From Saccharopolyspora sp. SCSIO 74807 (GTDB lineage: Bacteria > Actinomycetota > Actinomycetes > Mycobacteriales > Pseudonocardiaceae): DNA of 64,000 bases. The position numbers were made by a program, and so were the translations under genes. Shown piece by piece: positions 1 through 64,000 of this stretch. The notes below the pieces were generated by a model. The model searched no databases. It had not been told where the DNA came from and saw nothing but the letters and a program-made list of their open reading frames with translations. The stretch spans positions 310,001-374,000 of the forward strand of contig NZ_CP146100.1 of the NCBI RefSeq assembly GCF_037023755.1, given 5' to 3'. Position 1 is the first letter of the stretch; each line of letters starts with the position of its first letter.

Positions 1-2
1 AA

Positions 3-560
3 GCCGCGCCCTCCGGAGACGCAGCGTCCCCGGGCAGCGCGGCCGCCCGCGAAACCCCGGACTCCCCCGAACCTCCGACCGGCCGTCCCGCTGCCCGCGA
101 GCGGCTCCGCCGCGCCTTGCTCCCGGCCGGAACCGCCGTCGTCGTGACCGTCGCGGCCATCGCCGCCGCCACGTATTTCCTTTCCGAACCGCAGCGGCCC
201 ATTCCCGGCGACAACTCGTTGATGGTCGACGAGAACCTGCTCGACGACAGCCCGGTCCAGGCAGGCGGGAGTTTCGTCAAGACCTGGGACCTGCGCAACG
301 CAGGTGACGTGCCGTGGTCCGGCCGATACCTCGAGCAGGCCGGACCGCCCATCGGCGATTCCGCCTGCACCGCGCCGAAGCGGGTGTGGATCCCGGACGT
401 GCGGCCGGGCGACACGGTGCGGGTGGCGGTCCCGGTGAACGCGGGCGACGAACCGGGCCGCTGCAAGATCGCGTGGAAGATGGTCGACGAATCCGGGAGG
501 TTGTTCTTCCCGGAGAACGCGCTGCACCCCGTTTTCTTCGACTGGCGGGTGGTGCGCTGA
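3..560 (+). CDS. C-terminal part of membrane-anchored protein with NBR1-Ig-like domain (5' end outside window)
   Basis: The frame is open from the left edge, so the true start lies upstream of the window. The visible 185 residues begin with a Pro/Ala/Arg-rich stretch. One transmembrane helix follows at about visible residues 44-60 (VVVTVAAIAAATYFL). After it comes an extracellular beta-sandwich with the pattern F.KTW.LRN.G...W and a late CKI.WKM strand, typical of NBR1-like Ig domains. In actinobacteria such domains are often the C-terminus of a helix-turn-helix regulator or an anchored surface protein (family knowledge). The N-terminal partner is unseen, so its role is open. A strong hairpin follows the stop. 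Confidence 0.75.
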   Translation, partial: AAPSGDAASPGSAAARETPDSPEPPTGRPAARERLRRALLPAGTAVVVTVAAIAAATYFLSEPQRPIPGDNSLMVDENLLDDSPVQAGGSFVKTWDLRNAGDVPWSGRYLEQAGPPIGDSACTAPKRVWIPDVRPGDTVRVAVPVNAGDEPGRCKIAWKMVDESGRLFFPENALHPVFFDWRVVR

Positions 561-564
561 GCGG

Positions 565-611
565 CGAAGGGCGCCTTCGTCCAACCCCCAGCGGAACGAA
601 GACGCCCTTCG
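565..611 (+). terminator. Hairpin terminator after the NBR1-Ig-like gene
   Basis: Arms CGAAGGGCGCCTTCGT (565-580) and ACGAAGACGCCCTTCG (596-611) pair over 15 of 16 positions around a 15-nt loop. The hairpin begins 4 nt after the stop codon. There is no T-run, as is common for actinobacterial terminators. Confidence 0.65.
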
Positions 612-961
612 ATTCCCCATGGGGTGGCCGATGGCGCCGGAACCGGATTCGCGCGCTCGTGATTCGGATGCTGCCGAACGCGCATAATGGCTTCCCGCCT
701 GTTCAGTGATGTTCCCCGGTTCGCCGTGCCGACCACACAACCACCACGCTCCGGCCACCACAAGCGATCATTGGCCGGAGCCGCCCGCGCCAATGTGCAT
801 GCAGGTCAGCGCATTGACCAGCGGACATTCAGGCGGGCGGCCAGGTCAATTCCGGAAGCGGGGCGCCGCTTCGGCAGGCCGTCGCTCAGCTTCGAATCGG
901 AACGTCTGCTGCCATTGGAACATTTCCGGCGGAACCGCACCACCATTCATTTCGCCAGGAT
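612..961. other. Intergenic stretch, nothing recognised
   Basis: About 350 bp lie between the terminator and the 3' end of the minus-strand MFS gene. Short open frames here overlap the MFS gene antisense and lack a convincing ribosome binding site. No RNA gene or repeat was seen. Confidence 0.5.
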
Positions 962-2320
962 TCATCGCTGCTTGCGCAACGACCGCTCGATGTCCTCCAG
1001 ACTGCGCCCCTTCGTTTCCGGCAGGTTCCGGTACAGGTAGCCGAGTCCGATGATTCCGAGCACGCCGTAGATCCAGAACAATCCGGTTTCCGTGAGGGCG
1101 CTGATCAGCGTGAGCACCGAAATGGAGATGAGGAAGTCCAGCGCCCAGTGCGTCACCGTGCCGACGCTGGAAGCCTTGCCGCGCACTGCGGTGGGGAACA
1201 CCTCGCTGTTGATCAGCCAGATGGCGAGCCCGAGGCTGGCCGCGAACGCCGCCTCGTAGAGCATCAGCCCGCCGGTGAGCCACAACCCGAGCCCTTGCAC
1301 GCTCGGCAGCAGGTACAGCGCGCCGAGCCCGAACAGCACGACGATCACCACCGAGGTCCCGCCGATCAGCAGCGGCCGCCGCCCGACCCGGTCGATCATC
1401 AGCAGCGCGATCGCGGTGAAGACCATGTTCACCGCGCCGATGCCGACCGAGGACAGGATCGACGCCGAGGCACCGAGCCCGGCCTGCTGCAGGATCGTCG
1501 GCGCGTAGTAGATCACCGCGTTGACGCCCACGAGCTGGTTGGTCGCCGCCACGGCGAACCCGAGCAGCACGGCGGGCCGCAGCCCGGGCCGGAACAGGTC
1601 GCGGTAGGAGAACTTGCTCTCCTCCCGCATGGCCACGGTGATCTCGTCGATCTCCGCGTCGACCTCTTGCGCCGATCGGGTGCGCAGCAGCTCGGCCCTG
1701 GCCTCATCGGTGCGCCCGCGGGCGAGCAGCCAGCGCGGGCTTTCGCCGAGGAACAGCAGCCCGATCAGCATCGCCAGCGACGGCACGGCCGCCAGCCCGA
1801 GCATCCAGCGCCATCCCTGCATCTCGGCGAACGCATAGCCGACCAGGTAGGACACGAAGATCCCGATGGTGATCATGAGCTGGTTCATGGACACCAACCG
1901 GCCGCGCAGCGCAGGCGGCGCGATCTCGGCGATGTAGGCGGGCACGACCAGCGAACTCGCCCCGATGGCCAGCCCGAGCACCACCCGCGCCACGATCAGC
2001 ATCGCCACGTCCACCGCCACGGCCGACAGCAGCGCGCCCGCGGTGAACACCGCGGACACCAGCAGCAGCGTGCGCTTGCGCCCCAGCCGGTCCACGACCG
2101 GGCCGCCGCTCATCGCACCGGCGACCGCGCCGAGCAGCAGCGACGCGACCACGACCTCCTTCATCCCGGTGCTCAGGCCGAACGCGGGTGCGATGTAGAG
2201 CAGGGCGGCGGAGATGACGCCGGTGTCGTAGCCGAACAGCAGCCCGCCGAGCGCGGCGATCGTCGACGCGCCGATGATCGTGCCCCGCCCGGCTCCTGGC
2301 TGGGTAGCCGGTGTGCTCAT
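962..2320 (-). CDS. Sugar-porter family MFS transporter
   Basis: This 452-residue integral membrane protein is likely a sugar/H+ symporter of the MFS sugar-porter family. Signatures include FGYDTGVISAALLYI in helix 1, the loop VDRLGRKR after helix 2, GESPRWL after helix 6, DRVGRRPLL in the second half and a C-terminal PETKGRSLEDIE. All are hallmarks of XylE/GLUT-type carriers. The ATG at 2320 follows GAGAGGAAGG about 10 nt upstream. In-frame sequence further upstream runs through repeat DNA and is not part of the protein. The substrate cannot be read from sequence. The gene stands alone, with two palindromic repeats behind its promoter region. Confidence 0.9.
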   Translation of the reverse strand: MSTPATQPGAGRGTIIGASTIAALGGLLFGYDTGVISAALLYIAPAFGLSTGMKEVVVASLLLGAVAGAMSGGPVVDRLGRKRTLLLVSAVFTAGALLSAVAVDVAMLIVARVVLGLAIGASSLVVPAYIAEIAPPALRGRLVSMNQLMITIGIFVSYLVGYAFAEMQGWRWMLGLAAVPSLAMLIGLLFLGESPRWLLARGRTDEARAELLRTRSAQEVDAEIDEITVAMREESKFSYRDLFRPGLRPAVLLGFAVAATNQLVGVNAVIYYAPTILQQAGLGASASILSSVGIGAVNMVFTAIALLMIDRVGRRPLLIGGTSVVIVVLFGLGALYLLPSVQGLGLWLTGGLMLYEAAFAASLGLAIWLINSEVFPTAVRGKASSVGTVTHWALDFLISISVLTLISALTETGLFWIYGVLGIIGLGYLYRNLPETKGRSLEDIERSLRKQR

Positions 2321-2530
2321 GTGCTGCGCCTTCCTCTCGTGCCGCGCTGCCCTGGGTGGACGGCCGACGGCCGGGCGAGACCGTAGACGAAGTGCCCTGC
2401 TGGGACCAGAGCCGGAACGCAATCGCAACCGAGCGCCGACCGTCCCGGCGAGCCGCACCCGGTGGCTCCCGCCGACCGCGGACGTCGCGCCGACACGCCC
2501 GCGCCTCGCCCATCCCAGTGGATTCTCGCG

Positions 2531-2581
2531 GAGTGAACGGACTGTTGGTCCCACTAGATTGGTCGAACGGGCCGTTCGCTC
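2531..2581 (+). repeat. 51-bp palindromic repeat, copy 1
   Basis: Outer arms GAGTGAACGG and CCGTTCGCTC flank an asymmetric core CCCACTAGATTGGTCGAACG. The core fixes the direction. A CCGACACGCCCGCG block sits 27 nt before the CTGTTGG arm (2490-2503). It lies between the EspG-like 3' end and the MFS 5' end. Confidence 0.9.
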
Positions 2582-2638
2582 GGAACATCGAGGCGTGCCG
2601 ACACTCGCGTAGCTCGCCCGCGCCAGTGGGATTCCGCG

Positions 2639-2689
2639 GAGTGAACGGACTGTTGGTCCCACTAGATTGGTCGAACGGGCCGTTCGCTC
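2639..2689 (+). repeat. 51-bp palindromic repeat, copy 2
   Basis: Identical to copy 1 over all 51 bp and 108 bp downstream in the same orientation. The flanking sequence is also related (CCGACACTCGCG at 2598-2609), so the two form a partly decayed tandem repeat of about 108 bp. A further CCGACACGCC block without a palindrome lies at 2706-2715. Confidence 0.9.
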
Positions 2690-2735
2690 GGAAAGATCGG
2701 GTGCGCCGACACGCCGGGGCACCGGCGGGAAGGCG

Positions 2736-3545
2736 TCAGTCGCCGGTGGTCTCGGTGATGAGTTCCTGCAGGTACCAGGCCAACAGCTGGTTGCTGGAAG
2801 GCGCGACGGTGCTCCACAGCTGCCCATCGCCGTTGGCGCGCACGACGTGCAGGTAGCGCCCGGAGCCGGTGTCGTGGAACGCGACGACCCGCGGCGCGCG
2901 TTCCGGTTTCGAGCCGCGCGTCGGCGCGAATTCGACGCCGAACTGCCCGCGCATCCCCATCCCGTCGGCCATCGCGGCCAGCGTCGCCGCGTCGTCCGCG
3001 CCGACTCCGCGCACCCGCAGCTCGTCGGTCAACGCGCGCGAGTCGTGCTGACCGGCGCCCGCACTCGCGTCGCGGAGCACCTCGTGCGGCACGCTCACCG
3101 CCCGGCCCGCGCCGGGCGGTGCGTCCCCGGCGACCGAGATGACGGCTTCGGCCAGCGAACTCCCCCGCACCGGAGTGAGTTCGACGACGTCACCGTCCAC
3201 AATGGTCAGCAGGCCGGTGCCGCCGTTGCACGCGGCCTGCGCCCGGATCGCGCGATCGGCCCAGATCCGCAGGTCCAGGCTCAGCTTCGGACGGTCCAGC
3301 AGCACCAGCAGGTCGCCGAAGTCCGGATCCACCCGGTCCCGGCGGGATTCGGCCAGCTGCCGGGACCGCAGCTGCGGCCAGACTTCCGCGACGAGTCCGG
3401 CGCGTTCGGTGTGGGTGCGCCCCGGGCTGGGCACGTCCAGCACGATGTGCCGCCGGTCGGTCAGCGCTTCCGCCTCGCAGACCACATCGAATTCCAATGT
3501 GGACAGCGTGATCGGTTCGCCGTCGGCTCCGGGCCGCACCGTCAC
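2736..3545 (-). CDS. EspG-like ESX secretion-associated chaperone
   Basis: This 269-residue protein has the make-up of the EspG family. EspG proteins are cytosolic chaperones that bind the tip of PPE proteins before export through type VII (ESX) secretion (family knowledge). Features supporting this are an N-terminal TLSTLEFDVVCEAEAL, a mid-protein arginine/acid-rich core, and a C-terminal helix SSNQLLAWYLQELI. The strongest evidence is position: its ATG overlaps the stop of the PPE-like gene by 4 nt (3542-3545), so the two are translationally coupled and probably made in fixed ratio. It closes a four-gene transcription unit. The family assignment is less certain than the context. Confidence 0.75.
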   Translation of the reverse strand: MTVRPGADGEPITLSTLEFDVVCEAEALTDRRHIVLDVPSPGRTHTERAGLVAEVWPQLRSRQLAESRRDRVDPDFGDLLVLLDRPKLSLDLRIWADRAIRAQAACNGGTGLLTIVDGDVVELTPVRGSSLAEAVISVAGDAPPGAGRAVSVPHEVLRDASAGAGQHDSRALTDELRVRGVGADDAATLAAMADGMGMRGQFGVEFAPTRGSKPERAPRVVAFHDTGSGRYLHVVRANGDGQLWSTVAPSSNQLLAWYLQELITETTGD

Positions 3546-4774
3546 TCCCGCTCGTCGTCGGGCGCGCGGTCCGCGCCGAACACCGGCGGCGCCACGAGCC
3601 GGTTGTCGTCGAACGGCGTCTCCGGCTCGTAGTACTTGTCCTCGTGCTCGGCGTCGTCGTCGGGCTGCCCGCCGCGGGTCGCGGCCGGTCCCATCATCGA
3701 GCCGGGCCCGGGGCGGCTGGTGGCCGAGCCACCGGCGGTGCGACCCGCGGTGGTGTCACCGGGGCCGCCGCCGACGCCGGACGAGCCGCCGCCTTTCAGG
3801 CTCCCGCCGGATTTGCCGCCGCCACCGGCTGCGCCCGAGCCACCTCCCGAGCCACTTCCCGGCGTCGCACCCTTGCCGCCGAGGAGTTTGCCCGCCGCTG
3901 CCGCACCGATCCCGGCGACGGCCGCACCACCGGCGCCGATCCCGAGCGCACCGCCGAGCCCGATGCCGTCCTGCTGCGGAGCTTCGCCCGGGGCGCGATC
4001 CACGCCGCCACCGGTCGACTGCTCGTCCTCGGGACTGCTGCCGCTGTGCCCGCCGGGCCGCTGACCACCGCTTTGCCCCGGCACGGCACCCGGATAGCCG
4101 CCGCCGAACGCGCCACCGCTCTCGGAGTAGCCGCCGGACCCGGAGCCACCACCGGCCCCCGAGAACGCGCCGACGCCGGAACCGCCCGCGCCGCTGGGAC
4201 TCGCCGACTGGGCGCTGACCCCGGCGGGCTGCATCTCCGGCAACGGCTGGAAGGCGTCCGCCTGCGCGACCGTGGTGTCCCGGTAGGACCCCAGCGCCTG
4301 CTGCGCGACCTGCTTCTGCCCGTCGATCTTCTTGGCTTCTTCGTCGTAGTCACTGGTGTAGCCGAACGCGCCACCGGCCCACTCGAAGAAGTTCTCGTCC
4401 TTCTGGTGCTGGATCTCGGACTGGTTCGGCAGCGTGTTCCGCGCCGACTCGTACCCGCGTCCCTGCGCCTGCACGCCCGTGGCCGAATTCGCCAGCGGAT
4501 CCTGCGACTCGCGCATCACCGCGGTCTGCTGCGCGGTGGCCTGCTGCGCGATGCTGCCCGCGTGGCCCTGCCACTCGATCTCCAACTTGCCGAGCTCGGT
4601 GCGCAGCGTCTCGTCCAGGTCCGCGACGATCTGCGCGCACTGCTGCAGAGCGGTCGCGGCCTGCTCCATCGACTCGGTGCCGCGCCCTTCCTTGATCTTG
4701 CCGATCCACTGCAGCAGCTCGGGAATGTCGAACCCCTGGAACCGCAGGTCCCGAATCGGGTCGAGATCGCTCAT
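3542..4774 (-). CDS. PPE-like type VII secretion substrate
   Basis: This 410-residue protein has a helical N-terminal domain of about 200 residues with a WQG turn at 68-70, the W-x-G signature of PPE/WXG100 helical hairpins. After it comes a long low-complexity Gly/Ser/Ala/Pro region ending in an acidic tail. The ATG at 4774 is preceded by AGGGGGC. In-frame sequence upstream runs into the preceding lipoprotein gene and is not used. The stop overlaps the EspG-like start. By analogy with mycobacteria it should pair with the PE-like protein at the head of the unit and be escorted by EspG. The Gly-rich C-terminus is likely surface-exposed or secreted (inference). Confidence 0.75.
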   Translation of the reverse strand: MSDLDPIRDLRFQGFDIPELLQWIGKIKEGRGTESMEQAATALQQCAQIVADLDETLRTELGKLEIEWQGHAGSIAQQATAQQTAVMRESQDPLANSATGVQAQGRGYESARNTLPNQSEIQHQKDENFFEWAGGAFGYTSDYDEEAKKIDGQKQVAQQALGSYRDTTVAQADAFQPLPEMQPAGVSAQSASPSGAGGSGVGAFSGAGGGSGSGGYSESGGAFGGGYPGAVPGQSGGQRPGGHSGSSPEDEQSTGGGVDRAPGEAPQQDGIGLGGALGIGAGGAAVAGIGAAAAGKLLGGKGATPGSGSGGGSGAAGGGGKSGGSLKGGGSSGVGGGPGDTTAGRTAGGSATSRPGPGSMMGPAATRGGQPDDDAEHEDKYYEPETPFDDNRLVAPPVFGADRAPDDERE

Positions 4775-4794
4775 GCGTGCCCCCTGTAGAACCT

Positions 4795-5412
4795 TCAGCC
4801 CTGCGCTTGCAGATTCGTCACGACTAGTTCGGCCGCCTGCTTGGCCTTTGCGCACTGCTCCTGATTCGACAGCGCTTGAGACTGCAACATCGCGATGTTG
4901 ACCTCGAGCGCCTGCCCTTCGGCAACATCGACGTCCACAACGCAACCGAGGCCTTCGGCACCAGGTGTTTGCGACTGGACCGCGCGGAAACCTTCGCCGA
5001 CGGTGTAAGTCGCGGCAGTCTCCGGAGAACCTGGATCTTTTTGCCCTAGGAGTTCATCGAGACTCATGGGAGCAACAGCTACGCCGATCCCGTAGGGAAC
5101 ACCGCCCGCCGGGCTTTGCCAGATGCAGCCGGGGAAGTCGAGCGTGCCGTCCTTCGGAGCCGGGGACGGCCCAAACGCGCCGATCTGTTGTTCTTGCTCG
5201 GGCTTGATCAAGCCACAGATCTGGGGTTCGGTCAAACCTGCTACTGCGAGCTCGCGCGGCCGGGCAGGCTGCTCGTCCCCAGCCTCGGATGTCGGTGCAG
5301 GCTGCGACGTTCCCGTCGCACCGTTCACCGTGCAACCGCCCGCGGTGACAGCGAACAGAACCGCGCAGGCGACCGCCACACCGATACGCCCCAAAGAAGT
5401 TGTCGTGCTCAA
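4795..5412 (-). CDS. DUF3558-type lipoprotein
   Basis: This 205-residue lipoprotein has a signal sequence with hydrophobic core VAVACAVLFAVTAGGC and lipobox Cys27. A linker rich in Pro/Thr/Glu follows, then a compact domain with conserved cysteines (QICGLI, FPGCIW, LGCVVDV, EQCAKA) as in actinobacterial DUF3558 proteins. The function of that family is unknown. Its ATG overlaps the stop of the PE-like gene by 4 nt, and its stop lies 20 nt before the PPE-like start. It is therefore an integral member of the PE/PPE/EspG unit, which suggests a role at the membrane in handling that substrate pair (inference). Confidence 0.85.
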   Translation of the reverse strand: MSTTTSLGRIGVAVACAVLFAVTAGGCTVNGATGTSQPAPTSEAGDEQPARPRELAVAGLTEPQICGLIKPEQEQQIGAFGPSPAPKDGTLDFPGCIWQSPAGGVPYGIGVAVAPMSLDELLGQKDPGSPETAATYTVGEGFRAVQSQTPGAEGLGCVVDVDVAEGQALEVNIAMLQSQALSNQEQCAKAKQAAELVVTNLQAQG

Positions 5413-5777
5413 ATCATCTTCCCCGGTTTCGCTTGGAAGGACGCTGCAATCTCTTCATCGGTATAGCCGTACTGCTTCGCCGCTTCACCGAGGCGGTGTC
5501 CCAATTGCTCGACCTGCAGCACGTAGCTCATCAGCCGGTTGTAGTGCGAGTCCGGATCACCCATCAGGTTGGCCGTCCAAGTCGCGCTCGCCGCAACACT
5601 GATGTCATCCCTCGCCGGAGAGCGGACCGTGAGGTCTGTCTGCTTGGCCACCAGCTTGTTTCTCGCATCCTCGGCAGCCGCGAGAATCGCTTTACGCGCC
5701 GCGAGGACGTTCTCCGGGGTGACGGTGATCTGTTGGCCTGGACCGCCGGGTGCGGGTGGCGGTGCTGGTGCGGTCAT
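5409..5777 (-). CDS. PE-like small type VII secretion protein
   Basis: This predicted 122-residue protein has a Pro-rich N-terminus, then two helices with a W-containing turn (SATWTANLMG, about 65-73). Next comes YGYTD at 103-107, which fits the general type VII secretion signal YxxxD/E just after a helical hairpin. The ATG at 5777 is chosen because GAGGGGG lies about 9 nt upstream. The ATG at 5795 has no such site. It heads a coupled unit with the DUF3558 lipoprotein, PPE-like and EspG-like genes, mirroring PE-PPE pairs of mycobacteria. It could instead be a WXG100-like protein. The order and secretion motif favour the PE-like partner role. Confidence 0.65.
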   Translation of the reverse strand: MTAPAPPPAPGGPGQQITVTPENVLAARKAILAAAEDARNKLVAKQTDLTVRSPARDDISVAASATWTANLMGDPDSHYNRLMSYVLQVEQLGHRLGEAAKQYGYTDEEIAASFQAKPGKMI

Positions 5778-5795
5778 CGCGGGAAACCCCCTCAT

Positions 5796-5869
5796 GGCGG
5801 CTGATCACCGGTGCGACGCAGACGGTAGCAGCGGAGGTTCCCGGCAGGTGCGACTTCCGCGAACTTCAC
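5796..5869 (-). promoter_or_regulatory. Duplicated upstream element A (before PE-like operon)
   Basis: Read on the minus strand, the block contains GTGAAGTTCGCGGAA, then about 20 nt later CGCTGCTACCGTC, then GGTGATCAGCC close to the gene. A related block with the same order and nearly the same spacing lies at 6317-6391. TGCTACSGT resembles an extended -10 box, but no good -35 box is apparent. Confidence 0.45.
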
Positions 5870-5894
5870 ACCGAGCGCACCGGAGGGCCGCGCA

Positions 5895-6275
5895 TCAGGT
5901 ATTGCCGGTTTCCGGAGGTCGTTCGGCGTCCGCTGCACCGCTGCTGCGGTCAGCGCCGTCGCGAGCAGGGTCGCCGTGGGCCGGACCGGCTGCTGCGGTG
6001 CCGCGCTGGTCGCGTTCGGCCTGTTCTTCGCGGCGTTGCAGGTCGGCGATGCCGGCGAGTTGGGCGCGGGTGGTGTGCACGTGGTCTTGCACGGCGCCGC
6101 CGAGCTTGTCCAGGAAGCCGTTGAGCGCGGCTGCGAGTTCCGGGTTTCCGAGCGCCTCCCCGAGATTTCCGCGCTGCTGGTCCAGGCCCGACTGCGTCCG
6201 GCTCATGCGGTCCAGCTGTTCGTGCGCATCGGACAGTGCCCGCCGAGCGTGCGGGTTCTGGATTTCCTCGTCCAT
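5895..6275 (-). CDS. Small helical protein of unknown function, linked to the PE/PPE module
   Basis: This 126-residue protein is not recognised. Residues about 10-90 are predicted helical and rich in Gln/Leu/Arg. The last 40 residues are charged and disordered. It has no W-x-G turn, signal peptide or membrane segment. The ATG at 6275 is preceded by AAGGAGG with good spacing; in-frame sequence further upstream is non-coding. It lies just upstream of the PE-like operon on the same strand and shares a duplicated upstream element with it. It is therefore probably co-regulated and may be a further substrate or accessory factor (inference). Confidence 0.6.
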   Translation of the reverse strand: MDEEIQNPHARRALSDAHEQLDRMSRTQSGLDQQRGNLGEALGNPELAAALNGFLDKLGGAVQDHVHTTRAQLAGIADLQRREEQAERDQRGTAAAGPAHGDPARDGADRSSGAADAERPPETGNT

Positions 6276-6316
6276 GCTCGGGTTGCCTCCTTGCCAAGCT
6301 GAAATTTCCGCAGCAC

Positions 6317-6391
6317 GACGGCTGATCAGCAATGCGCGGCGGACCGTAGCAGCGCAATTCCGCCGCACGACGAGGATTCCGCGAAGTTCAC
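6317..6391 (-). promoter_or_regulatory. Duplicated upstream element B (before small helical gene)
   Basis: Minus-strand order: TGAACTTCGCGGAA, about 20 nt, CGCTGCTACGGTCC, then GCTGATCAGCC. It matches element A at 5796-5869 at roughly two thirds of positions with the same spacing. The distal part starts at the stop codon of the DUF397 gene. Confidence 0.45.
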
Positions 6392-6645
6392 CGCACTGAC
6401 GTAACGCCGAGCGAACCGACGAACTCCGCCCATCGCCGAGCCGGGACGACCAGCACACCGCCATCCGGGTCCTTCGAGTCCCGCACCCCGACGACCTCGT
6501 CGCCCAAGGCGACCTCGACGCAATTCGCGGTGGTCGCGCTCCGGGTCGACTTGCGCCAGCCGAAGGCGACCTCGACGCAGTTCGCGCTGCTCGCGCTCCG
6601 GCTGGACTTACGCCAGGTCACTTGTTCCGAATGAGGATCTTTCAT
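6388..6645 (-). CDS. DUF397 protein with internally duplicated motif
   Basis: This 85-residue protein belongs to DUF397, small proteins that in actinobacteria accompany XRE/DUF5753 regulators. The normal layout is W(R/K)KSS.S....NCVEVA, then V.VRDSKDP, then a W..F helix. Here the first block occurs twice in tandem: residues 11-29 and 30-48 (19 residues each, 57 bp, 50 of 57 bases identical at 6559-6615 and 6502-6558). The remaining motif, VRDSKDPDGGVLVVPARRW, is present once. It lies 21 bp downstream of the XRE gene on the same strand, the usual pair arrangement. Such pairs influence development or antibiotic regulation in Streptomyces (family knowledge). Confidence 0.85.
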   Translation of the reverse strand: MKDPHSEQVTWRKSSRSASSANCVEVAFGWRKSTRSATTANCVEVALGDEVVGVRDSKDPDGGVLVVPARRWAEFVGSLGVTSVR

Positions 6646-6666
6646 GTCGATAGCATGTCATCGTCG

Positions 6667-7518
6667 TCACCCCAGCTGAACGACCAGCTGTCGCAACCGG
6701 TCAAGCGAGCCCTCGGTGCTGAGCGCGGTCTTTACCAGGTTCTCCCAGGCGGTCCGGTAGACCTCAAGATGCTCGCGCTCTTCCAGGCAGATGCTCGACA
6801 CCATCTGCTCCAACCAGACGGAACCAAGCTCTGCTCCGTATTCGACCAGGATGAATGCTCCGGTCATGCCGACATGCAGTCCTGCATCGGGCGCGAGAAC
6901 CTGCAGGGTCACGTTCGGGAGCTCCGCCTCCTGCATCAGGTGCCGAATCTGCCGCGTTCGGCAGTCTGGCTCACCGAACGGCCGCTGCAACGCAGCCTCT
7001 TCTACGATCACGTGCAGTTCTAGCGGCTTGGCGCCGGTGAGCAAGCCACGCTTTGCGACCCGGCTGCTGACCAGCTCATCGACCTCACGATCGGTCAAAG
7101 AACAGCCGGTAGCCGCGATGACAGCACGCGCGTACTCAGGCGTTTGCAGCAGCCCAGGAATCATCATCGGCTCGTAGTACCGCAGCGCCGTCGCCTCGTC
7201 CTCGAAGTCGCTCCAGGTCTGCCAGTCGGCGGGGAAGTGCGCGTTGCGGGTGCGCAGCCAGCTGCGCTGTTCGGCGTGCCGGGCGATGTCGAGGAGTTCG
7301 ACGCGGCGCAACTTGGCGACCTGGTAGAAATCCAGCAGCTTCTCCAGGTCGTCCAGGTAGATCCCGATCTCGCAGGTTTCGATCCGGTTGAGCTTGCTGC
7401 CGGACATGCCGAGGGCTTTGCCGACCTCTGCGGCGCTCGCGCCGTTCTCGGTTCGGATCTTGCGCAGTGATTGCGCGAGCCTGCGGGATCGAGCGGAAGG
7501 GCCGACACGTCGAGCCAT
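6667..7518 (-). CDS. XRE-family helix-turn-helix regulator with DUF5753-type C-terminus
   Basis: This 283-residue protein has an N-terminal XRE helix-turn-helix (about 15-70: LAQSLRKIRTENGASAAEVG and SGSKLNRIE). The large C-terminal domain has the markers of DUF5753 regulators: YYEPMMIPGLLQTPEYARA, R.AKR, a long E-rich core and a final LR.L. The ATG at 7518 follows GGAGAT. In-frame codons before it are AT-richer and lack a ribosome site. It pairs with the DUF397 gene immediately downstream and probably controls its own divergent promoter region shared with the plus-strand gene at 7666 (inference). TGGTTG and CAACCA arms at about 7534-7559 may be an operator. Confidence 0.9.
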   Translation of the reverse strand: MARRVGPSARSRRLAQSLRKIRTENGASAAEVGKALGMSGSKLNRIETCEIGIYLDDLEKLLDFYQVAKLRRVELLDIARHAEQRSWLRTRNAHFPADWQTWSDFEDEATALRYYEPMMIPGLLQTPEYARAVIAATGCSLTDREVDELVSSRVAKRGLLTGAKPLELHVIVEEAALQRPFGEPDCRTRQIRHLMQEAELPNVTLQVLAPDAGLHVGMTGAFILVEYGAELGSVWLEQMVSSICLEEREHLEVYRTAWENLVKTALSTEGSLDRLRQLVVQLG

Positions 7519-7665
7519 GGTGAATCTCCAGTGGTTGCGGGGGAATCTGTTTTCAACCATGGCAGAACAAATTTGCACTGACGATCACTCGATGGCGTAA
7601 TTGTGTCGGCTACTGCACCTGCGCAATTCTTGGTTCCACGTTGATCTCGACCTCGAGGAGGAGCA

Positions 7666-7965
7666 GTGGACGACAAGATCGCGCGGCTGGAGCACGGCGC
7701 TCCGCAGCGGGAGTGGCTGTGCCGATGCGTCGACGACGACGAGCGGTTCAACATCGCCACCGTCGGCGCGGCCAGCGGCGACGTGGAGATCGCCGGACCC
7801 GAGCTGCAAGGCTGCTTCCGGCTGCGCGACAGCGAAATCGCCGTGTTCCGCCGCGCGCTGGACGAGGCCATCGCGGTCGCGCAGGAAGACATCGCCCGCT
7901 ACGACGCCAACGCCGCGACCCAGCGGGCCGAGCAGGAACCGGACGTTCACACCTCGAACCGGTAG
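7666..7965 (+). CDS. Conserved-looking small protein of unknown function
   Basis: This 99-residue soluble protein is acidic and not recognised. It has a Cys pair (LCRCVDDDE), a predicted beta-rich middle (IATVGAASGDVEIAGPEL) and a C-terminal helix (RRALDEAIAVAQEDIARYD). The GTG start is supported by GAGGAG 4 nt upstream. It is divergent from the XRE regulator, and its 3' end overlaps kdpE antisense by 19 nt. Its placement next to the XRE/DUF397 pair suggests it may be a target of that regulator (inference). Confidence 0.6.
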   Translation: MDDKIARLEHGAPQREWLCRCVDDDERFNIATVGAASGDVEIAGPELQGCFRLRDSEIAVFRRALDEAIAVAQEDIARYDANAATQRAEQEPDVHTSNR

Positions 7966-8627
7966 CCCATGCCCGCTTCGGTGATCAGGTGCCGGGGCCG
8001 GCTCGGGTCGTCCTCCAATTTGCGGCGCAGTTGGGCCAGGTAGACCCGCAGGTAGTGGGATTCCTCCGCGTAGGCGGGGCCCCACACCTCCTTGAGCAGC
8101 TGCCGCTGGCCGACCAGCCGTCCCCGGTTCCGCACCAGCACTTCCAGCATCCCCCACTCCGTCGGGGTCAGGTGCACCTCGGCGCCGTGGCGTTGCACCT
8201 TCTTGGCCACGAGATCCACCTGGAAGCTCTCCGTGCGCACCACGGGTTCGTCCGCGGCGGCGGAATCCCCGGCCCGGCGCAGCGCGGCCCGAAGGCGGGC
8301 CAGCAACTCGTCCATGCCGAAGGGTTTCGTGACGTAGTCGTCGGCTCCGGCGTCGAGCGCGTGCACCTTGTCCGTCGACTCGGTGCGGGCCGACAGCACC
8401 AGCACCGGCACCGTGCTCCAGCCGCGAAGACCCTCGATGACTTGCACTCCGTCCAGGTCGGGCAGGCCGAGGTCGAGGACCACCGCGTCCGGTTTGCCCT
8501 CCGCCGCCAACCGCAGCGCGGTCGTGCCGTCGGCGGCCACGAGCACTTCGTGGCCGCGTGCGGTGAGGTTGATGCGCAGCGCCCGCAGCAGTTGCGGCTC
8601 GTCGTCGACCACCAGGACCTTCGTCAT
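7947..8627 (-). CDS. kdpE: KdpE response regulator
   Basis: This 226-residue OmpR/PhoB-type DNA-binding regulator is the output of the KdpDE potassium/osmotic system and activates kdpFABC. The receiver domain has the acidic pair D8-D9, phospho-acceptor D52 (VVLDLGLPDLDG) and lysine in YVTKPFGMDE. The winged helix begins near residue 130, with LTPTEWGMLEVLV and a terminal GMGYRFEV. The ATG overlaps the kdpD stop by 4 nt. It is the last gene of the kdp operon. Confidence 0.97.
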   Translation of the reverse strand: MTKVLVVDDEPQLLRALRINLTARGHEVLVAADGTTALRLAAEGKPDAVVLDLGLPDLDGVQVIEGLRGWSTVPVLVLSARTESTDKVHALDAGADDYVTKPFGMDELLARLRAALRRAGDSAAADEPVVRTESFQVDLVAKKVQRHGAEVHLTPTEWGMLEVLVRNRGRLVGQRQLLKEVWGPAYAEESHYLRVYLAQLRRKLEDDPSRPRHLITEAGMGYRFEV

Positions 8628-11137
8628 CGGGCCTCCACGCTCGCGGGCAGCGCCAGCACGACCGTGAGGCCGCCCCCGGGAGTGTCCTCGGCGCGGATGG
8701 TGCCGTGCATGGCCGTCATGAAACCCTGCGCCACGCTCAACCCCAAGCCCACACCGGGCTCACCGGTGTCGGTGTGCCCACCGAGGCGCTCGAACGGGGC
8801 GAACACCGAATCCGCGGCACCGTGCGGCAAACCCGGACCGTGGTCGACCACCCGCAGCTCCACCCACGCCGCGTGCTCGCTGGAACGCACGAAAACCCGG
8901 TCGTCGCTGTACTTGAGCGCGTTCTGCAGCACGTTGGCGATGACCCGCTCCAACAGGCCGATGTCGGCGAGCACCGCGGGCAGCGATTCGTCGGCGTCGG
9001 CCTCGACGCGACCACGGCCGTCCAACCCGGCCAGCGCGCCCGCCACGGCCTGGTCGTAACCGACCGGGCGCAGCTTCGGCACGATGGCACCCGTCGCCAG
9101 CCGCGACGAGTCCAGCAGGTTGTCCACCAGGTCGGCGAGCCGGTCGGTGGATTCCTCCACACCGGCGAGCAGCTCGGCGGTGTCCTGCTCGGACAACCGC
9201 AGGTCCGGGGCGCGGAGGCTGCTCACCGAAGCCTTGATCGACGCGAGCGGGGTGCGCAGGTCGTGGCCCACGGCCGACAGCAGCGCGGTGCGCAGCTTGC
9301 TGGTGTCGGCCTCGCGCTGGGCTTGCGCCGTCTCGGCGGCCATCCGCTGCTGGCGCAGCGCGACGAGCGCTTGGCCCGCGGCGGCTTCCAGCACCGTGCG
9401 GTCCGCGGCGGGCAGCGGGCGGCCGCCCGGGAGGTGCAGCACGAGATGCGCGTCCCCGGTGACCTCGATGTCCACATCGGACTCTTCGGGCCGCGAGTGC
9501 GGCGGGGAGCCGGCGGAGGCGGCCACGTGCCAGCCATCCGCCCGTTCCAGCAGCGCCGCGGAGGACAAGCCGAAGTTCTCCACCAGCTTCTCCAGCAGGC
9601 GCGGCAACGGATCGGAGTGCGTGAGCGCGGTGCGCGCGTAGGAAGCCAGCAGCGCGGCCTCGGTCCGCGCGCGGGCGGCGCGCTCCGCCAGCCGTGCCGC
9701 GCGGTCCACCACGACCGCCACCATCAGGCCCGCACCGATCATGCCGAGCACGGTGACCAGGACTTCCGGTCTGCTGACCGCGAGCGAATACCGGGGCTCG
9801 GCGAAGAAGAAGTTCAGCAGACCGCCCGCGAACAACGCGGCGGTCAACGCCGGAGCGACACCTCCGACGAGTGCGACCACGACCGTCGCCAGGAAATAGC
9901 CCACCACGTCCACGGACAGCTCGAAATCGCCGAGCAGCGCGCTCAGCGCGGTGATCAGCGCGGGCAGCAGGAACGCCAGCGCCCAACCCCACGCGCGCCG
10001 GAGGAACGACAAGGGGTTGCGGGCCGCCCGACGCGCCCGGCCGTGACCGGAATGGGCGTGGGTGACCATGTGCACGTCGATCGAGCCGGAACGCTGCACC
10101 ACCGTGGAGCCGATCCCCTCGTCCAGCACGCGCGCCCAGCGGGAACGCCGGGACGTGCCGAGGACGAGCTGGGTGGCGTCGGCGCCGCGGGCGAACTCCA
10201 GCAGCGCCTCCGGCACGTCGTCGCCGACCACGCTGTGGAAGCTCGCACCCACGTCATCGGCCACGCGGCGGGCACCGGCGAGTCCGGCGGGGGACGCTCC
10301 GGCGAGTCCGTCGCCGCGCAGCACGTGCACGACCTGGAGGTCCGCGCCAGCGCGGGCGGCGATGCGGCGGGCGCGGCGGATCAGCGTCTCGCTCTCCGGG
10401 CCGCCGGTGATCGCCACGACCACCCGCTCCCGCGCCTCCCACGTGGCGGTGATGTGCCGCTCCCGGCGGTAGCGGCGCAGCGCCACGTCCACCTGGTCGG
10501 CCAGCCACAGCAGCGCAAGCTCGCGCAGCGCGGTGAGATTCCCGGTGCGGAAGTAGTTGCCCAGCGCGGCGTCCACCCGGTCGGCGGCGTAGACGTTGCC
10601 GTGCGCCAAGCGGCGTCGCAGCGCCTCCGGGGTGATGTCGGCCAACTCGACCTGCTCGGCGCTGCGGACCACCTCGTCCGGGACGGTTTCGCGCTGGCGG
10701 ATCCCGGTGATCGCCTCCACCACGTCGTTGAGGCTTTCCAAGTGCTGCACGTTGACCGTGGACAGCACGGTGATCCCGGCGTCGAGGAGTTCGTCGATGT
10801 CCTGCCAGCGCTTGGTGTTGCGGGAGCCGGGCGCGTTGGTGTGCGCCAGCTCGTCCACGACTGCGACGTCGGGCGCGCGGGCGAGCACGGCATCGAGGTC
10901 CATGTCGGTGACATCGACGCCGCGGTGCGCGGCGCGGCGGCGCGGGACCTCTTCGAGGCCGTGCAGCAGGCGCCGGGTCTGCTCGCGGCCGTGCGTCTCG
11001 ACCAGGCCCACGACGACGTCGGTGCCGCGTTCCGAACGGCGGTGCGCCTCGCCGAGCATCGCGTACGTCTTGCCCACGCCGGGTGCCGCACCGAGGTAGA
11101 TGCGCAGCTCACCACGCTGCTTGCCGCTGTTCACCAC
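8624..11137 (-). CDS. kdpD: KdpD sensor histidine kinase
   Basis: This 837-residue inner-membrane kinase senses potassium limitation and turgor. Domains in order: cytosolic KdpD domain with Walker A GAAPGVGKT (16-24) and DELAHTNAPGSRN; a USP-like ATP-binding region (about 250-360); four close membrane helices (about 395-490); a GAF-like segment; HisKA with phospho-acceptor in VGHDLRTPL; and HATPase with N-box NALKY, DHGPGLP and GVGLGLSV. The length is close to the usual size. It lies 56 bp after kdpC and overlaps kdpE, so the sensory pair is transcribed with the pump genes. Confidence 0.97.
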   Translation of the reverse strand: MVNSGKQRGELRIYLGAAPGVGKTYAMLGEAHRRSERGTDVVVGLVETHGREQTRRLLHGLEEVPRRRAAHRGVDVTDMDLDAVLARAPDVAVVDELAHTNAPGSRNTKRWQDIDELLDAGITVLSTVNVQHLESLNDVVEAITGIRQRETVPDEVVRSAEQVELADITPEALRRRLAHGNVYAADRVDAALGNYFRTGNLTALRELALLWLADQVDVALRRYRRERHITATWEARERVVVAITGGPESETLIRRARRIAARAGADLQVVHVLRGDGLAGASPAGLAGARRVADDVGASFHSVVGDDVPEALLEFARGADATQLVLGTSRRSRWARVLDEGIGSTVVQRSGSIDVHMVTHAHSGHGRARRAARNPLSFLRRAWGWALAFLLPALITALSALLGDFELSVDVVGYFLATVVVALVGGVAPALTAALFAGGLLNFFFAEPRYSLAVSRPEVLVTVLGMIGAGLMVAVVVDRAARLAERAARARTEAALLASYARTALTHSDPLPRLLEKLVENFGLSSAALLERADGWHVAASAGSPPHSRPEESDVDIEVTGDAHLVLHLPGGRPLPAADRTVLEAAAGQALVALRQQRMAAETAQAQREADTSKLRTALLSAVGHDLRTPLASIKASVSSLRAPDLRLSEQDTAELLAGVEESTDRLADLVDNLLDSSRLATGAIVPKLRPVGYDQAVAGALAGLDGRGRVEADADESLPAVLADIGLLERVIANVLQNALKYSDDRVFVRSSEHAAWVELRVVDHGPGLPHGAADSVFAPFERLGGHTDTGEPGVGLGLSVAQGFMTAMHGTIRAEDTPGGGLTVVLALPASVEAR

Positions 11138-11193
11138 CCCATCCTCCTACGCCTCGGTGGTAATAGCGCTTGATCAACGGTTGCAAATTTTCG

Positions 11194-11793
11194 TCAGTGG
11201 TGTCGCGCGGCCGCGTTGAGTTCGGGAACGTTGACGGAACGTTCGGCCAGCACGCCGCCGGACGTGGACTGCGCGATGAGGCGGTGCAGCGCCGCTTCCG
11301 GGATGCCGGTCACGCGGGCCACGCGCGGAACCTGCAGTGCGGCGTAAGCGGGACTGATGCCCGGGTCGACGCCACTGGCCGAAGCGGTCACCGCGTCGGG
11401 CGGAACCGCTTGCGGGACAACGCCTTCCCGGGCGGCCACGGCGTTGCGGCGCTGCTGCACGGCGTCGAGCAGTTCCGCGTTGCCGCCCGCGAGGTTGCTG
11501 CCGCCCGTGCTCGCCGGATCGCCCGACCCGACCGGGTCCGGCGCCGAAGCCGACGGCCGGGTGTGGAAGAACGGGTCGCGCGCCGGATCCGCCGGCACCG
11601 GGTCCACCCCGATCAGCGACGAGCCGACGACCCGGCCGCCGGCCATCAGCGGTGCACCCTCCGCGTGCTGTTCCAGTCCCGGCAACCGGCTCACGCCCCA
11701 CACCGCCAGCGGATACCCGATTCCCAGCAGCACGGTCGCCACCAGCAGCACCTTGAGCCCGGTCACGGTTTGCCGCCACAACGTCCACACCAC
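11194..11793 (-). CDS. kdpC: KdpC subunit of potassium-transporting ATPase
   Basis: This 199-residue protein has one N-terminal membrane helix (about 13-33, VLLVATVLLGIGYPLAVWGV) followed by an extracytoplasmic domain. Family motifs are GSSLIG, FHTRPSA, SGSNLA-like GGSNLAGGN, DAVTASASGVDPGIS and RVARVTG. KdpC assists ATP binding and assembly of the KdpFABC complex. It is separated from kdpB by 100 bp that contain a palindromic repeat, unlike the overlapping genes elsewhere in this operon. Confidence 0.96.
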   Translation of the reverse strand: MVWTLWRQTVTGLKVLLVATVLLGIGYPLAVWGVSRLPGLEQHAEGAPLMAGGRVVGSSLIGVDPVPADPARDPFFHTRPSASAPDPVGSGDPASTGGSNLAGGNAELLDAVQQRRNAVAAREGVVPQAVPPDAVTASASGVDPGISPAYAALQVPRVARVTGIPEAALHRLIAQSTSGGVLAERSVNVPELNAAARHH

Positions 11794-11828
11794 GACGCCA
11801 TCCCTTCCACAACAACGGATTTCTCCGC

Positions 11829-11878
11829 GAGTGAACGGACGTTTGGCCCACTAGCTTGGTCGAACAGGCCGTTCACTC
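11829..11878 (+). repeat. 50-bp palindromic repeat, copy 3, inside the kdp operon
   Basis: Arms GAGTGAACGG and CCGTTCACTC enclose core CCCACTAGCTTGGTCGAAC. It is one base shorter than the other copies. It lies in the 100-bp gap between kdpB (ends 11894) and kdpC (starts 11793). No CCGACAC flank is present. Confidence 0.9.
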
Positions 11879-11893
11879 GCGGCAGCCATGCAA

Positions 11894-13930
11894 TCAGCCG
11901 AAGCCGGGCAACAACCGGATCAGCAGGTCGATCAGCCAGATGCCCGCGAACGGGGCGAGGACGCCGCCGACGCCGAACAGCAGCAGGTTCCGGCGCAGCA
12001 GCGCGGCCGCGCCGGACGGCCGGTAGCGCACTCCGCGCAGCGCCAGCGGGATCAGCGCCACGATGACCAGCGCGTTGAAGATCACCGCGGACAGGATCGC
12101 GGAGTCCGGCGTCGCCAGCTGCATCACGTTCAACCGCCCCAGCTGCGGGTGGATCGCGACGAACAGCGCGGACAGGATCGCGAAGTACTTCGCCAGATCG
12201 TTGGCGATGCTGAACGTCGTCAACGCCCCGCGCGTGATCAGCAGCTGCTTGCCGATCCGCACCACCTCGATCAGCTTCGTCGGGTCGGAATCCAGGTCGA
12301 CCATGTTCCCGGCCTCCTTGGCCGCGGCCGTCCCGCTGTGCATCGCCACCCCGACATCGGCCTGCGCGAGCGCGGGCGCGTCGTTGGTGCCGTCCCCGGT
12401 CATCGCGACCAGCCGCCCGCCGCGTTGCTCGCGGCGGATGAACTCCAGCTTGTCCTCCGGTTTCGCCTCGGCCAGGTGGTCGTCCACCCCGGCTTCGGCG
12501 GCGATGGCCGCTGCGGTGAGCGCGTTGTCGCCGGTGACCATGACCGTGCGCACGCCCATCGCGCGCAGTTCCGCGAACCGCTCGGCGATGCCCGGCTTGA
12601 CCACATCGGACAACCGGAGCACGCCGAGCACCCGGGCCCGCCCACCGGCGCGTTCGGCGACCGCGAGCGGCGTTCCGCCCTGCCGCGAGATCTCCTCCGC
12701 GATCGTGTCCACTTCGGACGATTCGATGCCGGCCCACGCGCACACCGCAGCGACCGCACCCTTGCGGACCTCCCGGCCGTCGAGGTCGATCCCGCTCATC
12801 CTGGTCCGCGCGGAGAACGGCACGACGACACCGGCAGGCTCCCCGGCCTCGATCCCGAACCGCTCGCGGCAGAACTCGACGACGCTGGCGCCCTCCGGCG
12901 TCGGGTCGGCGAGGCTGCAAAGCCGCGCCGCCGCGGCGAGTTCGGCCGCGGTGACCGCTGCGACCGGCGACAGCTCGGTCGCCTGCCGGTTGCCGAAGGT
13001 GATCGTGCCGGTCTTGTCCAGCAGCAACGTGTCCACGTCCCCGGCGGCCTCCACGGCGCGGCCGGACTTGGCCAGCACGTTGCGCCGCACCAGCCGGTCC
13101 ATGCCCGCGATGCCGATCGCCGAGAGCAGCGCGCCGATCGTGGTCGGGATCAGGCATACCAGCAACGCTGCCAACGTGCTCACCGGCAGCAGCGAACCGG
13201 AGTAGGCGGCCATCGGCTGCAACGCCGGCACCGCCAGCAGGAAGATCACCGTGAGCGTGCACAGCAGGATCGTCAGCGCGATCTCGTTCGGCGTCCGCTG
13301 CCGCTTCGCGCCTTCGACCAGCGAGATCATCCGGTCCACGAAGGTCTCGCCGGGCGCGGTGCTCACCCGCACCACGATCCGGTCGGACAGCACGGTGGTG
13401 CCCGCGGTGACGGCCGAGCGATCACCGCCGGACTCCCGGATCACCGGGGCCGATTCGCCGGTGATCGCCGATTCGTCGACGGTGGCGATCCCGTCGACCA
13501 CGTCGCCGTCACCGGGGATCTGCTCGCCCGCTTCGACCACGACGCGATCGCCGACGCGGAGTTCGGCGCCGGGCACCCGCTGCTCGCCGTGCTGGGTGAG
13601 CAGCCGCGCGACCGCCTCGGATTTGGTGCGGCGCAACGATTCCGCCTGCGCGCGACCACGTCCCTCGGCGACGGCCTCGGCGAGGTTCGCGAACAGCACG
13701 GTCAACCACAGCCACACCGCCACCGCGATGTCGAACGCGCTCGGCTCGGCGACGCTCAGCACCGTCACCAGCGCCGAACCCGCCCACACCACGAACATCA
13801 CGGGATTTTTGAGCTGATGGCGCGGGTCCAGCTTGCGCAGCGCCTCCGGCATCGAACCCCACAGCTGCCGCGGGCCGAACGCCGCGGGAGCACTCCGAAC
13901 CGGTGCTTCTCCGCGTTCCAGGACGGTCAT
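11894..13930 (-). CDS. kdpB: KdpB catalytic subunit, P-type K+ ATPase
   Basis: This 678-residue P-type ATPase powers high-affinity potassium uptake. Visible motifs are TGES (158-161) of the actuator domain, IPTTIG (261-266) in the ion-path helix, phosphorylated Asp305 in DKTGT, KPEDK, and the hinge [17 protein letters not shown] near residue 515. Membrane helices lie at about 45-90, 215-290 and three near the C-terminus. The length is normal for KdpB. The ATG overlaps the kdpA stop by 4 nt. Confidence 0.98.
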
Positions 13931-15582
13931 GACAGCGCCTCCGCGATCGGGCCGAGCGCCAACGCTGGCGCGAACGTCAACGCGCTGACGAGCACGACGG
14001 TGCCGCCGAGCAGGCCGGCGAACAGCGGGCCTCCGGTGGGCAGCGTTCCGGCGGTGGGCGGCATCCGCTGCTGCCGCGCGAGCGAACCGGCGAGCATCAG
14101 CACCGCCAGCATCGGCACGAGTCGCCCCAGCAGCATCGCCAACGCCAGCGTGGCCTGGAAGAAGTCACCGGTCGCGGTGAGACCGGCGAAGGCGCTGCCG
14201 TTGTTGTTCGCCGCCGAGGCGTAGGCGTAGAGGACTTCGGACAGGCCGTGCGGGCCCGGATTCGCCATGGCGTCCGACGTGGACGGAAGTGCGACGGCGG
14301 TGCCCGCGCCGAGCAGCACCAGCGCCGGCATCACCAAGGTCGACAGCGCGGCGGCGGTGATCTCGCGGCGGCCGAGCTTCTTGCCCAGGTACTCCGGCGT
14401 GCGCCCTACCATCAGCCCGGCGAGGAACACCGCGAGCACGGCCACCACCAGGATCCCGTACAACCCGGCGCCGACACCGCCCGGCGCCACCTCGCCGAGC
14501 AGCATGTTCAGCAGCACGACGCCGCCGCCGAGGCCGGTGAAGCTGTCGTGCATCGAGTTCACCGCGCCCGTCGAAGTGCCGGTGGTGGCGACCGCGAACA
14601 GCGCCGACAGGTATGGGCCGAAACGGGCTTCCTTGCCCTCCCAGGCACCGCCTGCCGCCAGCGCCGCCTGGCCGTTCGGGTGCGCCTCCGCCCACCACGT
14701 GACCGCGAGCGACACCAGCAGCAACACCGCCATCACCGACAACAGCACCCGGCCTTGCCGCCGATCGCCGGCCATCGTGCCGAAAGCACGGGTGAGGCTC
14801 ACCGGGATGACCAGGATCAGGAAGATCTCCACGAGGTTGGTGGCACCGCTCGGGTTCTCCAGCGGATGCGCGGAGTTCGCGTTGAGCACGCCGCCGCCGT
14901 TGGTGCCCAGTTCCTTGATCGCCTCCTGGCTCGCGATCGGGGCGGTCGCGATCACCTGCTCCCGCCCGTCGAGCCCGACAGCGACCAGGGCGGGCGCGAA
15001 GGTCATCGCGACGCCCAGCGCCACCAGCAGCACCGCCGCCACAGCCGCGATCGGCAGCAACACCCGCACGACACCCCGGATCAGGTCGACCCAGAAGTTG
15101 CCGATGCGGTCGGTACCGGAGCGGGTGAAACCGCGAACCAGCGCGACCGCGACGGCCATCCCGACCGCTGCGGAGAGGAAGTTCTGCACCGTCAACCCCC
15201 CCATCTGCACCGCGTGCCCGATGACCTGCTCCGGCACGTAGGACTGCCAGTTCGTGTTCGTCGCGAAGCTGACGGCGGTGTTGAACGCCATCGCCGGTTG
15301 CACGGAGCCGCGCCCGAAGTTCAGCGGCAGCAGCGGTTGCAGCCGTTGCATCAGGTACAGCAGCACGATCGACGCGAACGAAAGACCGAGAACTCCGGCC
15401 GCGTACGTCGTCCACCGCTGCCCGGAATCGCCGTCGATCCGCAGCAGCCGGTAAAACGCCCGTTCCACCCGCCAGTGCCCGCGATCGGTGTAGACGCGGG
15501 CCAGGTAGTCGCCGAACGGACGATGCACCGCGACCAGCGCCAGCACCAGCAGCACGAGCTGGGCGAACCCGGCGGTCGGCAT
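13927..15582 (-). CDS. kdpA: KdpA potassium-binding subunit
   Basis: This 551-residue membrane protein is the K+ channel-like subunit of KdpFABC, with about ten membrane helices and four degenerate selectivity-filter loops. Recognisable pieces are [58 protein letters not shown] and [16 protein letters not shown], all strongly conserved in KdpA. The ATG shares one base with the kdpF stop (TGATG), and its own stop overlaps kdpB. Confidence 0.98.
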
Positions 15583-15671
15583 CAGAACCTCCCCGGCCGG
15601 ATCAACGCGACCAACAAGTAGGCGACGAGCAGCAACGCGAGCACTCCGCCCGCGACGTTGGCCGCGATCAC
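15582..15671 (-). CDS. kdpF: KdpF small stabilising subunit
   Basis: A 29-residue single-helix membrane peptide begins at GTG 15671 and ends in LLVAYLLVALIRPGRF. The final (R/F)P(E/G)(K/R)F is the KdpF signature. GGAG precedes the GTG by 5 nt. Its stop shares a base with the kdpA start (TGATG). KdpF stabilises the KdpABC complex in the membrane. Confidence 0.92.
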   Translation of the reverse strand: MIAANVAGGVLALLLVAYLLVALIRPGRF

Positions 15672-15751
15672 AACCGCTCCAAACCGCGCAGGATCAGCGC
15701 CAGCACGAGGAATCCGCCGATCAACAACGATGCGAAGGCCAGATCCGCCAC
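15668..15751 (-). CDS. 27-residue membrane peptide coupled to kdpF
   Basis: A 27-codon frame starts at GTG 15751. AAGGAG ends 7 nt before the start, an excellent ribosome site. The peptide is VADLAFASLLIGGF followed by LVLALILRGLERL: one hydrophobic helix with a basic C-terminus. Its TGA overlaps the kdpF GTG (GTGA), so translation is coupled. It is not KdpF, which follows it. I recall similar short frames ahead of kdpF in other actinobacteria but cannot verify this here. It may be an extra small subunit or a leader peptide (inference). Confidence 0.65.
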   Translation of the reverse strand: MADLAFASLLIGGFLVLALILRGLERL

Positions 15752-16070
15752 CGCGAGGCTCCTTCGGCTCCGGGCGCCCCGGTGGCGCCCGCCGTCTTCC
15801 ACCCAAGCCCGCCGCGGTCCGGCCGGACAGCTTCATGACGCGGTCTTGACGCCACCTCCGGGCACTTTGACGCGGTGTTGATGCTGCGTTGGGCACGGCG
15901 GACATACATCGCGTCACCGGCTCCGGCCCCGATTGTTTCGGGTGTTTTGCCTGGTAAGCGAGTTATATCCGTGGGAGATCTCACGTCGCCTCACCTGGAT
16001 GTTTGGTTTCCACGATGCAACGATCTCGTTAACTTGGCTAAGTAAACACCTCCGCGAAGGGAGCACAGCG
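15752..16070. promoter_or_regulatory. Divergent kdp / asnB promoter region
   Basis: About 320 bp separate the divergent kdp operon and asnB. It contains GTGGGAGATCTCACG at 15971-15985 (core GAGATCTC is self-complementary) and AACGATCTCGTT at 16019-16030 (arms AACGA/TCGTT), both possible operators. GAAGGGAG precedes the asnB ATG. No c-di-AMP (ydaO-type) riboswitch pattern was recognised. Confidence 0.4.
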
Positions 16071-17912
16071 ATGTGCGGAATCTCCGGCTGGATCGACTTC
16101 CGCCGAGACCTGACCCGGGAACAGCCCGTGATCGACGCGATGTGCGAGACCATGGCCTGCCGCGGGCCGGACGACTCGGGCACCTGGGTCCAACCGCACG
16201 CCGCCCTCGGGCACCGCAGGCTCGCGATCATCGACCTGCCCGGCGGGACCCAGCCGATGGAGGTCCAGACCCCCGACGGCAAGGTCGGCATGGTCTACAG
16301 CGGCGAGGCGTACAACTTCTCCGAGCTGCGCGGTGAACTCCGCCGCCGCGGGCACCACTTCGACACCGACAGCGACACCGAGGTCGTGCTGCACGGCTAC
16401 CTGGAGTGGGGCGCCGACGTCGCCGAGAAGCTCAACGGCATGTACGCCTTCGCCATCTGGGACACCCGGACCGAGCAGCTGCTGCTGATCCGCGACCGGA
16501 TGGGCATCAAGCCGCTGTACTACCAGCCCACCGAGAACGGCGTGCTGTTCGGCTCGGAGCCGAAGGCGATCCTGGCCAACCCCGAGGTCGACAAGGTCGT
16601 CGACGCCGACGGGCTGCGCGAGCTGTTCTCCTTCACCAAGTCCCCCGGCAAGGCCGTGTGGCAGGGCATGCACGAGGTCAAGCCCGGCACCATCGTCACC
16701 TTCGACCGCAACGGCCTGCGCGAGCACACCTACTGGCAGCTCGACGTCGCCGAGCACACCGACGGGCAGGACGCCAGCGTCGGGCACGTGCGCGAACTGC
16801 TCGACGACATCGTCGCCCGCCAGCTCGTCGCCGACGTGCCGCGCTGCGTGCTGCTGTCCGGCGGGCTGGACTCCAGCGCGCTGACCGCGCTGTCCGCGCA
16901 ACAGCTGCGCGAGCAGGGCGAGACGGTGCGCAGCTTCGCGGTCGACTTCGTCGGCCAGACCGAGAACTTCGTGCCCGACCCGGTGCGCGACACCCCGGAC
17001 GGGCCGTACGTGCAGGACGTGCACAAGCACGTCGGCTCCGAGCACAAGGACATCGTGCTCGATCCGCAGTCGCTGGCCGACCCGGCGGTGCGCCGCGCCG
17101 CAGTGGCCTCCCGGGACCTGCCGATGGGGCTCGGCGACATGGACAACTCGCTGTTCCTACTGTTCAAGAAGATCCGCGAGCACTCCACGGTGGCGCTGTC
17201 CGGCGAGTCCGCCGACGAGGTCTTCGGCGGCTACAAGTGGTTCCACGACCCGCAGGTGCAGCAGGCAAACACCTTCCCGTGGCTGGCGTTCGGGATGGCC
17301 CGGCACGCCCAGAGCGACGGCAACGAGGTCCTCAACCCCGGCATCGCGCAGCGGCTGGACATCCCCGGCTACATCCAGTCCGAGTACGACCAGGCCGTGG
17401 CGGCCATGCCGCGCAAGGAGACCGACAGCCCGTTCGAGGCCAAGATGCGGGAGATCTGCTACCTGCACCTGACCCGGATGGTGCGCAGCCTGCTGGACCG
17501 CAAGGACCGGCTGAGCATGGCGGTCGGGCTGGAGGTCCGGGTGCCGTTCTGCGACCACCGGCTGGTGGAGTACGTGTTCAACACGCCCTGGTCGCTGAAG
17601 ACGTTCGACGACCGGGAGAAGAGCCTGCTGCGGCACGCCACCTCCGACGTGCTGCCGAAGTCGGTGGTGGACCGGGTGAAGAGCCCGTATCCGTCCACTC
17701 AGGACCCGAAGTACGCGGGTGAGCTGCAGAAGCAGGTCGCCGACCTGCTCTCGACCGGGGACCGGTCGCTGGAGCTGATGAACGAGCAGTGGGCGCGGTC
17801 CGCGGTCCGGCTCGATCCGTCCGAAGTGGACACCAACACGCGGAACATGTTCGAGCGGATCCTCGACGTGTCCCAGTGGTTCGACCTGCACAACCCGACC
17901 ATCAAGGTCTGA
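16071..17912 (+). CDS. asnB: Asparagine synthase (glutamine-hydrolysing)
   Basis: This 613-residue enzyme makes asparagine from aspartate, glutamine and ATP. The N-terminal class II glutaminase domain begins with the catalytic Cys2 (MCGISGW), exposed after Met removal, and includes MACRGPDDSG, LGHRRLAIIDL and YSGEAYNF. The C-terminal synthetase domain has the PP-loop SGGLDSS (263-269), SGESADEVFGGY and RKDRLSMAVGLEVRVPFCDH. The ATG fixes Cys2, so the start is firm. Two palindromic repeats lie between it and the convergent kinase gene. Confidence 0.95.
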   Translation: MCGISGWIDFRRDLTREQPVIDAMCETMACRGPDDSGTWVQPHAALGHRRLAIIDLPGGTQPMEVQTPDGKVGMVYSGEAYNFSELRGELRRRGHHFDTDSDTEVVLHGYLEWGADVAEKLNGMYAFAIWDTRTEQLLLIRDRMGIKPLYYQPTENGVLFGSEPKAILANPEVDKVVDADGLRELFSFTKSPGKAVWQGMHEVKPGTIVTFDRNGLREHTYWQLDVAEHTDGQDASVGHVRELLDDIVARQLVADVPRCVLLSGGLDSSALTALSAQQLREQGETVRSFAVDFVGQTENFVPDPVRDTPDGPYVQDVHKHVGSEHKDIVLDPQSLADPAVRRAAVASRDLPMGLGDMDNSLFLLFKKIREHSTVALSGESADEVFGGYKWFHDPQVQQANTFPWLAFGMARHAQSDGNEVLNPGIAQRLDIPGYIQSEYDQAVAAMPRKETDSPFEAKMREICYLHLTRMVRSLLDRKDRLSMAVGLEVRVPFCDHRLVEYVFNTPWSLKTFDDREKSLLRHATSDVLPKSVVDRVKSPYPSTQDPKYAGELQKQVADLLSTGDRSLELMNEQWARSAVRLDPSEVDTNTRNMFERILDVSQWFDLHNPTIKV

Positions 17913-17921
17913 GCGAAGCCC

Positions 17922-17972
17922 GAGTGAGCGGACCGTTCGCCCGGCAAGATTGGTCGAACGGTCCGCTCACTT
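17922..17972 (+). repeat. 51-bp palindromic repeat, copy 4
   Basis: It contains a perfect 16-bp stem, GTGAGCGGACCGTTCG (17924-17939) with CGAACGGTCCGCTCAC (17955-17970), and core GCAAGATTGGT. It starts 10 nt after the asnB stop and can act as its terminator. Confidence 0.9.
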
Positions 17973-18040
17973 CGCGCACATCCGCGCGCGGAACTCCCCG
18001 ACACTCCCGAGTCGCCACTCGATCAGCGGAACTGCTCTCG

Positions 18041-18091
18041 GAGTGAACGGCCTGTTGGTCCCAATAGATTGGGCAAACGGTCCGTTCACTC
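18041..18091 (+). repeat. 51-bp palindromic repeat, copy 5
   Basis: Arms GAGTGAACGG and CCGTTCACTC, core CCCAATAGATTGGGCAAACG. CCGACACTCCCG lies upstream at 17998-18009, followed by GATCAGCG. It sits just beyond the 3' end of the histidine kinase gene. Confidence 0.9.
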
Positions 18092-18108
18092 ATGGAGGAA
18101 CAGCGTGC

Positions 18109-19560
18109 TCAGCTCAGCGGGATGAGCAGGCGGAAAGTGCTGCCGCCGGAGGGGTTCGCGGCGAGTTCGACGCGGCCGTTGTGCGCCTCGGCGATCGCGG
18201 CGGTGATCGCCAGGCCGAGGCCGGTGCCGCCCTCGGAACGCTCCCGGCCGTCGTCGACCCGGTAGAACCGGTCGAAGATGCGGCGGGCGTGCTCCGGCGC
18301 GATGCCCGGGCCGCGGTCGCTGATCGAGACCACGCCCATCGCCGTGGCCGGCTCGACCGGCGCCCCCGCACCGACCGCGTCCGAGTCGTCCACCGCACCG
18401 TGCTCGACCTCGATCCGCACCGGCGTGCCGGGCGTGGTGTGCACCAGCGCGTTCGTCGTGAGGTTCGTCAGCACCTGGCGCAGCCGGTGCCCGTCGCCGA
18501 GCACCCGCACCGGGCGCTCCGGCACGACCAGCTCGATGTCCCGATCGCCGTCGCGGACCCGCGCGTCCCCCGCCACGTCGCGCGCCAACGGCACCAGGTC
18601 CACGTCCACCAGGTCGACGGAACGCTCGCGGTCCAGCCGGGCCAGCAGCAGCAGGTCCTCCACCAGATCGCTCATCCGCACGGCCTCGCCTTCGATGCGG
18701 GACATCATCATCCGCACCGTCTCCGCGTCCGGGTCCTCGCTGCGCCGGTAGAGCTCGGCGAAACCGCGGATCGAAGTCAGCGGGGTGCGCAGCTCGTGCG
18801 AAGCGTCCGCGACGAACCGGCGCAACCGGTGCTCGGACTGCTCCCGCTGCTGCAACGCGGAAGTGAGGCGGCCGAGCATCGTGTTCAGCGCCGCGCCCAG
18901 CCGGCCCGTCTCGGTGCCCGGGTCCTGGTCCGGGATGCGCCGGTCCAGCTCGCCGGTGGCGATGGCGTCGGCGGTGTGCTCGATCCGGGTCAGCGGCCGC
19001 AGCCCCAGCCGCACCGTCACCAACGCGGCCACCACCAGCACCGCCACCACGACCGCGCCGACGCCCAGCTCGATGAACATCAGCAGCTGCAACGGGATGC
19101 CGACGTTGTCGGTGGTCAGCGCCAGCGCCCGCACGCTCCCGTCCGGCAGCGTCACCGTGCGCACCCGCCAGTTCGCGCCGCCGAGGCTGTCCGGCACGGT
19201 CGCGAACTCGTGCTCCAGATCGGAGGGGTGGATCACCGGGCGCTTCGGGTCGCTCGCGGAAGGCCCGTCGATGCGCACCAGCCTGCCGTCCGCGTCGAAC
19301 AGCAACACCCGGAAGTCCGTGGGCAACCAGTCCGGCTTGTCGTGCGGATCGCGCTGCCCCGGTGGCGGCCCCGGCGGCGGGCGGCCGTGCTCCCACGGGC
19401 GGGACATCTCCCGCAGCCGGTCGTCGAGCCGGTCCATCAGGGACTTCTTGAGCATCACCTGGTTGGCGAACCCCATGGCCAGCAGGCCCGCCACGGTCGC
19501 GCCGATCAGCACCAGCAGCAGCCGGCCGCGCAGCGTCCGCGGCAGCAAGCGCTTCAGCAT
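18109..19560 (-). CDS. Sensor histidine kinase (OmpR-system partner)
   Basis: This 483-residue membrane kinase has an N-terminal helix (about 12-32), an extracytoplasmic sensor with a Pro-rich stretch (PPPGPPPG), a second helix (about 165-190) and a HAMP segment starting at RLGLRPLTRIEHTADAIA. The HisKA phospho-acceptor is in DASHELRTPL near residue 255. The HATPase domain has NLTTNAL, DRGPGIA and GGTGLGLAI. The ATG at 19560 overlaps the response-regulator stop by 7 nt. It resembles mycobacterial TrcS/TcrY-type kinases. Its signal is unknown. Confidence 0.92.
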   Translation of the reverse strand: MLKRLLPRTLRGRLLLVLIGATVAGLLAMGFANQVMLKKSLMDRLDDRLREMSRPWEHGRPPPGPPPGQRDPHDKPDWLPTDFRVLLFDADGRLVRIDGPSASDPKRPVIHPSDLEHEFATVPDSLGGANWRVRTVTLPDGSVRALALTTDNVGIPLQLLMFIELGVGAVVVAVLVVAALVTVRLGLRPLTRIEHTADAIATGELDRRIPDQDPGTETGRLGAALNTMLGRLTSALQQREQSEHRLRRFVADASHELRTPLTSIRGFAELYRRSEDPDAETVRMMMSRIEGEAVRMSDLVEDLLLLARLDRERSVDLVDVDLVPLARDVAGDARVRDGDRDIELVVPERPVRVLGDGHRLRQVLTNLTTNALVHTTPGTPVRIEVEHGAVDDSDAVGAGAPVEPATAMGVVSISDRGPGIAPEHARRIFDRFYRVDDGRERSEGGTGLGLAITAAIAEAHNGRVELAANPSGGSTFRLLIPLS

Positions 19561-20273
19561 CGTTCCTCCGGCGGGATCCGGAGCACGTAGCCGACGCCGC
19601 GGATGGTGTGGATCAGCGCGGGCTGCACGAAATCGACCTTGCGGCGCAGGTAGCTGATGTAGGACTCGACGATCCGGCTGTCCCCGCCGAACTCGTAGTT
19701 CCACACCCGGTCCAGGATCTGGGTCTTGCTGACCACCTTCTCCGCGTTGATCAGCAGGTAGCGCAGCAGCTTGAACTCGGTCGGCGAGAGGTTCACCAGC
19801 TTGTCCGACCGGCGCACCTCGTAGGTCTCCTCGTCCAGCTCCAGGTCGTGGTAGTGCAGCCGCGAATCGGGCTCGGCGAGCTGCGCGGGCTGGGCGCGGC
19901 GCAGAATCGCGCGCAGCCGCAGCACCACCTCGTCGAGGCTGAACGGTTTCGTCACGTAGTCGTCGCCGCCCGCGGTGAGCCCGGCGATGCGGTCCTCCAC
20001 CGAGTCGCGCGCGGTCAGGAACAGCACCGGCACGGCATCGCCGCCGGTGCGGAGCCTGCGGGCCACCGCGAAGCCGTCCTGGTCCGGCAGCATCACGTCC
20101 AGCACCACGATGTGCGGGCGGAAATCGCTCGCTGCGCTGAGCGCCTCGGCGCCGCTTGCCGCGCCCTGCACCTCGAAGCCGCTCAGCCGGAGGGCGGCGG
20201 TGAGCAGTTCCAGGATGTTGGGTTCGTCGTCGACGACCAGCACGCGCGCCGAGGGCGTCTTTCCATCTTCCAC
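19554..20273 (-). CDS. OmpR/PhoB-type response regulator
   Basis: This 239-residue regulator has a receiver domain with D15-D16, phospho-acceptor D59 (VVLDVMLPDQDG) and lysine in YVTKPFSLDE, then a winged-helix domain with LSPTEFKLLRYLLINA, FGGDSRIVESYISYLRRK and TIRGVGYVLR. No ATG is available. GTG 20273 (VEDGKTPSARVLVVDDEP) is chosen from family length, and a GTG 18 nt earlier is an alternative. It is coupled to the kinase downstream. Confidence 0.9.
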   Translation of the reverse strand: MEDGKTPSARVLVVDDEPNILELLTAALRLSGFEVQGAASGAEALSAASDFRPHIVVLDVMLPDQDGFAVARRLRTGGDAVPVLFLTARDSVEDRIAGLTAGGDDYVTKPFSLDEVVLRLRAILRRAQPAQLAEPDSRLHYHDLELDEETYEVRRSDKLVNLSPTEFKLLRYLLINAEKVVSKTQILDRVWNYEFGGDSRIVESYISYLRRKVDFVQPALIHTIRGVGYVLRIPPEERC

Positions 20274-20361
20274 TTGGCCAGGGTCTCTCACTCGTCTGAG
20301 CAGTCGCTGAACGGACGCTGGGAACCCGCCGGACGCCGCCGCGAGCACGCGCGTTCTCCCG

Positions 20362-20412
20362 GAGTGAACGGACCCGTTCACCAATCCAGCCGGACCAACA
20401 GGCCGTTCACTC
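20362..20412 (-). repeat. 51-bp palindromic repeat, copy 6 (reverse orientation)
   Basis: Read on the minus strand it matches the other copies (arms GAGTGAACGG and CCGTTCACTC, core GGCTGGATTGGTGAACG). The outer block CCGACACGCCCGC lies on its correct side at 20442-20454 on the plus strand as GCGGGCGTGTCGG. It sits between the glycosyltransferase 3' end and the response-regulator start. Confidence 0.88.
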
Positions 20413-20535
20413 CGGGATGCGTTGCGCTGATCGGATGGCGTGCGGGCGTGTCGGCGCGCCTCTCGTAGCGCGCGTGAAGGTCCCCTTTGCCCGGTGCACG
20501 GGAGTCGGGCGGAGGAGACCCGCACTTCGGCGGGG

Positions 20536-22743
20536 TTAGGAGCGGCAGTCGTAGAGCTGGGTGGAGTTGCTGCCCATCTCGTCGGACTCGGTGGTGGCGC
20601 CGTAGGTCGCCGGGGGTACCTCGGTGCAGTTCTGCTGCACCCATTGCTGGCGTTCGGTGCGCTTTTCGCCGCCGGGGCCTTGGGAGCGCTGCGCGCCGGG
20701 GCCATTCTGATCAGAGGCGCCCTGACTGTGACCGCCCTGACTGTGACCGCCCTGACCGGGCGGGCCCTGCTTGCCCGAACCGCCGGGGCCGCCGGGGCCG
20801 CCACCGGGGCCGCCGCCGAGCTGGACGAAGCCGAGCTGGCCGGTGCTCTTCCACTCCGTGAGCTGCTGCACCGACGGGGCGTCGTCGCTGCCCATGAACC
20901 CGCCCATGCCGACAGCGGGCAGCTCGCTGTTGATCAGGTAGGAGGCGGCGCCGTGCGAACCGCCCTCGACCGCCAGCGGAACCTCCCGGTCACCGGCGTT
21001 GCCGGAGACGTAGGCGAGCAGCGACTTCTGCTCCGCGCTGAGCGATTCCTCGCCGCCGGGGCCGCCGGACATCCCGCCGCGCCGCCCGGGACCGTCGCCG
21101 CCGCCCTGCTTGCCGTCCTGGCCTTGCCGACCCGAACCGGGCTGGCCCGACCCCGGCTGGCCCGAACCGGACTGCCCCGGATCAGCCTGCCCCGGTCCGG
21201 ACATCCCGGGCGGACCGCCCCCACCGGGCCCCATGCCGCTGGACGGCCCGGCCATCGGATTGGCCCCGCCCATGCCGCTCTCCCCCGAGGCCGCGGCCGC
21301 CACCGACCACACGCTCGGCACCACGAGCGCCGCGGCCAGCGACAACGTCAACGCGACCTTGCCGAGCGCGGCCCGGCTCCGCCCGAGCAGCAACGCCGCC
21401 AACGCGAGCACGCCGAAACCGATCGCCAGGTACGCGGCCCAGACGTTCCACTCCGGATCGCGGTGAACGAGCACCACCGCCCAAACGACCGTGAGCAGCA
21501 CGCCGACCGGCAGCAGCAGCCAGGTTTTCCCTTGCGGCGCCCGGTAAGCGCGCCATGCTGCGACGATCCCCGCGCCCGCGACCGCACCGATCGCCGGAGC
21601 CAGCATCGTCGTGTAATAGGGATGCATCGTGCCCTGGGCGAAGCTGAACATGAACCAGATCAGCACCAGCCAGCCACCCCACAGCAACCAACCCGCCGCG
21701 CGCTTGCGGTCGAACGGCTCACCCGCCCGCCGCCGCAGCACGGCACCGACCACGACGGCGATCAGCACCAGCGCGCACAGCGGCATCAGCCAGCTGATCT
21801 GTCCCGCGAGCTTTTCGTTGGCGAAGCGCAGGATTCCGGCCTCGCCGGAGAAGCCGCCACCGGGCCCACCGCCCGGACCGCCGCCACCGCCGCCGTTGCC
21901 CTCGCCGCCGAGGATTCGGCCGAATCCGTTGTAGCCGAGGATGAGGTCCAGTGCGGAGCCGTCTTCGCTGCCGCCGATGTAGGGCTTGGGGTCGGGCCAC
22001 AGCATGGTTGCCGCGACCCACCAGAACGACGACACCAGCACGGTCGCTGCTGCGATGGCCAAATCGGCGATGCGTCGTGTCCACGAGGTCTCGCGGCCCA
22101 CGAGGTAGACCGCGATGAACACTGGCAGCACCATCCAGGCCTGCAGCATTTTGGTGAGGAAGCCGCAGCCGATCAGCGCGGCCGAGGCTGCCAGCCACCA
22201 GCTGGCCCGCGAGGCACGCTCCGCTGACAAGGCCCTGGTCAGTGCGTAGGCCGCGGCGACGACCAGTAGCACCAGCAGGGTGTCCGGGTTGTTGTCCTGG
22301 TTGATCGCCACGGTGATCGGGGTGAGCGCCATGACCAGCGCCGCCAGCAGCGCCGCGTGCTCACCCGCCCATCGCCGCACGGTGCGGTGCAGCAGGAACA
22401 CGGCCGCGACTCCGGCCAGCACTTGCGGCAGCAGCATCGCGACTTTGTTGTAGCCGAGCAGCAGCACCGAGATCACTTGAACCCACAGCGCCATCGGCGG
22501 TTTGTCCACTGTGACCACTCCGACCGGGTCGAAGGAGCCGAAGAAGAAGTTCTCGAAGCTCTGCGACATCGATTTGACGGCCGCGGAGTAGTAGCTGTTG
22601 CCCCAGGAATCGCCGATTCCCCACGCGTAGAGGGCGCCGGCGAGCAGGCAGATCGCCGCCAGTGCCGCCGGTTGCCACCGGCTGCGGTGTGCGGCGTCGG
22701 CCGCGCCCGCGGTGGGCGCGCCGAGTACGGCCGTGGTGGTCAT
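20536..22743 (-). CDS. GT39-like polytopic glycosyltransferase (paralogue 1)
   Basis: This 735-residue integral membrane protein is of the ArnT/PMT type and transfers sugars from polyprenyl-phosphate donors on the outer face. The N-terminal loop has SYYSAAVKSMSQSFENFFFG and VDKPPMALWVQ, and later NQDNNPDTLLVLL and FLTKMLQAWMVLP. About ten membrane helices follow. Several Gly/Pro/Gln-rich low-complexity segments are present (about 290-310, 505-565, 655-700). A C-terminal extracytoplasmic domain ends in YDCRS with cysteine pair NCTE/YDC. The ATG at 22743 overlaps the stop of the GT2-GtrA gene (ATGA), and AAAGGAAA precedes it. It is paralogous to the divergent gene at 24306. Confidence 0.85.
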   Translation of the reverse strand: MTTTAVLGAPTAGAADAAHRSRWQPAALAAICLLAGALYAWGIGDSWGNSYYSAAVKSMSQSFENFFFGSFDPVGVVTVDKPPMALWVQVISVLLLGYNKVAMLLPQVLAGVAAVFLLHRTVRRWAGEHAALLAALVMALTPITVAINQDNNPDTLLVLLVVAAAYALTRALSAERASRASWWLAASAALIGCGFLTKMLQAWMVLPVFIAVYLVGRETSWTRRIADLAIAAATVLVSSFWWVAATMLWPDPKPYIGGSEDGSALDLILGYNGFGRILGGEGNGGGGGGPGGGPGGGFSGEAGILRFANEKLAGQISWLMPLCALVLIAVVVGAVLRRRAGEPFDRKRAAGWLLWGGWLVLIWFMFSFAQGTMHPYYTTMLAPAIGAVAGAGIVAAWRAYRAPQGKTWLLLPVGVLLTVVWAVVLVHRDPEWNVWAAYLAIGFGVLALAALLLGRSRAALGKVALTLSLAAALVVPSVWSVAAAASGESGMGGANPMAGPSSGMGPGGGGPPGMSGPGQADPGQSGSGQPGSGQPGSGRQGQDGKQGGGDGPGRRGGMSGGPGGEESLSAEQKSLLAYVSGNAGDREVPLAVEGGSHGAASYLINSELPAVGMGGFMGSDDAPSVQQLTEWKSTGQLGFVQLGGGPGGGPGGPGGSGKQGPPGQGGHSQGGHSQGASDQNGPGAQRSQGPGGEKRTERQQWVQQNCTEVPPATYGATTESDEMGSNSTQLYDCRS

Positions 22744-24050
22744 GCTGTTTCCTTTTCGCTCATCGAGGCGGTCTCCGCCCCGTTTCCAGCAGCGGGGTTT
22801 CCGGCGGGGTTGTCGGCGGCGGGCCGGAACACCCACGAGCGCAGCAGCACGAACCGCAGCGCCGTACCGACCACCGAGGACACGATCAACACGAGAACTT
22901 CCAGCCATCGCGAGGAATCCGGCGCCGCCGCGTCCAGCCACAGCAGCGCACCGGAGGTCACGACGTAATACAGGACGAACACGATCAGCCCTTGCAGGTG
23001 CACGCGGCCGGAGGCGGCGGCGCGCCCGACGAAGGTGAACCGGCGATTCGCCTCGGTGTTCCACAGCGTCGTCACGGTCAGCGCCACCAGGTTCGCCAGC
23101 AGCGGTGGCCACCAGCTGCGCAGCAGCGCGTACAGCACCGAGGTGACCACAGTGGACACGATGCCGATCAGCCCGAACGAGAACAGCTGCCACAGCAACC
23201 CGTTCTCCCGCTCGGCCAGCACCGCCTGCGGATGCTCGGCGCGCGGCTCGGGCCTGCGCGGCAGCCCGGTCACCGTCGCGGCACCGGTCACCTTCGCGCG
23301 GGCGACCCGCAGCAGCCCGGCGAGGTCGTCGGTGGCGGTCTTGGTGACGTTGACGCGGGTGTCGACGTCCTCCACCCAGTCCACCGGCACCTCGTGCACC
23401 CGCAGACCGTTGTGCTCGGCCAGCAGCAACAACTCCGTGTCGAAGAACCACGCATCGTCGTGCACCTGGGCCAGCAGCGGACGCACCACATCGGTGCGGG
23501 CGGCCTTGAAGCCGCACTGCGCGTCGGAGAACCGCGCGCCGTGCGTCCAGTGGATCACCTTGTTGTACGCGCGGGAGATCATTTCCCGCTTGGTCCCGCG
23601 CACGGTCCGCGAACCCGGCGCCAGCCGCGACCCGACCGCCAGGTCCGAATGACCGTTGACCAGCGGCGCCACCAGCGGCAACAGCGCGTCCAGCCCGGTC
23701 GAGAGGTCCACGTCCATGTAGACCACCACGTCCGCGTCGCTGTAGCCCCAAGCGGTGCGCAACGCCAAACCACGGCCCTTGCGGTCCAAATGCAGCACTC
23801 GCACGTTCGGGATCGTCTCGGCGAGTTCGTTCGCCACCCGCAGCGTGCCGTCCGTGCTCGCGTTGTCCACGACCGTGATCGACCAATCGAACGGGAAATC
23901 CCGCCTCAAGTGCTCCCCCAGCACCTGCAAGCAGCCGGGCAGGGACCGCTCCTCGTTGTAGACCGGTATCACCAGGTCGACCGTGGCCGTCGCGCGCGGC
24001 GCAGTGCCCCGCCGCGCGGTCTCGACACTTCCATGCGGCATCACGTTCAT
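22740..24050 (-). CDS. GT2 glycosyltransferase fused to GtrA domain (polyprenyl-phosphate sugar synthase)
   Basis: This 436-residue fusion has an N-terminal GT-A domain of the dolichyl-phosphate sugar synthase type (VIPVYNEERSLPGCL; VVDNASTDGT; YMDVDLST, metal-binding D-x-D; GSRLAPGSRT; DAQCGFKAARTDVV). After residue about 290 comes a GtrA domain with four membrane helices (FGLIGIVSTVVTSVLYALL and WNTEANRRFTF). It likely makes a lipid-linked sugar and flips or retains it for the two GT39-like enzymes next door (inference). Start ATG 24050 has GGGAGAGGA directly before it. ATG 24041 is an alternative with better spacing. The stop overlaps the next gene start. Confidence 0.88.
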   Translation of the reverse strand: MNVMPHGSVETARRGTAPRATATVDLVIPVYNEERSLPGCLQVLGEHLRRDFPFDWSITVVDNASTDGTLRVANELAETIPNVRVLHLDRKGRGLALRTAWGYSDADVVVYMDVDLSTGLDALLPLVAPLVNGHSDLAVGSRLAPGSRTVRGTKREMISRAYNKVIHWTHGARFSDAQCGFKAARTDVVRPLLAQVHDDAWFFDTELLLLAEHNGLRVHEVPVDWVEDVDTRVNVTKTATDDLAGLLRVARAKVTGAATVTGLPRRPEPRAEHPQAVLAERENGLLWQLFSFGLIGIVSTVVTSVLYALLRSWWPPLLANLVALTVTTLWNTEANRRFTFVGRAAASGRVHLQGLIVFVLYYVVTSGALLWLDAAAPDSSRWLEVLVLIVSSVVGTALRFVLLRSWVFRPAADNPAGNPAAGNGAETASMSEKETA

Positions 24051-24305
24051 TCCTCTCCCGCTCGTAGCTCGCGGCCGGCACCGATGGCGACCCGTGCTCC
24101 ATGAAGCACGGCCGGGTTGTCCAGGACCTCGGAACGAAATGGGAGTTGGCTGGGAATCGGCGGGCCGCCGCGGGCACGCGCCCCGCGGCACCGCTGCGCA
24201 CCGGGGCGGCCGGGCGCTGGATCGATCGCGGGATTCCCACCGGGTTCCCAGCCGGTTCCCAGCTTCGCGCGGCACCGTCGGGCCGCAACGGCGAGCGGAG
24301 GAGAA

Positions 24306-26486
24306 GTGTTGAGCAATCCGGAACGGTCTCGCGCAGCCCGGCTCGTGCTGGGCGAGGTCACCGATCCGCCCTGGGCACGGCCCGCGTTGATCGGAGTGCT
24401 CGCGCTGGCCGCGGTGCTCGGCACGTGGGCGCTGTCGATCAACGAGTGGGCGAACACCTACTACTCGGCGACCGTGCTGGGCATGACCCAGAGCTGGAAG
24501 GCGTTCTTCTTCGGCGCGGTGGACGCGGGCTCGTTCATCACGGTGGACAAGCCGCCGCTGGCGCTGTGGGTGCAGGCGCTGTCGGCCCGGATGTTCGGGT
24601 TCAACACGTGGAGCCTGCTGGTGCCGCAGGCCATCGCCTCGGTGCTGACGGTGTGGGTCGTGCACCACGTGGTGCGGCGCGCGTTCGGCCACGTGGCGGG
24701 GCTGCTGGCGGCGCTGGTGCTGGCGGTGACTCCGATCGCGGTGGTCATGGCGCGGCACAACAACCCGGACGCGCTGCTGGTGCTGCTGGGCGCGCTGGCG
24801 CTGTGGGCGGCGTCCAACGCGATCCGCTCCGGAAGGCTGCTGCCGCTGGTGTGGTGCGCCGTCGCGGTCGGGCTCGCGTTCAACGTGAAGATGCTGCAGG
24901 CGTACTTCGTGCTTCCGGTGATCGCGGTGGTGTACCTGGTGGCCGGGAAACCGCGCTGGACGCGGAAGTTGCGGGATCTCGGTGTGGCCACGGCCGTGCT
25001 GGCGGTGGTGAGCGCGTCCTGGATGGTCGCCGTGGACGCGACGCCCGCCGATGCGCGGCCGTACGTCGGCGGCAGCACCGACAACACCGTGCGTGAGCTG
25101 CTGCTCGGCTACAACGGCCTCGGCCGCGTCTTCGGGCAGGAGCACATCGCTTCGCCCGGGATGATGGGCGGTGGGCCGGGTGGTCCCGGCGGACCCGGTG
25201 GGATGCCTGGGCAGATGCCGCCCGGCGGACCGGGCGGGCCCGGTGGCGGTAGTCCCGGTGGTCCCGGTGGCGGGCCTGGTGGCGGCGGTCCCGGCTCGGA
25301 CGAAGGCAGCTTGACCAGGCTCGTCAGCGGCCAGGTCGCCGGGCAGATCGCCTGGCTGTTCCCGCTTGCCGCGTTCGGCACCGTCGCGACGCTGGTCTAC
25401 CTGCGCGGGCGCCCGCGCAAGGACGCGCAGCGCGCGGATTTCCTGCTCTGGGCCGGAACTCTGCTGGTGACGGCCGCGGTGTTCAGCTTCGCCTCCGGCA
25501 TCTGGCACCCGTACTACACCGTGGCGCTGGCGCCTCCGCTGGCAGCCGTAGTCGGCATGGGCGTGGTGAGCATGGCCCGGTTGTACCGCGTCTCGTCCTG
25601 GTGGGGCGCGCTGTTCCCGTTGTCGGTCGGCTGCACCGGGGTGTGGTGCGGGTATTTGCTCTCCGGCTCCGATTTCCTGCCGTGGCTGCCGCCGGTGGTC
25701 GCGGTGCTCACGGCGGTGTCGGTCGGCGTGCTCGGGCTGATGCTGACGTTCACGCGCCAGCGGCGGATGCGCAGGGCGAAACTGCTGGTCGCGGCAGGAA
25801 CGGCGGGTCTGGTGGCGATGCTGTCCGGGCCGATGTCCTACGCGCTGACTCCGCTGAGCGAACCGGTGCAGTCGACCTTCCCCAGCGCGGGACCGTCCGG
25901 CGGCGGTCCGAGTGGTCCGGGCGGTCCGGGACGAGGCCGCGGCCCGATGTCGGACGGTTCGCAGGCCCGGCGGGCGCAGAACCCTCCCGGACAGCACGGC
26001 CCGAGCGCGCCGAACTCCCCCAGCCTGGACGGCGGATCGCCGAATGCCCAATCACCGGGCCAGAAATCCCGCCGTGGCGGCCCGGGCGGCAGCAGCGAAC
26101 TACCCGACTCCGCGGTGCGCTACCTGACCGCCCGGCACCACGGCGAAACCTGGCTCGTGGCCACCGTCGGCGCCATGGTGGCCGCACCGGTCATCCTGCG
26201 AACCGGCGAGCCGGTGATGGCCGTCGGCGGCTACAACGGCAACGACCCGGCGCCCACAGTGGACGAACTCCGGCGATACGTCCGCGACGGCGAACTTCGC
26301 TTCGTGTGGACCGACGGGACATCCGGCGTCCGCAGCATGGGCGGCGAGGTCGACACCCGGGTAGTCGACGAGTCGATGGGCTGGGTCGCCGCGCACTGCA
26401 CCGCCGTGGCTCCCGCCGAATACGGCGGAACGGAGCCGGTTCCGACGGGCGAAACGCGGCTCTACGACTGCGCGAAGCCGCGCTGA
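24306..26486 (+). CDS. GT39-like polytopic glycosyltransferase (paralogue 2)
   Basis: This 726-residue protein has the same plan as the divergent gene at 20536-22743: YYSATVLGMTQSWKAFFFGA, VDKPPLALWVQ, HNNPDALLVLL, VKMLQAYFVLP, RPYVGGSTDN and YNGLGR, then about ten membrane helices and a C-terminal domain ending in YDCAKPR. A Gly/Pro/Met-rich insert (about 280-335) and another (about 525-605) fall in loops. GTG 24306 follows GGAGGAGAA. The stop shares a base with the alpha-galactosidase start (TGATG), so both are made together. It likely glycosylates envelope glycans or proteins. The acceptor is unknown. Confidence 0.85.
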   Translation: MLSNPERSRAARLVLGEVTDPPWARPALIGVLALAAVLGTWALSINEWANTYYSATVLGMTQSWKAFFFGAVDAGSFITVDKPPLALWVQALSARMFGFNTWSLLVPQAIASVLTVWVVHHVVRRAFGHVAGLLAALVLAVTPIAVVMARHNNPDALLVLLGALALWAASNAIRSGRLLPLVWCAVAVGLAFNVKMLQAYFVLPVIAVVYLVAGKPRWTRKLRDLGVATAVLAVVSASWMVAVDATPADARPYVGGSTDNTVRELLLGYNGLGRVFGQEHIASPGMMGGGPGGPGGPGGMPGQMPPGGPGGPGGGSPGGPGGGPGGGGPGSDEGSLTRLVSGQVAGQIAWLFPLAAFGTVATLVYLRGRPRKDAQRADFLLWAGTLLVTAAVFSFASGIWHPYYTVALAPPLAAVVGMGVVSMARLYRVSSWWGALFPLSVGCTGVWCGYLLSGSDFLPWLPPVVAVLTAVSVGVLGLMLTFTRQRRMRRAKLLVAAGTAGLVAMLSGPMSYALTPLSEPVQSTFPSAGPSGGGPSGPGGPGRGRGPMSDGSQARRAQNPPGQHGPSAPNSPSLDGGSPNAQSPGQKSRRGGPGGSSELPDSAVRYLTARHHGETWLVATVGAMVAAPVILRTGEPVMAVGGYNGNDPAPTVDELRRYVRDGELRFVWTDGTSGVRSMGGEVDTRVVDESMGWVAAHCTAVAPAEYGGTEPVPTGETRLYDCAKPR

Positions 26487-27751
26487 TGAACCGCCGGAGC
26501 ATCCTGCGGATCACCGCCGCACTGCTGCTGGTGCTGTCCGCGACCGGATCCGCCGCACCCCGGGAACCCGTTGCGGCGCAACAACTTCCGGTTTTCCCGG
26601 CGGAAACTCCGCCGATGGGCTGGAACAGCTGGAACACCTTCGGCTGCGACATCGACGAGGCCAAGGTCCGGCGCGCCGCCGACGCCCTGGTGCGCTCGGG
26701 GATGCGCGACGCCGGCTACCGGAACGTGGTCGTGGACGACTGCTGGTACGAACCGCAGCGCGACACGGCCGGGAACCTGCGCGCCGACCGCGCACGCTTC
26801 CCGAGCGGAATGGCCGCCCTCGGCGACTACCTGCACTCCCGGGGCCTGCGATTCGGCCTCTACATGTCGCCGAACGTGCGCACCTGCGCGCAATTCACCG
26901 GCGCCTACCCGGGAAGCACCGGCAGCGGCGACCGCGAGCTCGGCGACGCCCGGACCTTCGCCGCCTGGGGCGTGGACTACCTGAAGTACGACTGGTGCCA
27001 CGGCGCAGGTTCCACCCGCACCGCCCGCGCCGCGTTCACCACGATGCGCGACGCGCTGGCCGCCACCGGCAGGCCGATCACCTACAGCATCAACCCGAAC
27101 AGCAATTTTCCCGGCGTACCGGGAGAAACCGAGAGCTGGCGCGGCGTCGCGCACCTGGCGCGCAGCACCGAGGACATCCAGCCGGTCTGGGACACCGGGC
27201 ACACCAACAAACATCCGATGGGCGTGCGCAACATCATCGAAGTCCTCAGTGGACTCTCCGACCGGCCCGCGCCCGGCTACTGGAACGACCCGGACATGCT
27301 CGAAGTCGGCGTGCACGACGTGAACGGCCACCCCGGCCTGAACCACGAAGAAGCGCGCACGCACCTGAGCATGTGGGCGATGTTCGCCGCCCCGCTCATC
27401 GCGGGCAACGACCCGAGCCGGATGAGCCCGGCCGACCACGACCTGCTCACCAACCCGGAAGTCCTGGCCGTCGACCAGGACCCGCTCGGCCACGCCGCAC
27501 ACCGCGTCACCGGCGGCGACCACCAGGTCTGGACGCGCCCACTGCAACAGGGCACCGCCGTCGCCCTCTACAACCGCAGCGACCAACCCGCCCGAATCAG
27601 CACCACGCCGGCCGAACTCCGCCTGCCACCGGGCGATCACGGCATCCGCAACCTGTGGACCGGCCACCACTACCGCACCACCGACCCGATCTCCGCCGAC
27701 GTCCCCGCGCACGGCACGGTCCTGCTGCGGATCGACTCCGCCCGGCGGTAA
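26486..27751 (+). CDS. Secreted GH27 alpha-galactosidase
   Basis: This 421-residue protein has a signal peptide (hydrophobic core ILRITAALLLVLSATGSA, probable cleavage after about residue 24) and a GH27 barrel: PPMGWNSWNTFGCDI, VVVDDCWYEP, and nucleophile Asp169 in YLKYDWC. Asp230 in STEDIQPVW is the probable acid/base, and YWNDPDMLEVG is also present. A C-terminal beta domain ends in HGTVLLRID. It hydrolyses terminal alpha-galactosyl (or related N-acetylgalactosaminyl) residues outside the cell. Its start overlaps the upstream glycosyltransferase stop, so the enzyme may trim the glycan that system builds (inference). Confidence 0.92.
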   Translation: MNRRSILRITAALLLVLSATGSAAPREPVAAQQLPVFPAETPPMGWNSWNTFGCDIDEAKVRRAADALVRSGMRDAGYRNVVVDDCWYEPQRDTAGNLRADRARFPSGMAALGDYLHSRGLRFGLYMSPNVRTCAQFTGAYPGSTGSGDRELGDARTFAAWGVDYLKYDWCHGAGSTRTARAAFTTMRDALAATGRPITYSINPNSNFPGVPGETESWRGVAHLARSTEDIQPVWDTGHTNKHPMGVRNIIEVLSGLSDRPAPGYWNDPDMLEVGVHDVNGHPGLNHEEARTHLSMWAMFAAPLIAGNDPSRMSPADHDLLTNPEVLAVDQDPLGHAAHRVTGGDHQVWTRPLQQGTAVALYNRSDQPARISTTPAELRLPPGDHGIRNLWTGHHYRTTDPISADVPAHGTVLLRIDSARR

Positions 27752-27759
27752 CTACCGGC

Positions 27760-28704
27760 TCAGTAGTGCGCGTTGCGGGGTGTCGGCTGGCAGGACGGGC
27801 AGGTGTAGGAGGAGCGGTTCATGAACGAGTCGCGGCGCACGATCGCGCCGCAGCGCGGGCACGGGTGTCCGGCCTGGCCGTACACCGCCAGCGAACGGTC
27901 GAAGTAGCCGGACTCGCCGTTGACGTTGACGTACAGATCGTCGAACGAGGTGCCGCCCGCCCGCAGCGCATCGGCCATCACCTCGGTCACCGCTTCCAGC
28001 AGCCGCCGCACCGCGGGCCGCGTCAACGTTTCGGTCGGACGCGCCCAGTGCATCTTGGCCCGCCACAACGCCTCATCGGCGTAGATGTTGCCGATGCCGG
28101 AGACCAGCGACTGGTCCAGCAGCGCCCGCTTCACACCGGTGCGCCGCGACCGCATCTTCGCCACGACCGCTTCGGAATCGAAAACCTTCTCCAGCGGATC
28201 CGGCGCGATGTGCGCCACCGGCGTCGGCAGCGCCACGCCGCCCACGTCGACCAGGTCGGCCAAGCTCAACCCGCCGAACGTGCGCTGATCCACGAACCGC
28301 AGCTCCGGGCCGCCGTCGGTGAACCGGAACCGCACCCGCAGATGCTTCTCGTCCGCGGCGCCCTGCGGCTGCACCAGCAGTTGGCCGCTCATGCCCAGAT
28401 GGGTCAACAACGCCTCGCCGGGCACCGCACCGTCTGCGGTGCCGACGAACTCGGTCGACTGGGTGCGCCCGGCCAGATCGTCCTGCGCGGGCAGGTCGTC
28501 GCCGAGCTCCAGCCACAGGTACTTGCCGCGGCGCTGCGCCGACCACACCGTGCGACCGGCCAGCCGCCCCGCAAAATCTTGCGGACCGGGCACGTGCCTG
28601 CGCACCGCACGCTGGTGCAGGACTTCCACAGTGGACAACGTGCGGCCCGCGACGTGTTCGGCCACGCCGCGCCGGACGACCTCGACCTCGGGCAATTCGG
28701 GCAA
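27760..28704 (-). CDS. mutM: Formamidopyrimidine-DNA glycosylase (MutM/Fpg)
   Basis: This 314-residue base-excision repair enzyme removes 8-oxoguanine. The catalytic N-terminus Pro2-Glu3 ([12 protein letters not shown]) requires the TTG at 28704 as start, and GGAGAGG lies 8 nt upstream. Other marks are [32 protein letters not shown] and a C-terminal zinc finger with CPRC and CPSC. A short insertion near TADGAVPG makes it slightly longer than usual. It is convergent with the alpha-galactosidase (8 bp gap) and lies downstream of rnc, as in mycobacteria. Confidence 0.95.
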
Positions 28705-28768
28705 CGCGCGCACCTCTCCACCGCAATCGGCCCCGCGGGGCCGCGAGCCGGGCGAGCGCCCGGCCGGA

Positions 28769-29611
28769 TCACCGCGACGAGTCCCCGCTGGCGGCCTGGT
28801 CCTGCTCAGCGCCCGCGTCGTGGTCCTGCCCGGCGGGCGCATCGGACTCGGCAGGCGCATCCTGCCCGGCGGGCGCGGTCTGCTCGTCGGACCGCTCGGA
28901 GAGCCAGCGCCAAGCCGCCTGGGCGGCCTTCTGCTCGGCTTCCTTCTTCGTGCGCCCGTCACCCTCACCGAGGGTGTCGCCCGCGACGGAGACGAAGGCG
29001 TTGAACTCCTTGCGGTGGTCCGGCCCGTGCTCCTCGACCCGGTACTCCGGCACGCCGCGCCCGGTGGCGGCGGTGAGCTCCTGCAGGCTGGTCTTCCAAT
29101 CCAGCCCGGCACCGCGCTGCGGCGCCTCGTTCAGCAGCGGCTCGAACAGCTTGTAGATCATCCCGCGCGCCACGTCGATGCCGTGCTGCAGGTACACCGC
29201 GCCGAGCACGGCCTCCAAGCCGTCGGCGAGGATGCTCGCCTTGTCCCGGCCGCCGGTGAGCTCCTCACCGCGGCCCAGCAGCAAGTACTCGCCCAGACCG
29301 CCATCACCGAGCCCGCGGGCCACGCCTGCCAGCGCGTTCATGTTCACCAGGCTCGCGCGCAGCTTCGCCAGCTGGCCCTCCGGCAGGTCCGGATGCTCCC
29401 GGTACAGCCGGTCGGTGATGACCAGCCCGAGCACCGCGTCGCCGAGGAACTCCAGCCGCTCGTTCGGCGGCAGCCCACCGTTCTCGTAGGCGTAGGAGCG
29501 GTGCGTCAGGGCAAGCGTGAGCAGCTCGGCGTCGAGCTCGACGCCGAGCGCTGCCAACAACGGGGTCCGGTCCGCGTCCGCGACGCGGTTCCGGGATTGC
29601 TTTCCCCCCAC
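28769..29611 (-). CDS. rnc: Ribonuclease III
   Basis: This 280-residue endoribonuclease cleaves double-stranded RNA in rRNA processing and decay. The catalytic domain has the RNase III signature [13 protein letters not shown] and the second acidic site [12 protein letters not shown] double-stranded-RNA-binding domain follows (about 160-230: [30 protein letters not shown]). The last 45 residues are an unusual Ala/Gln/Asp-rich tail. Start is GTG 29611, 16 bp after rpmF. It is part of the DUF177-rpmF-rnc-mutM unit. Confidence 0.95.
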
Positions 29612-29627
29612 TCCGCGACCCGCGGCG

Positions 29628-29810
29628 TCAGGCGGGCGCGACGACCTGGCGGCCGCCGTACTGTCCGCAGGACGGGCAGACCACGTGCGGCAGCTTCTGC
29701 TCCCGGCAGGACCGGTTGGAGCACTGCACCAGGTTCGGAGCGGAAGCCTTCCACTGCGACCGGCGGTGCCGGGTGTTGGAGCGGGACATCTTGCGCTTGG
29801 GGACGGCCAC
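29628..29810 (-). CDS. rpmF: 50S ribosomal protein L32
   Basis: This 60-residue protein has the L32 pattern [20 protein letters not shown] at the N-terminus and a zinc-binding arrangement C..(CSNRSC, VVCPSCG). It starts 2 bp after the DUF177 stop, the classic yceD-rpmF arrangement. Confidence 0.97.
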
Positions 29811-29812
29811 GA

Positions 29813-30388
29813 CTAGTTCTCCTCTTCGATTCCGCCGAACCGCTCACGCAGCGCGGCCCAGCGAGGGTCAATCGTCTCATGGGTGTGATCGGAGTCGAGC
29901 TCGGCCCACTTGGCCCCGCACCCGGCGCACAACCCCTGGCAGTCTTCCGCGCAGACCGGGGAGCTGGGCATCGCCAGCAGCATCGCGTCGCGCACCGCGG
30001 GCTGCAGGTCGATGAGCTCGTCCTGCACCCGGCTGACCTCGTCCTCGTCGGTCGTGCTGTCGGTGGTGCTGTCCGGGTAGGCGTACAGCTCGCGCAGCTC
30101 GATCTCGATCTCGTCGGCGACCGGGTCCAGGCAGCGCGCGCACTCACCGGCCAGCTCGGCGGACGCGGTGCCGGAGACCAGCACGCCCTCCACCACCGAC
30201 TCGGCCAGCAGGTCCAGCCGGACCGGCTCCCCCTCGGCCACCCCGATCAGATCCAGGCCGAACCCGGCAGGTACCGGTGCACTGCGGGTGTACTGGCGGC
30301 TGCTGCCCGCGCGGTGCCCGATCTCGCGGGTGTCGAGCACCCACGGACCGACCTGGGCGGTGCGTGCGGCATCACGGTTCTCGGACAT
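29813..30388 (-). CDS. DUF177 (YceD-type) protein
   Basis: This 191-residue protein belongs to the DUF177/YceD family, which accompanies rpmF in most bacteria and is implicated in 23S rRNA accumulation in some (family knowledge). Signs are [36 protein letters not shown] and the C-terminal cysteine cluster [16 protein letters not shown]. The ATG at 30388 is chosen by homology length; the ribosome site is weak. Confidence 0.9.
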
Positions 30389-30750
30389 CACTGAATCTCG
30401 TTGCGGCGAAGGGTCCCAGCTGGTGCTGGGTTCCGGCGGTGTGCTGGCCTGGTGCGGACGTCCCGGGCACCGGCGAGCGCCGGTGGTGCGGGAATCCCGA
30501 TCGGAACCGGACTCCGCGACTCCCGGAGCTCGGACGCGGATATCTGGAACGCGGACGCCTGCGACCCGGGCGGTCCGTGCCTCGGATCTCCGGAAGCAGG
30601 GCATCCGGAAACCGAGATATCCAGAAACCGGGACATCCGGAAACCGGAGCATCCGGAACCCGGACCCCGGACAACGGGCGAATCCCGCACGGCCAGTAGA
30701 TCCAGCCTACGCCACCGCCGCGACCACCTGGAATCGCCCCACCCGCGCGG
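30389..30750. other. Intergenic region with degenerate repeats
   Basis: About 360 bp lie between the sepIVA-like 3' end and the DUF177 start. It carries four 16-bp tandem repeats and looser GGA(A/T)(A/C)-type repetition. Frames crossing it have no ribosome site and encode only the repeat. It should contain the promoter for the DUF177-rpmF-rnc-mutM unit. Confidence 0.55.
30600..30663. repeat. Four 16-bp tandem repeats
   Basis: Units at 30600, 30616, 30632 and 30648 follow the pattern (G/A)(G/A)(C/T)ATCCGGAAACCGG. Each differs from the pattern at only a few bases. Sequence before 30600 (GGATCTCCGGAAGCA) looks like a decayed fifth unit. Confidence 0.8.
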
Positions 30751-31497
30751 TCAGCTCTCGGGGTCCTGCCCGTTGGTCGCGACGGCCGAGCGGGCGTCCT
30801 CGTAGTCGAACGGCACGCCAACCGGGCTGCGCAGCTGCTGGCGTCCGCGCCCGACCGTGCGCAGCGTGCGGCTGAGCAGGTCCTCGAAGTCGGCCAGCCG
30901 GGAGTCCACGTAGGCATCGCAGTCGCTGCGCAGCCGCTCGGCGTCCTCGTTGGCGCTTTCCACGATGCGGTGCGCCTCGCTGTGCGCGGCCTGGGCGACC
31001 TCGGTGTCGGCGACCAGCCGGGACTGCTCGGTGCGGCCCTCGTGCACGGACTGCTCGTAGGCGGCCCGCCCGGCCTGCACCATCCGGTCGGCCTCGGACT
31101 GGGCGCGGCTGACGTGGTCCTCGTACTCGCGGCGGCCGGCGGTCACCGACTCCTCGGCCTCCGCGCGCGCGTCGGCGATCATCTGGTCGGCCCGGTCGCG
31201 GGCGTCGGAGAGGATCTGCTCCGCCTCGGAGCGCGCCGAGGACAGCGTGCGGTCGGCCTCCGTGCGGGCGTCGCCGATCGCCTTGCCGGACTGCGCCTCG
31301 GCCTTGGACACCACGTCGTCGCGGTGGTCCAGCACGTCCTGCGCGTCGTCGAACTCCTGCGGCAGCGCGTCGCGCACGTCGTCGAGCAGTTCCAGCACGT
31401 CGCCGCGGGGCACCACGCAGCCCGACGTCATCGGAACGCCGCGCGCCTCCTCGACGATCGTCACGAGCTCGTCGAGCGCCTCGAAAACCCGGTACAC
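30751..31497 (-). CDS. sepIVA: DivIVA-like septation protein (SepIVA-like)
   Basis: This 248-residue protein matches the mycobacterial SepIVA/Rv2927c type in length, N-terminus (VYRVFEALDELVTIVEEARG), VVPRGDVLELLDDVRDALP and position next to the DUF177-rpmF-rnc genes. Residues about 65-210 form one long charged coiled coil rich in Ala/Glu/Arg (ARTEADRTLSSARSEAEQIL). In mycobacteria SepIVA is a divisome and envelope-growth factor. GTG 31497 follows AGGGAGATCGAG; the ATG further upstream lacks such a site. The symbol is by homology. Confidence 0.85.
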   Translation of the reverse strand: MYRVFEALDELVTIVEEARGVPMTSGCVVPRGDVLELLDDVRDALPQEFDDAQDVLDHRDDVVSKAEAQSGKAIGDARTEADRTLSSARSEAEQILSDARDRADQMIADARAEAEESVTAGRREYEDHVSRAQSEADRMVQAGRAAYEQSVHEGRTEQSRLVADTEVAQAAHSEAHRIVESANEDAERLRSDCDAYVDSRLADFEDLLSRTLRTVGRGRQQLRSPVGVPFDYEDARSAVATNGQDPES

Positions 31498-31698
31498 CTC
31501 GATCTCCCTGCCGTCGTAGCCGTCCGGAGCGCAAAGCATGACACCAGACCCCGGCCCCGGCGATCACGGGTCGGCCGATCTCCAGTGTGCCGTGACCGGC
31601 GGCGGGCGGGGCGCAACTACGCCGCGCGTGTCCCGTTTCACCTGACCGCGGAAGCGGCTGCCGCCGATCGGGTGATCGACTTCTCGCGGTGCGAACAG

Positions 31699-31733
31699 AC
31701 CGGCACCCGCCGCGCAGCGCGACGGGTGCCGGT
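31699..31733 (-). terminator. Hairpin after the ribonuclease gene
   Basis: Arms ACCGGCACCCG (31699-31709) and CGGGTGCCGGT (31723-31733) pair perfectly around 13 nt. It begins 11 nt beyond the stop of the minus-strand ribonuclease gene. No T-run. Confidence 0.7.
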
Positions 31734-31744
31734 GAACGAGCGGA

Positions 31745-32179
31745 TCAGGCGTTGATGTCGGTGATGGAGAACGTCTCGTAGTGGTCCTCGGTGTAGAAGT
31801 ACTCGCCGCCGTCGCCGACCACGAAGCGCCGCGCCCCGCGGTCGTCGCTGCCCGGCGTTTCCACCGTGTACTCCTTGTAGTAGCCGTCGGCGCAGTCCGG
31901 CAGGATCCCTTCGCGGTTGCTGAAGGTCTGGCCGTCCTGCGGGTACGGGAACGGGCCGCCCTGCTTGATCAGGTTGACCGTGTCGGTGGCTTCCGGCGGC
32001 AGTTCGGAGAGCTTGACCGGGGCGAACTCGCCGGTTTCGCCGCACGGCGCCTGCTGCACCTGGACTGGGGCCGCGGGCGCGGGGGCGGTGGCGACCGCGG
32101 CGCTGGAGAAGCCGAACAGGCCCGCCATCGCGAGCAGTCCGGCAAGAACGACCTTGATGGCTCTGGACGAGATGCTCAT
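31745..32179 (-). CDS. Secreted guanyl-specific ribonuclease (RNase Sa / N1-T1 type)
   Basis: This 144-residue protein has a signal peptide (cleavage probably near ATA, about residue 31) and the RNase Sa core: SELPPEATDTVNLI, GPFPYPQDGQTFSNREGILP, YYKEYTVETPG, RGARRFV and EDHYETFSITD. Catalytic Glu103, an Arg of RGARR and His133 correspond to the Glu/Arg/His triad of RNase Sa. It should cleave RNA after G outside the cell. The two cysteines, 46 and 96, are placed differently from the N-to-C-terminal pair of RNase Sa, whose last Cys is absent here. No barstar-like inhibitor gene is adjacent. Confidence 0.9.
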   Translation of the reverse strand: MSISSRAIKVVLAGLLAMAGLFGFSSAAVATAPAPAAPVQVQQAPCGETGEFAPVKLSELPPEATDTVNLIKQGGPFPYPQDGQTFSNREGILPDCADGYYKEYTVETPGSDDRGARRFVVGDGGEYFYTEDHYETFSITDINA

Positions 32180-32339
32180 GCGCCGGACGCTAGCCCCGCC
32201 GCCCGGCCGCGCCGGGCGGTTTGGCGGGAACCCGAAGCCTGCTGCACCCGGAGTTCACCCGGCAGTGGCTCCAGGTCGTTCCCGGTACATCTCCCGTTCC
32301 CGATGCGGGAAGCCGCGGGACCGATCGCCCGAGCGGACC

Positions 32340-32834
32340 TCAGCCGTCCTCGGCCGCGCGTTCGGCGACGCGCTTCACCAGGCGCTGCTCGATCTTCGGC
32401 GGGACCAGGCTGGAAACGTCCCCGCCGTAGGTCGCGACCTCCTTGACCAGCGAGCTGGCCAGGAAGCTGTAGAGCGGATTGGTGGACATGAACAGCGTCT
32501 CCACCCCGGAGAGCCGCTGGTTCATCTGCGCCATCTGCAGCTCGTAGTCGAAGTCGCTGACCGCGCGCAGGCCCTTCACGATCGCGCCGATGCCGTTGTT
32601 GCGGCAGTAGTCCACCAGCAGGCCGTGCCAGGAGTCGATGCGCACGTTCGGCCACGGCTCGGTGACCTCGCGCAGCATCTCGATGCGTTCGTCGACGCCG
32701 AACAGGCTGCGCTTGCTCTTGTTCACCAGCACCGCGATGACGACCTCGTCGAACAGCCCGGAAGACCGCTCGATGATGTCGAGATGGCCGTTGGTAACAG
32801 GGTCGTAGGAGCCCGGACACACGGCACGCCTCAT
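32340..32834 (-). CDS. coaD: Phosphopantetheine adenylyltransferase
   Basis: This 164-residue enzyme of coenzyme A synthesis converts 4'-phosphopantetheine and ATP to dephospho-CoA. The N-terminus RRAVCPGSYDPVTNGHLDII carries the T-x-G-H nucleotidyltransferase motif. KGLRAVSDFDYELQMAQMN and the late YSFLASSLVKE segment are typical. ATG 32834 gives the family length; there is no clear ribosome site. It is downstream of rsmD as in other actinobacteria. Confidence 0.96.
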   Translation of the reverse strand: MRRAVCPGSYDPVTNGHLDIIERSSGLFDEVVIAVLVNKSKRSLFGVDERIEMLREVTEPWPNVRIDSWHGLLVDYCRNNGIGAIVKGLRAVSDFDYELQMAQMNQRLSGVETLFMSTNPLYSFLASSLVKEVATYGGDVSSLVPPKIEQRLVKRVAERAAEDG

Positions 32835-32895
32835 GAGCGCCGACGTTAGCACCGGCCCAGGTGCCCATCAGGCGTCGCGTGGCGTGCGTCACCGA

Positions 32896-33486
32896 TCACG
32901 CGGGTTCGTTGCCCGCCCAGTGCACGACGGTGTCGCCGTAGCGGCGGCTGCGGATGGCCGCCAGCGGTTCCGGCCAGCTCGGATCTCCGTTGCGCACCGC
33001 CTGTTCCAGCACCACGACCGCGCCCGGCGCGAGCCGGCCGCCTGCCGCCAGCGCGCGCAGCGCCGAGTCCAACTTGGACGGGTCGAGGTCGTAGGGCGGG
33101 TCGGCGAACACCACGTCGAACGGTCCGGCAGGCGGCGCTCCCAGCGCAGTATCGGCCTGCGCAGCATCGGCCAGCACCGTCTCGGCCTTGGCCTGCTCGA
33201 TCCGGATCTGCCGGAAACCGAGGGAGCCGGCGTTGCGGCGGACGATCTGCGCGGCGCGCCGGTCGGCCTCTACGAACGTGGCGTGCGCGGCTCCGCGGGA
33301 AAGGGCTTCCAGCCCGAGCGCACCGGAGCCCGCGTAGAGGTCGAGCACCCGCGCGCCGTCCAGCTCCACGCTCGCTTCCAGCGCGCTGAACACGGCTTCC
33401 CGGACTCGTTCGGACGTCGGGCGGGTACCGCGCGGGGGCACTTCGATGCGGCGTCCGCCCGCGCTGCCGGCCACGATCCGAGTCAC
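32896..33486 (-). CDS. rsmD: 16S rRNA (guanine966-N2)-methyltransferase
   Basis: This 196-residue SAM-dependent methyltransferase shows TRIVAGSAGGRRIEVPPRG, RPTSERVREAVFSALE, SAM motif VLDLYAGSGALGLEALSRGA and catalytic FADPPYDL. GTG 33486 gives the conserved N-terminus VTRIVAG. It lies 61 bp before coaD, the usual neighbour. Confidence 0.95.
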   Translation of the reverse strand: MTRIVAGSAGGRRIEVPPRGTRPTSERVREAVFSALEASVELDGARVLDLYAGSGALGLEALSRGAAHATFVEADRRAAQIVRRNAGSLGFRQIRIEQAKAETVLADAAQADTALGAPPAGPFDVVFADPPYDLDPSKLDSALRALAAGGRLAPGAVVVLEQAVRNGDPSWPEPLAAIRSRRYGDTVVHWAGNEPA

Positions 33487-33639
33487 CGGGTCATCTTCGC
33501 GCACGGTCGCGGGGGCGCGGGTGCGGGGGACTCCCGCCTCGCCCCGGTTCGAGACGGCAGGAGGAGCGGGCCGGGCGTGGTCGTCGACGGCTGCGACGCG
33601 GCGGGGAAAGCAGCGCGGCCCGCACGGGCGCTGCGAACG

Positions 33640-33682
33640 AAAAAACTCCGCCCGGGCGGGGAGTTCCCTGCCCGGGCGGAGT
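33640..33682 (-). terminator. Intrinsic terminator after the L,D-transpeptidase gene
   Basis: Arms ACTCCGCCCGGGC (33645-33657) and GCCCGGGCGGAGT (33670-33682) pair perfectly over 13 bp. On the minus strand the hairpin is followed by six T (A-run 33640-33645). This is a textbook rho-independent terminator, unusual in this GC-rich window. Confidence 0.9.
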
Positions 33683-33747
33683 CGCGCCGTGGCGGCGGAT
33701 CGCCGTCGCGGCGAATCACTGCCGCGGCGAATCACCGCCGTGCCGGA

Positions 33748-34203
33748 TCACTGCACGACTTGCACCTCGTCGCCCTTGTTCAGCTCGTCGAAGAACCGCT
33801 TCGCGGCGGTGGTGGACAAGTGCAGGCAGCCGTTGGACTCCTGCTGGAGGCTGCCCTCGTGGAAGGCGACGCCGGTGTTGGTGAAGAACACCGCGTTCGG
33901 CATCGGTGCGTTGTCGAACTCGCCGCTGCGGTGGTCGGCGTCCTTCCACTGCACCTGGAACACGCCGGTCGGCGTCTCGGCGCCCGCCTTACCGGAGGTG
34001 AGCGGCACCGGGCCGTAGTAGCCCGTGCCGTCCTTCTGCAACCACGCCTGCTTCGACGACAGGTCGACGCACGCCTTCGCGCTCGGTTGGCACGGGGTGA
34101 CATCGCCGGCGTCGGCGTAGGCCGCGGCTCCGGTCAGCGCGCCGCCCGCGGCGAGTGCGGTCACCAGGGCCAGTCGCCCGGCGTGCTTGGTCAAGTTGCG
34201 CAC
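33748..34203 (-). CDS. Secreted L,D-transpeptidase (YkuD domain)
   Basis: This small 151-residue protein has a signal peptide (LALVTALAAGGALTGAAAYA) followed directly by a YkuD catalytic domain. The active-site run is FHEGS followed by SNGCLHL, with the nucleophilic Cys in SNGC and the His of FHEG. TPTGVFQV is also typical. Such enzymes form 3-3 peptidoglycan cross-links or attach proteins to the wall. It lacks the extra Ig-like domain of mycobacterial Ldts, so it is a minimal version. A strong terminator follows. Confidence 0.9.
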   Translation of the reverse strand: MRNLTKHAGRLALVTALAAGGALTGAAAYADAGDVTPCQPSAKACVDLSSKQAWLQKDGTGYYGPVPLTSGKAGAETPTGVFQVQWKDADHRSGEFDNAPMPNAVFFTNTGVAFHEGSLQQESNGCLHLSTTAAKRFFDELNKGDEVQVVQ

Positions 34204-34410
34204 GGTCGTTCACGTCCTTCCGGATCTTCGCTGTCACTCCACCGTGCCACAAGCACACGTGTTCGGTTTCGCTGCGGGGTCGGATTTCGCCCGATATCCG
34301 CAAAAAGATGACGTTGGTCCGGGAAAATCGGCCGCTGGCAACGGGTTCGCACCCACGGATGATCTAATTGCGTTTGCACGCAACGTGTTTGGCCGACTCC
34401 GGTGCTCCGC

Positions 34411-34464
34411 AGCTCAATCGCGCGGTCGCGCGACGGCAGCTCAATCGCGCGGTCGCGCGACGGC
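34411..34464. repeat. 27-bp perfect tandem duplication at the methyltransferase stop codon
   Basis: Two identical 27-bp units (34411-34437 and 34438-34464) begin AGCTCAATCGCGCGG. The second contains the end and stop codon of the methyltransferase gene. Each unit carries a CGCGCGGTCGCGCG inverted repeat. Confidence 0.9.
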
Positions 34465-35241
34465 TGCGTAGCAAGCGGCCCGCGCAGGCTCGTACCCCGG
34501 CGACAGCGGCCCGTCCGGGCGCCAATCGGCCGGGTAGACCAACCCCGGATCCAGGTACTCGAAACCGCCCAGCAGCGCGTCGATCTCGCAGCGGCTGCGC
34601 AGCACCAGCTCGTCGGAGCTGCCCGCGTTGAACGTCTCGGCGGTGCGCCGGACCTCCGGGAAGTCGTCCGCGGTCATGTGCGAGAAGACCAGGAACGAGC
34701 CGGGAGCCATCGCCCGCCGGTAGGCCGCCACCGCCGCACCGGGCCGATCCGCGTCGTTGATGTAGTGCGTCATCGCCACCATCAGCACCGCCACCGGCTG
34801 CTCGAAGTCGAGCGCGGCCAGCGTGTCCGGGTGGTTGAGCACGTGCTCCGGATCCCGCATGTCGGCCTGCAGCACCGCGGTGTGGCGCTGACCGGCCAGC
34901 AGCGTCCGGCTGTAGGCCACCGCGACCGGATCCACGTCGACGTAGACCACGCGCGCCAGCGGATCGTCCCGCTGCGCGATCTCGTGCACGTTGCCCAGGG
35001 TCGGCATTCCCGAGCCCAGGTCCAGGAACTGCCGGATGCCCGCCTGCTGGCAGAACCGGACCGCGCGGCCGAGGAACGCGCGGTTGTCCACGGCGGGCTG
35101 CGGAGTCGGCGGGTAGATCTTCTTGATCGCGTCGAGCACTTCGCGGTCCACCGCGAAGTTGTGCGAACCGCCCAGCCCGTAGTCGTAGACGCGCGAAGCG
35201 CTGGACTTGGTGATGTCCGCGCCCCTGGGCAGCAGTGTCAC
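34441..35241 (-). CDS. SAM-dependent methyltransferase, DUF574 type
   Basis: This 266-residue protein matches the DUF574 family common in sporulating actinobacteria: ASRVYDYGLGGSHNFAVDRE, NRAFLGRAVRF, SAM motif QFLDLGSGMPTLGNVHE, VVYVDVDPVAV and LMVAMTHYI. Substrates of the family are largely unknown. GTG 35241 is chosen since AAGGAG lies 7 nt upstream; in-frame codons before it are not needed. The 3' end carries a 27-bp tandem duplication. Confidence 0.9.
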   Translation of the reverse strand: MTLLPRGADITKSSASRVYDYGLGGSHNFAVDREVLDAIKKIYPPTPQPAVDNRAFLGRAVRFCQQAGIRQFLDLGSGMPTLGNVHEIAQRDDPLARVVYVDVDPVAVAYSRTLLAGQRHTAVLQADMRDPEHVLNHPDTLAALDFEQPVAVLMVAMTHYINDADRPGAAVAAYRRAMAPGSFLVFSHMTADDFPEVRRTAETFNAGSSDELVLRSRCEIDALLGGFEYLDPGLVYPADWRPDGPLSPGYEPARAACYAAVARPRD

Positions 35242-35539
35242 GGCCGGCTCCTTCGCGGGGCCGGCCCCGGTGGGCGGCCCGATCGTGCGGAACGTGGCGC
35301 GGAGATCTTCGCCTGCCACGGTCGGCGCAACGATACCCACCGATCAGCGCAGGCAGAAGATTCACTTCCGGTGGAATCCGCTCGGCCGTCGAAGTGCTCG
35401 GAGATCGCCGAGCGGGTTCTGCGCGTCGAAGAACCACCGCGGACTCCCAGGCGTCGTCCCGCGCGGACAGCCGACGATCGGCAAGCTTCCGCAGCGAGAC
35501 GGCGCCTGTTCTCCTACCGGGCGAACGAGCGGACCGGCG

Positions 35540-38500
35540 TCAGCCCAGCTCGACGATCAGGTCGCCACCTTCGACCTGCTGGACGGAACCGATCGCGAGG
35601 CGCTTGATCTGCCCGTCCTGCCCAGCGGTGATCGCCGCCTCCATCTTCATCGCCTCGATGGTGGCCACGGTCTGACCGGCCGAGACGCTGTCGCCCTCGG
35701 CGGCCGAGAGCGTGACCACCCCGGCGAACGGCGCCGGAACGTGCGCCGGATTGCTGCGGTCGGCCTTCTCCGCCACCGGCAGGTCGGTGGCCACCGAGCG
35801 GTCCCGCACCTGGATCGGCCGCAGCTGGCCGTTGAGCACCGCCATCACGGTGCGGATGCCGCGCTCGTCCGGGTCACTGATCGCCTCCAGGCCGATGAGC
35901 AGCCGCACGCCCGGTTCCAGGTCGACCGAGTACTCCTCCCCCGGCCGCAGCCCGTAGAAGAAATCCTTGCTGCGCAACAGCGAAGTGTCGCCGTACGCCT
36001 CGCGGTGCTCGGTGAACTCCTTGGTGGGCTTGGCGAACAGCAGCTTGTTCAGCGTGTCGCGGCGGTTCTCCGCGAGCCCCTTCCGGTCCTCCTCGGTGAG
36101 TTCCGCGAGCTGGCGGCCCTGCGGGCGCCCCTCCAGCGCGCGGGTGCGGAACGGCTCCGGCCAGCCCGCGGGCGGCTCGCCGAGTTCGCCCTGCAGGAAG
36201 CCGATCACCGAGTCCGGGATGTCGAACCGGCGCGGATCGGCCTCGAAGTCCGCAGGGGCCACGCCCGCGCCGACCAGGTGCAGCGCCAGATCACCGACGA
36301 CCTTCGAGGACGGGGTGACCTTCACCAGCCTGCCGAGGATGCGGTCGGCCGCGGCGTACATCGCCTCGATCTCCTCGAACTTGTCCCCGAGACCGAGCGC
36401 GACGGCCTGGGTGCGCAGGTTCGACAGCTGCCCGCCGGGGATCTCGTGGCGGTAGACCCGGCCGGTCGGCGAGGCCAGCCCCGCCTCGAACGGCCGGTAG
36501 ATCTTGCGCACCGACTCCCAGTACGGCTCCAGGTCGCACACCGCACCCAGGTCCAGCCCGGTCGCCCGCTCGGTGTGATCGGTGGCCGCCACCACCGACG
36601 AGAGCGCGGGCTGCGAAGTGGTGCCCGCCAGCGAGGCCGTCGCACCGTCCACGGCGTCCACCCCGGCCTGGATCGCGGCCAGGTACGTCGCCAGCTGCCC
36701 GCCCGGCGTGTCGTGCGTGTGCAGGTGCACCGGCAGGTCGAATTCGCTGCGCAGCGCGGTGACGAGCTTGGTGGCCGCGGGCGCGCGCAGCAGCCCGGCC
36801 ATGTCCTTGATCGCCAGCACGTGCGCGCCCGCCTCGACGATCTGCTCGGCCAGGCGCAGGTAGTAGTCCAGCGTGTAGATGTTCTCGCCCGGGTCCGAGA
36901 GGTCGCCGGTGTAGCACAGCGCCACCTCGGCAACGGACTTGCCGGTGTCGCGCACCGCCTGGATCGCCGGGCGCATCTGCTCGATGTCGTTGAGCGCGTC
37001 GAAGATCCGGAAGATGTCGATGCCGGTGTCGGTGGCCTCCTGCACGAAGTGCTCGGTCACCTCGGTCGGGTAAGGCGTGTAGCCGACGGTGTTGCGCCCG
37101 CGCAGCAGCATCTGCAGGCAGATGTTCGGCGCCGAGTCGCGCAGCTTGGCCAGCCGCTCCCACGGGTCCTCGGCCAGGAACCGCAGCGCCACGTCGTAGG
37201 TCGCACCGCCCCAGCACTCCAGCGACAGCAGCTCCGGCGTCATCCGCGCGACGTGCGGCGCGACGGCGAGCAGGTCCTTGCTGCGCACCCGCGTCGCCAG
37301 CAGCGACTGGTGCGCGTCGCGGAAGGTGGTGTCGGTGACGCCGACCGCGTCGGATTCCCGCATCCAGCGCGCGAAGCCCTGCGGGCCGAGTTCGGTGAGC
37401 CGCTGCTTGGAGCCCTTCGGCACCGTCGTGGTCAGGTCCACGTCCGGCAGCTTGAACACCGGGTCCGCGGCCGCGGGCCGCTCCCCGTTCGGCCGGTTCA
37501 CCGTCACGTCCGCGAGGTAGTTCAGCAGCCGGGTGCCGCGGTCGGCGGAGTGCCGGGCGGTCAGCAGGTGCGGCCGCTGCTCGATGAACGAGGTGGTGAC
37601 CCGGCCCGCCGCGAAGTCCTCGTCGTCCAGCACCGCCTGCAGGAACGGGATGTTCGTGGCCACCCCGCGGATGCGGAACTCCGCCACCGCGCGGCGCGCC
37701 CGCGCCACCGCGGTCGGGAAGTCCCTGCCGCGGCAGGAAAGCTTCACCAGCATCGAGTCGAAGTGCGCGCTGATGCTGGTGCCCGCGAACGCGGTGCCGC
37801 CGTCCAAGCGGATGCCCGCGCCGCCCGGCGAGCGGTAGGCGCTGATCATCCCGGTGTCCGGGCGGAACCCGTTGGTCGGGTCCTCGGTGGTGATCCGGCA
37901 CTGCAGCGCCGCGCCGCGCAGCCGCATCGTCTCCTGGCTCATGCCCAGGTCGGCCAGCGTCTCGCCGGAGGCGATGCGCAGCTGGGACTGCACCAGGTCG
38001 GCGTCGGTGACCTCTTCGGTGACGGTGTGCTCGACCTGGATGCGCGGGTTCATCTCGATGAACACGTGCCTGCCCTGCTCGTCGACCAGGAACTCCACGG
38101 TCCCGGCGTTGACGTAGCCGATCTTGCGGGCGAACGCGACCGCGTCGGCGCAGATGCGCTCGCGCAGCTCGGGTTCGAGGTTCGGAGCCGGGGCGATCTC
38201 GATGACCTTCTGGTGCCGCCGCTGCACCGAGCAGTCCCGCTCGAACAGGTGCATCACGTTGCCCTCGTTGTCGGCGAGGATCTGCACCTCGATGTGCCGC
38301 GGGTTGACCACGGCCTGCTCCAGGATGACCGTCGGATCGCCGAAGGCCGCGTCGGCTTCGCGCATCGCGGCTTCCAGCGCCTCCCGCAGCGCGCCGAGCT
38401 CGTCGACCCGGCGCATCCCGCGGCCACCGCCGCCCGCGACGGCCTTGACGAACACGGGGAACTGCATGGACTCGGCCGCCGACGTCAGCTCGTCGATGTC

Positions 38501-38917
38501 CGCGGACGGAGCGGAGGAATCCAGCACCGGCACGCCCGCCTCGCGGGCCGCGGCCACCGCGGTGGCCTTGTTGCCGGTCATCTCCAGGATTTCGCGGCTG
38601 GGGCCGACGAACGTGATGCCCGCTTCGCGGCACGCGCCCGCCAGATCCGGGTTCTCGGACAGGAAACCGTAACCGGGGTAGATCGCGTCCGCGCCGGCTT
38701 GGCGCGCGGCTTGCACTACCTCGTCCACGGACAGGTAGGCGCGCACCGGGTGGCCGGGTTCGCCGATCTCGTAGGACTCGTCGGCCTTGAGCCGATGCAG
38801 CGAGTTGCGGTCTTCGTGCGGGAACACCGCCACCGTTCCGGCGCCGAGCTCGTAGCCCGCGCGGAAGGCTCGGATGGCGATCTCGCCACGGTTGGCGACG
38901 AGGACCTTGCGGAACAT
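35540..38917 (-). CDS. pyc: Pyruvate carboxylase
   Basis: This 1125-residue biotin enzyme converts pyruvate, bicarbonate and ATP to oxaloacetate. It has the full single-chain order: biotin carboxylase (MFRKVLVANRGEIAIRA; GGGGRGM; FIEMNPRIQVEH), carboxyltransferase (GVTDTTFRDAHQSLLATR; AIKDMAGLL; HTHDTPGGQ), an allosteric linker, and a biotinyl domain with EAMKMEA near the C-terminus. ATG 38917 follows AGGAGG. The gene is monocistronic, with about 300 bp on either side, and sits between the methyltransferase and recG. Confidence 0.98.
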   Translation of the reverse strand: MFRKVLVANRGEIAIRAFRAGYELGAGTVAVFPHEDRNSLHRLKADESYEIGEPGHPVRAYLSVDEVVQAARQAGADAIYPGYGFLSENPDLAGACREAGITFVGPSREILEMTGNKATAVAAAREAGVPVLDSSAPSADIDELTSAAESMQFPVFVKAVAGGGGRGMRRVDELGALREALEAAMREADAAFGDPTVILEQAVVNPRHIEVQILADNEGNVMHLFERDCSVQRRHQKVIEIAPAPNLEPELRERICADAVAFARKIGYVNAGTVEFLVDEQGRHVFIEMNPRIQVEHTVTEEVTDADLVQSQLRIASGETLADLGMSQETMRLRGAALQCRITTEDPTNGFRPDTGMISAYRSPGGAGIRLDGGTAFAGTSISAHFDSMLVKLSCRGRDFPTAVARARRAVAEFRIRGVATNIPFLQAVLDDEDFAAGRVTTSFIEQRPHLLTARHSADRGTRLLNYLADVTVNRPNGERPAAADPVFKLPDVDLTTTVPKGSKQRLTELGPQGFARWMRESDAVGVTDTTFRDAHQSLLATRVRSKDLLAVAPHVARMTPELLSLECWGGATYDVALRFLAEDPWERLAKLRDSAPNICLQMLLRGRNTVGYTPYPTEVTEHFVQEATDTGIDIFRIFDALNDIEQMRPAIQAVRDTGKSVAEVALCYTGDLSDPGENIYTLDYYLRLAEQIVEAGAHVLAIKDMAGLLRAPAATKLVTALRSEFDLPVHLHTHDTPGGQLATYLAAIQAGVDAVDGATASLAGTTSQPALSSVVAATDHTERATGLDLGAVCDLEPYWESVRKIYRPFEAGLASPTGRVYRHEIPGGQLSNLRTQAVALGLGDKFEEIEAMYAAADRILGRLVKVTPSSKVVGDLALHLVGAGVAPADFEADPRRFDIPDSVIGFLQGELGEPPAGWPEPFRTRALEGRPQGRQLAELTEEDRKGLAENRRDTLNKLLFAKPTKEFTEHREAYGDTSLLRSKDFFYGLRPGEEYSVDLEPGVRLLIGLEAISDPDERGIRTVMAVLNGQLRPIQVRDRSVATDLPVAEKADRSNPAHVPAPFAGVVTLSAAEGDSVSAGQTVATIEAMKMEAAITAGQDGQIKRLAIGSVQQVEGGDLIVELG

Positions 38918-39219
38918 GCCGGCTACCTCCTGGGCAGGTGTCGGACCGTCGGGCGAAACCGTACCGCGAAAATTCCGCCCACCGAGAGAGTGCAACGGTG
39001 ATGCACCTCATCGAAAAGCGCTGACCTGCTGCGGAAGATCGGTCATGCAAGGCGTCCCGACAAGAAGGAATCGAGTTTTTCCGCCGACGCGAAAGTTGAC
39101 CGCGGCTCGGCCGGTGCGCCACCCGTCCTTCGCGCGGGCGGTCGAGCGCGCCCGATCACCACCGGCCGGGTCGCACACCGTCCGCCGATGCGCGCGCCGC
39201 CGTTCGGACTCCGCCGCGC
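38918..39219. other. Intergenic region upstream of pyc
   Basis: About 300 bp from the recG 3' end to the pyc start. It should hold the pyc promoter on the minus strand. No gene, RNA or hairpin with a clear terminator was recognised. Confidence 0.5.
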
Positions 39220-41445
39220 TCACGACTTCTCCAGGAAACCCGCGCTTTGCGCGTCGACGAGTTCGGTGACCATTGCCGCCAGACCGGGATGGCCGCGCAG
39301 CGCTGGATCCTCGGCGACCAGGTGCTGCGCCGCCACCCGCGCCTCGGCGATCACGTCCTCGTCGCGCAGCAGCGAGAGCATCTTGAGCCCGGACTTGCGG
39401 CCGGACTGCGTCGCGCCCAGCACGTCGCCTTCCCTGCGCAGCTCCAGGTCCAGCTTCGCCAGCTCGAACCCGTCGGTGGTGGAGGCGACCGAGTCCAGCC
39501 GCTCGCGCGTGGTGGTGCCCGCGACCGCATCGCTGACCAGCAGGCACAACCCCGGGGCCGAACCCCGCCCGACGCGGCCGCGCAGCTGGTGCAGCTGGCT
39601 CACGCCGAACCGGTCCGCGTCCATGATCACCATGACCGTGGCGTTCGGGACGTTCACACCGACCTCGACGACCGTGGTGGCCACCAGCACGTCCACACCG
39701 CCGTCGGCGAAGGCGCGCATCACCGCGTCCTTGTCGTCGGCGGGCAACCGGCCGTGCAGCACGCCGAGCCGCAGCCCGGACAACGGCCCCGCGGACAGCT
39801 TCTCGGCCACCTCCAGCACCGACAGCGGCGAGCGGCGTTCGCCGGAATCCGCGCCCTCGTCCGGAGCTTCTTCGTCCACTTCGGACTCCTGGGCGGATTT
39901 CGGCTTCTTCGGCGGGTTCTGCTCGTCGTCGCCGATGCGCGGGCACACCACGTAGACCTGGTGCCCCGCGGTCACCTCTTCGCGGACGCGTTGCCACGCG
40001 CGGTCCAGCCACGCCGGTTTCTCCGCCGCGGGAACCACGCTCGTGCTGATCGGCGAGCGGCCCTGCGGCAGCTCCCGCAGCGCCGAGGTCTCCAGGTCGC
40101 CGTAGACGGTCATCGCGACCGTGCGGGGAATCGGCGTCGCGGTCATCACCAGCACGTGCGGCGCCACCTCACCGCCGCCGCGCGCCCGCAGCGCGTCCCG
40201 CTGCTCCACACCGAAGCGGTGCTGCTCGTCGACCACGACCATGCCGAGGTCGGCGAACGACACCCGGTCCTGGATCAGCGCATGGGTGCCGACGACGATC
40301 CCCGCCTCGCCGGAAGCCGCCGCCAGCAACGCCTTCTTGCGCTGCGCGGCGGGCAGCGAGCCGGTCAGCAGCGTGACGCCGGTGGCGTGCTCGGCCGCGC
40401 CGAGCTCACCGGCCCTGCCGAGGTCGCCAAGCAGCTCGGCCAGCGAGCGGGCGTGCTGCGCGGCCAGCACCTCGGTGGGCGCCAGCATCGCGGCCTGCCG
40501 CCCGGAATCCACCACCTGCAACATGCCGCGCAGCGCCACCAGCGTCTTGCCGGAACCGACCTCGCCCTGCACCAGCCGGTTCATCGGGTGCTCGGTGGCC
40601 AGGTCGGCGGCGATCTGCTCGCCGATGTCGGTCTGGCCCTGGGTGAGCCGGAACGGCAACCCCCGGTCGAACTCGGCGAGCAGGCCGTCATCGCGGCGCG
40701 GGCTGGCCGGGGCGGGGTGCTCGTGCGCGGTTTCGCGCAGCCGCGCCAGCACCAGCTGCACCGCCAGCGCCTCGTCCCACTTGAGCCGGTTCTGCGCGGC
40801 GGCCACCTCGCCGTGATCGGCGGGCTGGTGGATCTTGCGCAGTGCGGACTCCAGGCCCATCAGCCGGTGCTCGGCGCGCAGCGGCTCCGGCAGCGGATCC
40901 TCGGCCCCGTCCCAGGTGTCCAGCACCTGGCGCACGCAGCGGGCGATCGACCAGGACGGCAGGCCCTGCGCGGACGGGTAGACCGGGATGAGCGCTGCGG
41001 CGAACTCCTCGGCCGCCGAACCAGCGTCCTGCTCCTGCTCGTCGAACAGCTGGTACTCGGGGTGCGCGAGTTGCAGCGCACCCTTGTAGGCGGTGACCTT
41101 GCCCGCGAACATGCCGCGGCGGCCGGGCAACAGCTCGCGTTCCCGCCACGCCTGGTTGAAGAACGTGCACAGCAGCGGCCGGTGCCCGTCGGTGATGCGG
41201 GCCTCCACGATGGTTCCGCGGCGGGATTTCATGCTGCGCTTGGTGACCCGCTCGACCTTCGCCAGCACCGTGGCGTGCTCGTCGATCTCCAGCCCGGCGA
41301 TCGCGGTGAGTTCGCCGCGTTCGGCGTAGCGGCGCGGATAATGCCGCACCAGGTCGCCCACAGTGGACAGACCGAGGGCGGACTCGAGCGCCTTGCCGGT
41401 CTTGCCGCCGAGCACCCGCTCCAGCCCGGTCTCCAAAGTGGTCAT
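39220..41445 (-). CDS. recG: ATP-dependent DNA helicase RecG
   Basis: This 741-residue helicase remodels stalled replication forks and Holliday junctions. It has the N-terminal wedge/OB domain (VRHYPRRYAERG), Walker A QGEVGSGKT, Walker B VVVDEQHRFGVEQR, TATPIPRT, and the C-terminal QLRGRVGRG. A Lys/Glu/Asp-rich insert near residue 530 (PPKKPKSAQESEVDEEA) is longer than in E. coli. ATG 41445 gives the conserved start. It lies downstream of the PH-domain gene. Confidence 0.97.
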   Translation of the reverse strand: MTTLETGLERVLGGKTGKALESALGLSTVGDLVRHYPRRYAERGELTAIAGLEIDEHATVLAKVERVTKRSMKSRRGTIVEARITDGHRPLLCTFFNQAWRERELLPGRRGMFAGKVTAYKGALQLAHPEYQLFDEQEQDAGSAAEEFAAALIPVYPSAQGLPSWSIARCVRQVLDTWDGAEDPLPEPLRAEHRLMGLESALRKIHQPADHGEVAAAQNRLKWDEALAVQLVLARLRETAHEHPAPASPRRDDGLLAEFDRGLPFRLTQGQTDIGEQIAADLATEHPMNRLVQGEVGSGKTLVALRGMLQVVDSGRQAAMLAPTEVLAAQHARSLAELLGDLGRAGELGAAEHATGVTLLTGSLPAAQRKKALLAAASGEAGIVVGTHALIQDRVSFADLGMVVVDEQHRFGVEQRDALRARGGGEVAPHVLVMTATPIPRTVAMTVYGDLETSALRELPQGRSPISTSVVPAAEKPAWLDRAWQRVREEVTAGHQVYVVCPRIGDDEQNPPKKPKSAQESEVDEEAPDEGADSGERRSPLSVLEVAEKLSAGPLSGLRLGVLHGRLPADDKDAVMRAFADGGVDVLVATTVVEVGVNVPNATVMVIMDADRFGVSQLHQLRGRVGRGSAPGLCLLVSDAVAGTTTRERLDSVASTTDGFELAKLDLELRREGDVLGATQSGRKSGLKMLSLLRDEDVIAEARVAAQHLVAEDPALRGHPGLAAMVTELVDAQSAGFLEKS

Positions 41446-41578
41446 CCGTGCCCCGCTCGTCCTGTGCCCCAAGATTTCCGGCCCACCGGTCGTGAACCTC
41501 ATCGGTTTCGGGCGTTCCCGCTGAGCTTCCGCTGGCGAGATTATCGGACGCCACCGACGAAACCCGCCGCCTGCGCGC

Positions 41579-42064
41579 TCACAGCATCGCGTTCAGCAGC
41601 GCCGCGCCGCGTTCCGCGTCGTCCACGCTGATGCCGACCTCCCGGCCGGAGCGGTAGCGCACCACGAGGCACTCCCCGGCGCGCAACATGATCGTGGCCT
41701 TGCCGGGAAGCCCGCGGTAGCCCCAGCCGCCGACCTCGGCGGGCCGCCGGTTCTCCACCCGCGCGCTTTCGATCTCCGCCAGCGCCAGCCGTTGCACCGG
41801 CCTGCGCAACGGGCCGTACATGATCGTCAGCCCTCGATCGCCGATGAGCACCCGCACCGACGAGAACAGCAGCAGCGTCAGGCCGACCACGGTGAACGTC
41901 GCGGCGGTGAACCAGAGTCCCGGCAGCACATCGATCGCGGTGCACACCGCGAACAACGCGCCCGCGAGCAGCGACACGACCGCGAGCACCAGCAGCACCG
42001 CGCTGGAGACCGCCGAGGTCCACACCGACCGCTCCTCCGGCCGCATCCGCTTGCGGATCGTCAT
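41579..42064 (-). CDS. Membrane protein with bacterial PH-like domain
   Basis: This 161-residue protein has two membrane helices (about 20-40 and 48-68) followed by a PH-like beta domain (VRVLIGDRGLTIMYGPLRRPVQRLALAEI; GYRGLPGKATIML). Small proteins of this plan are common in actinobacteria; their role is unknown. ATG 42064 follows GAGGGGG. It sits between recG and the DhaL gene. Confidence 0.75.
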   Translation of the reverse strand: MTIRKRMRPEERSVWTSAVSSAVLLVLAVVSLLAGALFAVCTAIDVLPGLWFTAATFTVVGLTLLLFSSVRVLIGDRGLTIMYGPLRRPVQRLALAEIESARVENRRPAEVGGWGYRGLPGKATIMLRAGECLVVRYRSGREVGISVDDAERGAALLNAML

Positions 42065-42131
42065 CGCGCCCCCTCGATCGTCTTCGCGGTAGTAACCGTG
42101 CCAGATGGCGAGGGGCGCGAACCCGGCTCGC

Positions 42132-43721
42132 TCACTCCACACCGAGCAGCACGGCCGAGCCGAGTTCCCCTCCCGGGTAGCAGACGCACTCGACCTCGGG
42201 CCGGTGCCGCGCCAGGTGCGCGGTCAGCTCGTCGCCGACCCCGGCAGGCGCCCGCGCACCGATCAGCACCGTGACCAGTTCCCCGCCCGCGGTGAACATC
42301 CGGTCCACCAGGTCCCGGGCCACCGCGAAGAAATCTCGGCCCAGCAGCACGACCTCGCCATCGGCCAGCCCCAGCACATCACCCGGGCGGCAGTGTCCCG
42401 CCCAGGTCAGCGCCTCGGAATCGGCGATGCGCAGCTCGCCCCGCCGGGTCGCCGCCGCGGCCTCCGCCATCGCCACCACGTCGTCCGGGCGCCGCCGCGA
42501 GGTGTCGTGCACCGCGAGCGCGGCCAAGCCCTGGACCGGTGAGCCGGTGGGCACGACCACGACGTCGCGGCCCGCGCGGACGAGGTGCTCGGCGGCGCGT
42601 TCGGCGACGGCGGTGACCGCCGCGTCGTTGGGCAGCACCACCACGTGCGCGGCACCGGTCGCATCGATCGCTTCGACCAGCTCGTCCGCCGCGGGTGGTT
42701 CGGCACCCACTTCCAGGACATCTGCGCCCTCACCGCGGAACAGCTCGGCGAGTTCGCCGCCGCGCACGCACGCCAGCACCCCCTGTCCGCTCGCGGCGTG
42801 CGGCGCGGCGGCCTGATCCGCGAAGCGCACCACCCGGATGCGGCGGACGCGGCCGGTCTCGATGCCCGCCTCGATCGCCGCGCCGATGTCGTCGCAGTGC
42901 ACGTGCACCGCCCACGAGTCCGCGCCGTCACCGGCCACCGATGCGCAGTCGCCGAGTTCCGCCAGAGCGTCGCGCAGCCGCTCCAGACCCTCCGGCTCCG
43001 CGCCGGTGAGCAGGTACATGACCTCGTAGGCGGGACCGCCCGGCGCTGCCGGTTCGCGCAGCTCCCCCTCCGGAGGTTCGGGCGCCAGCCGCGCACCGTC
43101 GTGCACCACCGCGTGCAACGCGTCCAGCAGCACGACCAGGCCGCGCCCGCCCGCGTCGACCACCCCCGCCGCCGCCAGCGCCGGGAGCTGTGCGGTGGTG
43201 CGTTCCAGCGCCAGCACCGCATCCGCCGTGGACAGCCGGACCACGTCGGCGAGTTCGTCGGAGGTGCAGTTCGCGGCGCCGAGAACGGCGGCGCGCAGCA
43301 CCGACAGCAGGGTGCCCTCCACAGGTTCGGCCACCGCTCGGCGCGCGAGCGACTCCGCGCGGTGCAAAGCATCCCGCCACGCGGCGCCGTCAATCTTGCC
43401 GACGCCCCGCACTCCCTCGGCCAGCCCGCGCAGGACCTGCGAGAACAACATTCCGGAGTTGCCGCGCGCGCCCGCCAGCGCGCCCTCCGCGAGCACCGCC
43501 AGCAGCCCGTCCGGCGCGGCGGCCTCCGACGCGTCCAGCGCCGAGCCCGCGGAGCGCATCGTGTGCAGCAGGTTCGTGCCGGTGTCCGCGTCGGCGACCG
43601 GGTAGACGTTGATCCGGTCCAGCGCAGCGCGGTCGGCGGCCAGTGCCGTCACCGACTCGCGCGCCCACCGGCGGGCCGCCGCTTCGTCCAACACCCGCAG
43701 CACTTCCGGACTCCCTGCCAC
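42132..43721 (-). CDS. DhaL-domain / FakA-like fatty acid kinase subunit
   Basis: This 529-residue protein has an N-terminal DhaL nucleotide-binding domain (LDRINVYPVADADTGTNL, ARGNSGMLFSQVLRG, GVVDAGGRGLVVLLD), then middle and C-terminal domains of the YloV/FakA type (YEVMYLLTG; VVVLPNDAAV). FakA is the ATP-binding kinase subunit acting on fatty acids carried by DegV-type FakB partners. The equivalent gene next to recG in M. tuberculosis is Rv2974c. GTG 43721 is likely but has a weak ribosome site. Confidence 0.85.
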   Translation of the reverse strand: MAGSPEVLRVLDEAAARRWARESVTALAADRAALDRINVYPVADADTGTNLLHTMRSAGSALDASEAAAPDGLLAVLAEGALAGARGNSGMLFSQVLRGLAEGVRGVGKIDGAAWRDALHRAESLARRAVAEPVEGTLLSVLRAAVLGAANCTSDELADVVRLSTADAVLALERTTAQLPALAAAGVVDAGGRGLVVLLDALHAVVHDGARLAPEPPEGELREPAAPGGPAYEVMYLLTGAEPEGLERLRDALAELGDCASVAGDGADSWAVHVHCDDIGAAIEAGIETGRVRRIRVVRFADQAAAPHAASGQGVLACVRGGELAELFRGEGADVLEVGAEPPAADELVEAIDATGAAHVVVLPNDAAVTAVAERAAEHLVRAGRDVVVVPTGSPVQGLAALAVHDTSRRRPDDVVAMAEAAAATRRGELRIADSEALTWAGHCRPGDVLGLADGEVVLLGRDFFAVARDLVDRMFTAGGELVTVLIGARAPAGVGDELTAHLARHRPEVECVCYPGGELGSAVLLGVE

Positions 43722-44131
43722 GCGGGCAGCGTAGGAGCCGGGCGGTGCTGTCGCGGCCACGGCCCGGCGATCCGTCCCCGTGCGATCCGCACTCGCCAGG
43801 CGGGCGAAGGGGCACGACGACCGTGGGGTAAGCTGTCCGGGTCTTGGGCGGCGATGGCCCAGGGCATCCGCATGGCTGTACGCCCGGCCCGGCCTCCGCG
43901 CGAGGACGGTACCGGCGGATCGCATCGACGATCCCGCCGGAGGGCACTGCCGGGAGGCGCGGCGCGACCCTGGCGAGCAGCAGGCCCAGCGGGACGCGGT
44001 CCTCCTCGGCGCGCAGCCGGCGGGACCACCAAGCGGGCAGCGCTCGTGCGGACCATCGCCGCAACCGAAACCCAGGCTTCCCCGCCGCCGGCGTGGGAGC
44101 ACGTCGAACGCGAAAGTTAGGGGTGTCTGAC
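43722..44131. promoter_or_regulatory. Long divergent leader region of rpmB
   Basis: About 410 bp between the DhaL and rpmB starts. TGGGGTAAGCT near 43824-43835 resembles an extended -10 box pointing to rpmB and would leave a leader of about 290 nt. CCGGCGGATCG and CGATCCCGCCGG (43912-43940) form a stem with one bulge within that leader. No coding frame has a convincing ribosome site. Confidence 0.35.
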
Positions 44132-44323
44132 GTGGCTGCCGTCTGCGACGTCTGCAACAAGGGGCCGGGCTTCGGCAACTTGGTCTCGCACTCCCACCGG
44201 AAGACCAGGCGCCGGTGGAACCCGAACATCCAGACCGTGCACGCCAAGATCGGTCTTTCCGGGCGCAAGCGGATGAACGTGTGCACCTCCTGCCTGAAGG
44301 CGGGCAAGGTCGTTCGCGGCTGA
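44132..44323 (+). CDS. rpmB: 50S ribosomal protein L28 (zinc-binding type)
   Basis: This 63-residue protein is AAVCDVCNKGPGFGN, then HSHRKTRRRWNPNIQ, ending MNVCTSCLKAGKVVRG. The CxxC pairs (CDVC, CTSC) mark the zinc-binding C+ form. GTG 44132 is preceded by AGGGG. The long upstream leader and a perfect terminator hairpin isolate it as a single-gene unit. Confidence 0.97.
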   Translation: MAAVCDVCNKGPGFGNLVSHSHRKTRRRWNPNIQTVHAKIGLSGRKRMNVCTSCLKAGKVVRG

Positions 44324-44337
44324 ACGCTCGAATCGCA

Positions 44338-44378
44338 CGAAGAACCCCGGGGTGGTCCGACCGCCCCGGGGTTCTTCG
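44338..44378 (+). terminator. rpmB terminator hairpin
   Basis: Perfect 15-bp arms CGAAGAACCCCGGGG (44338-44352) and CCCCGGGGTTCTTCG (44364-44378) with an 11-nt loop. It lies 14 nt after the rpmB stop and between convergent genes, so it can serve both strands. Confidence 0.88.
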
Positions 44379-44407
44379 CGTCTCGCGCCCGCACGGTCTG
44401 CGGGGCG

Positions 44408-44986
44408 TCACGGCCAGTAGTGCCGCCACTTGGGGCCGACCTGCGCCCATTCCGCTTCCCAGGCCGCGAGCCGCTGCCTGCGCACGACCCAGCGGGCGCC
44501 GCCGTAGAGCACCGACAACCCGAGCACGGAGCCGATCAGCACTCCGGCCCCCGCGGTACCGGCCGCCTGCGTCGCCTCGGCAGGCGGGCGCGGCGGCGGG
44601 ACCGGGCGGTCCTCCCGGTCGACCCAGATCGGCAGCTCCGCGGGCAGCGGGCCGTTCACCGGCGCTTCGACGACCGCGAACCGCTCCTGCTGCGGGCTCG
44701 GGCTCCAACCCACCGCGACGGGCCGCGTCACTGGATCGTCGCCGTTGAGCTGAGCCAGCACCCGCGCCTGCACCGCGTGCCGGGACGCCTGCTCGGCACG
44801 CACCTCGGCGAGGTGCGAGTGCAGCACCGACTGCGAGACCAGCAGCGCGGCGACCACCGCCACCGCGGTCAGCACCAGCACGACCAGCAGTGCCGCCGGC
44901 TCGAACAGGTCGGTCCGGCGCCGCAGCGGGTTGGCTCCCGGCCACACCCTGCGCAGCAGGCGCGTCAGACCACCTCCGGCACCCAT
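44408..44986 (-). CDS. Rv1733c-like membrane protein
   Basis: This 192-residue protein has two membrane helices, one near the N-terminus (about 32-55, PAALLVVLVLTAVAVVAALLV) and one near the C-terminus (about 148-167). A roughly 90-residue extracytoplasmic domain lies between them. NPLRRRTDLFEPAALLV and VGWSPSPQQ recall the mycobacterial Rv1733c family, whose function is unknown. ATG 44986 follows AGAAGG. Confidence 0.75.
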   Translation of the reverse strand: MGAGGGLTRLLRRVWPGANPLRRRTDLFEPAALLVVLVLTAVAVVAALLVSQSVLHSHLAEVRAEQASRHAVQARVLAQLNGDDPVTRPVAVGWSPSPQQERFAVVEAPVNGPLPAELPIWVDREDRPVPPPRPPAEATQAAGTAGAGVLIGSVLGLSVLYGGARWVVRRQRLAAWEAEWAQVGPKWRHYWP

Positions 44987-45140
44987 GACAAGCCTTCTTC
45001 CATCGGCGCGCACAAGTCCACCGCACGGCCAATGTACGACCGGATGCCGAGCCGGACCATCCGCCGAACCGGCGCCTCGCGGACACGCCGGAGGGCTGTT
45101 CGATCACAGCGCGTTCACCGGCGGCGGCCGGCCGGAGCGT

Positions 45141-45812
45141 TCAGGGGAGCTTCCAGTCGACCGGCTCGGCGCCCGCTTCCCGCAGGATCTCGTTGGCGCG
45201 GCTGAACGGGCGGGAGCCGAAGAAGCCGCGGTCGGCCGACATCGGGCTCGGGTGCACCGACTCGACGCACTGCACGCCCGGCATGAGCCCGCGGGTGCTG
45301 CGCGCGTCGTTGCCCCACAGGATCGCCACCATCGGCTGCTCGCGGGCGGCCAGCGCGCGGATGGCCTGGTCGGTGACGACCTCCCAGCCCTTGCCGCGGT
45401 GCGCGGCCGGCTTGCTCGGCTGCACGGTCAGCGCGCGGTTGAGCAGCAGCACGCCCTGTTCGGTCCACGGCGTGAGGTCGCCGCCGGAGGGCTTCGGGTG
45501 GCCGAGGTCGGAGCAGTACTCGCGGAAGATGTTGATCAGGCTCTTCGGCGGCTGCACGCCCTCGGCCACGGAGAAGCTCAGGCCGACCGCGTGCCCCGGC
45601 GTCGGATACGGGTCCTGGCCGACGATCAGCACCCGCACGTCGTGGAACGGCTGCTGGAAGGCCCGCAGCACGTTGTCCCCGGAAGGCAGGTAGTTGCGCC
45701 CCGCAGCGACCTCGGCGCGCAGGAACTCACCCATGGCCGTGATCTGGTCGGCGACCGGCTCCAGCGCCTCGGCCCAGCCCGCCTCGACGACCTCATGCAA
45801 GGGACGTGCCAT
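45141..45812 (-). CDS. ung: Uracil-DNA glycosylase
   Basis: This 223-residue family 1 enzyme removes uracil from DNA. Active-site motifs are [16 protein letters not shown] (water-activating Asp), [16 protein letters not shown] and [18 protein letters not shown] (DNA-intercalation loop). ATG 45812 gives the full N-terminus. It keeps the ung-thiL neighbourhood known from mycobacteria, interrupted here by an MHS transporter. Confidence 0.97.
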
Positions 45813-46170
45813 GAGCGCGCACTCTAGCGATCGGCCGGAACCGAGCCCGCGGCCGCCCCGAGCGGCGCGGGGCGGCGTGACGGCGGACACTGCACGGCGT
45901 CATCATGTTCCCCGAACGAGTTGACCATGCAGTCCACCATCTCGCGATCTTCGTCGCGGCCCGTGATCAGCATCGCACCGCCGCCCGGCCGCCGGACAGT
46001 GCGTGCACGACCGCCTCCGAAACGAGGTTTTACCTGCTCCGCACAACTATCGAAACGGCACAGATGTGGCCGATTCGGTGGTCAGCGAACGGCTACTCGG
46101 CTAAGTTCTCGGTACTCCAAACGTGTTCACACACCGTGGACGGCACGACCCGGAGGTGGCACACACCCTC
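45813..46170. other. Divergent intergenic region, ung / MHS transporter
   Basis: About 360 bp with locally lower GC between 46020 and 46140. It should hold the transporter promoter. Short frames here lack ribosome sites. No RNA motif recognised. Confidence 0.45.
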
Positions 46171-47517
46171 ATGACTGCACAGGGAACGGACGAGGTAACG
46201 CCGGAACAGCGGTCGCTGCTACGACGCGCGGTGGGCGCCGCAGCGATCGGCAACACCACCGAGTGGTACGACTTCGGTGTCTACGCCTACGTCGCGAGCT
46301 ACGTGGGTCAGCAGTTCTTCCCCGGCCCGTGGGGGACCGTCTCGACGTTCGCGGTCTTCGCGATGTCCTTCCTGTTCCGGCCGCTGGGAAGCCTGTTCTT
46401 CGGCCCGCTGGGCGACCGGATCGGGCGGCAGAAGGTGCTCGCGGTCACGATCCTGCTGATGTCCGGGTCGACGTTCGTGCTCGGCCTGCTGCCGGGTTAC
46501 GACACGATCGGCATCCTGGCGCCGATGCTGCTGTTGCTGTGCCGGATGCTGCAGGGCTTCTCGACCGGCGGTGAGTACGGCGGCGCGGCCACCTACATCG
46601 CCGAGTTCGCGCCCAACCGCAAACGCGGTTTCTACGGCAGCTGGCTGGAATTCGGCACGCTGGCCGGGTTCGGGCTCGGCGCGCTGGTGCCGACGCTGCT
46701 GATCCTGGCGCTGCCCGAGGCGGCCATGGAGTCCTGGGGCTGGCGGGTGCCGTTCCTGCTGGCCGGCCCGCTCGGCCTGATCGGGCTCTACCTGCGCTCC
46801 AAGCTGGAGGACACCCCGGCGTTCAAGAACCTCGAGGCCTCCGGCAACGTCGCCCGCTCCCCGCTGAAGGCGCTGATCAAGGGGCACTGGCAGCAGCTGC
46901 TGATCCTGATGGGCGTCGTGGTGCTCATCAACGTCGCCAACTACACGATCCTGACCTACATGGAGACCTACCTGGAAGACACCCTGTCCGTCCCGGAGGG
47001 GCAGGAATACCAGGTGCTGGTGCCGCTGCTGCTGGTCGTGGCGGTGATGATGGTGCTGATCACGCCGGTCGGGGCGCTGTCGGACCGGGTCGGGCGCAAA
47101 CCGGTCTTCCTGTCCGCGGCGATCTGCTTCATCGTGCTGCCCTACCCGGCGTTCCTGCTGATCTCGCAGGGCACCATGGTCACGACGCTGCTGGGGCTGA
47201 CGCTGCTGGGCATCGGGCACGTCCAGCTCGTCGGGCCGCTGGCGGCGACGTTGCCCGCGATGTTCCCGACCAAGGTGCGGTACGCGGCGTTCAGCATCGG
47301 CTACAACCTCTCCACCGCCGCGTTCGGCGGGACCGCGCCGCTGATCAACGAGTCGATGGTGGAGATCACCGGGAATTCCTTCTTCCCCGGCTACTACCTG
47401 ATGGGCGCGGCGCTGGTGGCGCTGGTACCGATCTTGCTGATGAAGGAGACGGCGGGCCGTCCGCTGATGGAGGAGAACGACCGCACGAGCGGTCCGCAGG
47501 CGGCCACTTCCGGCTGA
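46171..47517 (+). CDS. MHS-family (ProP-like) MFS transporter
   Basis: This 448-residue protein has 12 predicted helices and the metabolite:H+ symporter signature [15 protein letters not shown]. Other marks are [42 protein letters not shown] and [10 protein letters not shown]. Relatives carry proline/betaine, citrate, shikimate or alpha-ketoglutarate. The substrate cannot be told from sequence. ATG 46171 lies 12 nt after GGAGGTGG. A strong terminator follows. Confidence 0.9.
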
Positions 47518-47532
47518 GCGGCACCGGCTGCG

Positions 47533-47566
47533 AAGGACCGGCGGGATCCGTTCCGCCGGTCCTTTT
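47533..47566 (+). terminator. Terminator between MHS transporter and thiL
   Basis: Perfect 12-bp arms AAGGACCGGCGG (47533-47544) and CCGCCGGTCCTT (47553-47564), followed by TT. It is in a convergent gap and may work in both directions. Confidence 0.85.
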
Positions 47567-47612
47567 CATGCGCGGCGGCCGGGCCGATCGCTGCGCTCGC
47601 GCGGCGAGGACG

Positions 47613-48578
47613 TCAGCGCCAGTGCTCCCAGCCCGCAGAACCTTCGTAACCGGCTTCGTCGACGGTGACTCCGGTGCCTTCGCCGACCTCGCCGAGCGCG
47701 CGCCAGCCCTCCGGCAGCGGCAGGTCCGGCGGGAACGTCGCCACCAGCGCCTGGTCCTCACCGCCGGTGAGCACCCAGTGCCGCGCGTCCGCGCCCAGCG
47801 CCGAAGCGACCTCGGTGAGCCGCTGCGGCACCTCGACCAGCTCGCTGCGCACGTCGATGCTCACCTGCGACGCCTCCGCGATGTGCGCGAGGTCGGCCAG
47901 CAGGCCGTCGGAGGTGTCGATCATCGCGGTGGCACCGGCGTCGGCGGCGGCCGGGCCTGCCGCGTACGGCGGCTCCGGCACCCGCTGCGCGCCCACGACG
48001 GCGACCGGGGACCGGAATCCGCGCCCCAGCACCGCCAATCCCGCGGCGGCCCAGCCGAGCCTGCCCGCGACCGCCACCACGTCGCCCGGCCGCGCCCCGC
48101 CGCGGGTGACCGGGGTGCGGCCCTGGAGGTCGCCGAGCGCGGTGATCGACAGCGTCAGCACCGGCGCGCCGACCATGTCGCCGCCCGCGAGGCCGGTGCC
48201 CGCGCGCTGCGCCTCCTCCCACATGCCCGCGGCCAGGTCGTCGACCACGCCGGTCGCGGTCTCCGGCGGGGCGCCCATGCCGACCAGCAGCCCGGTCGGC
48301 ACCGCGCCCATCGCGGCCAGGTCGGACAGGTTCACCGCCACCGCCTTGCGGCCCACCTGGTGCGGGCTGGACCAGTCGAAGCGGAAGTGCACCTGCTCGA
48401 CCAGCACGTCGGTGGTGGCGACCACGCGGCCGTCCGGCGCGGCCAGCACCGCGGCGTCATCCCCGGGACCGAGCAGCGTGGACGGAGGCTGCGGGCGCCC
48501 GGAGGTCACCCGGTGGATGAGGCCGAACTCGCCGGCCTCGGACACCGTCTTCTCCTGCGCCGAAGTGTCCGAAGCCAC
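47613..48578 (-). CDS. thiL: Thiamine-monophosphate kinase
   Basis: This 321-residue enzyme makes thiamine diphosphate from thiamine phosphate and ATP. Marks are LLGPGDDAAVL, TTDVLVEQVHFRFDW, AVNLSDLAAMGAVP, AGGDMVGAPVLTLSITALG, MIDTSDGLLADLAHIA and TGGEDQALVATF. GTG 48578 follows AGGAGG. It is divergent from a stand-alone Lrp/AsnC ligand domain. No TPP riboswitch pattern was seen in the 96-bp gap. Confidence 0.95.
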   Translation of the reverse strand: MASDTSAQEKTVSEAGEFGLIHRVTSGRPQPPSTLLGPGDDAAVLAAPDGRVVATTDVLVEQVHFRFDWSSPHQVGRKAVAVNLSDLAAMGAVPTGLLVGMGAPPETATGVVDDLAAGMWEEAQRAGTGLAGGDMVGAPVLTLSITALGDLQGRTPVTRGGARPGDVVAVAGRLGWAAAGLAVLGRGFRSPVAVVGAQRVPEPPYAAGPAAADAGATAMIDTSDGLLADLAHIAEASQVSIDVRSELVEVPQRLTEVASALGADARHWVLTGGEDQALVATFPPDLPLPEGWRALGEVGEGTGVTVDEAGYEGSAGWEHWR

Positions 48579-48674
48579 CTCTGACCTCCTGAATCCTCGA
48601 GCAACCGCACGGCCCGATGGGGTAGTTTCCTGCCAGTTTCCTACCCCGCCGAGGCCGAGACGAAGGGGCACGCC

Positions 48675-48908
48675 GTGGTTCAGGCATTCATCCTCATCCA
48701 GACCGAGGTCGGCAAGGCCGCCGCCGTTGCCGCCGAGATCTCCGGGGCGCCGGGCGTGCTCACTTCCGAGGACGTGACCGGCCCGTACGACGTGATCGTG
48801 CGCGCTGAAGCGGAGAATGTCGACCAGCTCGGGAAAATGGTGGTGGCAGGCATCCAGAACGTGGAAGGGATCACCCGCACGCTGACGTGTCCCGTCGTAC
48901 ACCTGTGA
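48675..48908 (+). CDS. Stand-alone Lrp/AsnC ligand-binding (RAM) domain protein
   Basis: This 77-residue protein comprises only the RAM fold: VQAFILIQTEVGKAAAVAAE, GVLTSEDVTGPYDVIVRAEA and VEGITRTLTCPVVH. There is no DNA-binding domain, and the upstream sequence cannot encode one in frame. Such stand-alone RAM proteins form oligomers and may bind amino acids or modulate full-length Lrp proteins. GTG 48675 starts the domain directly. Confidence 0.9.
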   Translation: MVQAFILIQTEVGKAAAVAAEISGAPGVLTSEDVTGPYDVIVRAEAENVDQLGKMVVAGIQNVEGITRTLTCPVVHL

Positions 48909-48944
48909 CGGGGCCTTCCGGCCGCGTCGCGGGACCGTGCTGTA

Positions 48945-49529
48945 GTGGGCGGCGTGTTCGACCAACAGCCGGGAGTTCCCCGTCCGGTGCTGATCGTGGC
49001 GCTCGTGCTCAGCGGGTTGCTGGCCGTCGGCGTCGGCGCGCTCGGACTGGTCTCCTGGTACTCGCAGAAGCAGCAGCGGGACGCGGTCGTGGCCGAGCAG
49101 CAGGCCCGCCGCAGCGGTCCGCTCGCGTTGCCGCCGGTGCCTGCGCCGGACGCGGGCGGGCCGGAGTGCTCGAAGCTGCTCGCGGCGCTGCCGCCGGAAC
49201 TGGTGCTCGACGGTGAACCGGTGCCGCGGCGGCCGCTGGCCGAGCCGGCGCCGCCGGGCACAGTCGCGTGGGGCGACGCCGAGCACGATCCCGTGACGGT
49301 GCGCTGCGGGATGCCCGCACCGGCCGAACTCACCCCGACCTCGCCGCTGGTCGACATCTCCGGGGTGAGCTGGCTGCGGCTTTCCGAGGCGGGCAACACC
49401 TCGTGGCTGGCGGTGGACCGCCCGGTGCACGTGGCGCTGACCGCGCCCGCGAACTCCGGTTCCGGCCCGGTGCAGGACCTCTCCGGCCTGATCCGCCGCA
49501 CCATGCCGAAACAGCCCGTCTTCCCCTGA
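48945..49529 (+). CDS. DUF3515 membrane-anchored protein
   Basis: This 194-residue protein has one N-terminal helix (about 15-37, VLIVALVLSGLLAVGVGALGL) and an extracytoplasmic domain with cysteines in PECSKLL and VRCGMP, then VSWLRLSE...WLAVDRPVHVAL. This matches DUF3515, whose mycobacterial member (Rv2980) occupies the same place beside ddl. Function unknown. GTG 48945 is assumed; GTG 48954 is possible. Confidence 0.85.
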   Translation: MGGVFDQQPGVPRPVLIVALVLSGLLAVGVGALGLVSWYSQKQQRDAVVAEQQARRSGPLALPPVPAPDAGGPECSKLLAALPPELVLDGEPVPRRPLAEPAPPGTVAWGDAEHDPVTVRCGMPAPAELTPTSPLVDISGVSWLRLSEAGNTSWLAVDRPVHVALTAPANSGSGPVQDLSGLIRRTMPKQPVFP

Positions 49530-49574
49530 CGCCGGCCTTCCCCGGACGCCGGTCTCCTCCCGGCCGAACTCCGC

Positions 49575-49625
49575 GAGCGAACGGCCCGTTCGACCAACCT
49601 ATTCGGACCAACAGGCCGTTCACTC
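49575..49625 (-). repeat. 51-bp palindromic repeat, copy 7 (reverse orientation)
   Basis: On the minus strand: GAGTGAACGGCCTGTTGGTC, core AATAGGTTGGTCGAACGG, then CCGTTCGCTC. The outer CCCGACACGCCCGCG block lies at 49654-49668 on the correct side. Located after the DUF3515 gene. Confidence 0.88.
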
Positions 49626-49695
49626 TGCTCGGAGCTGCTCGGAATGGACGATGCGCGGGCGTGTCGGGCAGGCGCCGGGGAGCGAAGTTCACCAG

Positions 49696-49746
49696 GGGTG
49701 AACGGACCGTTCGACCAATCTAGCGGGACGAACAGGCCGTTCACTC
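49696..49746 (-). repeat. 51-bp palindromic repeat, copy 8 (reverse orientation)
   Basis: On the minus strand: GAGTGAACGGCCTGTTCGTC, core GCTAGATTGGTCGAACGG, then CCGTTCACCC. It lies 13 bp from the ddl stop and 121 bp from copy 7. No CCGACAC flank was found. Confidence 0.88.
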
Positions 49747-49759
49747 GGGAAAGCGCGGG

Positions 49760-50851
49760 TCAGCGCAGGCCGGTGCCGCGGGACAGCGCGGTGTCGATCA
49801 GCGTGCTCAGCAGCGCCGGGTAGTCCACCCCGGTCTGCGCCCACATCCGCGGGTACAGCGAGATCGAGGTGAACCCGGGCATCGTGTTGACCTCGTTGAC
49901 GATCAGCTCGCCGTCCTCGGCGACGAAGAAGTCCACCCGCGCCAGCCCTTGGCAGTCCAGCGCGCGGAACGCGGCCACCGCAGCCGACCGCAGCCGTTCG
50001 ACCACGTCGTCGCCGACCTTGGCGGGGATGTCGAACTCGGTGACGTCGTCGAGGTACTTGGACTCGTAGTCATACCAGTCGGCGGTGCCGGTCACCCGCA
50101 GTTCGGCGGGCAGCGAGGCTTCCACCCGCCCGTCCGGGAATTCCAGCACGCCGCACTCGACCTCGCGGCCGGTCACCGCCGACTCGATGATCACCTTCGG
50201 GTCGGTGCGGCGGGCCTCGGCGATGGCCTCGTCGAGCTCCGCCCAGCCGGTGACCTTGCTGATGCCCAGCGACGAACCGGCGCGGGCGGGTTTGACGAAG
50301 ACCGGCAGCCCCAGCCGTTCCCGCTGCCGATCGTCCAGAGTGGACTGTTCGCGGCGGAGCACTTCGTAGCACCCGACCGCGAGCCCTTCGGCCGCCAGCA
50401 GCTTCTTGGTGTACTCCTTGTCCATCGACACCGCGCTGGAGAGCACACCGGGCCCCGCGTACGGCACGTCGGCCATCTCCAGCAGCCCTTGAATGGTGCC
50501 GTCCTCGCCGAAAGCCCCGTGCAGCACCGGGAAAACAACGTCCACACCGGACAGGATCTCGCCGCCGCGGCCCGGTTCGACCAGCATGAGGTCGCGCCGC
50601 GTCGGGTCGCCGGGCAGCGCCACGGCAGTGCCCGCGGTGACTTCGGGGGCGCGCCGGTCGCGGATCTCCAGCTCGGCGGGGTCTCCGGTACCCAGCACCC
50701 ACGCGCCCTCGCGGGTGATGCCGACCGGCACCACCTCGAAGCGCTCCGGATCCAGATGGGCCAGAACACTGCCCGCGGACAGGCAGGAAACGCCGTGCTC
50801 GGTGCTGCGCCCGCCGAAGACGACGGCCACCCGGATCTTGCGCTGAGTCAT
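49760..50851 (-). CDS. ddl: D-alanine--D-alanine ligase
   Basis: This 363-residue ATP-grasp enzyme makes the D-Ala-D-Ala dipeptide for peptidoglycan. Marks are [70 protein letters not shown] and [27 protein letters not shown] 50851 gives the conserved N-terminus. It lies 10 bp after the MocR gene and may be co-transcribed with it. Confidence 0.97.
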
Positions 50852-50861
50852 GCGCGGAACC

Positions 50862-52301
50862 CTACCGGGCCGAGCCGGTCCGGACACCGGCCTCCTCGGC
50901 GCACCAGCGCGCCAGCTCCCGGACCGAACGCTCCAGGTCAGCGCGTGAACACGAGGCGTAGCCGAAGGCGATGCCGCACCACTGCTGAGCCCCGTGGTGG
51001 TGCCGCCGCAGACCGTCGAGCACCAGTCCCTGCCCGGCTGCGCGGTGCACCACCCGCCGCTCCGCGCCGGCGTCCGGGAGCGGCAGCACCACGTGCGCGC
51101 CCGCTTCGTCGCCGAACACCTCGACGCCCGATCCCGCCAGCTGATCGACCACCAGGACTCGGCGCTGCGACAGCTCGCGGCGCAGCCTGCGCAGGTGCCT
51201 GCCGAGGTCCCCGTTCCTGGCGTACTCGACCAGCACGCGCTGTCCGGCCGCGGCAGGTCGGGTGCCGGTGCGCTCGCGGTGGTCCAGCACCGCGGCGGCG
51301 ACGCGGTCCGGGGCGAGCATCCAGCCCACGCCGAGCGTCGGGGTGAGGATCTTGCTGGTGGTGCCGAGGTGCACGACCACGTCCGGGGCCATCGAGGCCA
51401 GCACCGGCAGCGGCGCCACGTCGTAGCGGAGTTCGCCGTCGTAGTCGTCCTCCACGATCAGCCAGCCCTCGGCGCGCGCCCGCTCCACCAGCCCGACCCG
51501 CCGCTCGGCGGGCAACCGGCCGCCGAGCGGGTACTGGTGCGCCGGTGAGCAGTAGACCGCTTGCACCCCTTGCGGGATCTCCTCGACGACGATGCCGCCG
51601 TGGTCGACCGGCGCGGGCACCACGCGGATCCCGGCGGCCAGGAAGGTCTGCACCGCGCGCTGGTAACCGGGCTCCTCCACCGCGACGACCGCGCCGGGTT
51701 CCAGCACCGCCGCCGCCAGCTCCACCACGGCCGCCGTGGTGCCGCCGGTGGCGAGCACGGTGCCGAGGTGCGAGCCGCCGGTGACCATGCCGCGGTGCCG
51801 CAGCAGGTGTTCCACCACGGCCTCGCGGTATTCGGCCAGGCCCGCGCGGTGCACTCGTTCGTCCGGTTCGCGGTCGGCGGCCGCCCGCCACGCGCGGCGC
51901 CAGGCGGCCCGGTCGATGCCGCCCACCCACGGGGCGCCGGGCGTGAGGTTCACCTCGGCGACGATTTCCTGCTCGGTGGCCGCCGAACCGGGAACCGGCG
52001 AGGAGGGCTGGGAGCCGGGCGGCGTGGTGGTGACGTAGGTGCCGGAGCCGTGCTTGCCGACGATCCAGCCTTCGGCGTGCAGCTGCTCGTAGGCCGCGGC
52101 GGTGACGGTGCGGCTCACGCCGAGGTGCCGCGCCAGCGCGCGGGTGGACGGCAGCCGGTCACCACCCCGCAGGTGGCCGAGGGTGGCGGCGTGCCGCAGT
52201 GCGTCGGCGAGCTGCACCGCCAGCGGGCGGTGGTCGTCGCGGCGCAGCTCGACGGCCGGTTCCAGCAGCGGCGAACTCGCCGCGGGCAGCGAAGTGGGCA
52301 T
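50862..52301 (-). CDS. MocR/PdxR-type GntR regulator with aminotransferase domain
   Basis: This 479-residue regulator joins an N-terminal GntR winged helix (about 20-90: [32 protein letters not shown]) to a fold-type I aminotransferase-like domain. The latter has [25 protein letters not shown] and the PLP lysine in [16 protein letters not shown]. MocR proteins commonly control pyridoxal-phosphate or amino-acid metabolism. Here it lies between ddl and a cysteine dioxygenase. ATG 52301 follows AGGAGAG. Its targets are not evident. Confidence 0.93.
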
Positions 52302-52442
52302 CGCGGAGGACTCTCCTGGGTCGTCACCTGCGATGCTGCCACCCGCTGCGTTGTGCGGTGCGCCGCAACCCCGCACCGCTTCCCCATCGGCCCCCTTGGT
52401 TCGGTCGGGCGCGACCTCCACCCGACCCGAAGGGTTTCGGAG

Positions 52443-52919
52443 TCAAGCAGTGGTGAGGCCGCGGACCGGGTCGAGGGAGTAGCGGGTCATGCGGGTGCGG
52501 GCGGGGCGGTACACGTGCACGGTGATCGCCGGATCCGGGCCGTCGTTGACGACCTGGTGCACGTAGTCCGGGCCGAACACCCGCGACTGACCGGTCTCGA
52601 TGGTGCGCCACTCCTCGGCCGGGCCGGTGGCGGTGGACCGGACCACCCGTTCGTCGACCGAACCGGACACGACGGTGAAAGCGCCGGTGGCGCCGCCGTG
52701 GTCGTGCAGTTCGGTGTGCTGCCCCGGCAACCAGCTCAGCAGCCACGCTTCGTACCCGGCGGTGCGTTCCAGCAGGCCGGACCAGCGCTGCTGCGGGTCG
52801 TAGCGCAGCCGGTGCGCCCACGATTGCCGGTCGGCGGCGAACTCGCGGGCGATCCGCGCCGGGTGCGCCAGGGAGCGGTCCGCTTCGGCGGCGACGGTGT
52901 TGGGAGGTACTGCGAACAC
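52443..52919 (-). CDS. Cysteine dioxygenase, type I
   Basis: This 158-residue cupin oxidises cysteine to cysteine sulfinate with non-haem iron. Iron-ligand motif TELHDHGGATGAF supplies two His, and the third is in YVHQVVN. LLSWLPGQ and GPDYVHQVVNDG are typical. GTG 52919 follows GAGGAC. It lies downstream of a Cys/Met-metabolism enzyme, suggesting joint sulfur amino acid catabolism (inference). Confidence 0.9.
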   Translation of the reverse strand: MFAVPPNTVAAEADRSLAHPARIAREFAADRQSWAHRLRYDPQQRWSGLLERTAGYEAWLLSWLPGQHTELHDHGGATGAFTVVSGSVDERVVRSTATGPAEEWRTIETGQSRVFGPDYVHQVVNDGPDPAITVHVYRPARTRMTRYSLDPVRGLTTA

Positions 52920-53332
52920 GTGGATGTCCTCGTGAATCGGTCGAATTGATCGGGATCGCGCGGCGGCGCGGTGTCCACCCTCGGGTTCTGCGGCGTCGCG
53001 GGATCGGCTGCGTCGCGCGGGAGTTCGCGCGGAATGCGCCGGAAAGCGCTGCGGTGGCCGGGAAGCGGCCGGGAAATGCGGGCTCAGGCCCGGGACGCCG
53101 GGTGGATCACCGCAGCGGACAAAGCGCGCTCGCCACCCGGCGAAGGTCGATGTGACCCCAGCTGACGGTCATGGCTCGCGGCAACACGGCGAGTACTCAA
53201 CCAGCACGCCGGGTTACCCGTCAAGCGGACTCCGCCCATCTCACACCCTCGGGCAGGGGGCGGGATCGCAGCTCAACCGGGGTTTGCGAGCGGTGCGACC
53301 GCGACGAGCGAGAACGGGAAACCCCGCGGGCC
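52920..53332. other. Intergenic region between Cys/Met enzyme and cysteine dioxygenase
   Basis: About 410 bp. Open frames across it have no ribosome site and a non-coding composition. No SAM or other riboswitch pattern was recognised. It should contain the dioxygenase promoter. Confidence 0.45.
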
Positions 53333-54454
53333 TCAGTTGAGCGCCCCGAGCACGTCGGCGACCAGATCATCGGTGTCCTCGCACCCGGCGGAGAAGCGCA
53401 CGAATCCCTCGGGCACCGGATCGCCCCACTGCGCCCGCCGGTCGACGGTGCTGTGCACGCCGCCGAAACTGGTCACCTGCGAAACGAGCCGGCTGCGGCG
53501 CACGAACTCCGCCACCGCGTCGGCGTCGGCGAGCTCGAAGCGGAAAACCCCGCCCCAGCGCCGCATCTGCGCCCGCGCGGCCGCGTGCGCGGGATCGTCG
53601 GACAGCCCGGGCCAGCGCAACCCGCGCACGCGCCCGCGCAGCGCCTCGGCCAGCGCGGAGGCGTTCTGCGCCTGCCGCGCCAAGCGCAGGTCGAGCGTGC
53701 CGAGGCTGCGGTGTGCCAGCCAGGTCTCGAACGGCCCGGGAATCGAGCCGGAAAGCGTGCGCGCCTTGCGCAACCGCTCGGCCCACTCGCCGTCCGCAGT
53801 GGACACGTGCCCCAGCAGCAGATCGCTGTGCCCGGACAACGCCTTGGTGTCGCTGGCGATCGCGAAGTCCGCGCCGAGCTCGAGCGGCCGCTGCCCCAGC
53901 GGCGTCGCCGTGGTGTTGTCCACCGCCAGCAGCGCACCCGCCGCGTGCGCGCGCCGCGCGAGTTCGGCGATGTCGCAGACGTCCAGCCCGGGGTTGGACG
54001 GGGTTTCCAGCAGCACCAGCCGGACCCCGTCGAAGATCCCTTCCGGCCACGGACCGGTGGTCGGGATTTTCTTTACGCGCAACGAAAGCGCGTCCATCTC
54101 GTCCTGCACGAACTGGCGGGTCGCGTAATAGCCGTCGCTGGGCAGCAGCAGCGAATCCCCCGCCCGCAGCACGCTGCGCAGCAACGTGCTGATCGCGGCC
54201 ATGCCGGAGGGCAGCAGCACGCAGGGCCCGCCGTCGAGGTCGCCGATCGCGGCTTCCAGCGCCCGCCAGGTGGGATTGCCCGCCCGGCCGTAGAAATCCG
54301 CCGAGTCACCGCCGAGGTGGTAAGGCGCCGCGAACACCGGCCCGGGCGCGAGCGGCTCACCGGGTCGTTCCCCGCCGTGCCCGCCGTGCCCGCCGTGCAC
54401 GCAACGCGTGCCGTCGCCGAACTCCGCCCCGGAATCCGCGCTGAACGCCGTCAT
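53333..54454 (-). CDS. Cys/Met metabolism PLP enzyme (cystathionine gamma-lyase-like)
   Basis: This 373-residue fold-type I PLP enzyme shows FYGRAGNPTWRALE, LPSGMAAISTLLR, LLETPSNPGLDVCDI, VDNTTATPLGQRP and PLP lysine in SDTKALSGHSDLLLG. These are typical of cystathionine lyases and synthases. The usual phosphate/substrate segment reads SFGGVHSTVDRR near the C-terminus. The N-terminus carries a HGGHGGHGG stretch. It starts 10 bp after gpsA and is probably in that operon. Exact reaction (gamma-lyase, beta-lyase or synthase) cannot be settled. Confidence 0.85.
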   Translation of the reverse strand: MTAFSADSGAEFGDGTRCVHGGHGGHGGERPGEPLAPGPVFAAPYHLGGDSADFYGRAGNPTWRALEAAIGDLDGGPCVLLPSGMAAISTLLRSVLRAGDSLLLPSDGYYATRQFVQDEMDALSLRVKKIPTTGPWPEGIFDGVRLVLLETPSNPGLDVCDIAELARRAHAAGALLAVDNTTATPLGQRPLELGADFAIASDTKALSGHSDLLLGHVSTADGEWAERLRKARTLSGSIPGPFETWLAHRSLGTLDLRLARQAQNASALAEALRGRVRGLRWPGLSDDPAHAAARAQMRRWGGVFRFELADADAVAEFVRRSRLVSQVTSFGGVHSTVDRRAQWGDPVPEGFVRFSAGCEDTDDLVADVLGALN

Positions 54455-54464
54455 TTCCCTCCCG

Positions 54465-55481
54465 TCACTCGGCTTTGCGTTCCCGCCCCAGCAGCAGCGC
54501 CGCCCCCGGGCCGGGTTCCAGGCCCTCGTGGCAGACCTGGTGCACCACCTCGGTGATCGGCATCTCCACCCCGCACCGCGCGGCGAGCTCCCGGATGGAC
54601 GAGCACGACTTCACGCCTTCCGCGACCTGCCCGTGCGCGGCCTGCTGCGCGGCGAGCACGGATTCGCCGCGGCCCAGCCGCTCGCCGAAGGTCCGGTTCC
54701 GCGACAGCGGCGAGGTGCAGGTGGCCACCAGGTCGCCCATCCCGGCCAGCCCGGCGAACGTCATCGGCTCCGCGCCGAGCGCCACCCCGAGCCGGGTGGT
54801 CTCGGCCAGCCCGCGGGTGATCAGCGAGGACATGGTGTTGTGGCCGTGCCCGAGCCCGGCGGCCATGCCGCAGGCGAGCGCGATCACGTTCTTGCACGCC
54901 CCGGACAGCTCGATGCCGACCAGGTCGGTGTTGGTGTAGGGGCGGAAGTAGCCGGTGGAGCACGCCGCCTGGAAGGCGACGGCGCGGTCGTGATCGGCGC
55001 AGGCCACGACGGTCGCGGTGGGCTCACCGGCGGCGATCTCCTTGGCCAGGTTCGGTCCGGAGACCACGGCCACGCGCTGCATCGGCACGTCCGCGACCTC
55101 GGCCACCACCTGGCTCATCCGCTTGAGGGTGCTCAGTTCGACGCCCTTGGCCAGGCTCACCAGCGTCGCCTCGTCCGGCAGCAGCGGCTGCCAACCGGCC
55201 AGGTTCTCCCGCAGGTTCTGGCTGGGCACCGCCAGCACCACGGCTTGCGCCCGGTGCACCGCGGCGGCGGCGTCATCCGTGGCGCGCAGCGATTCCGGCA
55301 GGGTCACGCCGGGCAGGTAGTCCTCGTTGCGGTGCTGCCGGTTGATCTCCTCGGCGACTTCGGCGCGGCGCGCCCACAACGTCACTTCCGACCCGGCGTC
55401 GGCGAGCACCTTGGCGAACGTGGTGCCCCACGAACCGGCGCCGAGCACGGTGACCCGGCGCAGCGGTTCAGGCCCGCTCAT
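54465..55481 (-). CDS. gpsA: Glycerol-3-phosphate dehydrogenase [NAD(P)+]
   Basis: This 338-residue enzyme reduces dihydroxyacetone phosphate to sn-glycerol-3-phosphate for phospholipid synthesis. It has an N-terminal Rossmann motif [34 protein letters not shown], catalytic lysine in [28 protein letters not shown] and SRNRTFG. ATG 55481 lies within the plsC 3' end (14-nt overlap), so the two phospholipid genes are coupled. Confidence 0.97.
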
Positions 55482-56475
55482 CGTCGCCCTGCAGGCGTTC
55501 GCGCTTGTGCTGCGGGAGATCGTCCGAGTCCTCGCGCGGGCTCCCGGCCGATCTGTCCCGCCCACGCGTGGCGCCGTTCTGCGGGGATTCATCCGCGGTG
55601 TCGTTCTGCGAGGTTTCCCCCGCAACGCCGTTCTGCGAAGTCTCCCCCGCGGTGTCGTTCTGCGGAGTCTCCCCCGCGGCGCCGTCCCGCGAACCCCCCG
55701 CGGAGCCGCCCTGCACCCGCCGCCGAGCGGGCGAGTAGAACTCGGCGGGCGGCTGCTGCTCGCGGATCTCGCCGAGCAGTTCCCGCACCCGCCCCATGGC
55801 CAACTCGCTCACCGCGCGCAGCGTCGCGTTGTCGGCCGGTTTGCCGCGGAACTCCGAAACGTCCAACGGCTCACCGACGCGCAGGTGCACCGTCTTGCGC
55901 GGGAACGGGCGGAACTTCTTCTCGTAGTGGTTGTAGAGGTCCCGGGTTCCCCAGCGGGCGATCGGAACGATCGGCACGTCGTGCTCCAGCGCGAGCCGCG
56001 CGACACCGGCCTTCGGCACCATCGGCCAGCCGTCGGGATCCTTGGTGACCGTCCCGTCCGGGTAGATGATCACGACCTTGCCCGTTTCCAAGGCGTCGTG
56101 CGCGGCTTGCAGGCTCTTCTGCGCGTCGGTGGTCTGCCGCACGACCGGGATCTGGGCGACGCCGTCGAGCACGTTGCGCAGCACCGGCACGTTCCACAGC
56201 GTGTTCTTGGCCATGAACCGCGGGATCCGCGCAGCCCGGTGCACCGTCACGGCGTCGTAGAGCGGATCCAGGTGCGAAACGTGGTTGAGCACCAGCACCA
56301 CCGGACCGGTCGCGGGGATGTTCGCCAGCCCGTGCACCCGCACCCGGGCGAGCAGGGCGGTGAGCGGGTAGAACACGATCGCCGCGAACCGCAGCCAGAA
56401 CCGGCCCATGCCGGTGGCCGGCCGCTCCTTCGTGCGTCTGCGCGGCCGCTTGAGATTTCCCGGTTCCACGCCCAT
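55468..56475 (-). CDS. plsC: 1-acylglycerol-3-phosphate acyltransferase (PlsC) with repeat tail
   Basis: This 335-residue acyltransferase makes phosphatidic acid. It has an N-terminal membrane helix, the catalytic NHVSHLD (HX4D), [11 protein letters not shown] and PIVPIARWG. From about residue 255 there is an extra hydrophilic tail. It holds four near-identical 9-residue units ([18 protein letters not shown] and relatives) encoded by 27-bp tandem repeats at about 55585-55700. ATG 56475 has GAGAGGAG directly before it; GTG 56469 has better spacing and may be the true start. It overlaps gpsA. Confidence 0.92.
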
Positions 56476-56557
56476 CTCCTCTCGCCAGAGCGGCTGTCAA
56501 GTTACCTCCCCGGCACCGCTGCCCGGGCGGGGGTCGCCGCGGGCGGAGGATGGCGGC

Positions 56558-57238
56558 ATGAGCGTTCCCGCCTCCCTCCTGGTGCCGATCAAGCCGCTGC
56601 GGCTGGCGAAGACCCGGCTGCGCGGCGACCGGCCCGCCGACGCGCACGCCGCGCTGGTGAGCGCGGTCGCGCACGACACGGTCGAGGCGGCCCGGCGCAC
56701 CGCGGGCGTTCGCGAAGTGCTGGTGGTGACCTCCGACTCGGAGCTGACGGACTCGTTCGCGGCGGCGGGCGTGGAAGTCGTCGCCGACGACCCGGACGCC
56801 GGGCTCAACCCCGCGCTGGAGCACGGCGAGCGCGTGCTGCGCGGCCGCGGCGCGGACCGGATCGGGGCGCTGCAGGCGGATCTGCCCGCGCTGCGGCCGG
56901 AAGACCTGGCGCGGGCGTTGCACGCGGCCGGTCCGGAGCGGGCGTTCACACCGGACCGGCAGCGGACCGGTACGACGCTGCTGCTGGCAGCCGCCGGGGC
57001 CGCGCTGGCACCCCGGTTCGGCAACGGCTCCGCGTTGGCGCACGAGGCTTCCGGTGCGCGCCGGCTGGCGGGACGCTGGGAGTCGTTGCGCTGCGATGTG
57101 GACACCGCAGCCGATCTGCGCCGGGCGGCCCGGATCGGCCTCGGCGCGCGAACCGCGGCATGGCTCGCGCGAGCCTCGCAGGAGCACGCGGATCCGGGTG
57201 GTGTTCCGGGTGACAGTGCTCGAACGGACGGCGCTTGA
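56558..57238 (+). CDS. fbiD: Coenzyme F420 guanylyltransferase (CofC/FbiD)
   Basis: This 226-residue nucleotidyltransferase activates phosphoenolpyruvate (or phospholactate) with GTP for F420 synthesis. Marks are [50 protein letters not shown] and [14 protein letters not shown]. It is the counterpart of Rv2983 beside ppk. GGAGGA precedes ATG 56558. Its stop shares a base with the ppk ATG (TGATG). Confidence 0.93.
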
Positions 57239-59433
57239 TGAGTGACAATGGTGGCGTGAGCACGGACAGCAGCGAGCCCGCCAAACCGCGGCGCAACGGC
57301 GACACCCCGCCGGACGGTGCCGGCGCCCGGGTTCCCGAAGCGCCCCCGGCAGTGACCCGCGCCGCGGCCAGCACGGACCTGCCCGACGACCGCTACCTGA
57401 ACCGCGAACTGTCCTGGCTGGACTTCAACGCGCGAGTGCTCGCCGTGGCCGAGGACCACTCGCAGCCGGTGCTGGAGCGCGCCAAGTTCCTGGCGATCTT
57501 CGCGTCCAACCTGGACGAGTTCTACATGGTCCGGGTCGCGGGGCTGAAGCGCCGCGAGGAGACCGGGCTGTCGGTGCGCAGCGCCGACGGGCTCACCCCG
57601 CACGAGCAGCTGGCCCGCATCGCGGCCCGCAACCAGGACCTGACCGAGAAGCTGGGCCGGGTGTTCACCGACGAGCTGCTGCCGGAGCTGGAGGCGTCCG
57701 GCATCAGCATCATGAGCTGGGCGCGGCTCGACGAGGGCCACCAGCGCACGCTGGGCCGCTACTTCGAGGACCACATCTTCCCGGTGCTGACCCCGCTGGC
57801 GGTCGACCCGGCGCACCCGTTCCCGTACATCTCCGGGCTGTCGCTGAACCTCGCGGTGATGGTCACCGACCCGGAGGAGGGCCTGCGCCGCTTCGCCCGG
57901 GTGAAGGTGCCGGACAACGTGCCGCGGCTGATCCGGGTGGAAGCCGACCGGGAGGACGAGCAGGCGACGTTCCTGCCGCTGGAAGAGCTCATCGCCGCGC
58001 ACCTGGACAAGCTGTTCCCCGGCATGGAGGTCAGCGAGCACCACATCTTCCGGGTCACCCGCAACGCTGATCTGGAGGTCGAGGAGGACCGCGACGAGGA
58101 CCTGCTGCAGGCCATGGAGCGGGAACTCGCGCGGCGCCGGTTCGGCCCGCCGGTGCGGCTGGAGATCGCCGACACCATGAGCGAGACCATGCTGGAGCTG
58201 CTGCTGCGGGAGCTGGAGGTCGACGAGCACGACGTGGTCGAGGTGCGCGGCCTGCTCGACCTGTCCTGCCTGTTCCAGCTGGAGAAGCTGCAACGCCCGG
58301 ATCTGAAGAACGCGCCGGTGGTGCCCGCCACGCACCCCGCCTTCGCCGAGGGCCAGACGCCGCGGAGCATCTTCGCGACGCTGCGCGACGGCGACGTGCT
58401 GCTGCACCACCCCTACGACGCGTTCTCCACGTCGGTGCAGCGGTTCATCGAGCAGTCCGCCGCGGATCCGCACGTGCTGGCGATCAAGCAGACGCTCTAC
58501 CGCACCTCCGGCGACTCGCCGATCGTGAACGCGCTGATCGACGCGGCCGAGGCGGGCAAGCAGGTGGTCGCGCTGGTGGAGCTCAAGGCCCGCTTCGACG
58601 AGCAGGCCAACATCCAGTGGGCGCGCACCCTGGAACGTTCCGGGGTGCACGTGGTCTACGGCCTGGTCGGGCTGAAAACGCACTGCAAGACCGCGCTGGT
58701 GGTGCGGCAGGAAGGTTCGACGATCCGCCGCTACTGCCACCTGGGCACCGGCAACTACAACCCGAAGACCGCGCGCACCTACGAGGACCTGGGGCTGCTG
58801 ACCGCGGAGCCGGCGGTCGGCGCGGACCTGACGGACCTGTTCAACGTGCTCACCGGCTACGCCCGGCACGGCACCTACCGCCGCGTCCTGGTGTCCCCGC
58901 AGGGCATCCGCTCCGGGATCGTGGAACGCATCGAGGCCGAGGCCGAACGCGCCCGCGCCGGATTGCCCTGCGGCATCCGGATGAAGGTCAATTCGCTGGT
59001 CGACGAGCAGATCATCGACACGCTCTACCGCGCTTCGCTGGCGGGCGTGCCGATCCGGATCGTGGTGCGCGGCATCTGCGCGCTGCAGGCAGGGGTTCCC
59101 GGCCTGAGCGAGAACATCGAGGTCCGCTCCATCCTGGGCCGTTTCCTGGAGCATTCCCGGGTGTTCCACTTCGCGGGCATCGACGAGCGCTGGATCGGCA
59201 GCGCGGACATGATGCACCGCAACCTGGACCGCCGGATCGAGGCGCAGGTGCGCGTGGTGGACCCGAAGCTGACCGAGCAGCTCGACGAGCTGCTGGATTC
59301 GGCGCTGCACCCGCAGACGCGCTGCTGGGTGCTCAATTCCAAGGGGGACTGGGAGGCTTCGCCGCGCAGCGGGGCGCAGGTCCGCGACCACCAGACCGAG
59401 ATGTTGCGCAGGCACGGGGCACAGGTTTCATGA
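57238..59433 (+). CDS. ppk: Polyphosphate kinase 1
   Basis: This 731-residue enzyme polymerises the gamma-phosphate of ATP into polyphosphate. The core begins at [16 protein letters not shown] (about 55). The autophosphorylated His482 is in GLKTHCK, a second His lies in [14 protein letters not shown], and His639 is in [13 protein letters not shown] 57238 is coupled to fbiD; GTG 57256 is an alternative. It ends in a 4-nt overlap with mutT1. Confidence 0.97.
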
Positions 59434-60401
59434 CGACGCAGGAAGAACCGGAGCACGCGACCAGCGCGAGCGATTCGGTGACGGTCCGCGCCGCCGGTGC
59501 GGTGCTGTGGCGCCCGGACGACGACGGGACTCCGCGGATCGCGCTGGTGCACCGCCCGCGCTACGACGACTGGACGCTGCCGAAGGGCAAGCTGGATCCC
59601 GGCGAGACCCCCGCGCACGCGGCCGCGCGGGAAGTGCTGGAGGAAACCGGGTTCGGTTGCGTGCTCTCCGGCGAACTCGCGCAGATCCGCTATTCGGTAC
59701 CCGCTCCGGGCGGGTACACCGGCAAGCGGGTGGACTACTTCGCCGCCCGCGCCGGGCAGGGCCTGTTCGCGGTGAACGAGGAAGTCGACGAGCTGCGCTG
59801 GCTGAGCACCGCGGCCGCACGGGAACTGCTGACCTACCCGCACGACGGGCACGTGCTGGACGCCTTCGACGCGCTGCCGCTGGAATCCCGGACGCTGCTG
59901 CTGGTCCGGCACGCCAAAGCGGGCAAGCGTTCGGAATTCACCGGCGACGACACGCAGCGCCCGCTGTCCGCGGCCGGGCTGCGCCAGCGGGACGCCTTGC
60001 ACACCTTGCTGCCGCTGTTCGGCCCGCAGCGGGTCTACTCGGCGCCGCGGGTGCGCTGCACGCAGACGGTGCAGCCGGTGGCCGACGACCTCGGCATCGC
60101 CGTCGCCGACGAGCCGCTGCTGACCGAAGAGCAGTACCAGGCCGATCCCGCCGCGGCGGTGCGCAGGCTGCTGCGCATCGCGGGCGGTTCCGGCACTTCG
60201 GTGGTGTGCAGCCAGGGCGGTGTCATCCCGGATCTGGTCGGGCGGTTGACCGAATCCGCGGGCCTGCGCCCGGACGAGGTGCTCAGCAGCAAAGGCAGCG
60301 TGTGGACGTTGCGGTTCTGCCCGGATGCGAATTCCGGCAACGGTTCCGGGCCGCTGCTGCGGCTGGTGGCCGCGGATTACCTCCCCGACCCGAGGGGTTG
60401 A
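59430..60401 (+). CDS. mutT1: MutT1-type Nudix hydrolase with histidine phosphatase domain
   Basis: This 323-residue fusion has an N-terminal Nudix domain (box [24 protein letters not shown], given in part: REVLEETG) and a C-terminal RHG phosphatase domain ([29 protein letters not shown]). The same architecture as mycobacterial MutT1, which hydrolyses 8-oxo-GTP and diadenosine polyphosphates. It overlaps ppk by 4 nt, closing the fbiD-ppk-mutT1 unit. Confidence 0.95.
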
Positions 60402-60528
60402 GCGGGGAAATGCTTTGCGCAGCGGTCCGGTAGCGGCGGCTCGGGCTTTTTCCGGTTTCCCGGCGGCTCTTCGGAGCAGGCCGCGGCGCATCGCGTCGCC
60501 GATGCCGCGCGAACCCGGTGGAAAACGG

Positions 60529-60567
60529 CGATGATCCCGGCGCGATCGGATCGCGCCGGGATCATCG
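60529..60567. terminator. 39-bp palindrome, likely bidirectional terminator
   Basis: Arms CGATGATCCCGGCGCGATC (60529-60547) and GATCGCGCCGGGATCATCG (60549-60567) are perfectly complementary with a single central base. As a hairpin it would form an uninterrupted stem of at least 17 bp. It lies 127 bp after mutT1. Confidence 0.7.
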
Positions 60568-60666
60568 GATGAACATCGCGGAGCGCGTGGACCGGATTCG
60601 GCGGCACCGTTTCCGCTGCCGCTGACCGGTTCCGCCTCCGCAGCCGCGCGCGGCTGCGAGTGGTGC

Positions 60667-60780
60667 CGTGCGGTGCACGCGAAGGATTTCCGTGCGGTGC
60701 ACGCGAAAGACTCCCGTGCGGTGCACGCGGATCACTCCCGTGCGGTGCAGGCGGATGACGCCGTGCAGTGCACGTGACCA
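60667..60780. repeat. 24-bp tandem repeats, about 4.7 copies
   Basis: Units start at 60667, 60691, 60715, 60739 and 60762 with the consensus CGTGCGGTGCACGCGRA followed by a variable 7 nt. Each centre carries GTGCAC. Unit 4 is one base short and the fifth is partial. There are no spacers, so it is not CRISPR. Confidence 0.85.
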
Positions 60781-60824
60781 CTCTGGCCCACCTGGGAAGT
60801 TCGGCTCGCTCAGGTGGCGAGCGT

Positions 60825-61697
60825 TCACTTCTTGGTGGTCTTGCGCGCCGTGCTCGTCTTGGCGGTGGAGGTCTTCGCGGCCGAGGTCTTCGCTGCCGAA
60901 GCGGTCGATTTGGTGGACTTCGTCGCGGATTTGGTGCCGGTGGACTTGCTGCCGGTGCTCGCCTTCGCAGTGCTCGCCTTGGCAGTGCTCGCCTTGCCGG
61001 TGGTGCTCTTCGGCGCCGCCTTGCTCGTGGTCGCCTTGCTCGTGGTCGCCTTGCTCGTGGTCGCCTTGCTCGTGGTCGCAGCCTTGCCGGTCGTCGCGGC
61101 CTTGCTCGCCGTCGACTTGCCGGTGGTCGCCGCCTTGCTCGTGGTCGCCTTGGTCGTGGCACCGGTCTTGGCGCTGGACCGGGTGGTGGCGGCCTTCTTC
61201 GGCGCCGCCTTGGTGGTGGTCGCCGACTTGGCGGCGGTGCTGCGCGAGCCCGCGGTCTTGGTCGCGGTGGCCTTGCCGGCGGTGCCGGTGGACTTGGCCG
61301 CGGTGCCGGTGGACTTGGCCGCGGTGCCGGTGGACTTGGCCGTGCTGCGGCCGGTGCCCGCGGTCTTGGTGGCGGTGCTGCGGGTTCCGGCGGACTTCGT
61401 CGCGGTGGCGCGGGGCAGTTTGCGGCTGCCGCCGACGACTTCCTTGAACTGGGTGCCTGCGCGGAACGCCGGAACGTTGGTCTTCTTGACCTTCACGGCC
61501 TCACCGGTGCGCGGGTTGCGCGCGGTGCGCGCGGCGCGGGCGCGCTTCTCGAAGACGCCGAATCCGGTGATGTTGACCTTCTCGCCCTTGTTGACGTTGC
61601 GGACGATGAGGTCCACGACGCCTTCCACCGCCTGGCTGGCGGTCTTCTTGTCGCCGAGGCGTTCGGCCAGTGCCTCGATGAGTTGGGCCTTGTTCAC
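60825..61697 (-). CDS. hupB: Histone-like DNA-binding protein HU with long Lys/Ala/Thr tail (HupB)
   Basis: This 290-residue nucleoid protein has a canonical HU domain at 1-95 ([61 protein letters not shown]). A roughly 195-residue low-complexity tail follows, built of K-(S/A)-T-G-T/A units, ending AARKTTKK-like [10 protein letters not shown]. The tail is longer than that of M. tuberculosis HupB (214 residues total, known). Part is coded by 15-bp tandem repeats near 61020-61080. GTG 61697 follows GGGAGGG. Tails of this kind bind DNA and are acetylated in mycobacteria. Confidence 0.95.
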
Positions 61698-61755
61698 TTC
61701 AGTCCCTCCCAGGACAACAACGGCCCCGTCGGGCCGACTCAAAGCCCACGGTAAA

Positions 61756-61829
61756 GCCCAGAACAGCCGAATGCCATTCGCCACGCCTCATTTTTTCGTT
61801 GGGGCGTGGGACTTTCGGCTGTCCTGGGC
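61756..61829 (-). terminator. Two-tier hairpin between leuD and hupB
   Basis: Outer arms GCCCAGAACAGCCGAA (61756-61771) and TTCGGCTGTCCTGGGC (61814-61829) pair at 15 of 16 positions. Inner arms CCACGCC (61781-61787) and GGCGTGG (61803-61809) pair fully around a loop with TTTTTT. It is 99 nt past leuD and about 60 nt before hupB, so it may terminate leuCD or regulate hupB. Confidence 0.6.
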
Positions 61830-61927
61830 GTTGCTCGCCGCGCTTCGCGACGCCGTCCCGGCGACCGCCGGGCAACATTGTTTTTCCCGCACAGCAGGGA
61901 GAAATGCGTTCTCCGGCGGGTTCCCGA

Positions 61928-62530
61928 TCAGCCTTCGCGAGCGGGCAGTGTGGCCGGTTTGAACGCCGGGCGGTGCTGCTCGTACGTGTCGATCGTCTCG
62001 GCGTGGCGCATCGTCAGGCCGATGTCGTCGAGACCTTCCAGCAGCCGCCAGCGGGTGTAGTCGTCGAGCGAGAACCCGACGGTGAGGTCTTTCGCCTGCA
62101 CCGTGCGCTCTTGCAGGTCCACGGTGACTTCGGTGCCCGGCTCGTTCTCCAGCAGCTTCCACAGCAGTTCCACATCGGACTGCTCGCATTCGGCGGCCAG
62201 CAGGCCCTGTTTGCCCGCGTTGCCGCGGAAGATGTCCGCGAACCGGGAAGAGATGACCACCCGGAAGCCGTAGTCCTTCAACGCCCACACCGCGTGCTCG
62301 CGGGACGATCCGGTGCCGAAGTCGGGGCCTGCGACCAGAACGCTGCCGTTGCGGAACGCCTCGTTGTTGAGCACGAAGGTCTCGTCGCCGCGCCATGCGG
62401 CGAACAGCGCGTCCTCGAACCCGGTGCGCGCGACCCGCTTGAGGTACACGGCGGGGATGATCTGGTCGGTGTCCACGTTGGACCGGCGCAGCGGGACGCC
62501 GACACCGGTGTGCGTGGTGAACGGTTCCAT
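61928..62530 (-). CDS. leuD: 3-isopropylmalate dehydratase small subunit
   Basis: This 200-residue subunit completes isopropylmalate isomerase in leucine synthesis. Marks are [53 protein letters not shown] and the swivel-domain region [15 protein letters not shown]. It follows leuC by 27 bp in one operon. Confidence 0.97.
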
Positions 62531-62557
62531 CGTTGGTTCCTCCTGTTGCGCGGGCGG

Positions 62558-63961
62558 TCAGTCGAGGTCTTCCGGGGAGGACAGCGTGCCGCGCACCGCG
62601 GTCGCCGCGGCGACCAGCGGCGAGACCAAGTGGGTGCGGCCGCCTTTGCCCTGCCTGCCCTCGAAGTTGCGGTTGGACGTGGAGGCACTGCGCTCGCCGG
62701 GGGTCAGCTGGTCGGGGTTCATGCCGAGGCACATCGAGCAGCCCGCCGAGCGCCATTCCGCCCCCGCGGCGGTGAAGACCTCGTTGAGCCCTTCGGATTC
62801 GGCCTGCTGCCGGACCTTCATCGAGCCGGGCACCACCATCATCCGCACGTCCGAGGACACCTTGCGCCCGTCCAGGATGGCCGCTGCGGCCCGCAAGTCC
62901 TCGATGCGGCCGTTGGTGCAGGAACCGAGGAAGACGGTGTCCACGACGACCTCACGCAGCGGAGTGCCGCCCTGCAGGCCCATGTAGGCCAACGCCTTTT
63001 CGACCGCGTAGCGCTCGGAATCCTCGGCGATGGCCTCGGGATCCGGAATCCGCTCGCCCAGCGGCAGCCCTTGGCCCGGGTTGGTGCCCCACGTGACGAA
63101 CGGCGTGAGTTCGTCGGCGTCCAGGGTGACTTCCGCGTCGAACTCGGCATCTTCGTCGGTGCGCAGCGTCTTCCAGTACGCCACGGCCGCGTCCCAGTCG
63201 GCGCCCTGCGGCGCGTGCGGACGGCCCCGCAGGTACTCGAAGGTCGTCTCGTCCGGCGCGATCATCCCGGCCCGCGCGCCCGCTTCGATGGACATGTTGC
63301 AGATCGTCATGCGGGCTTCCATGGACAGCTGGCGGATGGCTTCGCCGCGGTACTCCAGGACGTAGCCCTGCCCGCCGCCGGTGCCGATCTTGGCGATGAC
63401 CGCGAGGATGATGTCCTTGCTCGTGACACCGGGCCGCAGCGTGCCTTCGACGTTGATGGCCATGGTCTTGAACGGGCGCAGCGGCAGCGTCTGGGTGGCC
63501 AGCACGTGCTCCACCTCGGAGGTGCCGATGCCGAACGCCAGCGCGCCGAACGCGCCGTGCGTGGAGGTGTGGCTGTCGCCGCACACCACCGTCGTGCCGG
63601 GCTGGGTGAGCCCGAGCTGCGGCCCCACCACGTGCACGATGCCCTGCTCGGCGTCGCCCATGGGGTGCAGGCGGACACCGAATTCCTCGCAGTTGCGCCG
63701 CAAAGTGTCCACCTGCGTGCGCGAGACCGGATCGGCGATCGGCAGCTCGGTGCCGGTGGTGGGCACGTTGTGGTCTTCGGTCGCGATCGTCAGGTCGGGT
63801 CGCCGGACCGGCCGGTCCGCCAGCCGCAGCCCCTCGAACGCCTGGGGGCTGGTGACTTCGTGCACGAGGTGGAGGTCGATGTAGAGCAGGTCGGGCTCGT
63901 AGCCCTCGCCTCGGCGCACGATGTGGCCGTCCCAGACCTTCTCCGCGAGCGTGTTGCCCAT
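62558..63961 (-). CDS. leuC: 3-isopropylmalate dehydratase large subunit
   Basis: This 467-residue aconitase-family subunit carries the [4Fe-4S] cluster. Ligand cysteines are in [13 protein letters not shown] and [12 protein letters not shown]. Other marks are [43 protein letters not shown] and [12 protein letters not shown] 63961 follows GGGAGGAGC, so the gene is complete. The stretch upstream to the window edge is non-coding. Confidence 0.98.
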
Positions 63962-64000
63962 CGCTCCTCCCGATCGAAAGGTGGTGGTCGCACCGCTGCC

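What the first reader, a model, noticed from the sequence alone, without database searches (positions are those of the whole stretch)
2531..49746. Eight-copy 51-bp directional palindrome family, always intergenic and 3' of genes
Copies at 2531, 2639, 11829, 17922, 18041, 20362, 49575 and 49696 share outer arms GAGTGAACGG / CCGTTCACTC and an asymmetric core close to CCMASTAGATTGGTCGAAC. Seven are exactly 51 bp and one is 50 bp. Five occur in plus and three in minus orientation. Each lies just beyond a gene end, often in pairs about 110-120 bp apart in convergent gaps. Exact length with variable arms but compensating changes (copy 4 has a perfect 16-bp stem with different bases) points to selection for RNA or DNA structure. 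It could be a lineage-specific terminator family, a REP-like mobile element, or a binding site.
Basis: seen in the sequence. Interest (0 to 1): 0.75.

Follow-up and report, generated by a model that had tools for sequence, protein, structure and literature searches.

The report
Dispersed hairpin repeats without known mover
This Saccharopolyspora genome carries well over a hundred copies of a 51-base DNA hairpin that sits between genes, often just after a gene ends; it is built like the copy-spreading REPIN repeats of other bacteria, but the enzyme that normally accompanies those was not found with it.

Summary
The eight copies are where stated. A profile built from them finds 94 copies in 1.31 Mb of the same Saccharopolyspora genome and none in the reversed-sequence control; whole-genome pattern searches give about 150.

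Each copy is two inverted half-sites, each holding a version of the 13-bp palindrome GAACGGNCCGTTC. In the stretches held of five genomes, all 51 neighbouring exact palindromes closer than 50 bp are 30 bp apart. Arms differ less than loop and flanks between sister species. Arms do not covary within this genome, but do across genera. Copies favour convergent gaps and stop codons and mostly avoid divergent gaps. Sister species lack copies at four of the five orthologous window gaps.

The pattern occurs in 104 of 297 genomes of the family. Of 245 other genomes of the class, 11 match, with at most two hits each.

Best reading: a REPIN-like dispersed hairpin family kept near gene 3' ends. It is not filed as a REPIN (no RAYT, no GTAG head) or a plain terminator (no U-tract; one copy lies between kdpB and kdpC). 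Mover and function are unproven.

The parts
2531..2581 (+). 51-bp hairpin element, copy 1; 154 nt 3' of the EspG-like gene 2736-3485 (-)
   Evidence: G060 has one copy here instead of two
2639..2689 (+). 51-bp hairpin element, copy 2, identical to copy 1; 46 nt 3' of the same gene
2487..2518 (+). outer 32-bp module, starting 44 nt upstream of copy 1
2595..2626 (+). outer 32-bp module, starting 44 nt upstream of copy 2
11829..11878 (+). 50-bp variant between a P-type ATPase gene taken as kdpB (11894-13852, -) and kdpC (11194-11793, -), 15 nt after the kdpB stop
17922..17972 (+). 51-bp copy with 18 continuous stem pairs (one G-U), 9 nt after the stop of an Asn-synthase gene, convergent gap
18041..18091 (+). 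51-bp copy in the same convergent gap, 17 nt from the stop of a histidine-kinase gene
20362..20412 (-). 51-bp copy between response-regulator and PMT_2 genes, 123 nt after the latter's stop
20426..20457 (-). outer 32-bp module of the 20362 copy
49575..49625 (-). 51-bp copy in the 230-bp convergent gap DUF3515 / D-Ala-D-Ala ligase; the gap is 6, 9, 19 and 77 bp, without element, in four sister species
49639..49670 (-). outer 32-bp module of the 49575 copy
49696..49746 (-). 51-bp copy in the same convergent gap, 13 nt from the ligase stop

Best explanation
A REPIN-like dispersed hairpin: a short non-coding element made of two inverted half-sites (each with a 13-bp palindrome) at a fixed spacing. 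It spreads by copying within a genome with the help of a recogniser supplied in trans, and it accumulates in gaps next to gene 3' ends, where it does no harm and may act as a 3'-UTR hairpin. Shown: the copies, the fixed spacing, slower change of the arms, the 3'-end bias, hairpin pairing kept across genera, lineage-specific presence. Inferred: copying as the cause, the recogniser, any effect on transcripts.
For: About 150 closely similar copies that share a non-palindromic core. Exact spacing: 51 of 51 neighbouring exact 13-mers under 50 bp apart are at 30 bp, in stretches of five genomes partly chosen for holding copies. 23 orthologous copies in two sister species: outer arms differ at 23/460 sites, inner arms 41/506, loop 40/207, gap flanks 439/2527. 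Cross-genus pairing 89.7% of cells against 78.4% shuffled, 80 double-change cells against 28.7, and sliding the partner removes the signal. Of the window's five occupied gaps one holds a copy in any of four sister species; their orthologous stretches hold 0, 1, 1 and 0 copies by the profile that finds 7 of 8 here (G002's contig does not reach the 2320-2736 gap). Tandem units that include flanks and 20 of 23 neighbouring pairs in direct orientation. Outer module: 24 of 25 upstream hits start at -43 to -45.
Against: No mover found: the two Y1 hits of G000 are one IS605 and its remnant; by my tally 10 of 48 genomes with 5 or more copies have a Y1 hit, against 51 of 249 others. Between two strains at about 99% identity no clean new insertion was seen over 504 kb. 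The 3'-end bias is stronger than neutral insertion alone needs. Paralogue homogenisation could also slow the arms. Target duplications: an 8-bp direct word flanks one of three two-module copies, the others share 5 bp or less.
Confidence: 0.58

Rival explanations
1. A lineage-specific family of transcription terminators, bidirectional in convergent gaps, made uniform by gene conversion or selection.
For: Occupied gaps: 28/112 convergent, 31/424 tandem, 6/176 divergent (convergent against divergent p=6e-8; tandem against divergent p=0.09); in tandem gaps a copy lies within 30 nt of the upstream stop in 17/31 but of the downstream start in 2/31. Other genera: 20 convergent, 11 tandem, 0 divergent of 31 distinct classifiable places among 38 loci, some of them orthologous to each other. 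Plus-orientation folds -25.6 to -38.1 kcal/mol.
Against: No U-tract: mean 1.5 and 1.3 T in the 10 nt after the stem on either side, 88 copies, where Streptomyces terminators have 3-4 U (PMC12207403, passage). The opposite strand of copy 1 folds weakly (-16.2, 9 of 200 shuffles as good; three other opposite strands -26.7 to -36.3). A copy between kdpB and kdpC. Tandem-gap copies show no strand preference, 21 same and 19 opposite. Sister species lack it at most of the same gene ends.
Confidence: 0.2
2. A DNA-binding site for a dimeric or tetrameric protein: two palindromic operators about three helical turns apart, used for chromosome organisation or regulation.
For: Both halves tolerate nearly the same bases, independently; spacing fixed at 30 bp; few indels inside elements (3 against 109 substitutions; 39 against 439 outside).
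Against: In other genera the 13-mer symmetry is often broken while hairpin pairing is kept.
Confidence: 0.1
3. A classical MITE with terminal inverted repeats, moved by an unidentified transposase; the 51-mer is its surviving centre.
For: A 32-bp module flanks the 51-mer at a fixed distance: upstream in 24 of 94 copies, inverted downstream in 6, both in 3.
Against: 67 of 94 copies have neither. Module hits 45, of which 37 near a copy, against 8 in the reversed control; 5 of the 37 are in other placements. One strong module hit has no 51-mer near it. In sister stretches a single module hit (G003, offset -52). In the shown part of the genome list the only facing pair 0.5-3 kb apart that I noticed encloses priA, not a transposase.
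Confidence: 0.1

Closest known systems
REPIN (REP doublet forming hairpins), Pseudomonas fluorescens SBW25
   Same: Inverted doublet of a repeated palindrome with a spacer, set distance between the two ends, extragenic, hairpin-forming, tandem clusters of near-identical units that include flanks (PMC3116915, passages)
   Different: No RAYT found with it; 13-mers 30 bp apart against 16-mers 71 bp apart; biased to gene 3' ends where REPIN doublets are described as randomly distributed in extragenic space; in Pseudonocardiaceae
REP / BIME with RAYT
   Same: High-copy palindromic intergenic repeats, often clustered, with palindromes kept by complementary mutations (PMC2817692, passages; abstract start)
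   Different: No GT(A/G)G head; no rayt gene between inverted copies
Intrinsic terminators of GC-rich actinomycetes
   Same: Stable hairpin after stop codons; weak U-tracts are usual in Streptomyces (PMC12207403, passages)
   Different: One dispersed sequence including its core, fixed length, arrays of 2-6 in sister species, an intra-operon copy, still fewer T
Bacterial MITEs
   Same: Non-coding, intergenic, inverted outer modules on a few copies
   Different: Most copies lack the modules; no parent transposon found; target duplication seen in at most one of three

Membership tests
REPIN | Inverted doublet of a repeated palindrome at fixed spacing, able to fold into a hairpin | tested here: met
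   51 of 51 close pairs at 30 bp; eight copies fold with z -4.6 to -8.0; cross-genus pairing
REPIN | Many copies, extragenic | tested here: met
   about 150 per genome; none of 74 copies overlaps a called gene by 10 nt or more, with my own crude gene caller
REPIN | A RAYT (Y1) gene in the genome, next to the repeat | tested here: not met
   4 of 6 genomes of the genus have no PF01797 hit yet 113-242 copies; the G000 hits are an IS605, which by chance or not has a copy 101 nt away, and its remnant, which has none
REP | GTAG / GT(A/G)G head at the hairpin base | tested here: not met
   at most 3 of 94 copies have GT(A/G)G at any one place within 15 nt outside the stem
Intrinsic terminator | U-tract after the stem | tested here: not met
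   mean 1.5 and 1.3 T in 10 nt over 88 copies; none of the 11 terminator-like sites in 2300-21000 is at a copy, by a scan limited to loops of 3-8
Intrinsic terminator | Transcript 3' ends at the element | not testable with these tools
   no RNA data held
Intrinsic terminator | Location 3' of genes rather than before promoters | tested here: met
   59 of 65 occupied gaps convergent or tandem, 6 divergent
MITE | Terminal inverted repeats on full copies | tested here: inconclusive
   both modules in 3 of 94 copies, one in 24
MITE | Target-site duplication and a parent transposon | tested here: inconclusive
   8-bp direct word at one of three two-module copies; no transposase between facing modules in the shown part of a cut list
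Rfam RNA families | Match at the curated score | tested here: not met
   0 in the window at gathering score; permissive hits on 17900-18110 are all below the cut-offs

The most novel reading that the evidence does not exclude
A family-wide REPIN-like system of Pseudonocardiaceae that spreads without a RAYT by an unknown recogniser of two 13-bp palindromes 30 bp apart. Genomes differ in their hairpin 'dialect', changed in step on both arms, and the elements have been taken on as 3'-end hairpins.
Probability: 0.3. Interest if true: 0.75.

Novelty: new variant of a known kind. Interest (0 to 1): 0.56.

Why it matters
In the passages I saw, REPINs are tied to RAYT transposases. A family with the same architecture, over a hundred copies and no RAYT would show either that another enzyme can drive such repeats or that the architecture arises for another reason. 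Because orthologous gaps with and without the element exist in close relatives, its spread and its effect on transcription can be tested directly.

Tried and rejected
RAYT as mover: a PF01797 gene 101 nt from one copy looked promising, but it is an IS605 with tnpB; its remnant has no copy in its 3.3-kb locus, and four sister genomes have copies without any Y1 hit. Faster change by ectopic conversion: own against G060 differences are 16/1071 in elements and 79/2781 in flanks (53/2667 without one misaligned tandem site), so not faster. A regulator operator defined by the 13-mer alone: no covariation within it, and its symmetry is often lost in other genera. Uptake-sequence idea: GAGTGAACGG occurs 102 times in elements, 10 outside, reversed control 0; but the shorter GTGAACGG occurs 87 times outside against 23 in the control, so this is weakened, not excluded. 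Rfam: nothing at curated scores.

Literature: the searches showed no description of this family in the listings printed (one search listed 20 of 343 papers, 12 of 40, 10 of 12; searches found none). PMC3610266 (outline and passages) mentions no such repeat; PMC3733652 and PMC6006769 hold none of the actinobacterial names searched. PMC8355165 and PMC12207403 were seen as passages. Only open-licence PMC papers are covered.

Dropped or mishandled rows: one search left out the three 3-kb loci, and 1 copy lay in no counted gap; my script mis-centred L240 and called it 'inside', one more locus was 'inside', 4 were at edges, and L239/L251 and L241/L253 overlap; one search used 36 of 38 loci. The gene caller is my own simple one. 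Stretches were partly chosen because copies were there; 10001-514000 was chosen to match a G060 contig. My notebook's '40 copies in 80 kb' for G001 is wrong; it is 31.
Full report
WHAT IS THERE. The eight window copies are as described. A profile made from seven of them finds 74 copies in 864 kb, the weakest scoring 53.7, against nothing at 15 or more in the reversed sequence. Over 1.313 Mb there are 94. Whole-genome pattern counts are about 150. The organism is a Saccharopolyspora: the genome held as same species (G060) has a contig of 512,363 bases like one of Saccharopolyspora sp. HNM0986, and G002's 76,188-base contig matches one of Saccharopolyspora sp. NFXS83.

ANATOMY. The own-species half-site is GAGYGARCGGMCYGYTSGTCC, followed by a nine-base core that usually ends in GATT, then the inverted half. 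Sister-species halves contain near-perfect GAACGGNCCGTTC. In stretches of own and four sister genomes every one of 51 neighbouring exact 13-mers closer than 50 bp is at 30 bp. A search allowing spans of 30-89 bp found 51 as by far the commonest span in all four sisters (44, 26, 15 and 34 matches). In own, 24 of 94 copies carry a 32-bp module starting 43-45 nt upstream, 6 a mirrored one ending near +96, 3 both, which gives a form of about 141 bp. The module scan has noise: 45 hits against 8 in the reversed control. It was seen once in the sister stretches and once strongly without a 51-mer. Neighbouring own copies within 200 bp are mostly in direct orientation (20 of 23), 64-134 bp apart.

PLACEMENT. 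In the own sample 28 of 112 convergent, 31 of 424 tandem and 6 of 176 divergent gaps of at least 60 bp are occupied; tandem against divergent alone is not significant (p=0.09). In the contiguous 10001-514000 stretch the figures are 10/34, 8/182 and 0/59. In tandem gaps a copy is within 30 nt of the upstream stop in 17 of 31 and of the downstream start in 2 of 31. Each sister genome shows the same direction with small numbers; only G002 is significant for convergent against divergent (p=0.02) (all). One window copy is inside the kdp gene row, 15 nt after the stop of a P-type ATPase gene directly followed by kdpC.

HISTORY. Five window gaps hold copies. In four sister species, mostly 77-90% identical to the window in the aligned blocks, only the Asn-synthase/kinase gap holds one, in two species; their orthologous stretches hold 0, 1, 1 and 0 copies. 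The ligase/DUF3515 gap is 6, 9, 19 and 77 bp there without an element, and 230 bp with two here. S. spinosa has weakly matching hairpins in that gap (scores 30.0 and 33.8). Over 504 kb, own and G060 each have 23 profile hits. 21 pair up, two of those pairs with one unmatched flank; one site on each side is present in the other strain with a 1-2 bp indel that the profile misses; one tandem unit is missing in G060; and one degraded copy is missing here, which could be a deletion. So I saw no clean recent insertion, and the burst looks older than the strain split.

CONSTRAINT. Between sister species G001 and G002, 23 orthologous copies differ at 5.0% of outer-arm, 8.1% of inner-arm and 19.3% of loop positions, against 17.4% of gap flanks. 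Copying among paralogues could also lower arm divergence, so this is constraint or homogenisation. Of the changed pairs, 23 one-sided changes keep pairing, 21 break it, 11 create it, and 3 are double changes that keep it; this comparison does not by itself show selection on pairing.

STRUCTURE. Within the genome arms do not covary; pairs 11-41 and 13-39 are matched less than expected and mixed half-types are in excess, for example CCT with ACC 16 against 11.0 expected and CCT with CCT 1 against 4.0. Across genera the picture reverses: in 36 of 38 loci from two searches, 89.7% of cells pair against 78.4% shuffled, ten pairs change on both sides, and sliding the partner by one to three columns removes the signal. 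The loci were picked by a pattern that holds 24 of the 36 paired positions to within three mismatches and many rows come from one genus, so the size of the effect is uncertain; the five inner pairs that the pattern leaves free also covary.

RANGE. The double palindrome with up to three mismatches occurs in 104 of 297 family genomes, own and genus included, and in 20 of 46 genera; the reversed pattern gives at most 2 in any genome. By my tally 48 genomes hold five or more. In a class-wide sample 11 of 245 other genomes match, none with more than two hits. Three other genera show chains at 30-bp steps.

HOW IT MOST LIKELY WORKS. The best fit is a REPIN-like unit: copied within genomes by something that recognises the two half-sites, then retained where insertion is harmless, chiefly next to stop codons. 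Whether it ends transcripts, protects them or does nothing is not shown. Against a plain terminator stand the low T content, the kdp copy and its absence at most sister gene ends. Against membership of the REPIN or REP families stand the absent RAYT and GTAG head. By my tally, 10 of 48 carriers and 51 of 249 others have a Y1 hit.

Noticed in passing
G000:C1:2447842-2448204 (L049) and 4665956-4666261 (L051): An IS200/IS605 element with tnpA and divergent tnpB, and an internally deleted remnant of it.
   Followed up: partly
G060 C29 near 18631-18698, 167332-167527 and 257684-257803: What looks like a second intergenic repeat family (GCGGCGAAGCCGCT ... GGTTCTCAGGCGT), present in G060 and absent at the same places in the window genome; similar sequence in G004 between kdpB and kdpC.
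   Followed up: no
G017:C1:2127629-2127731; G270:C19:96362-96464; G123 several contigs: Chains of the 13-bp palindrome at exact 30-bp steps in other genera.
   Followed up: no
G001:C1:830001-910000: 31 copies in 80 kb, in arrays of 2-6 per gap beside transport, oxidoreductase and siderophore-type genes, while 80 kb around the window's orthologue has none.
   Followed up: partly
window 61004-61400: 15-bp tandem repeats, perhaps coding for a lysine- and alanine-rich tail.
   Followed up: no
L082:11060-11330 (Saccharopolyspora spinosa): The same ligase/DUF3515 gap holds hairpins of a different sequence but similar build, as if the gap is reoccupied.
   Followed up: partly
G000:C1:4750158-4750189 (L257:5157-5188): A strong outer-module hit with no 51-mer near it, just beyond the end of a minus-strand gene.
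   Followed up: partly
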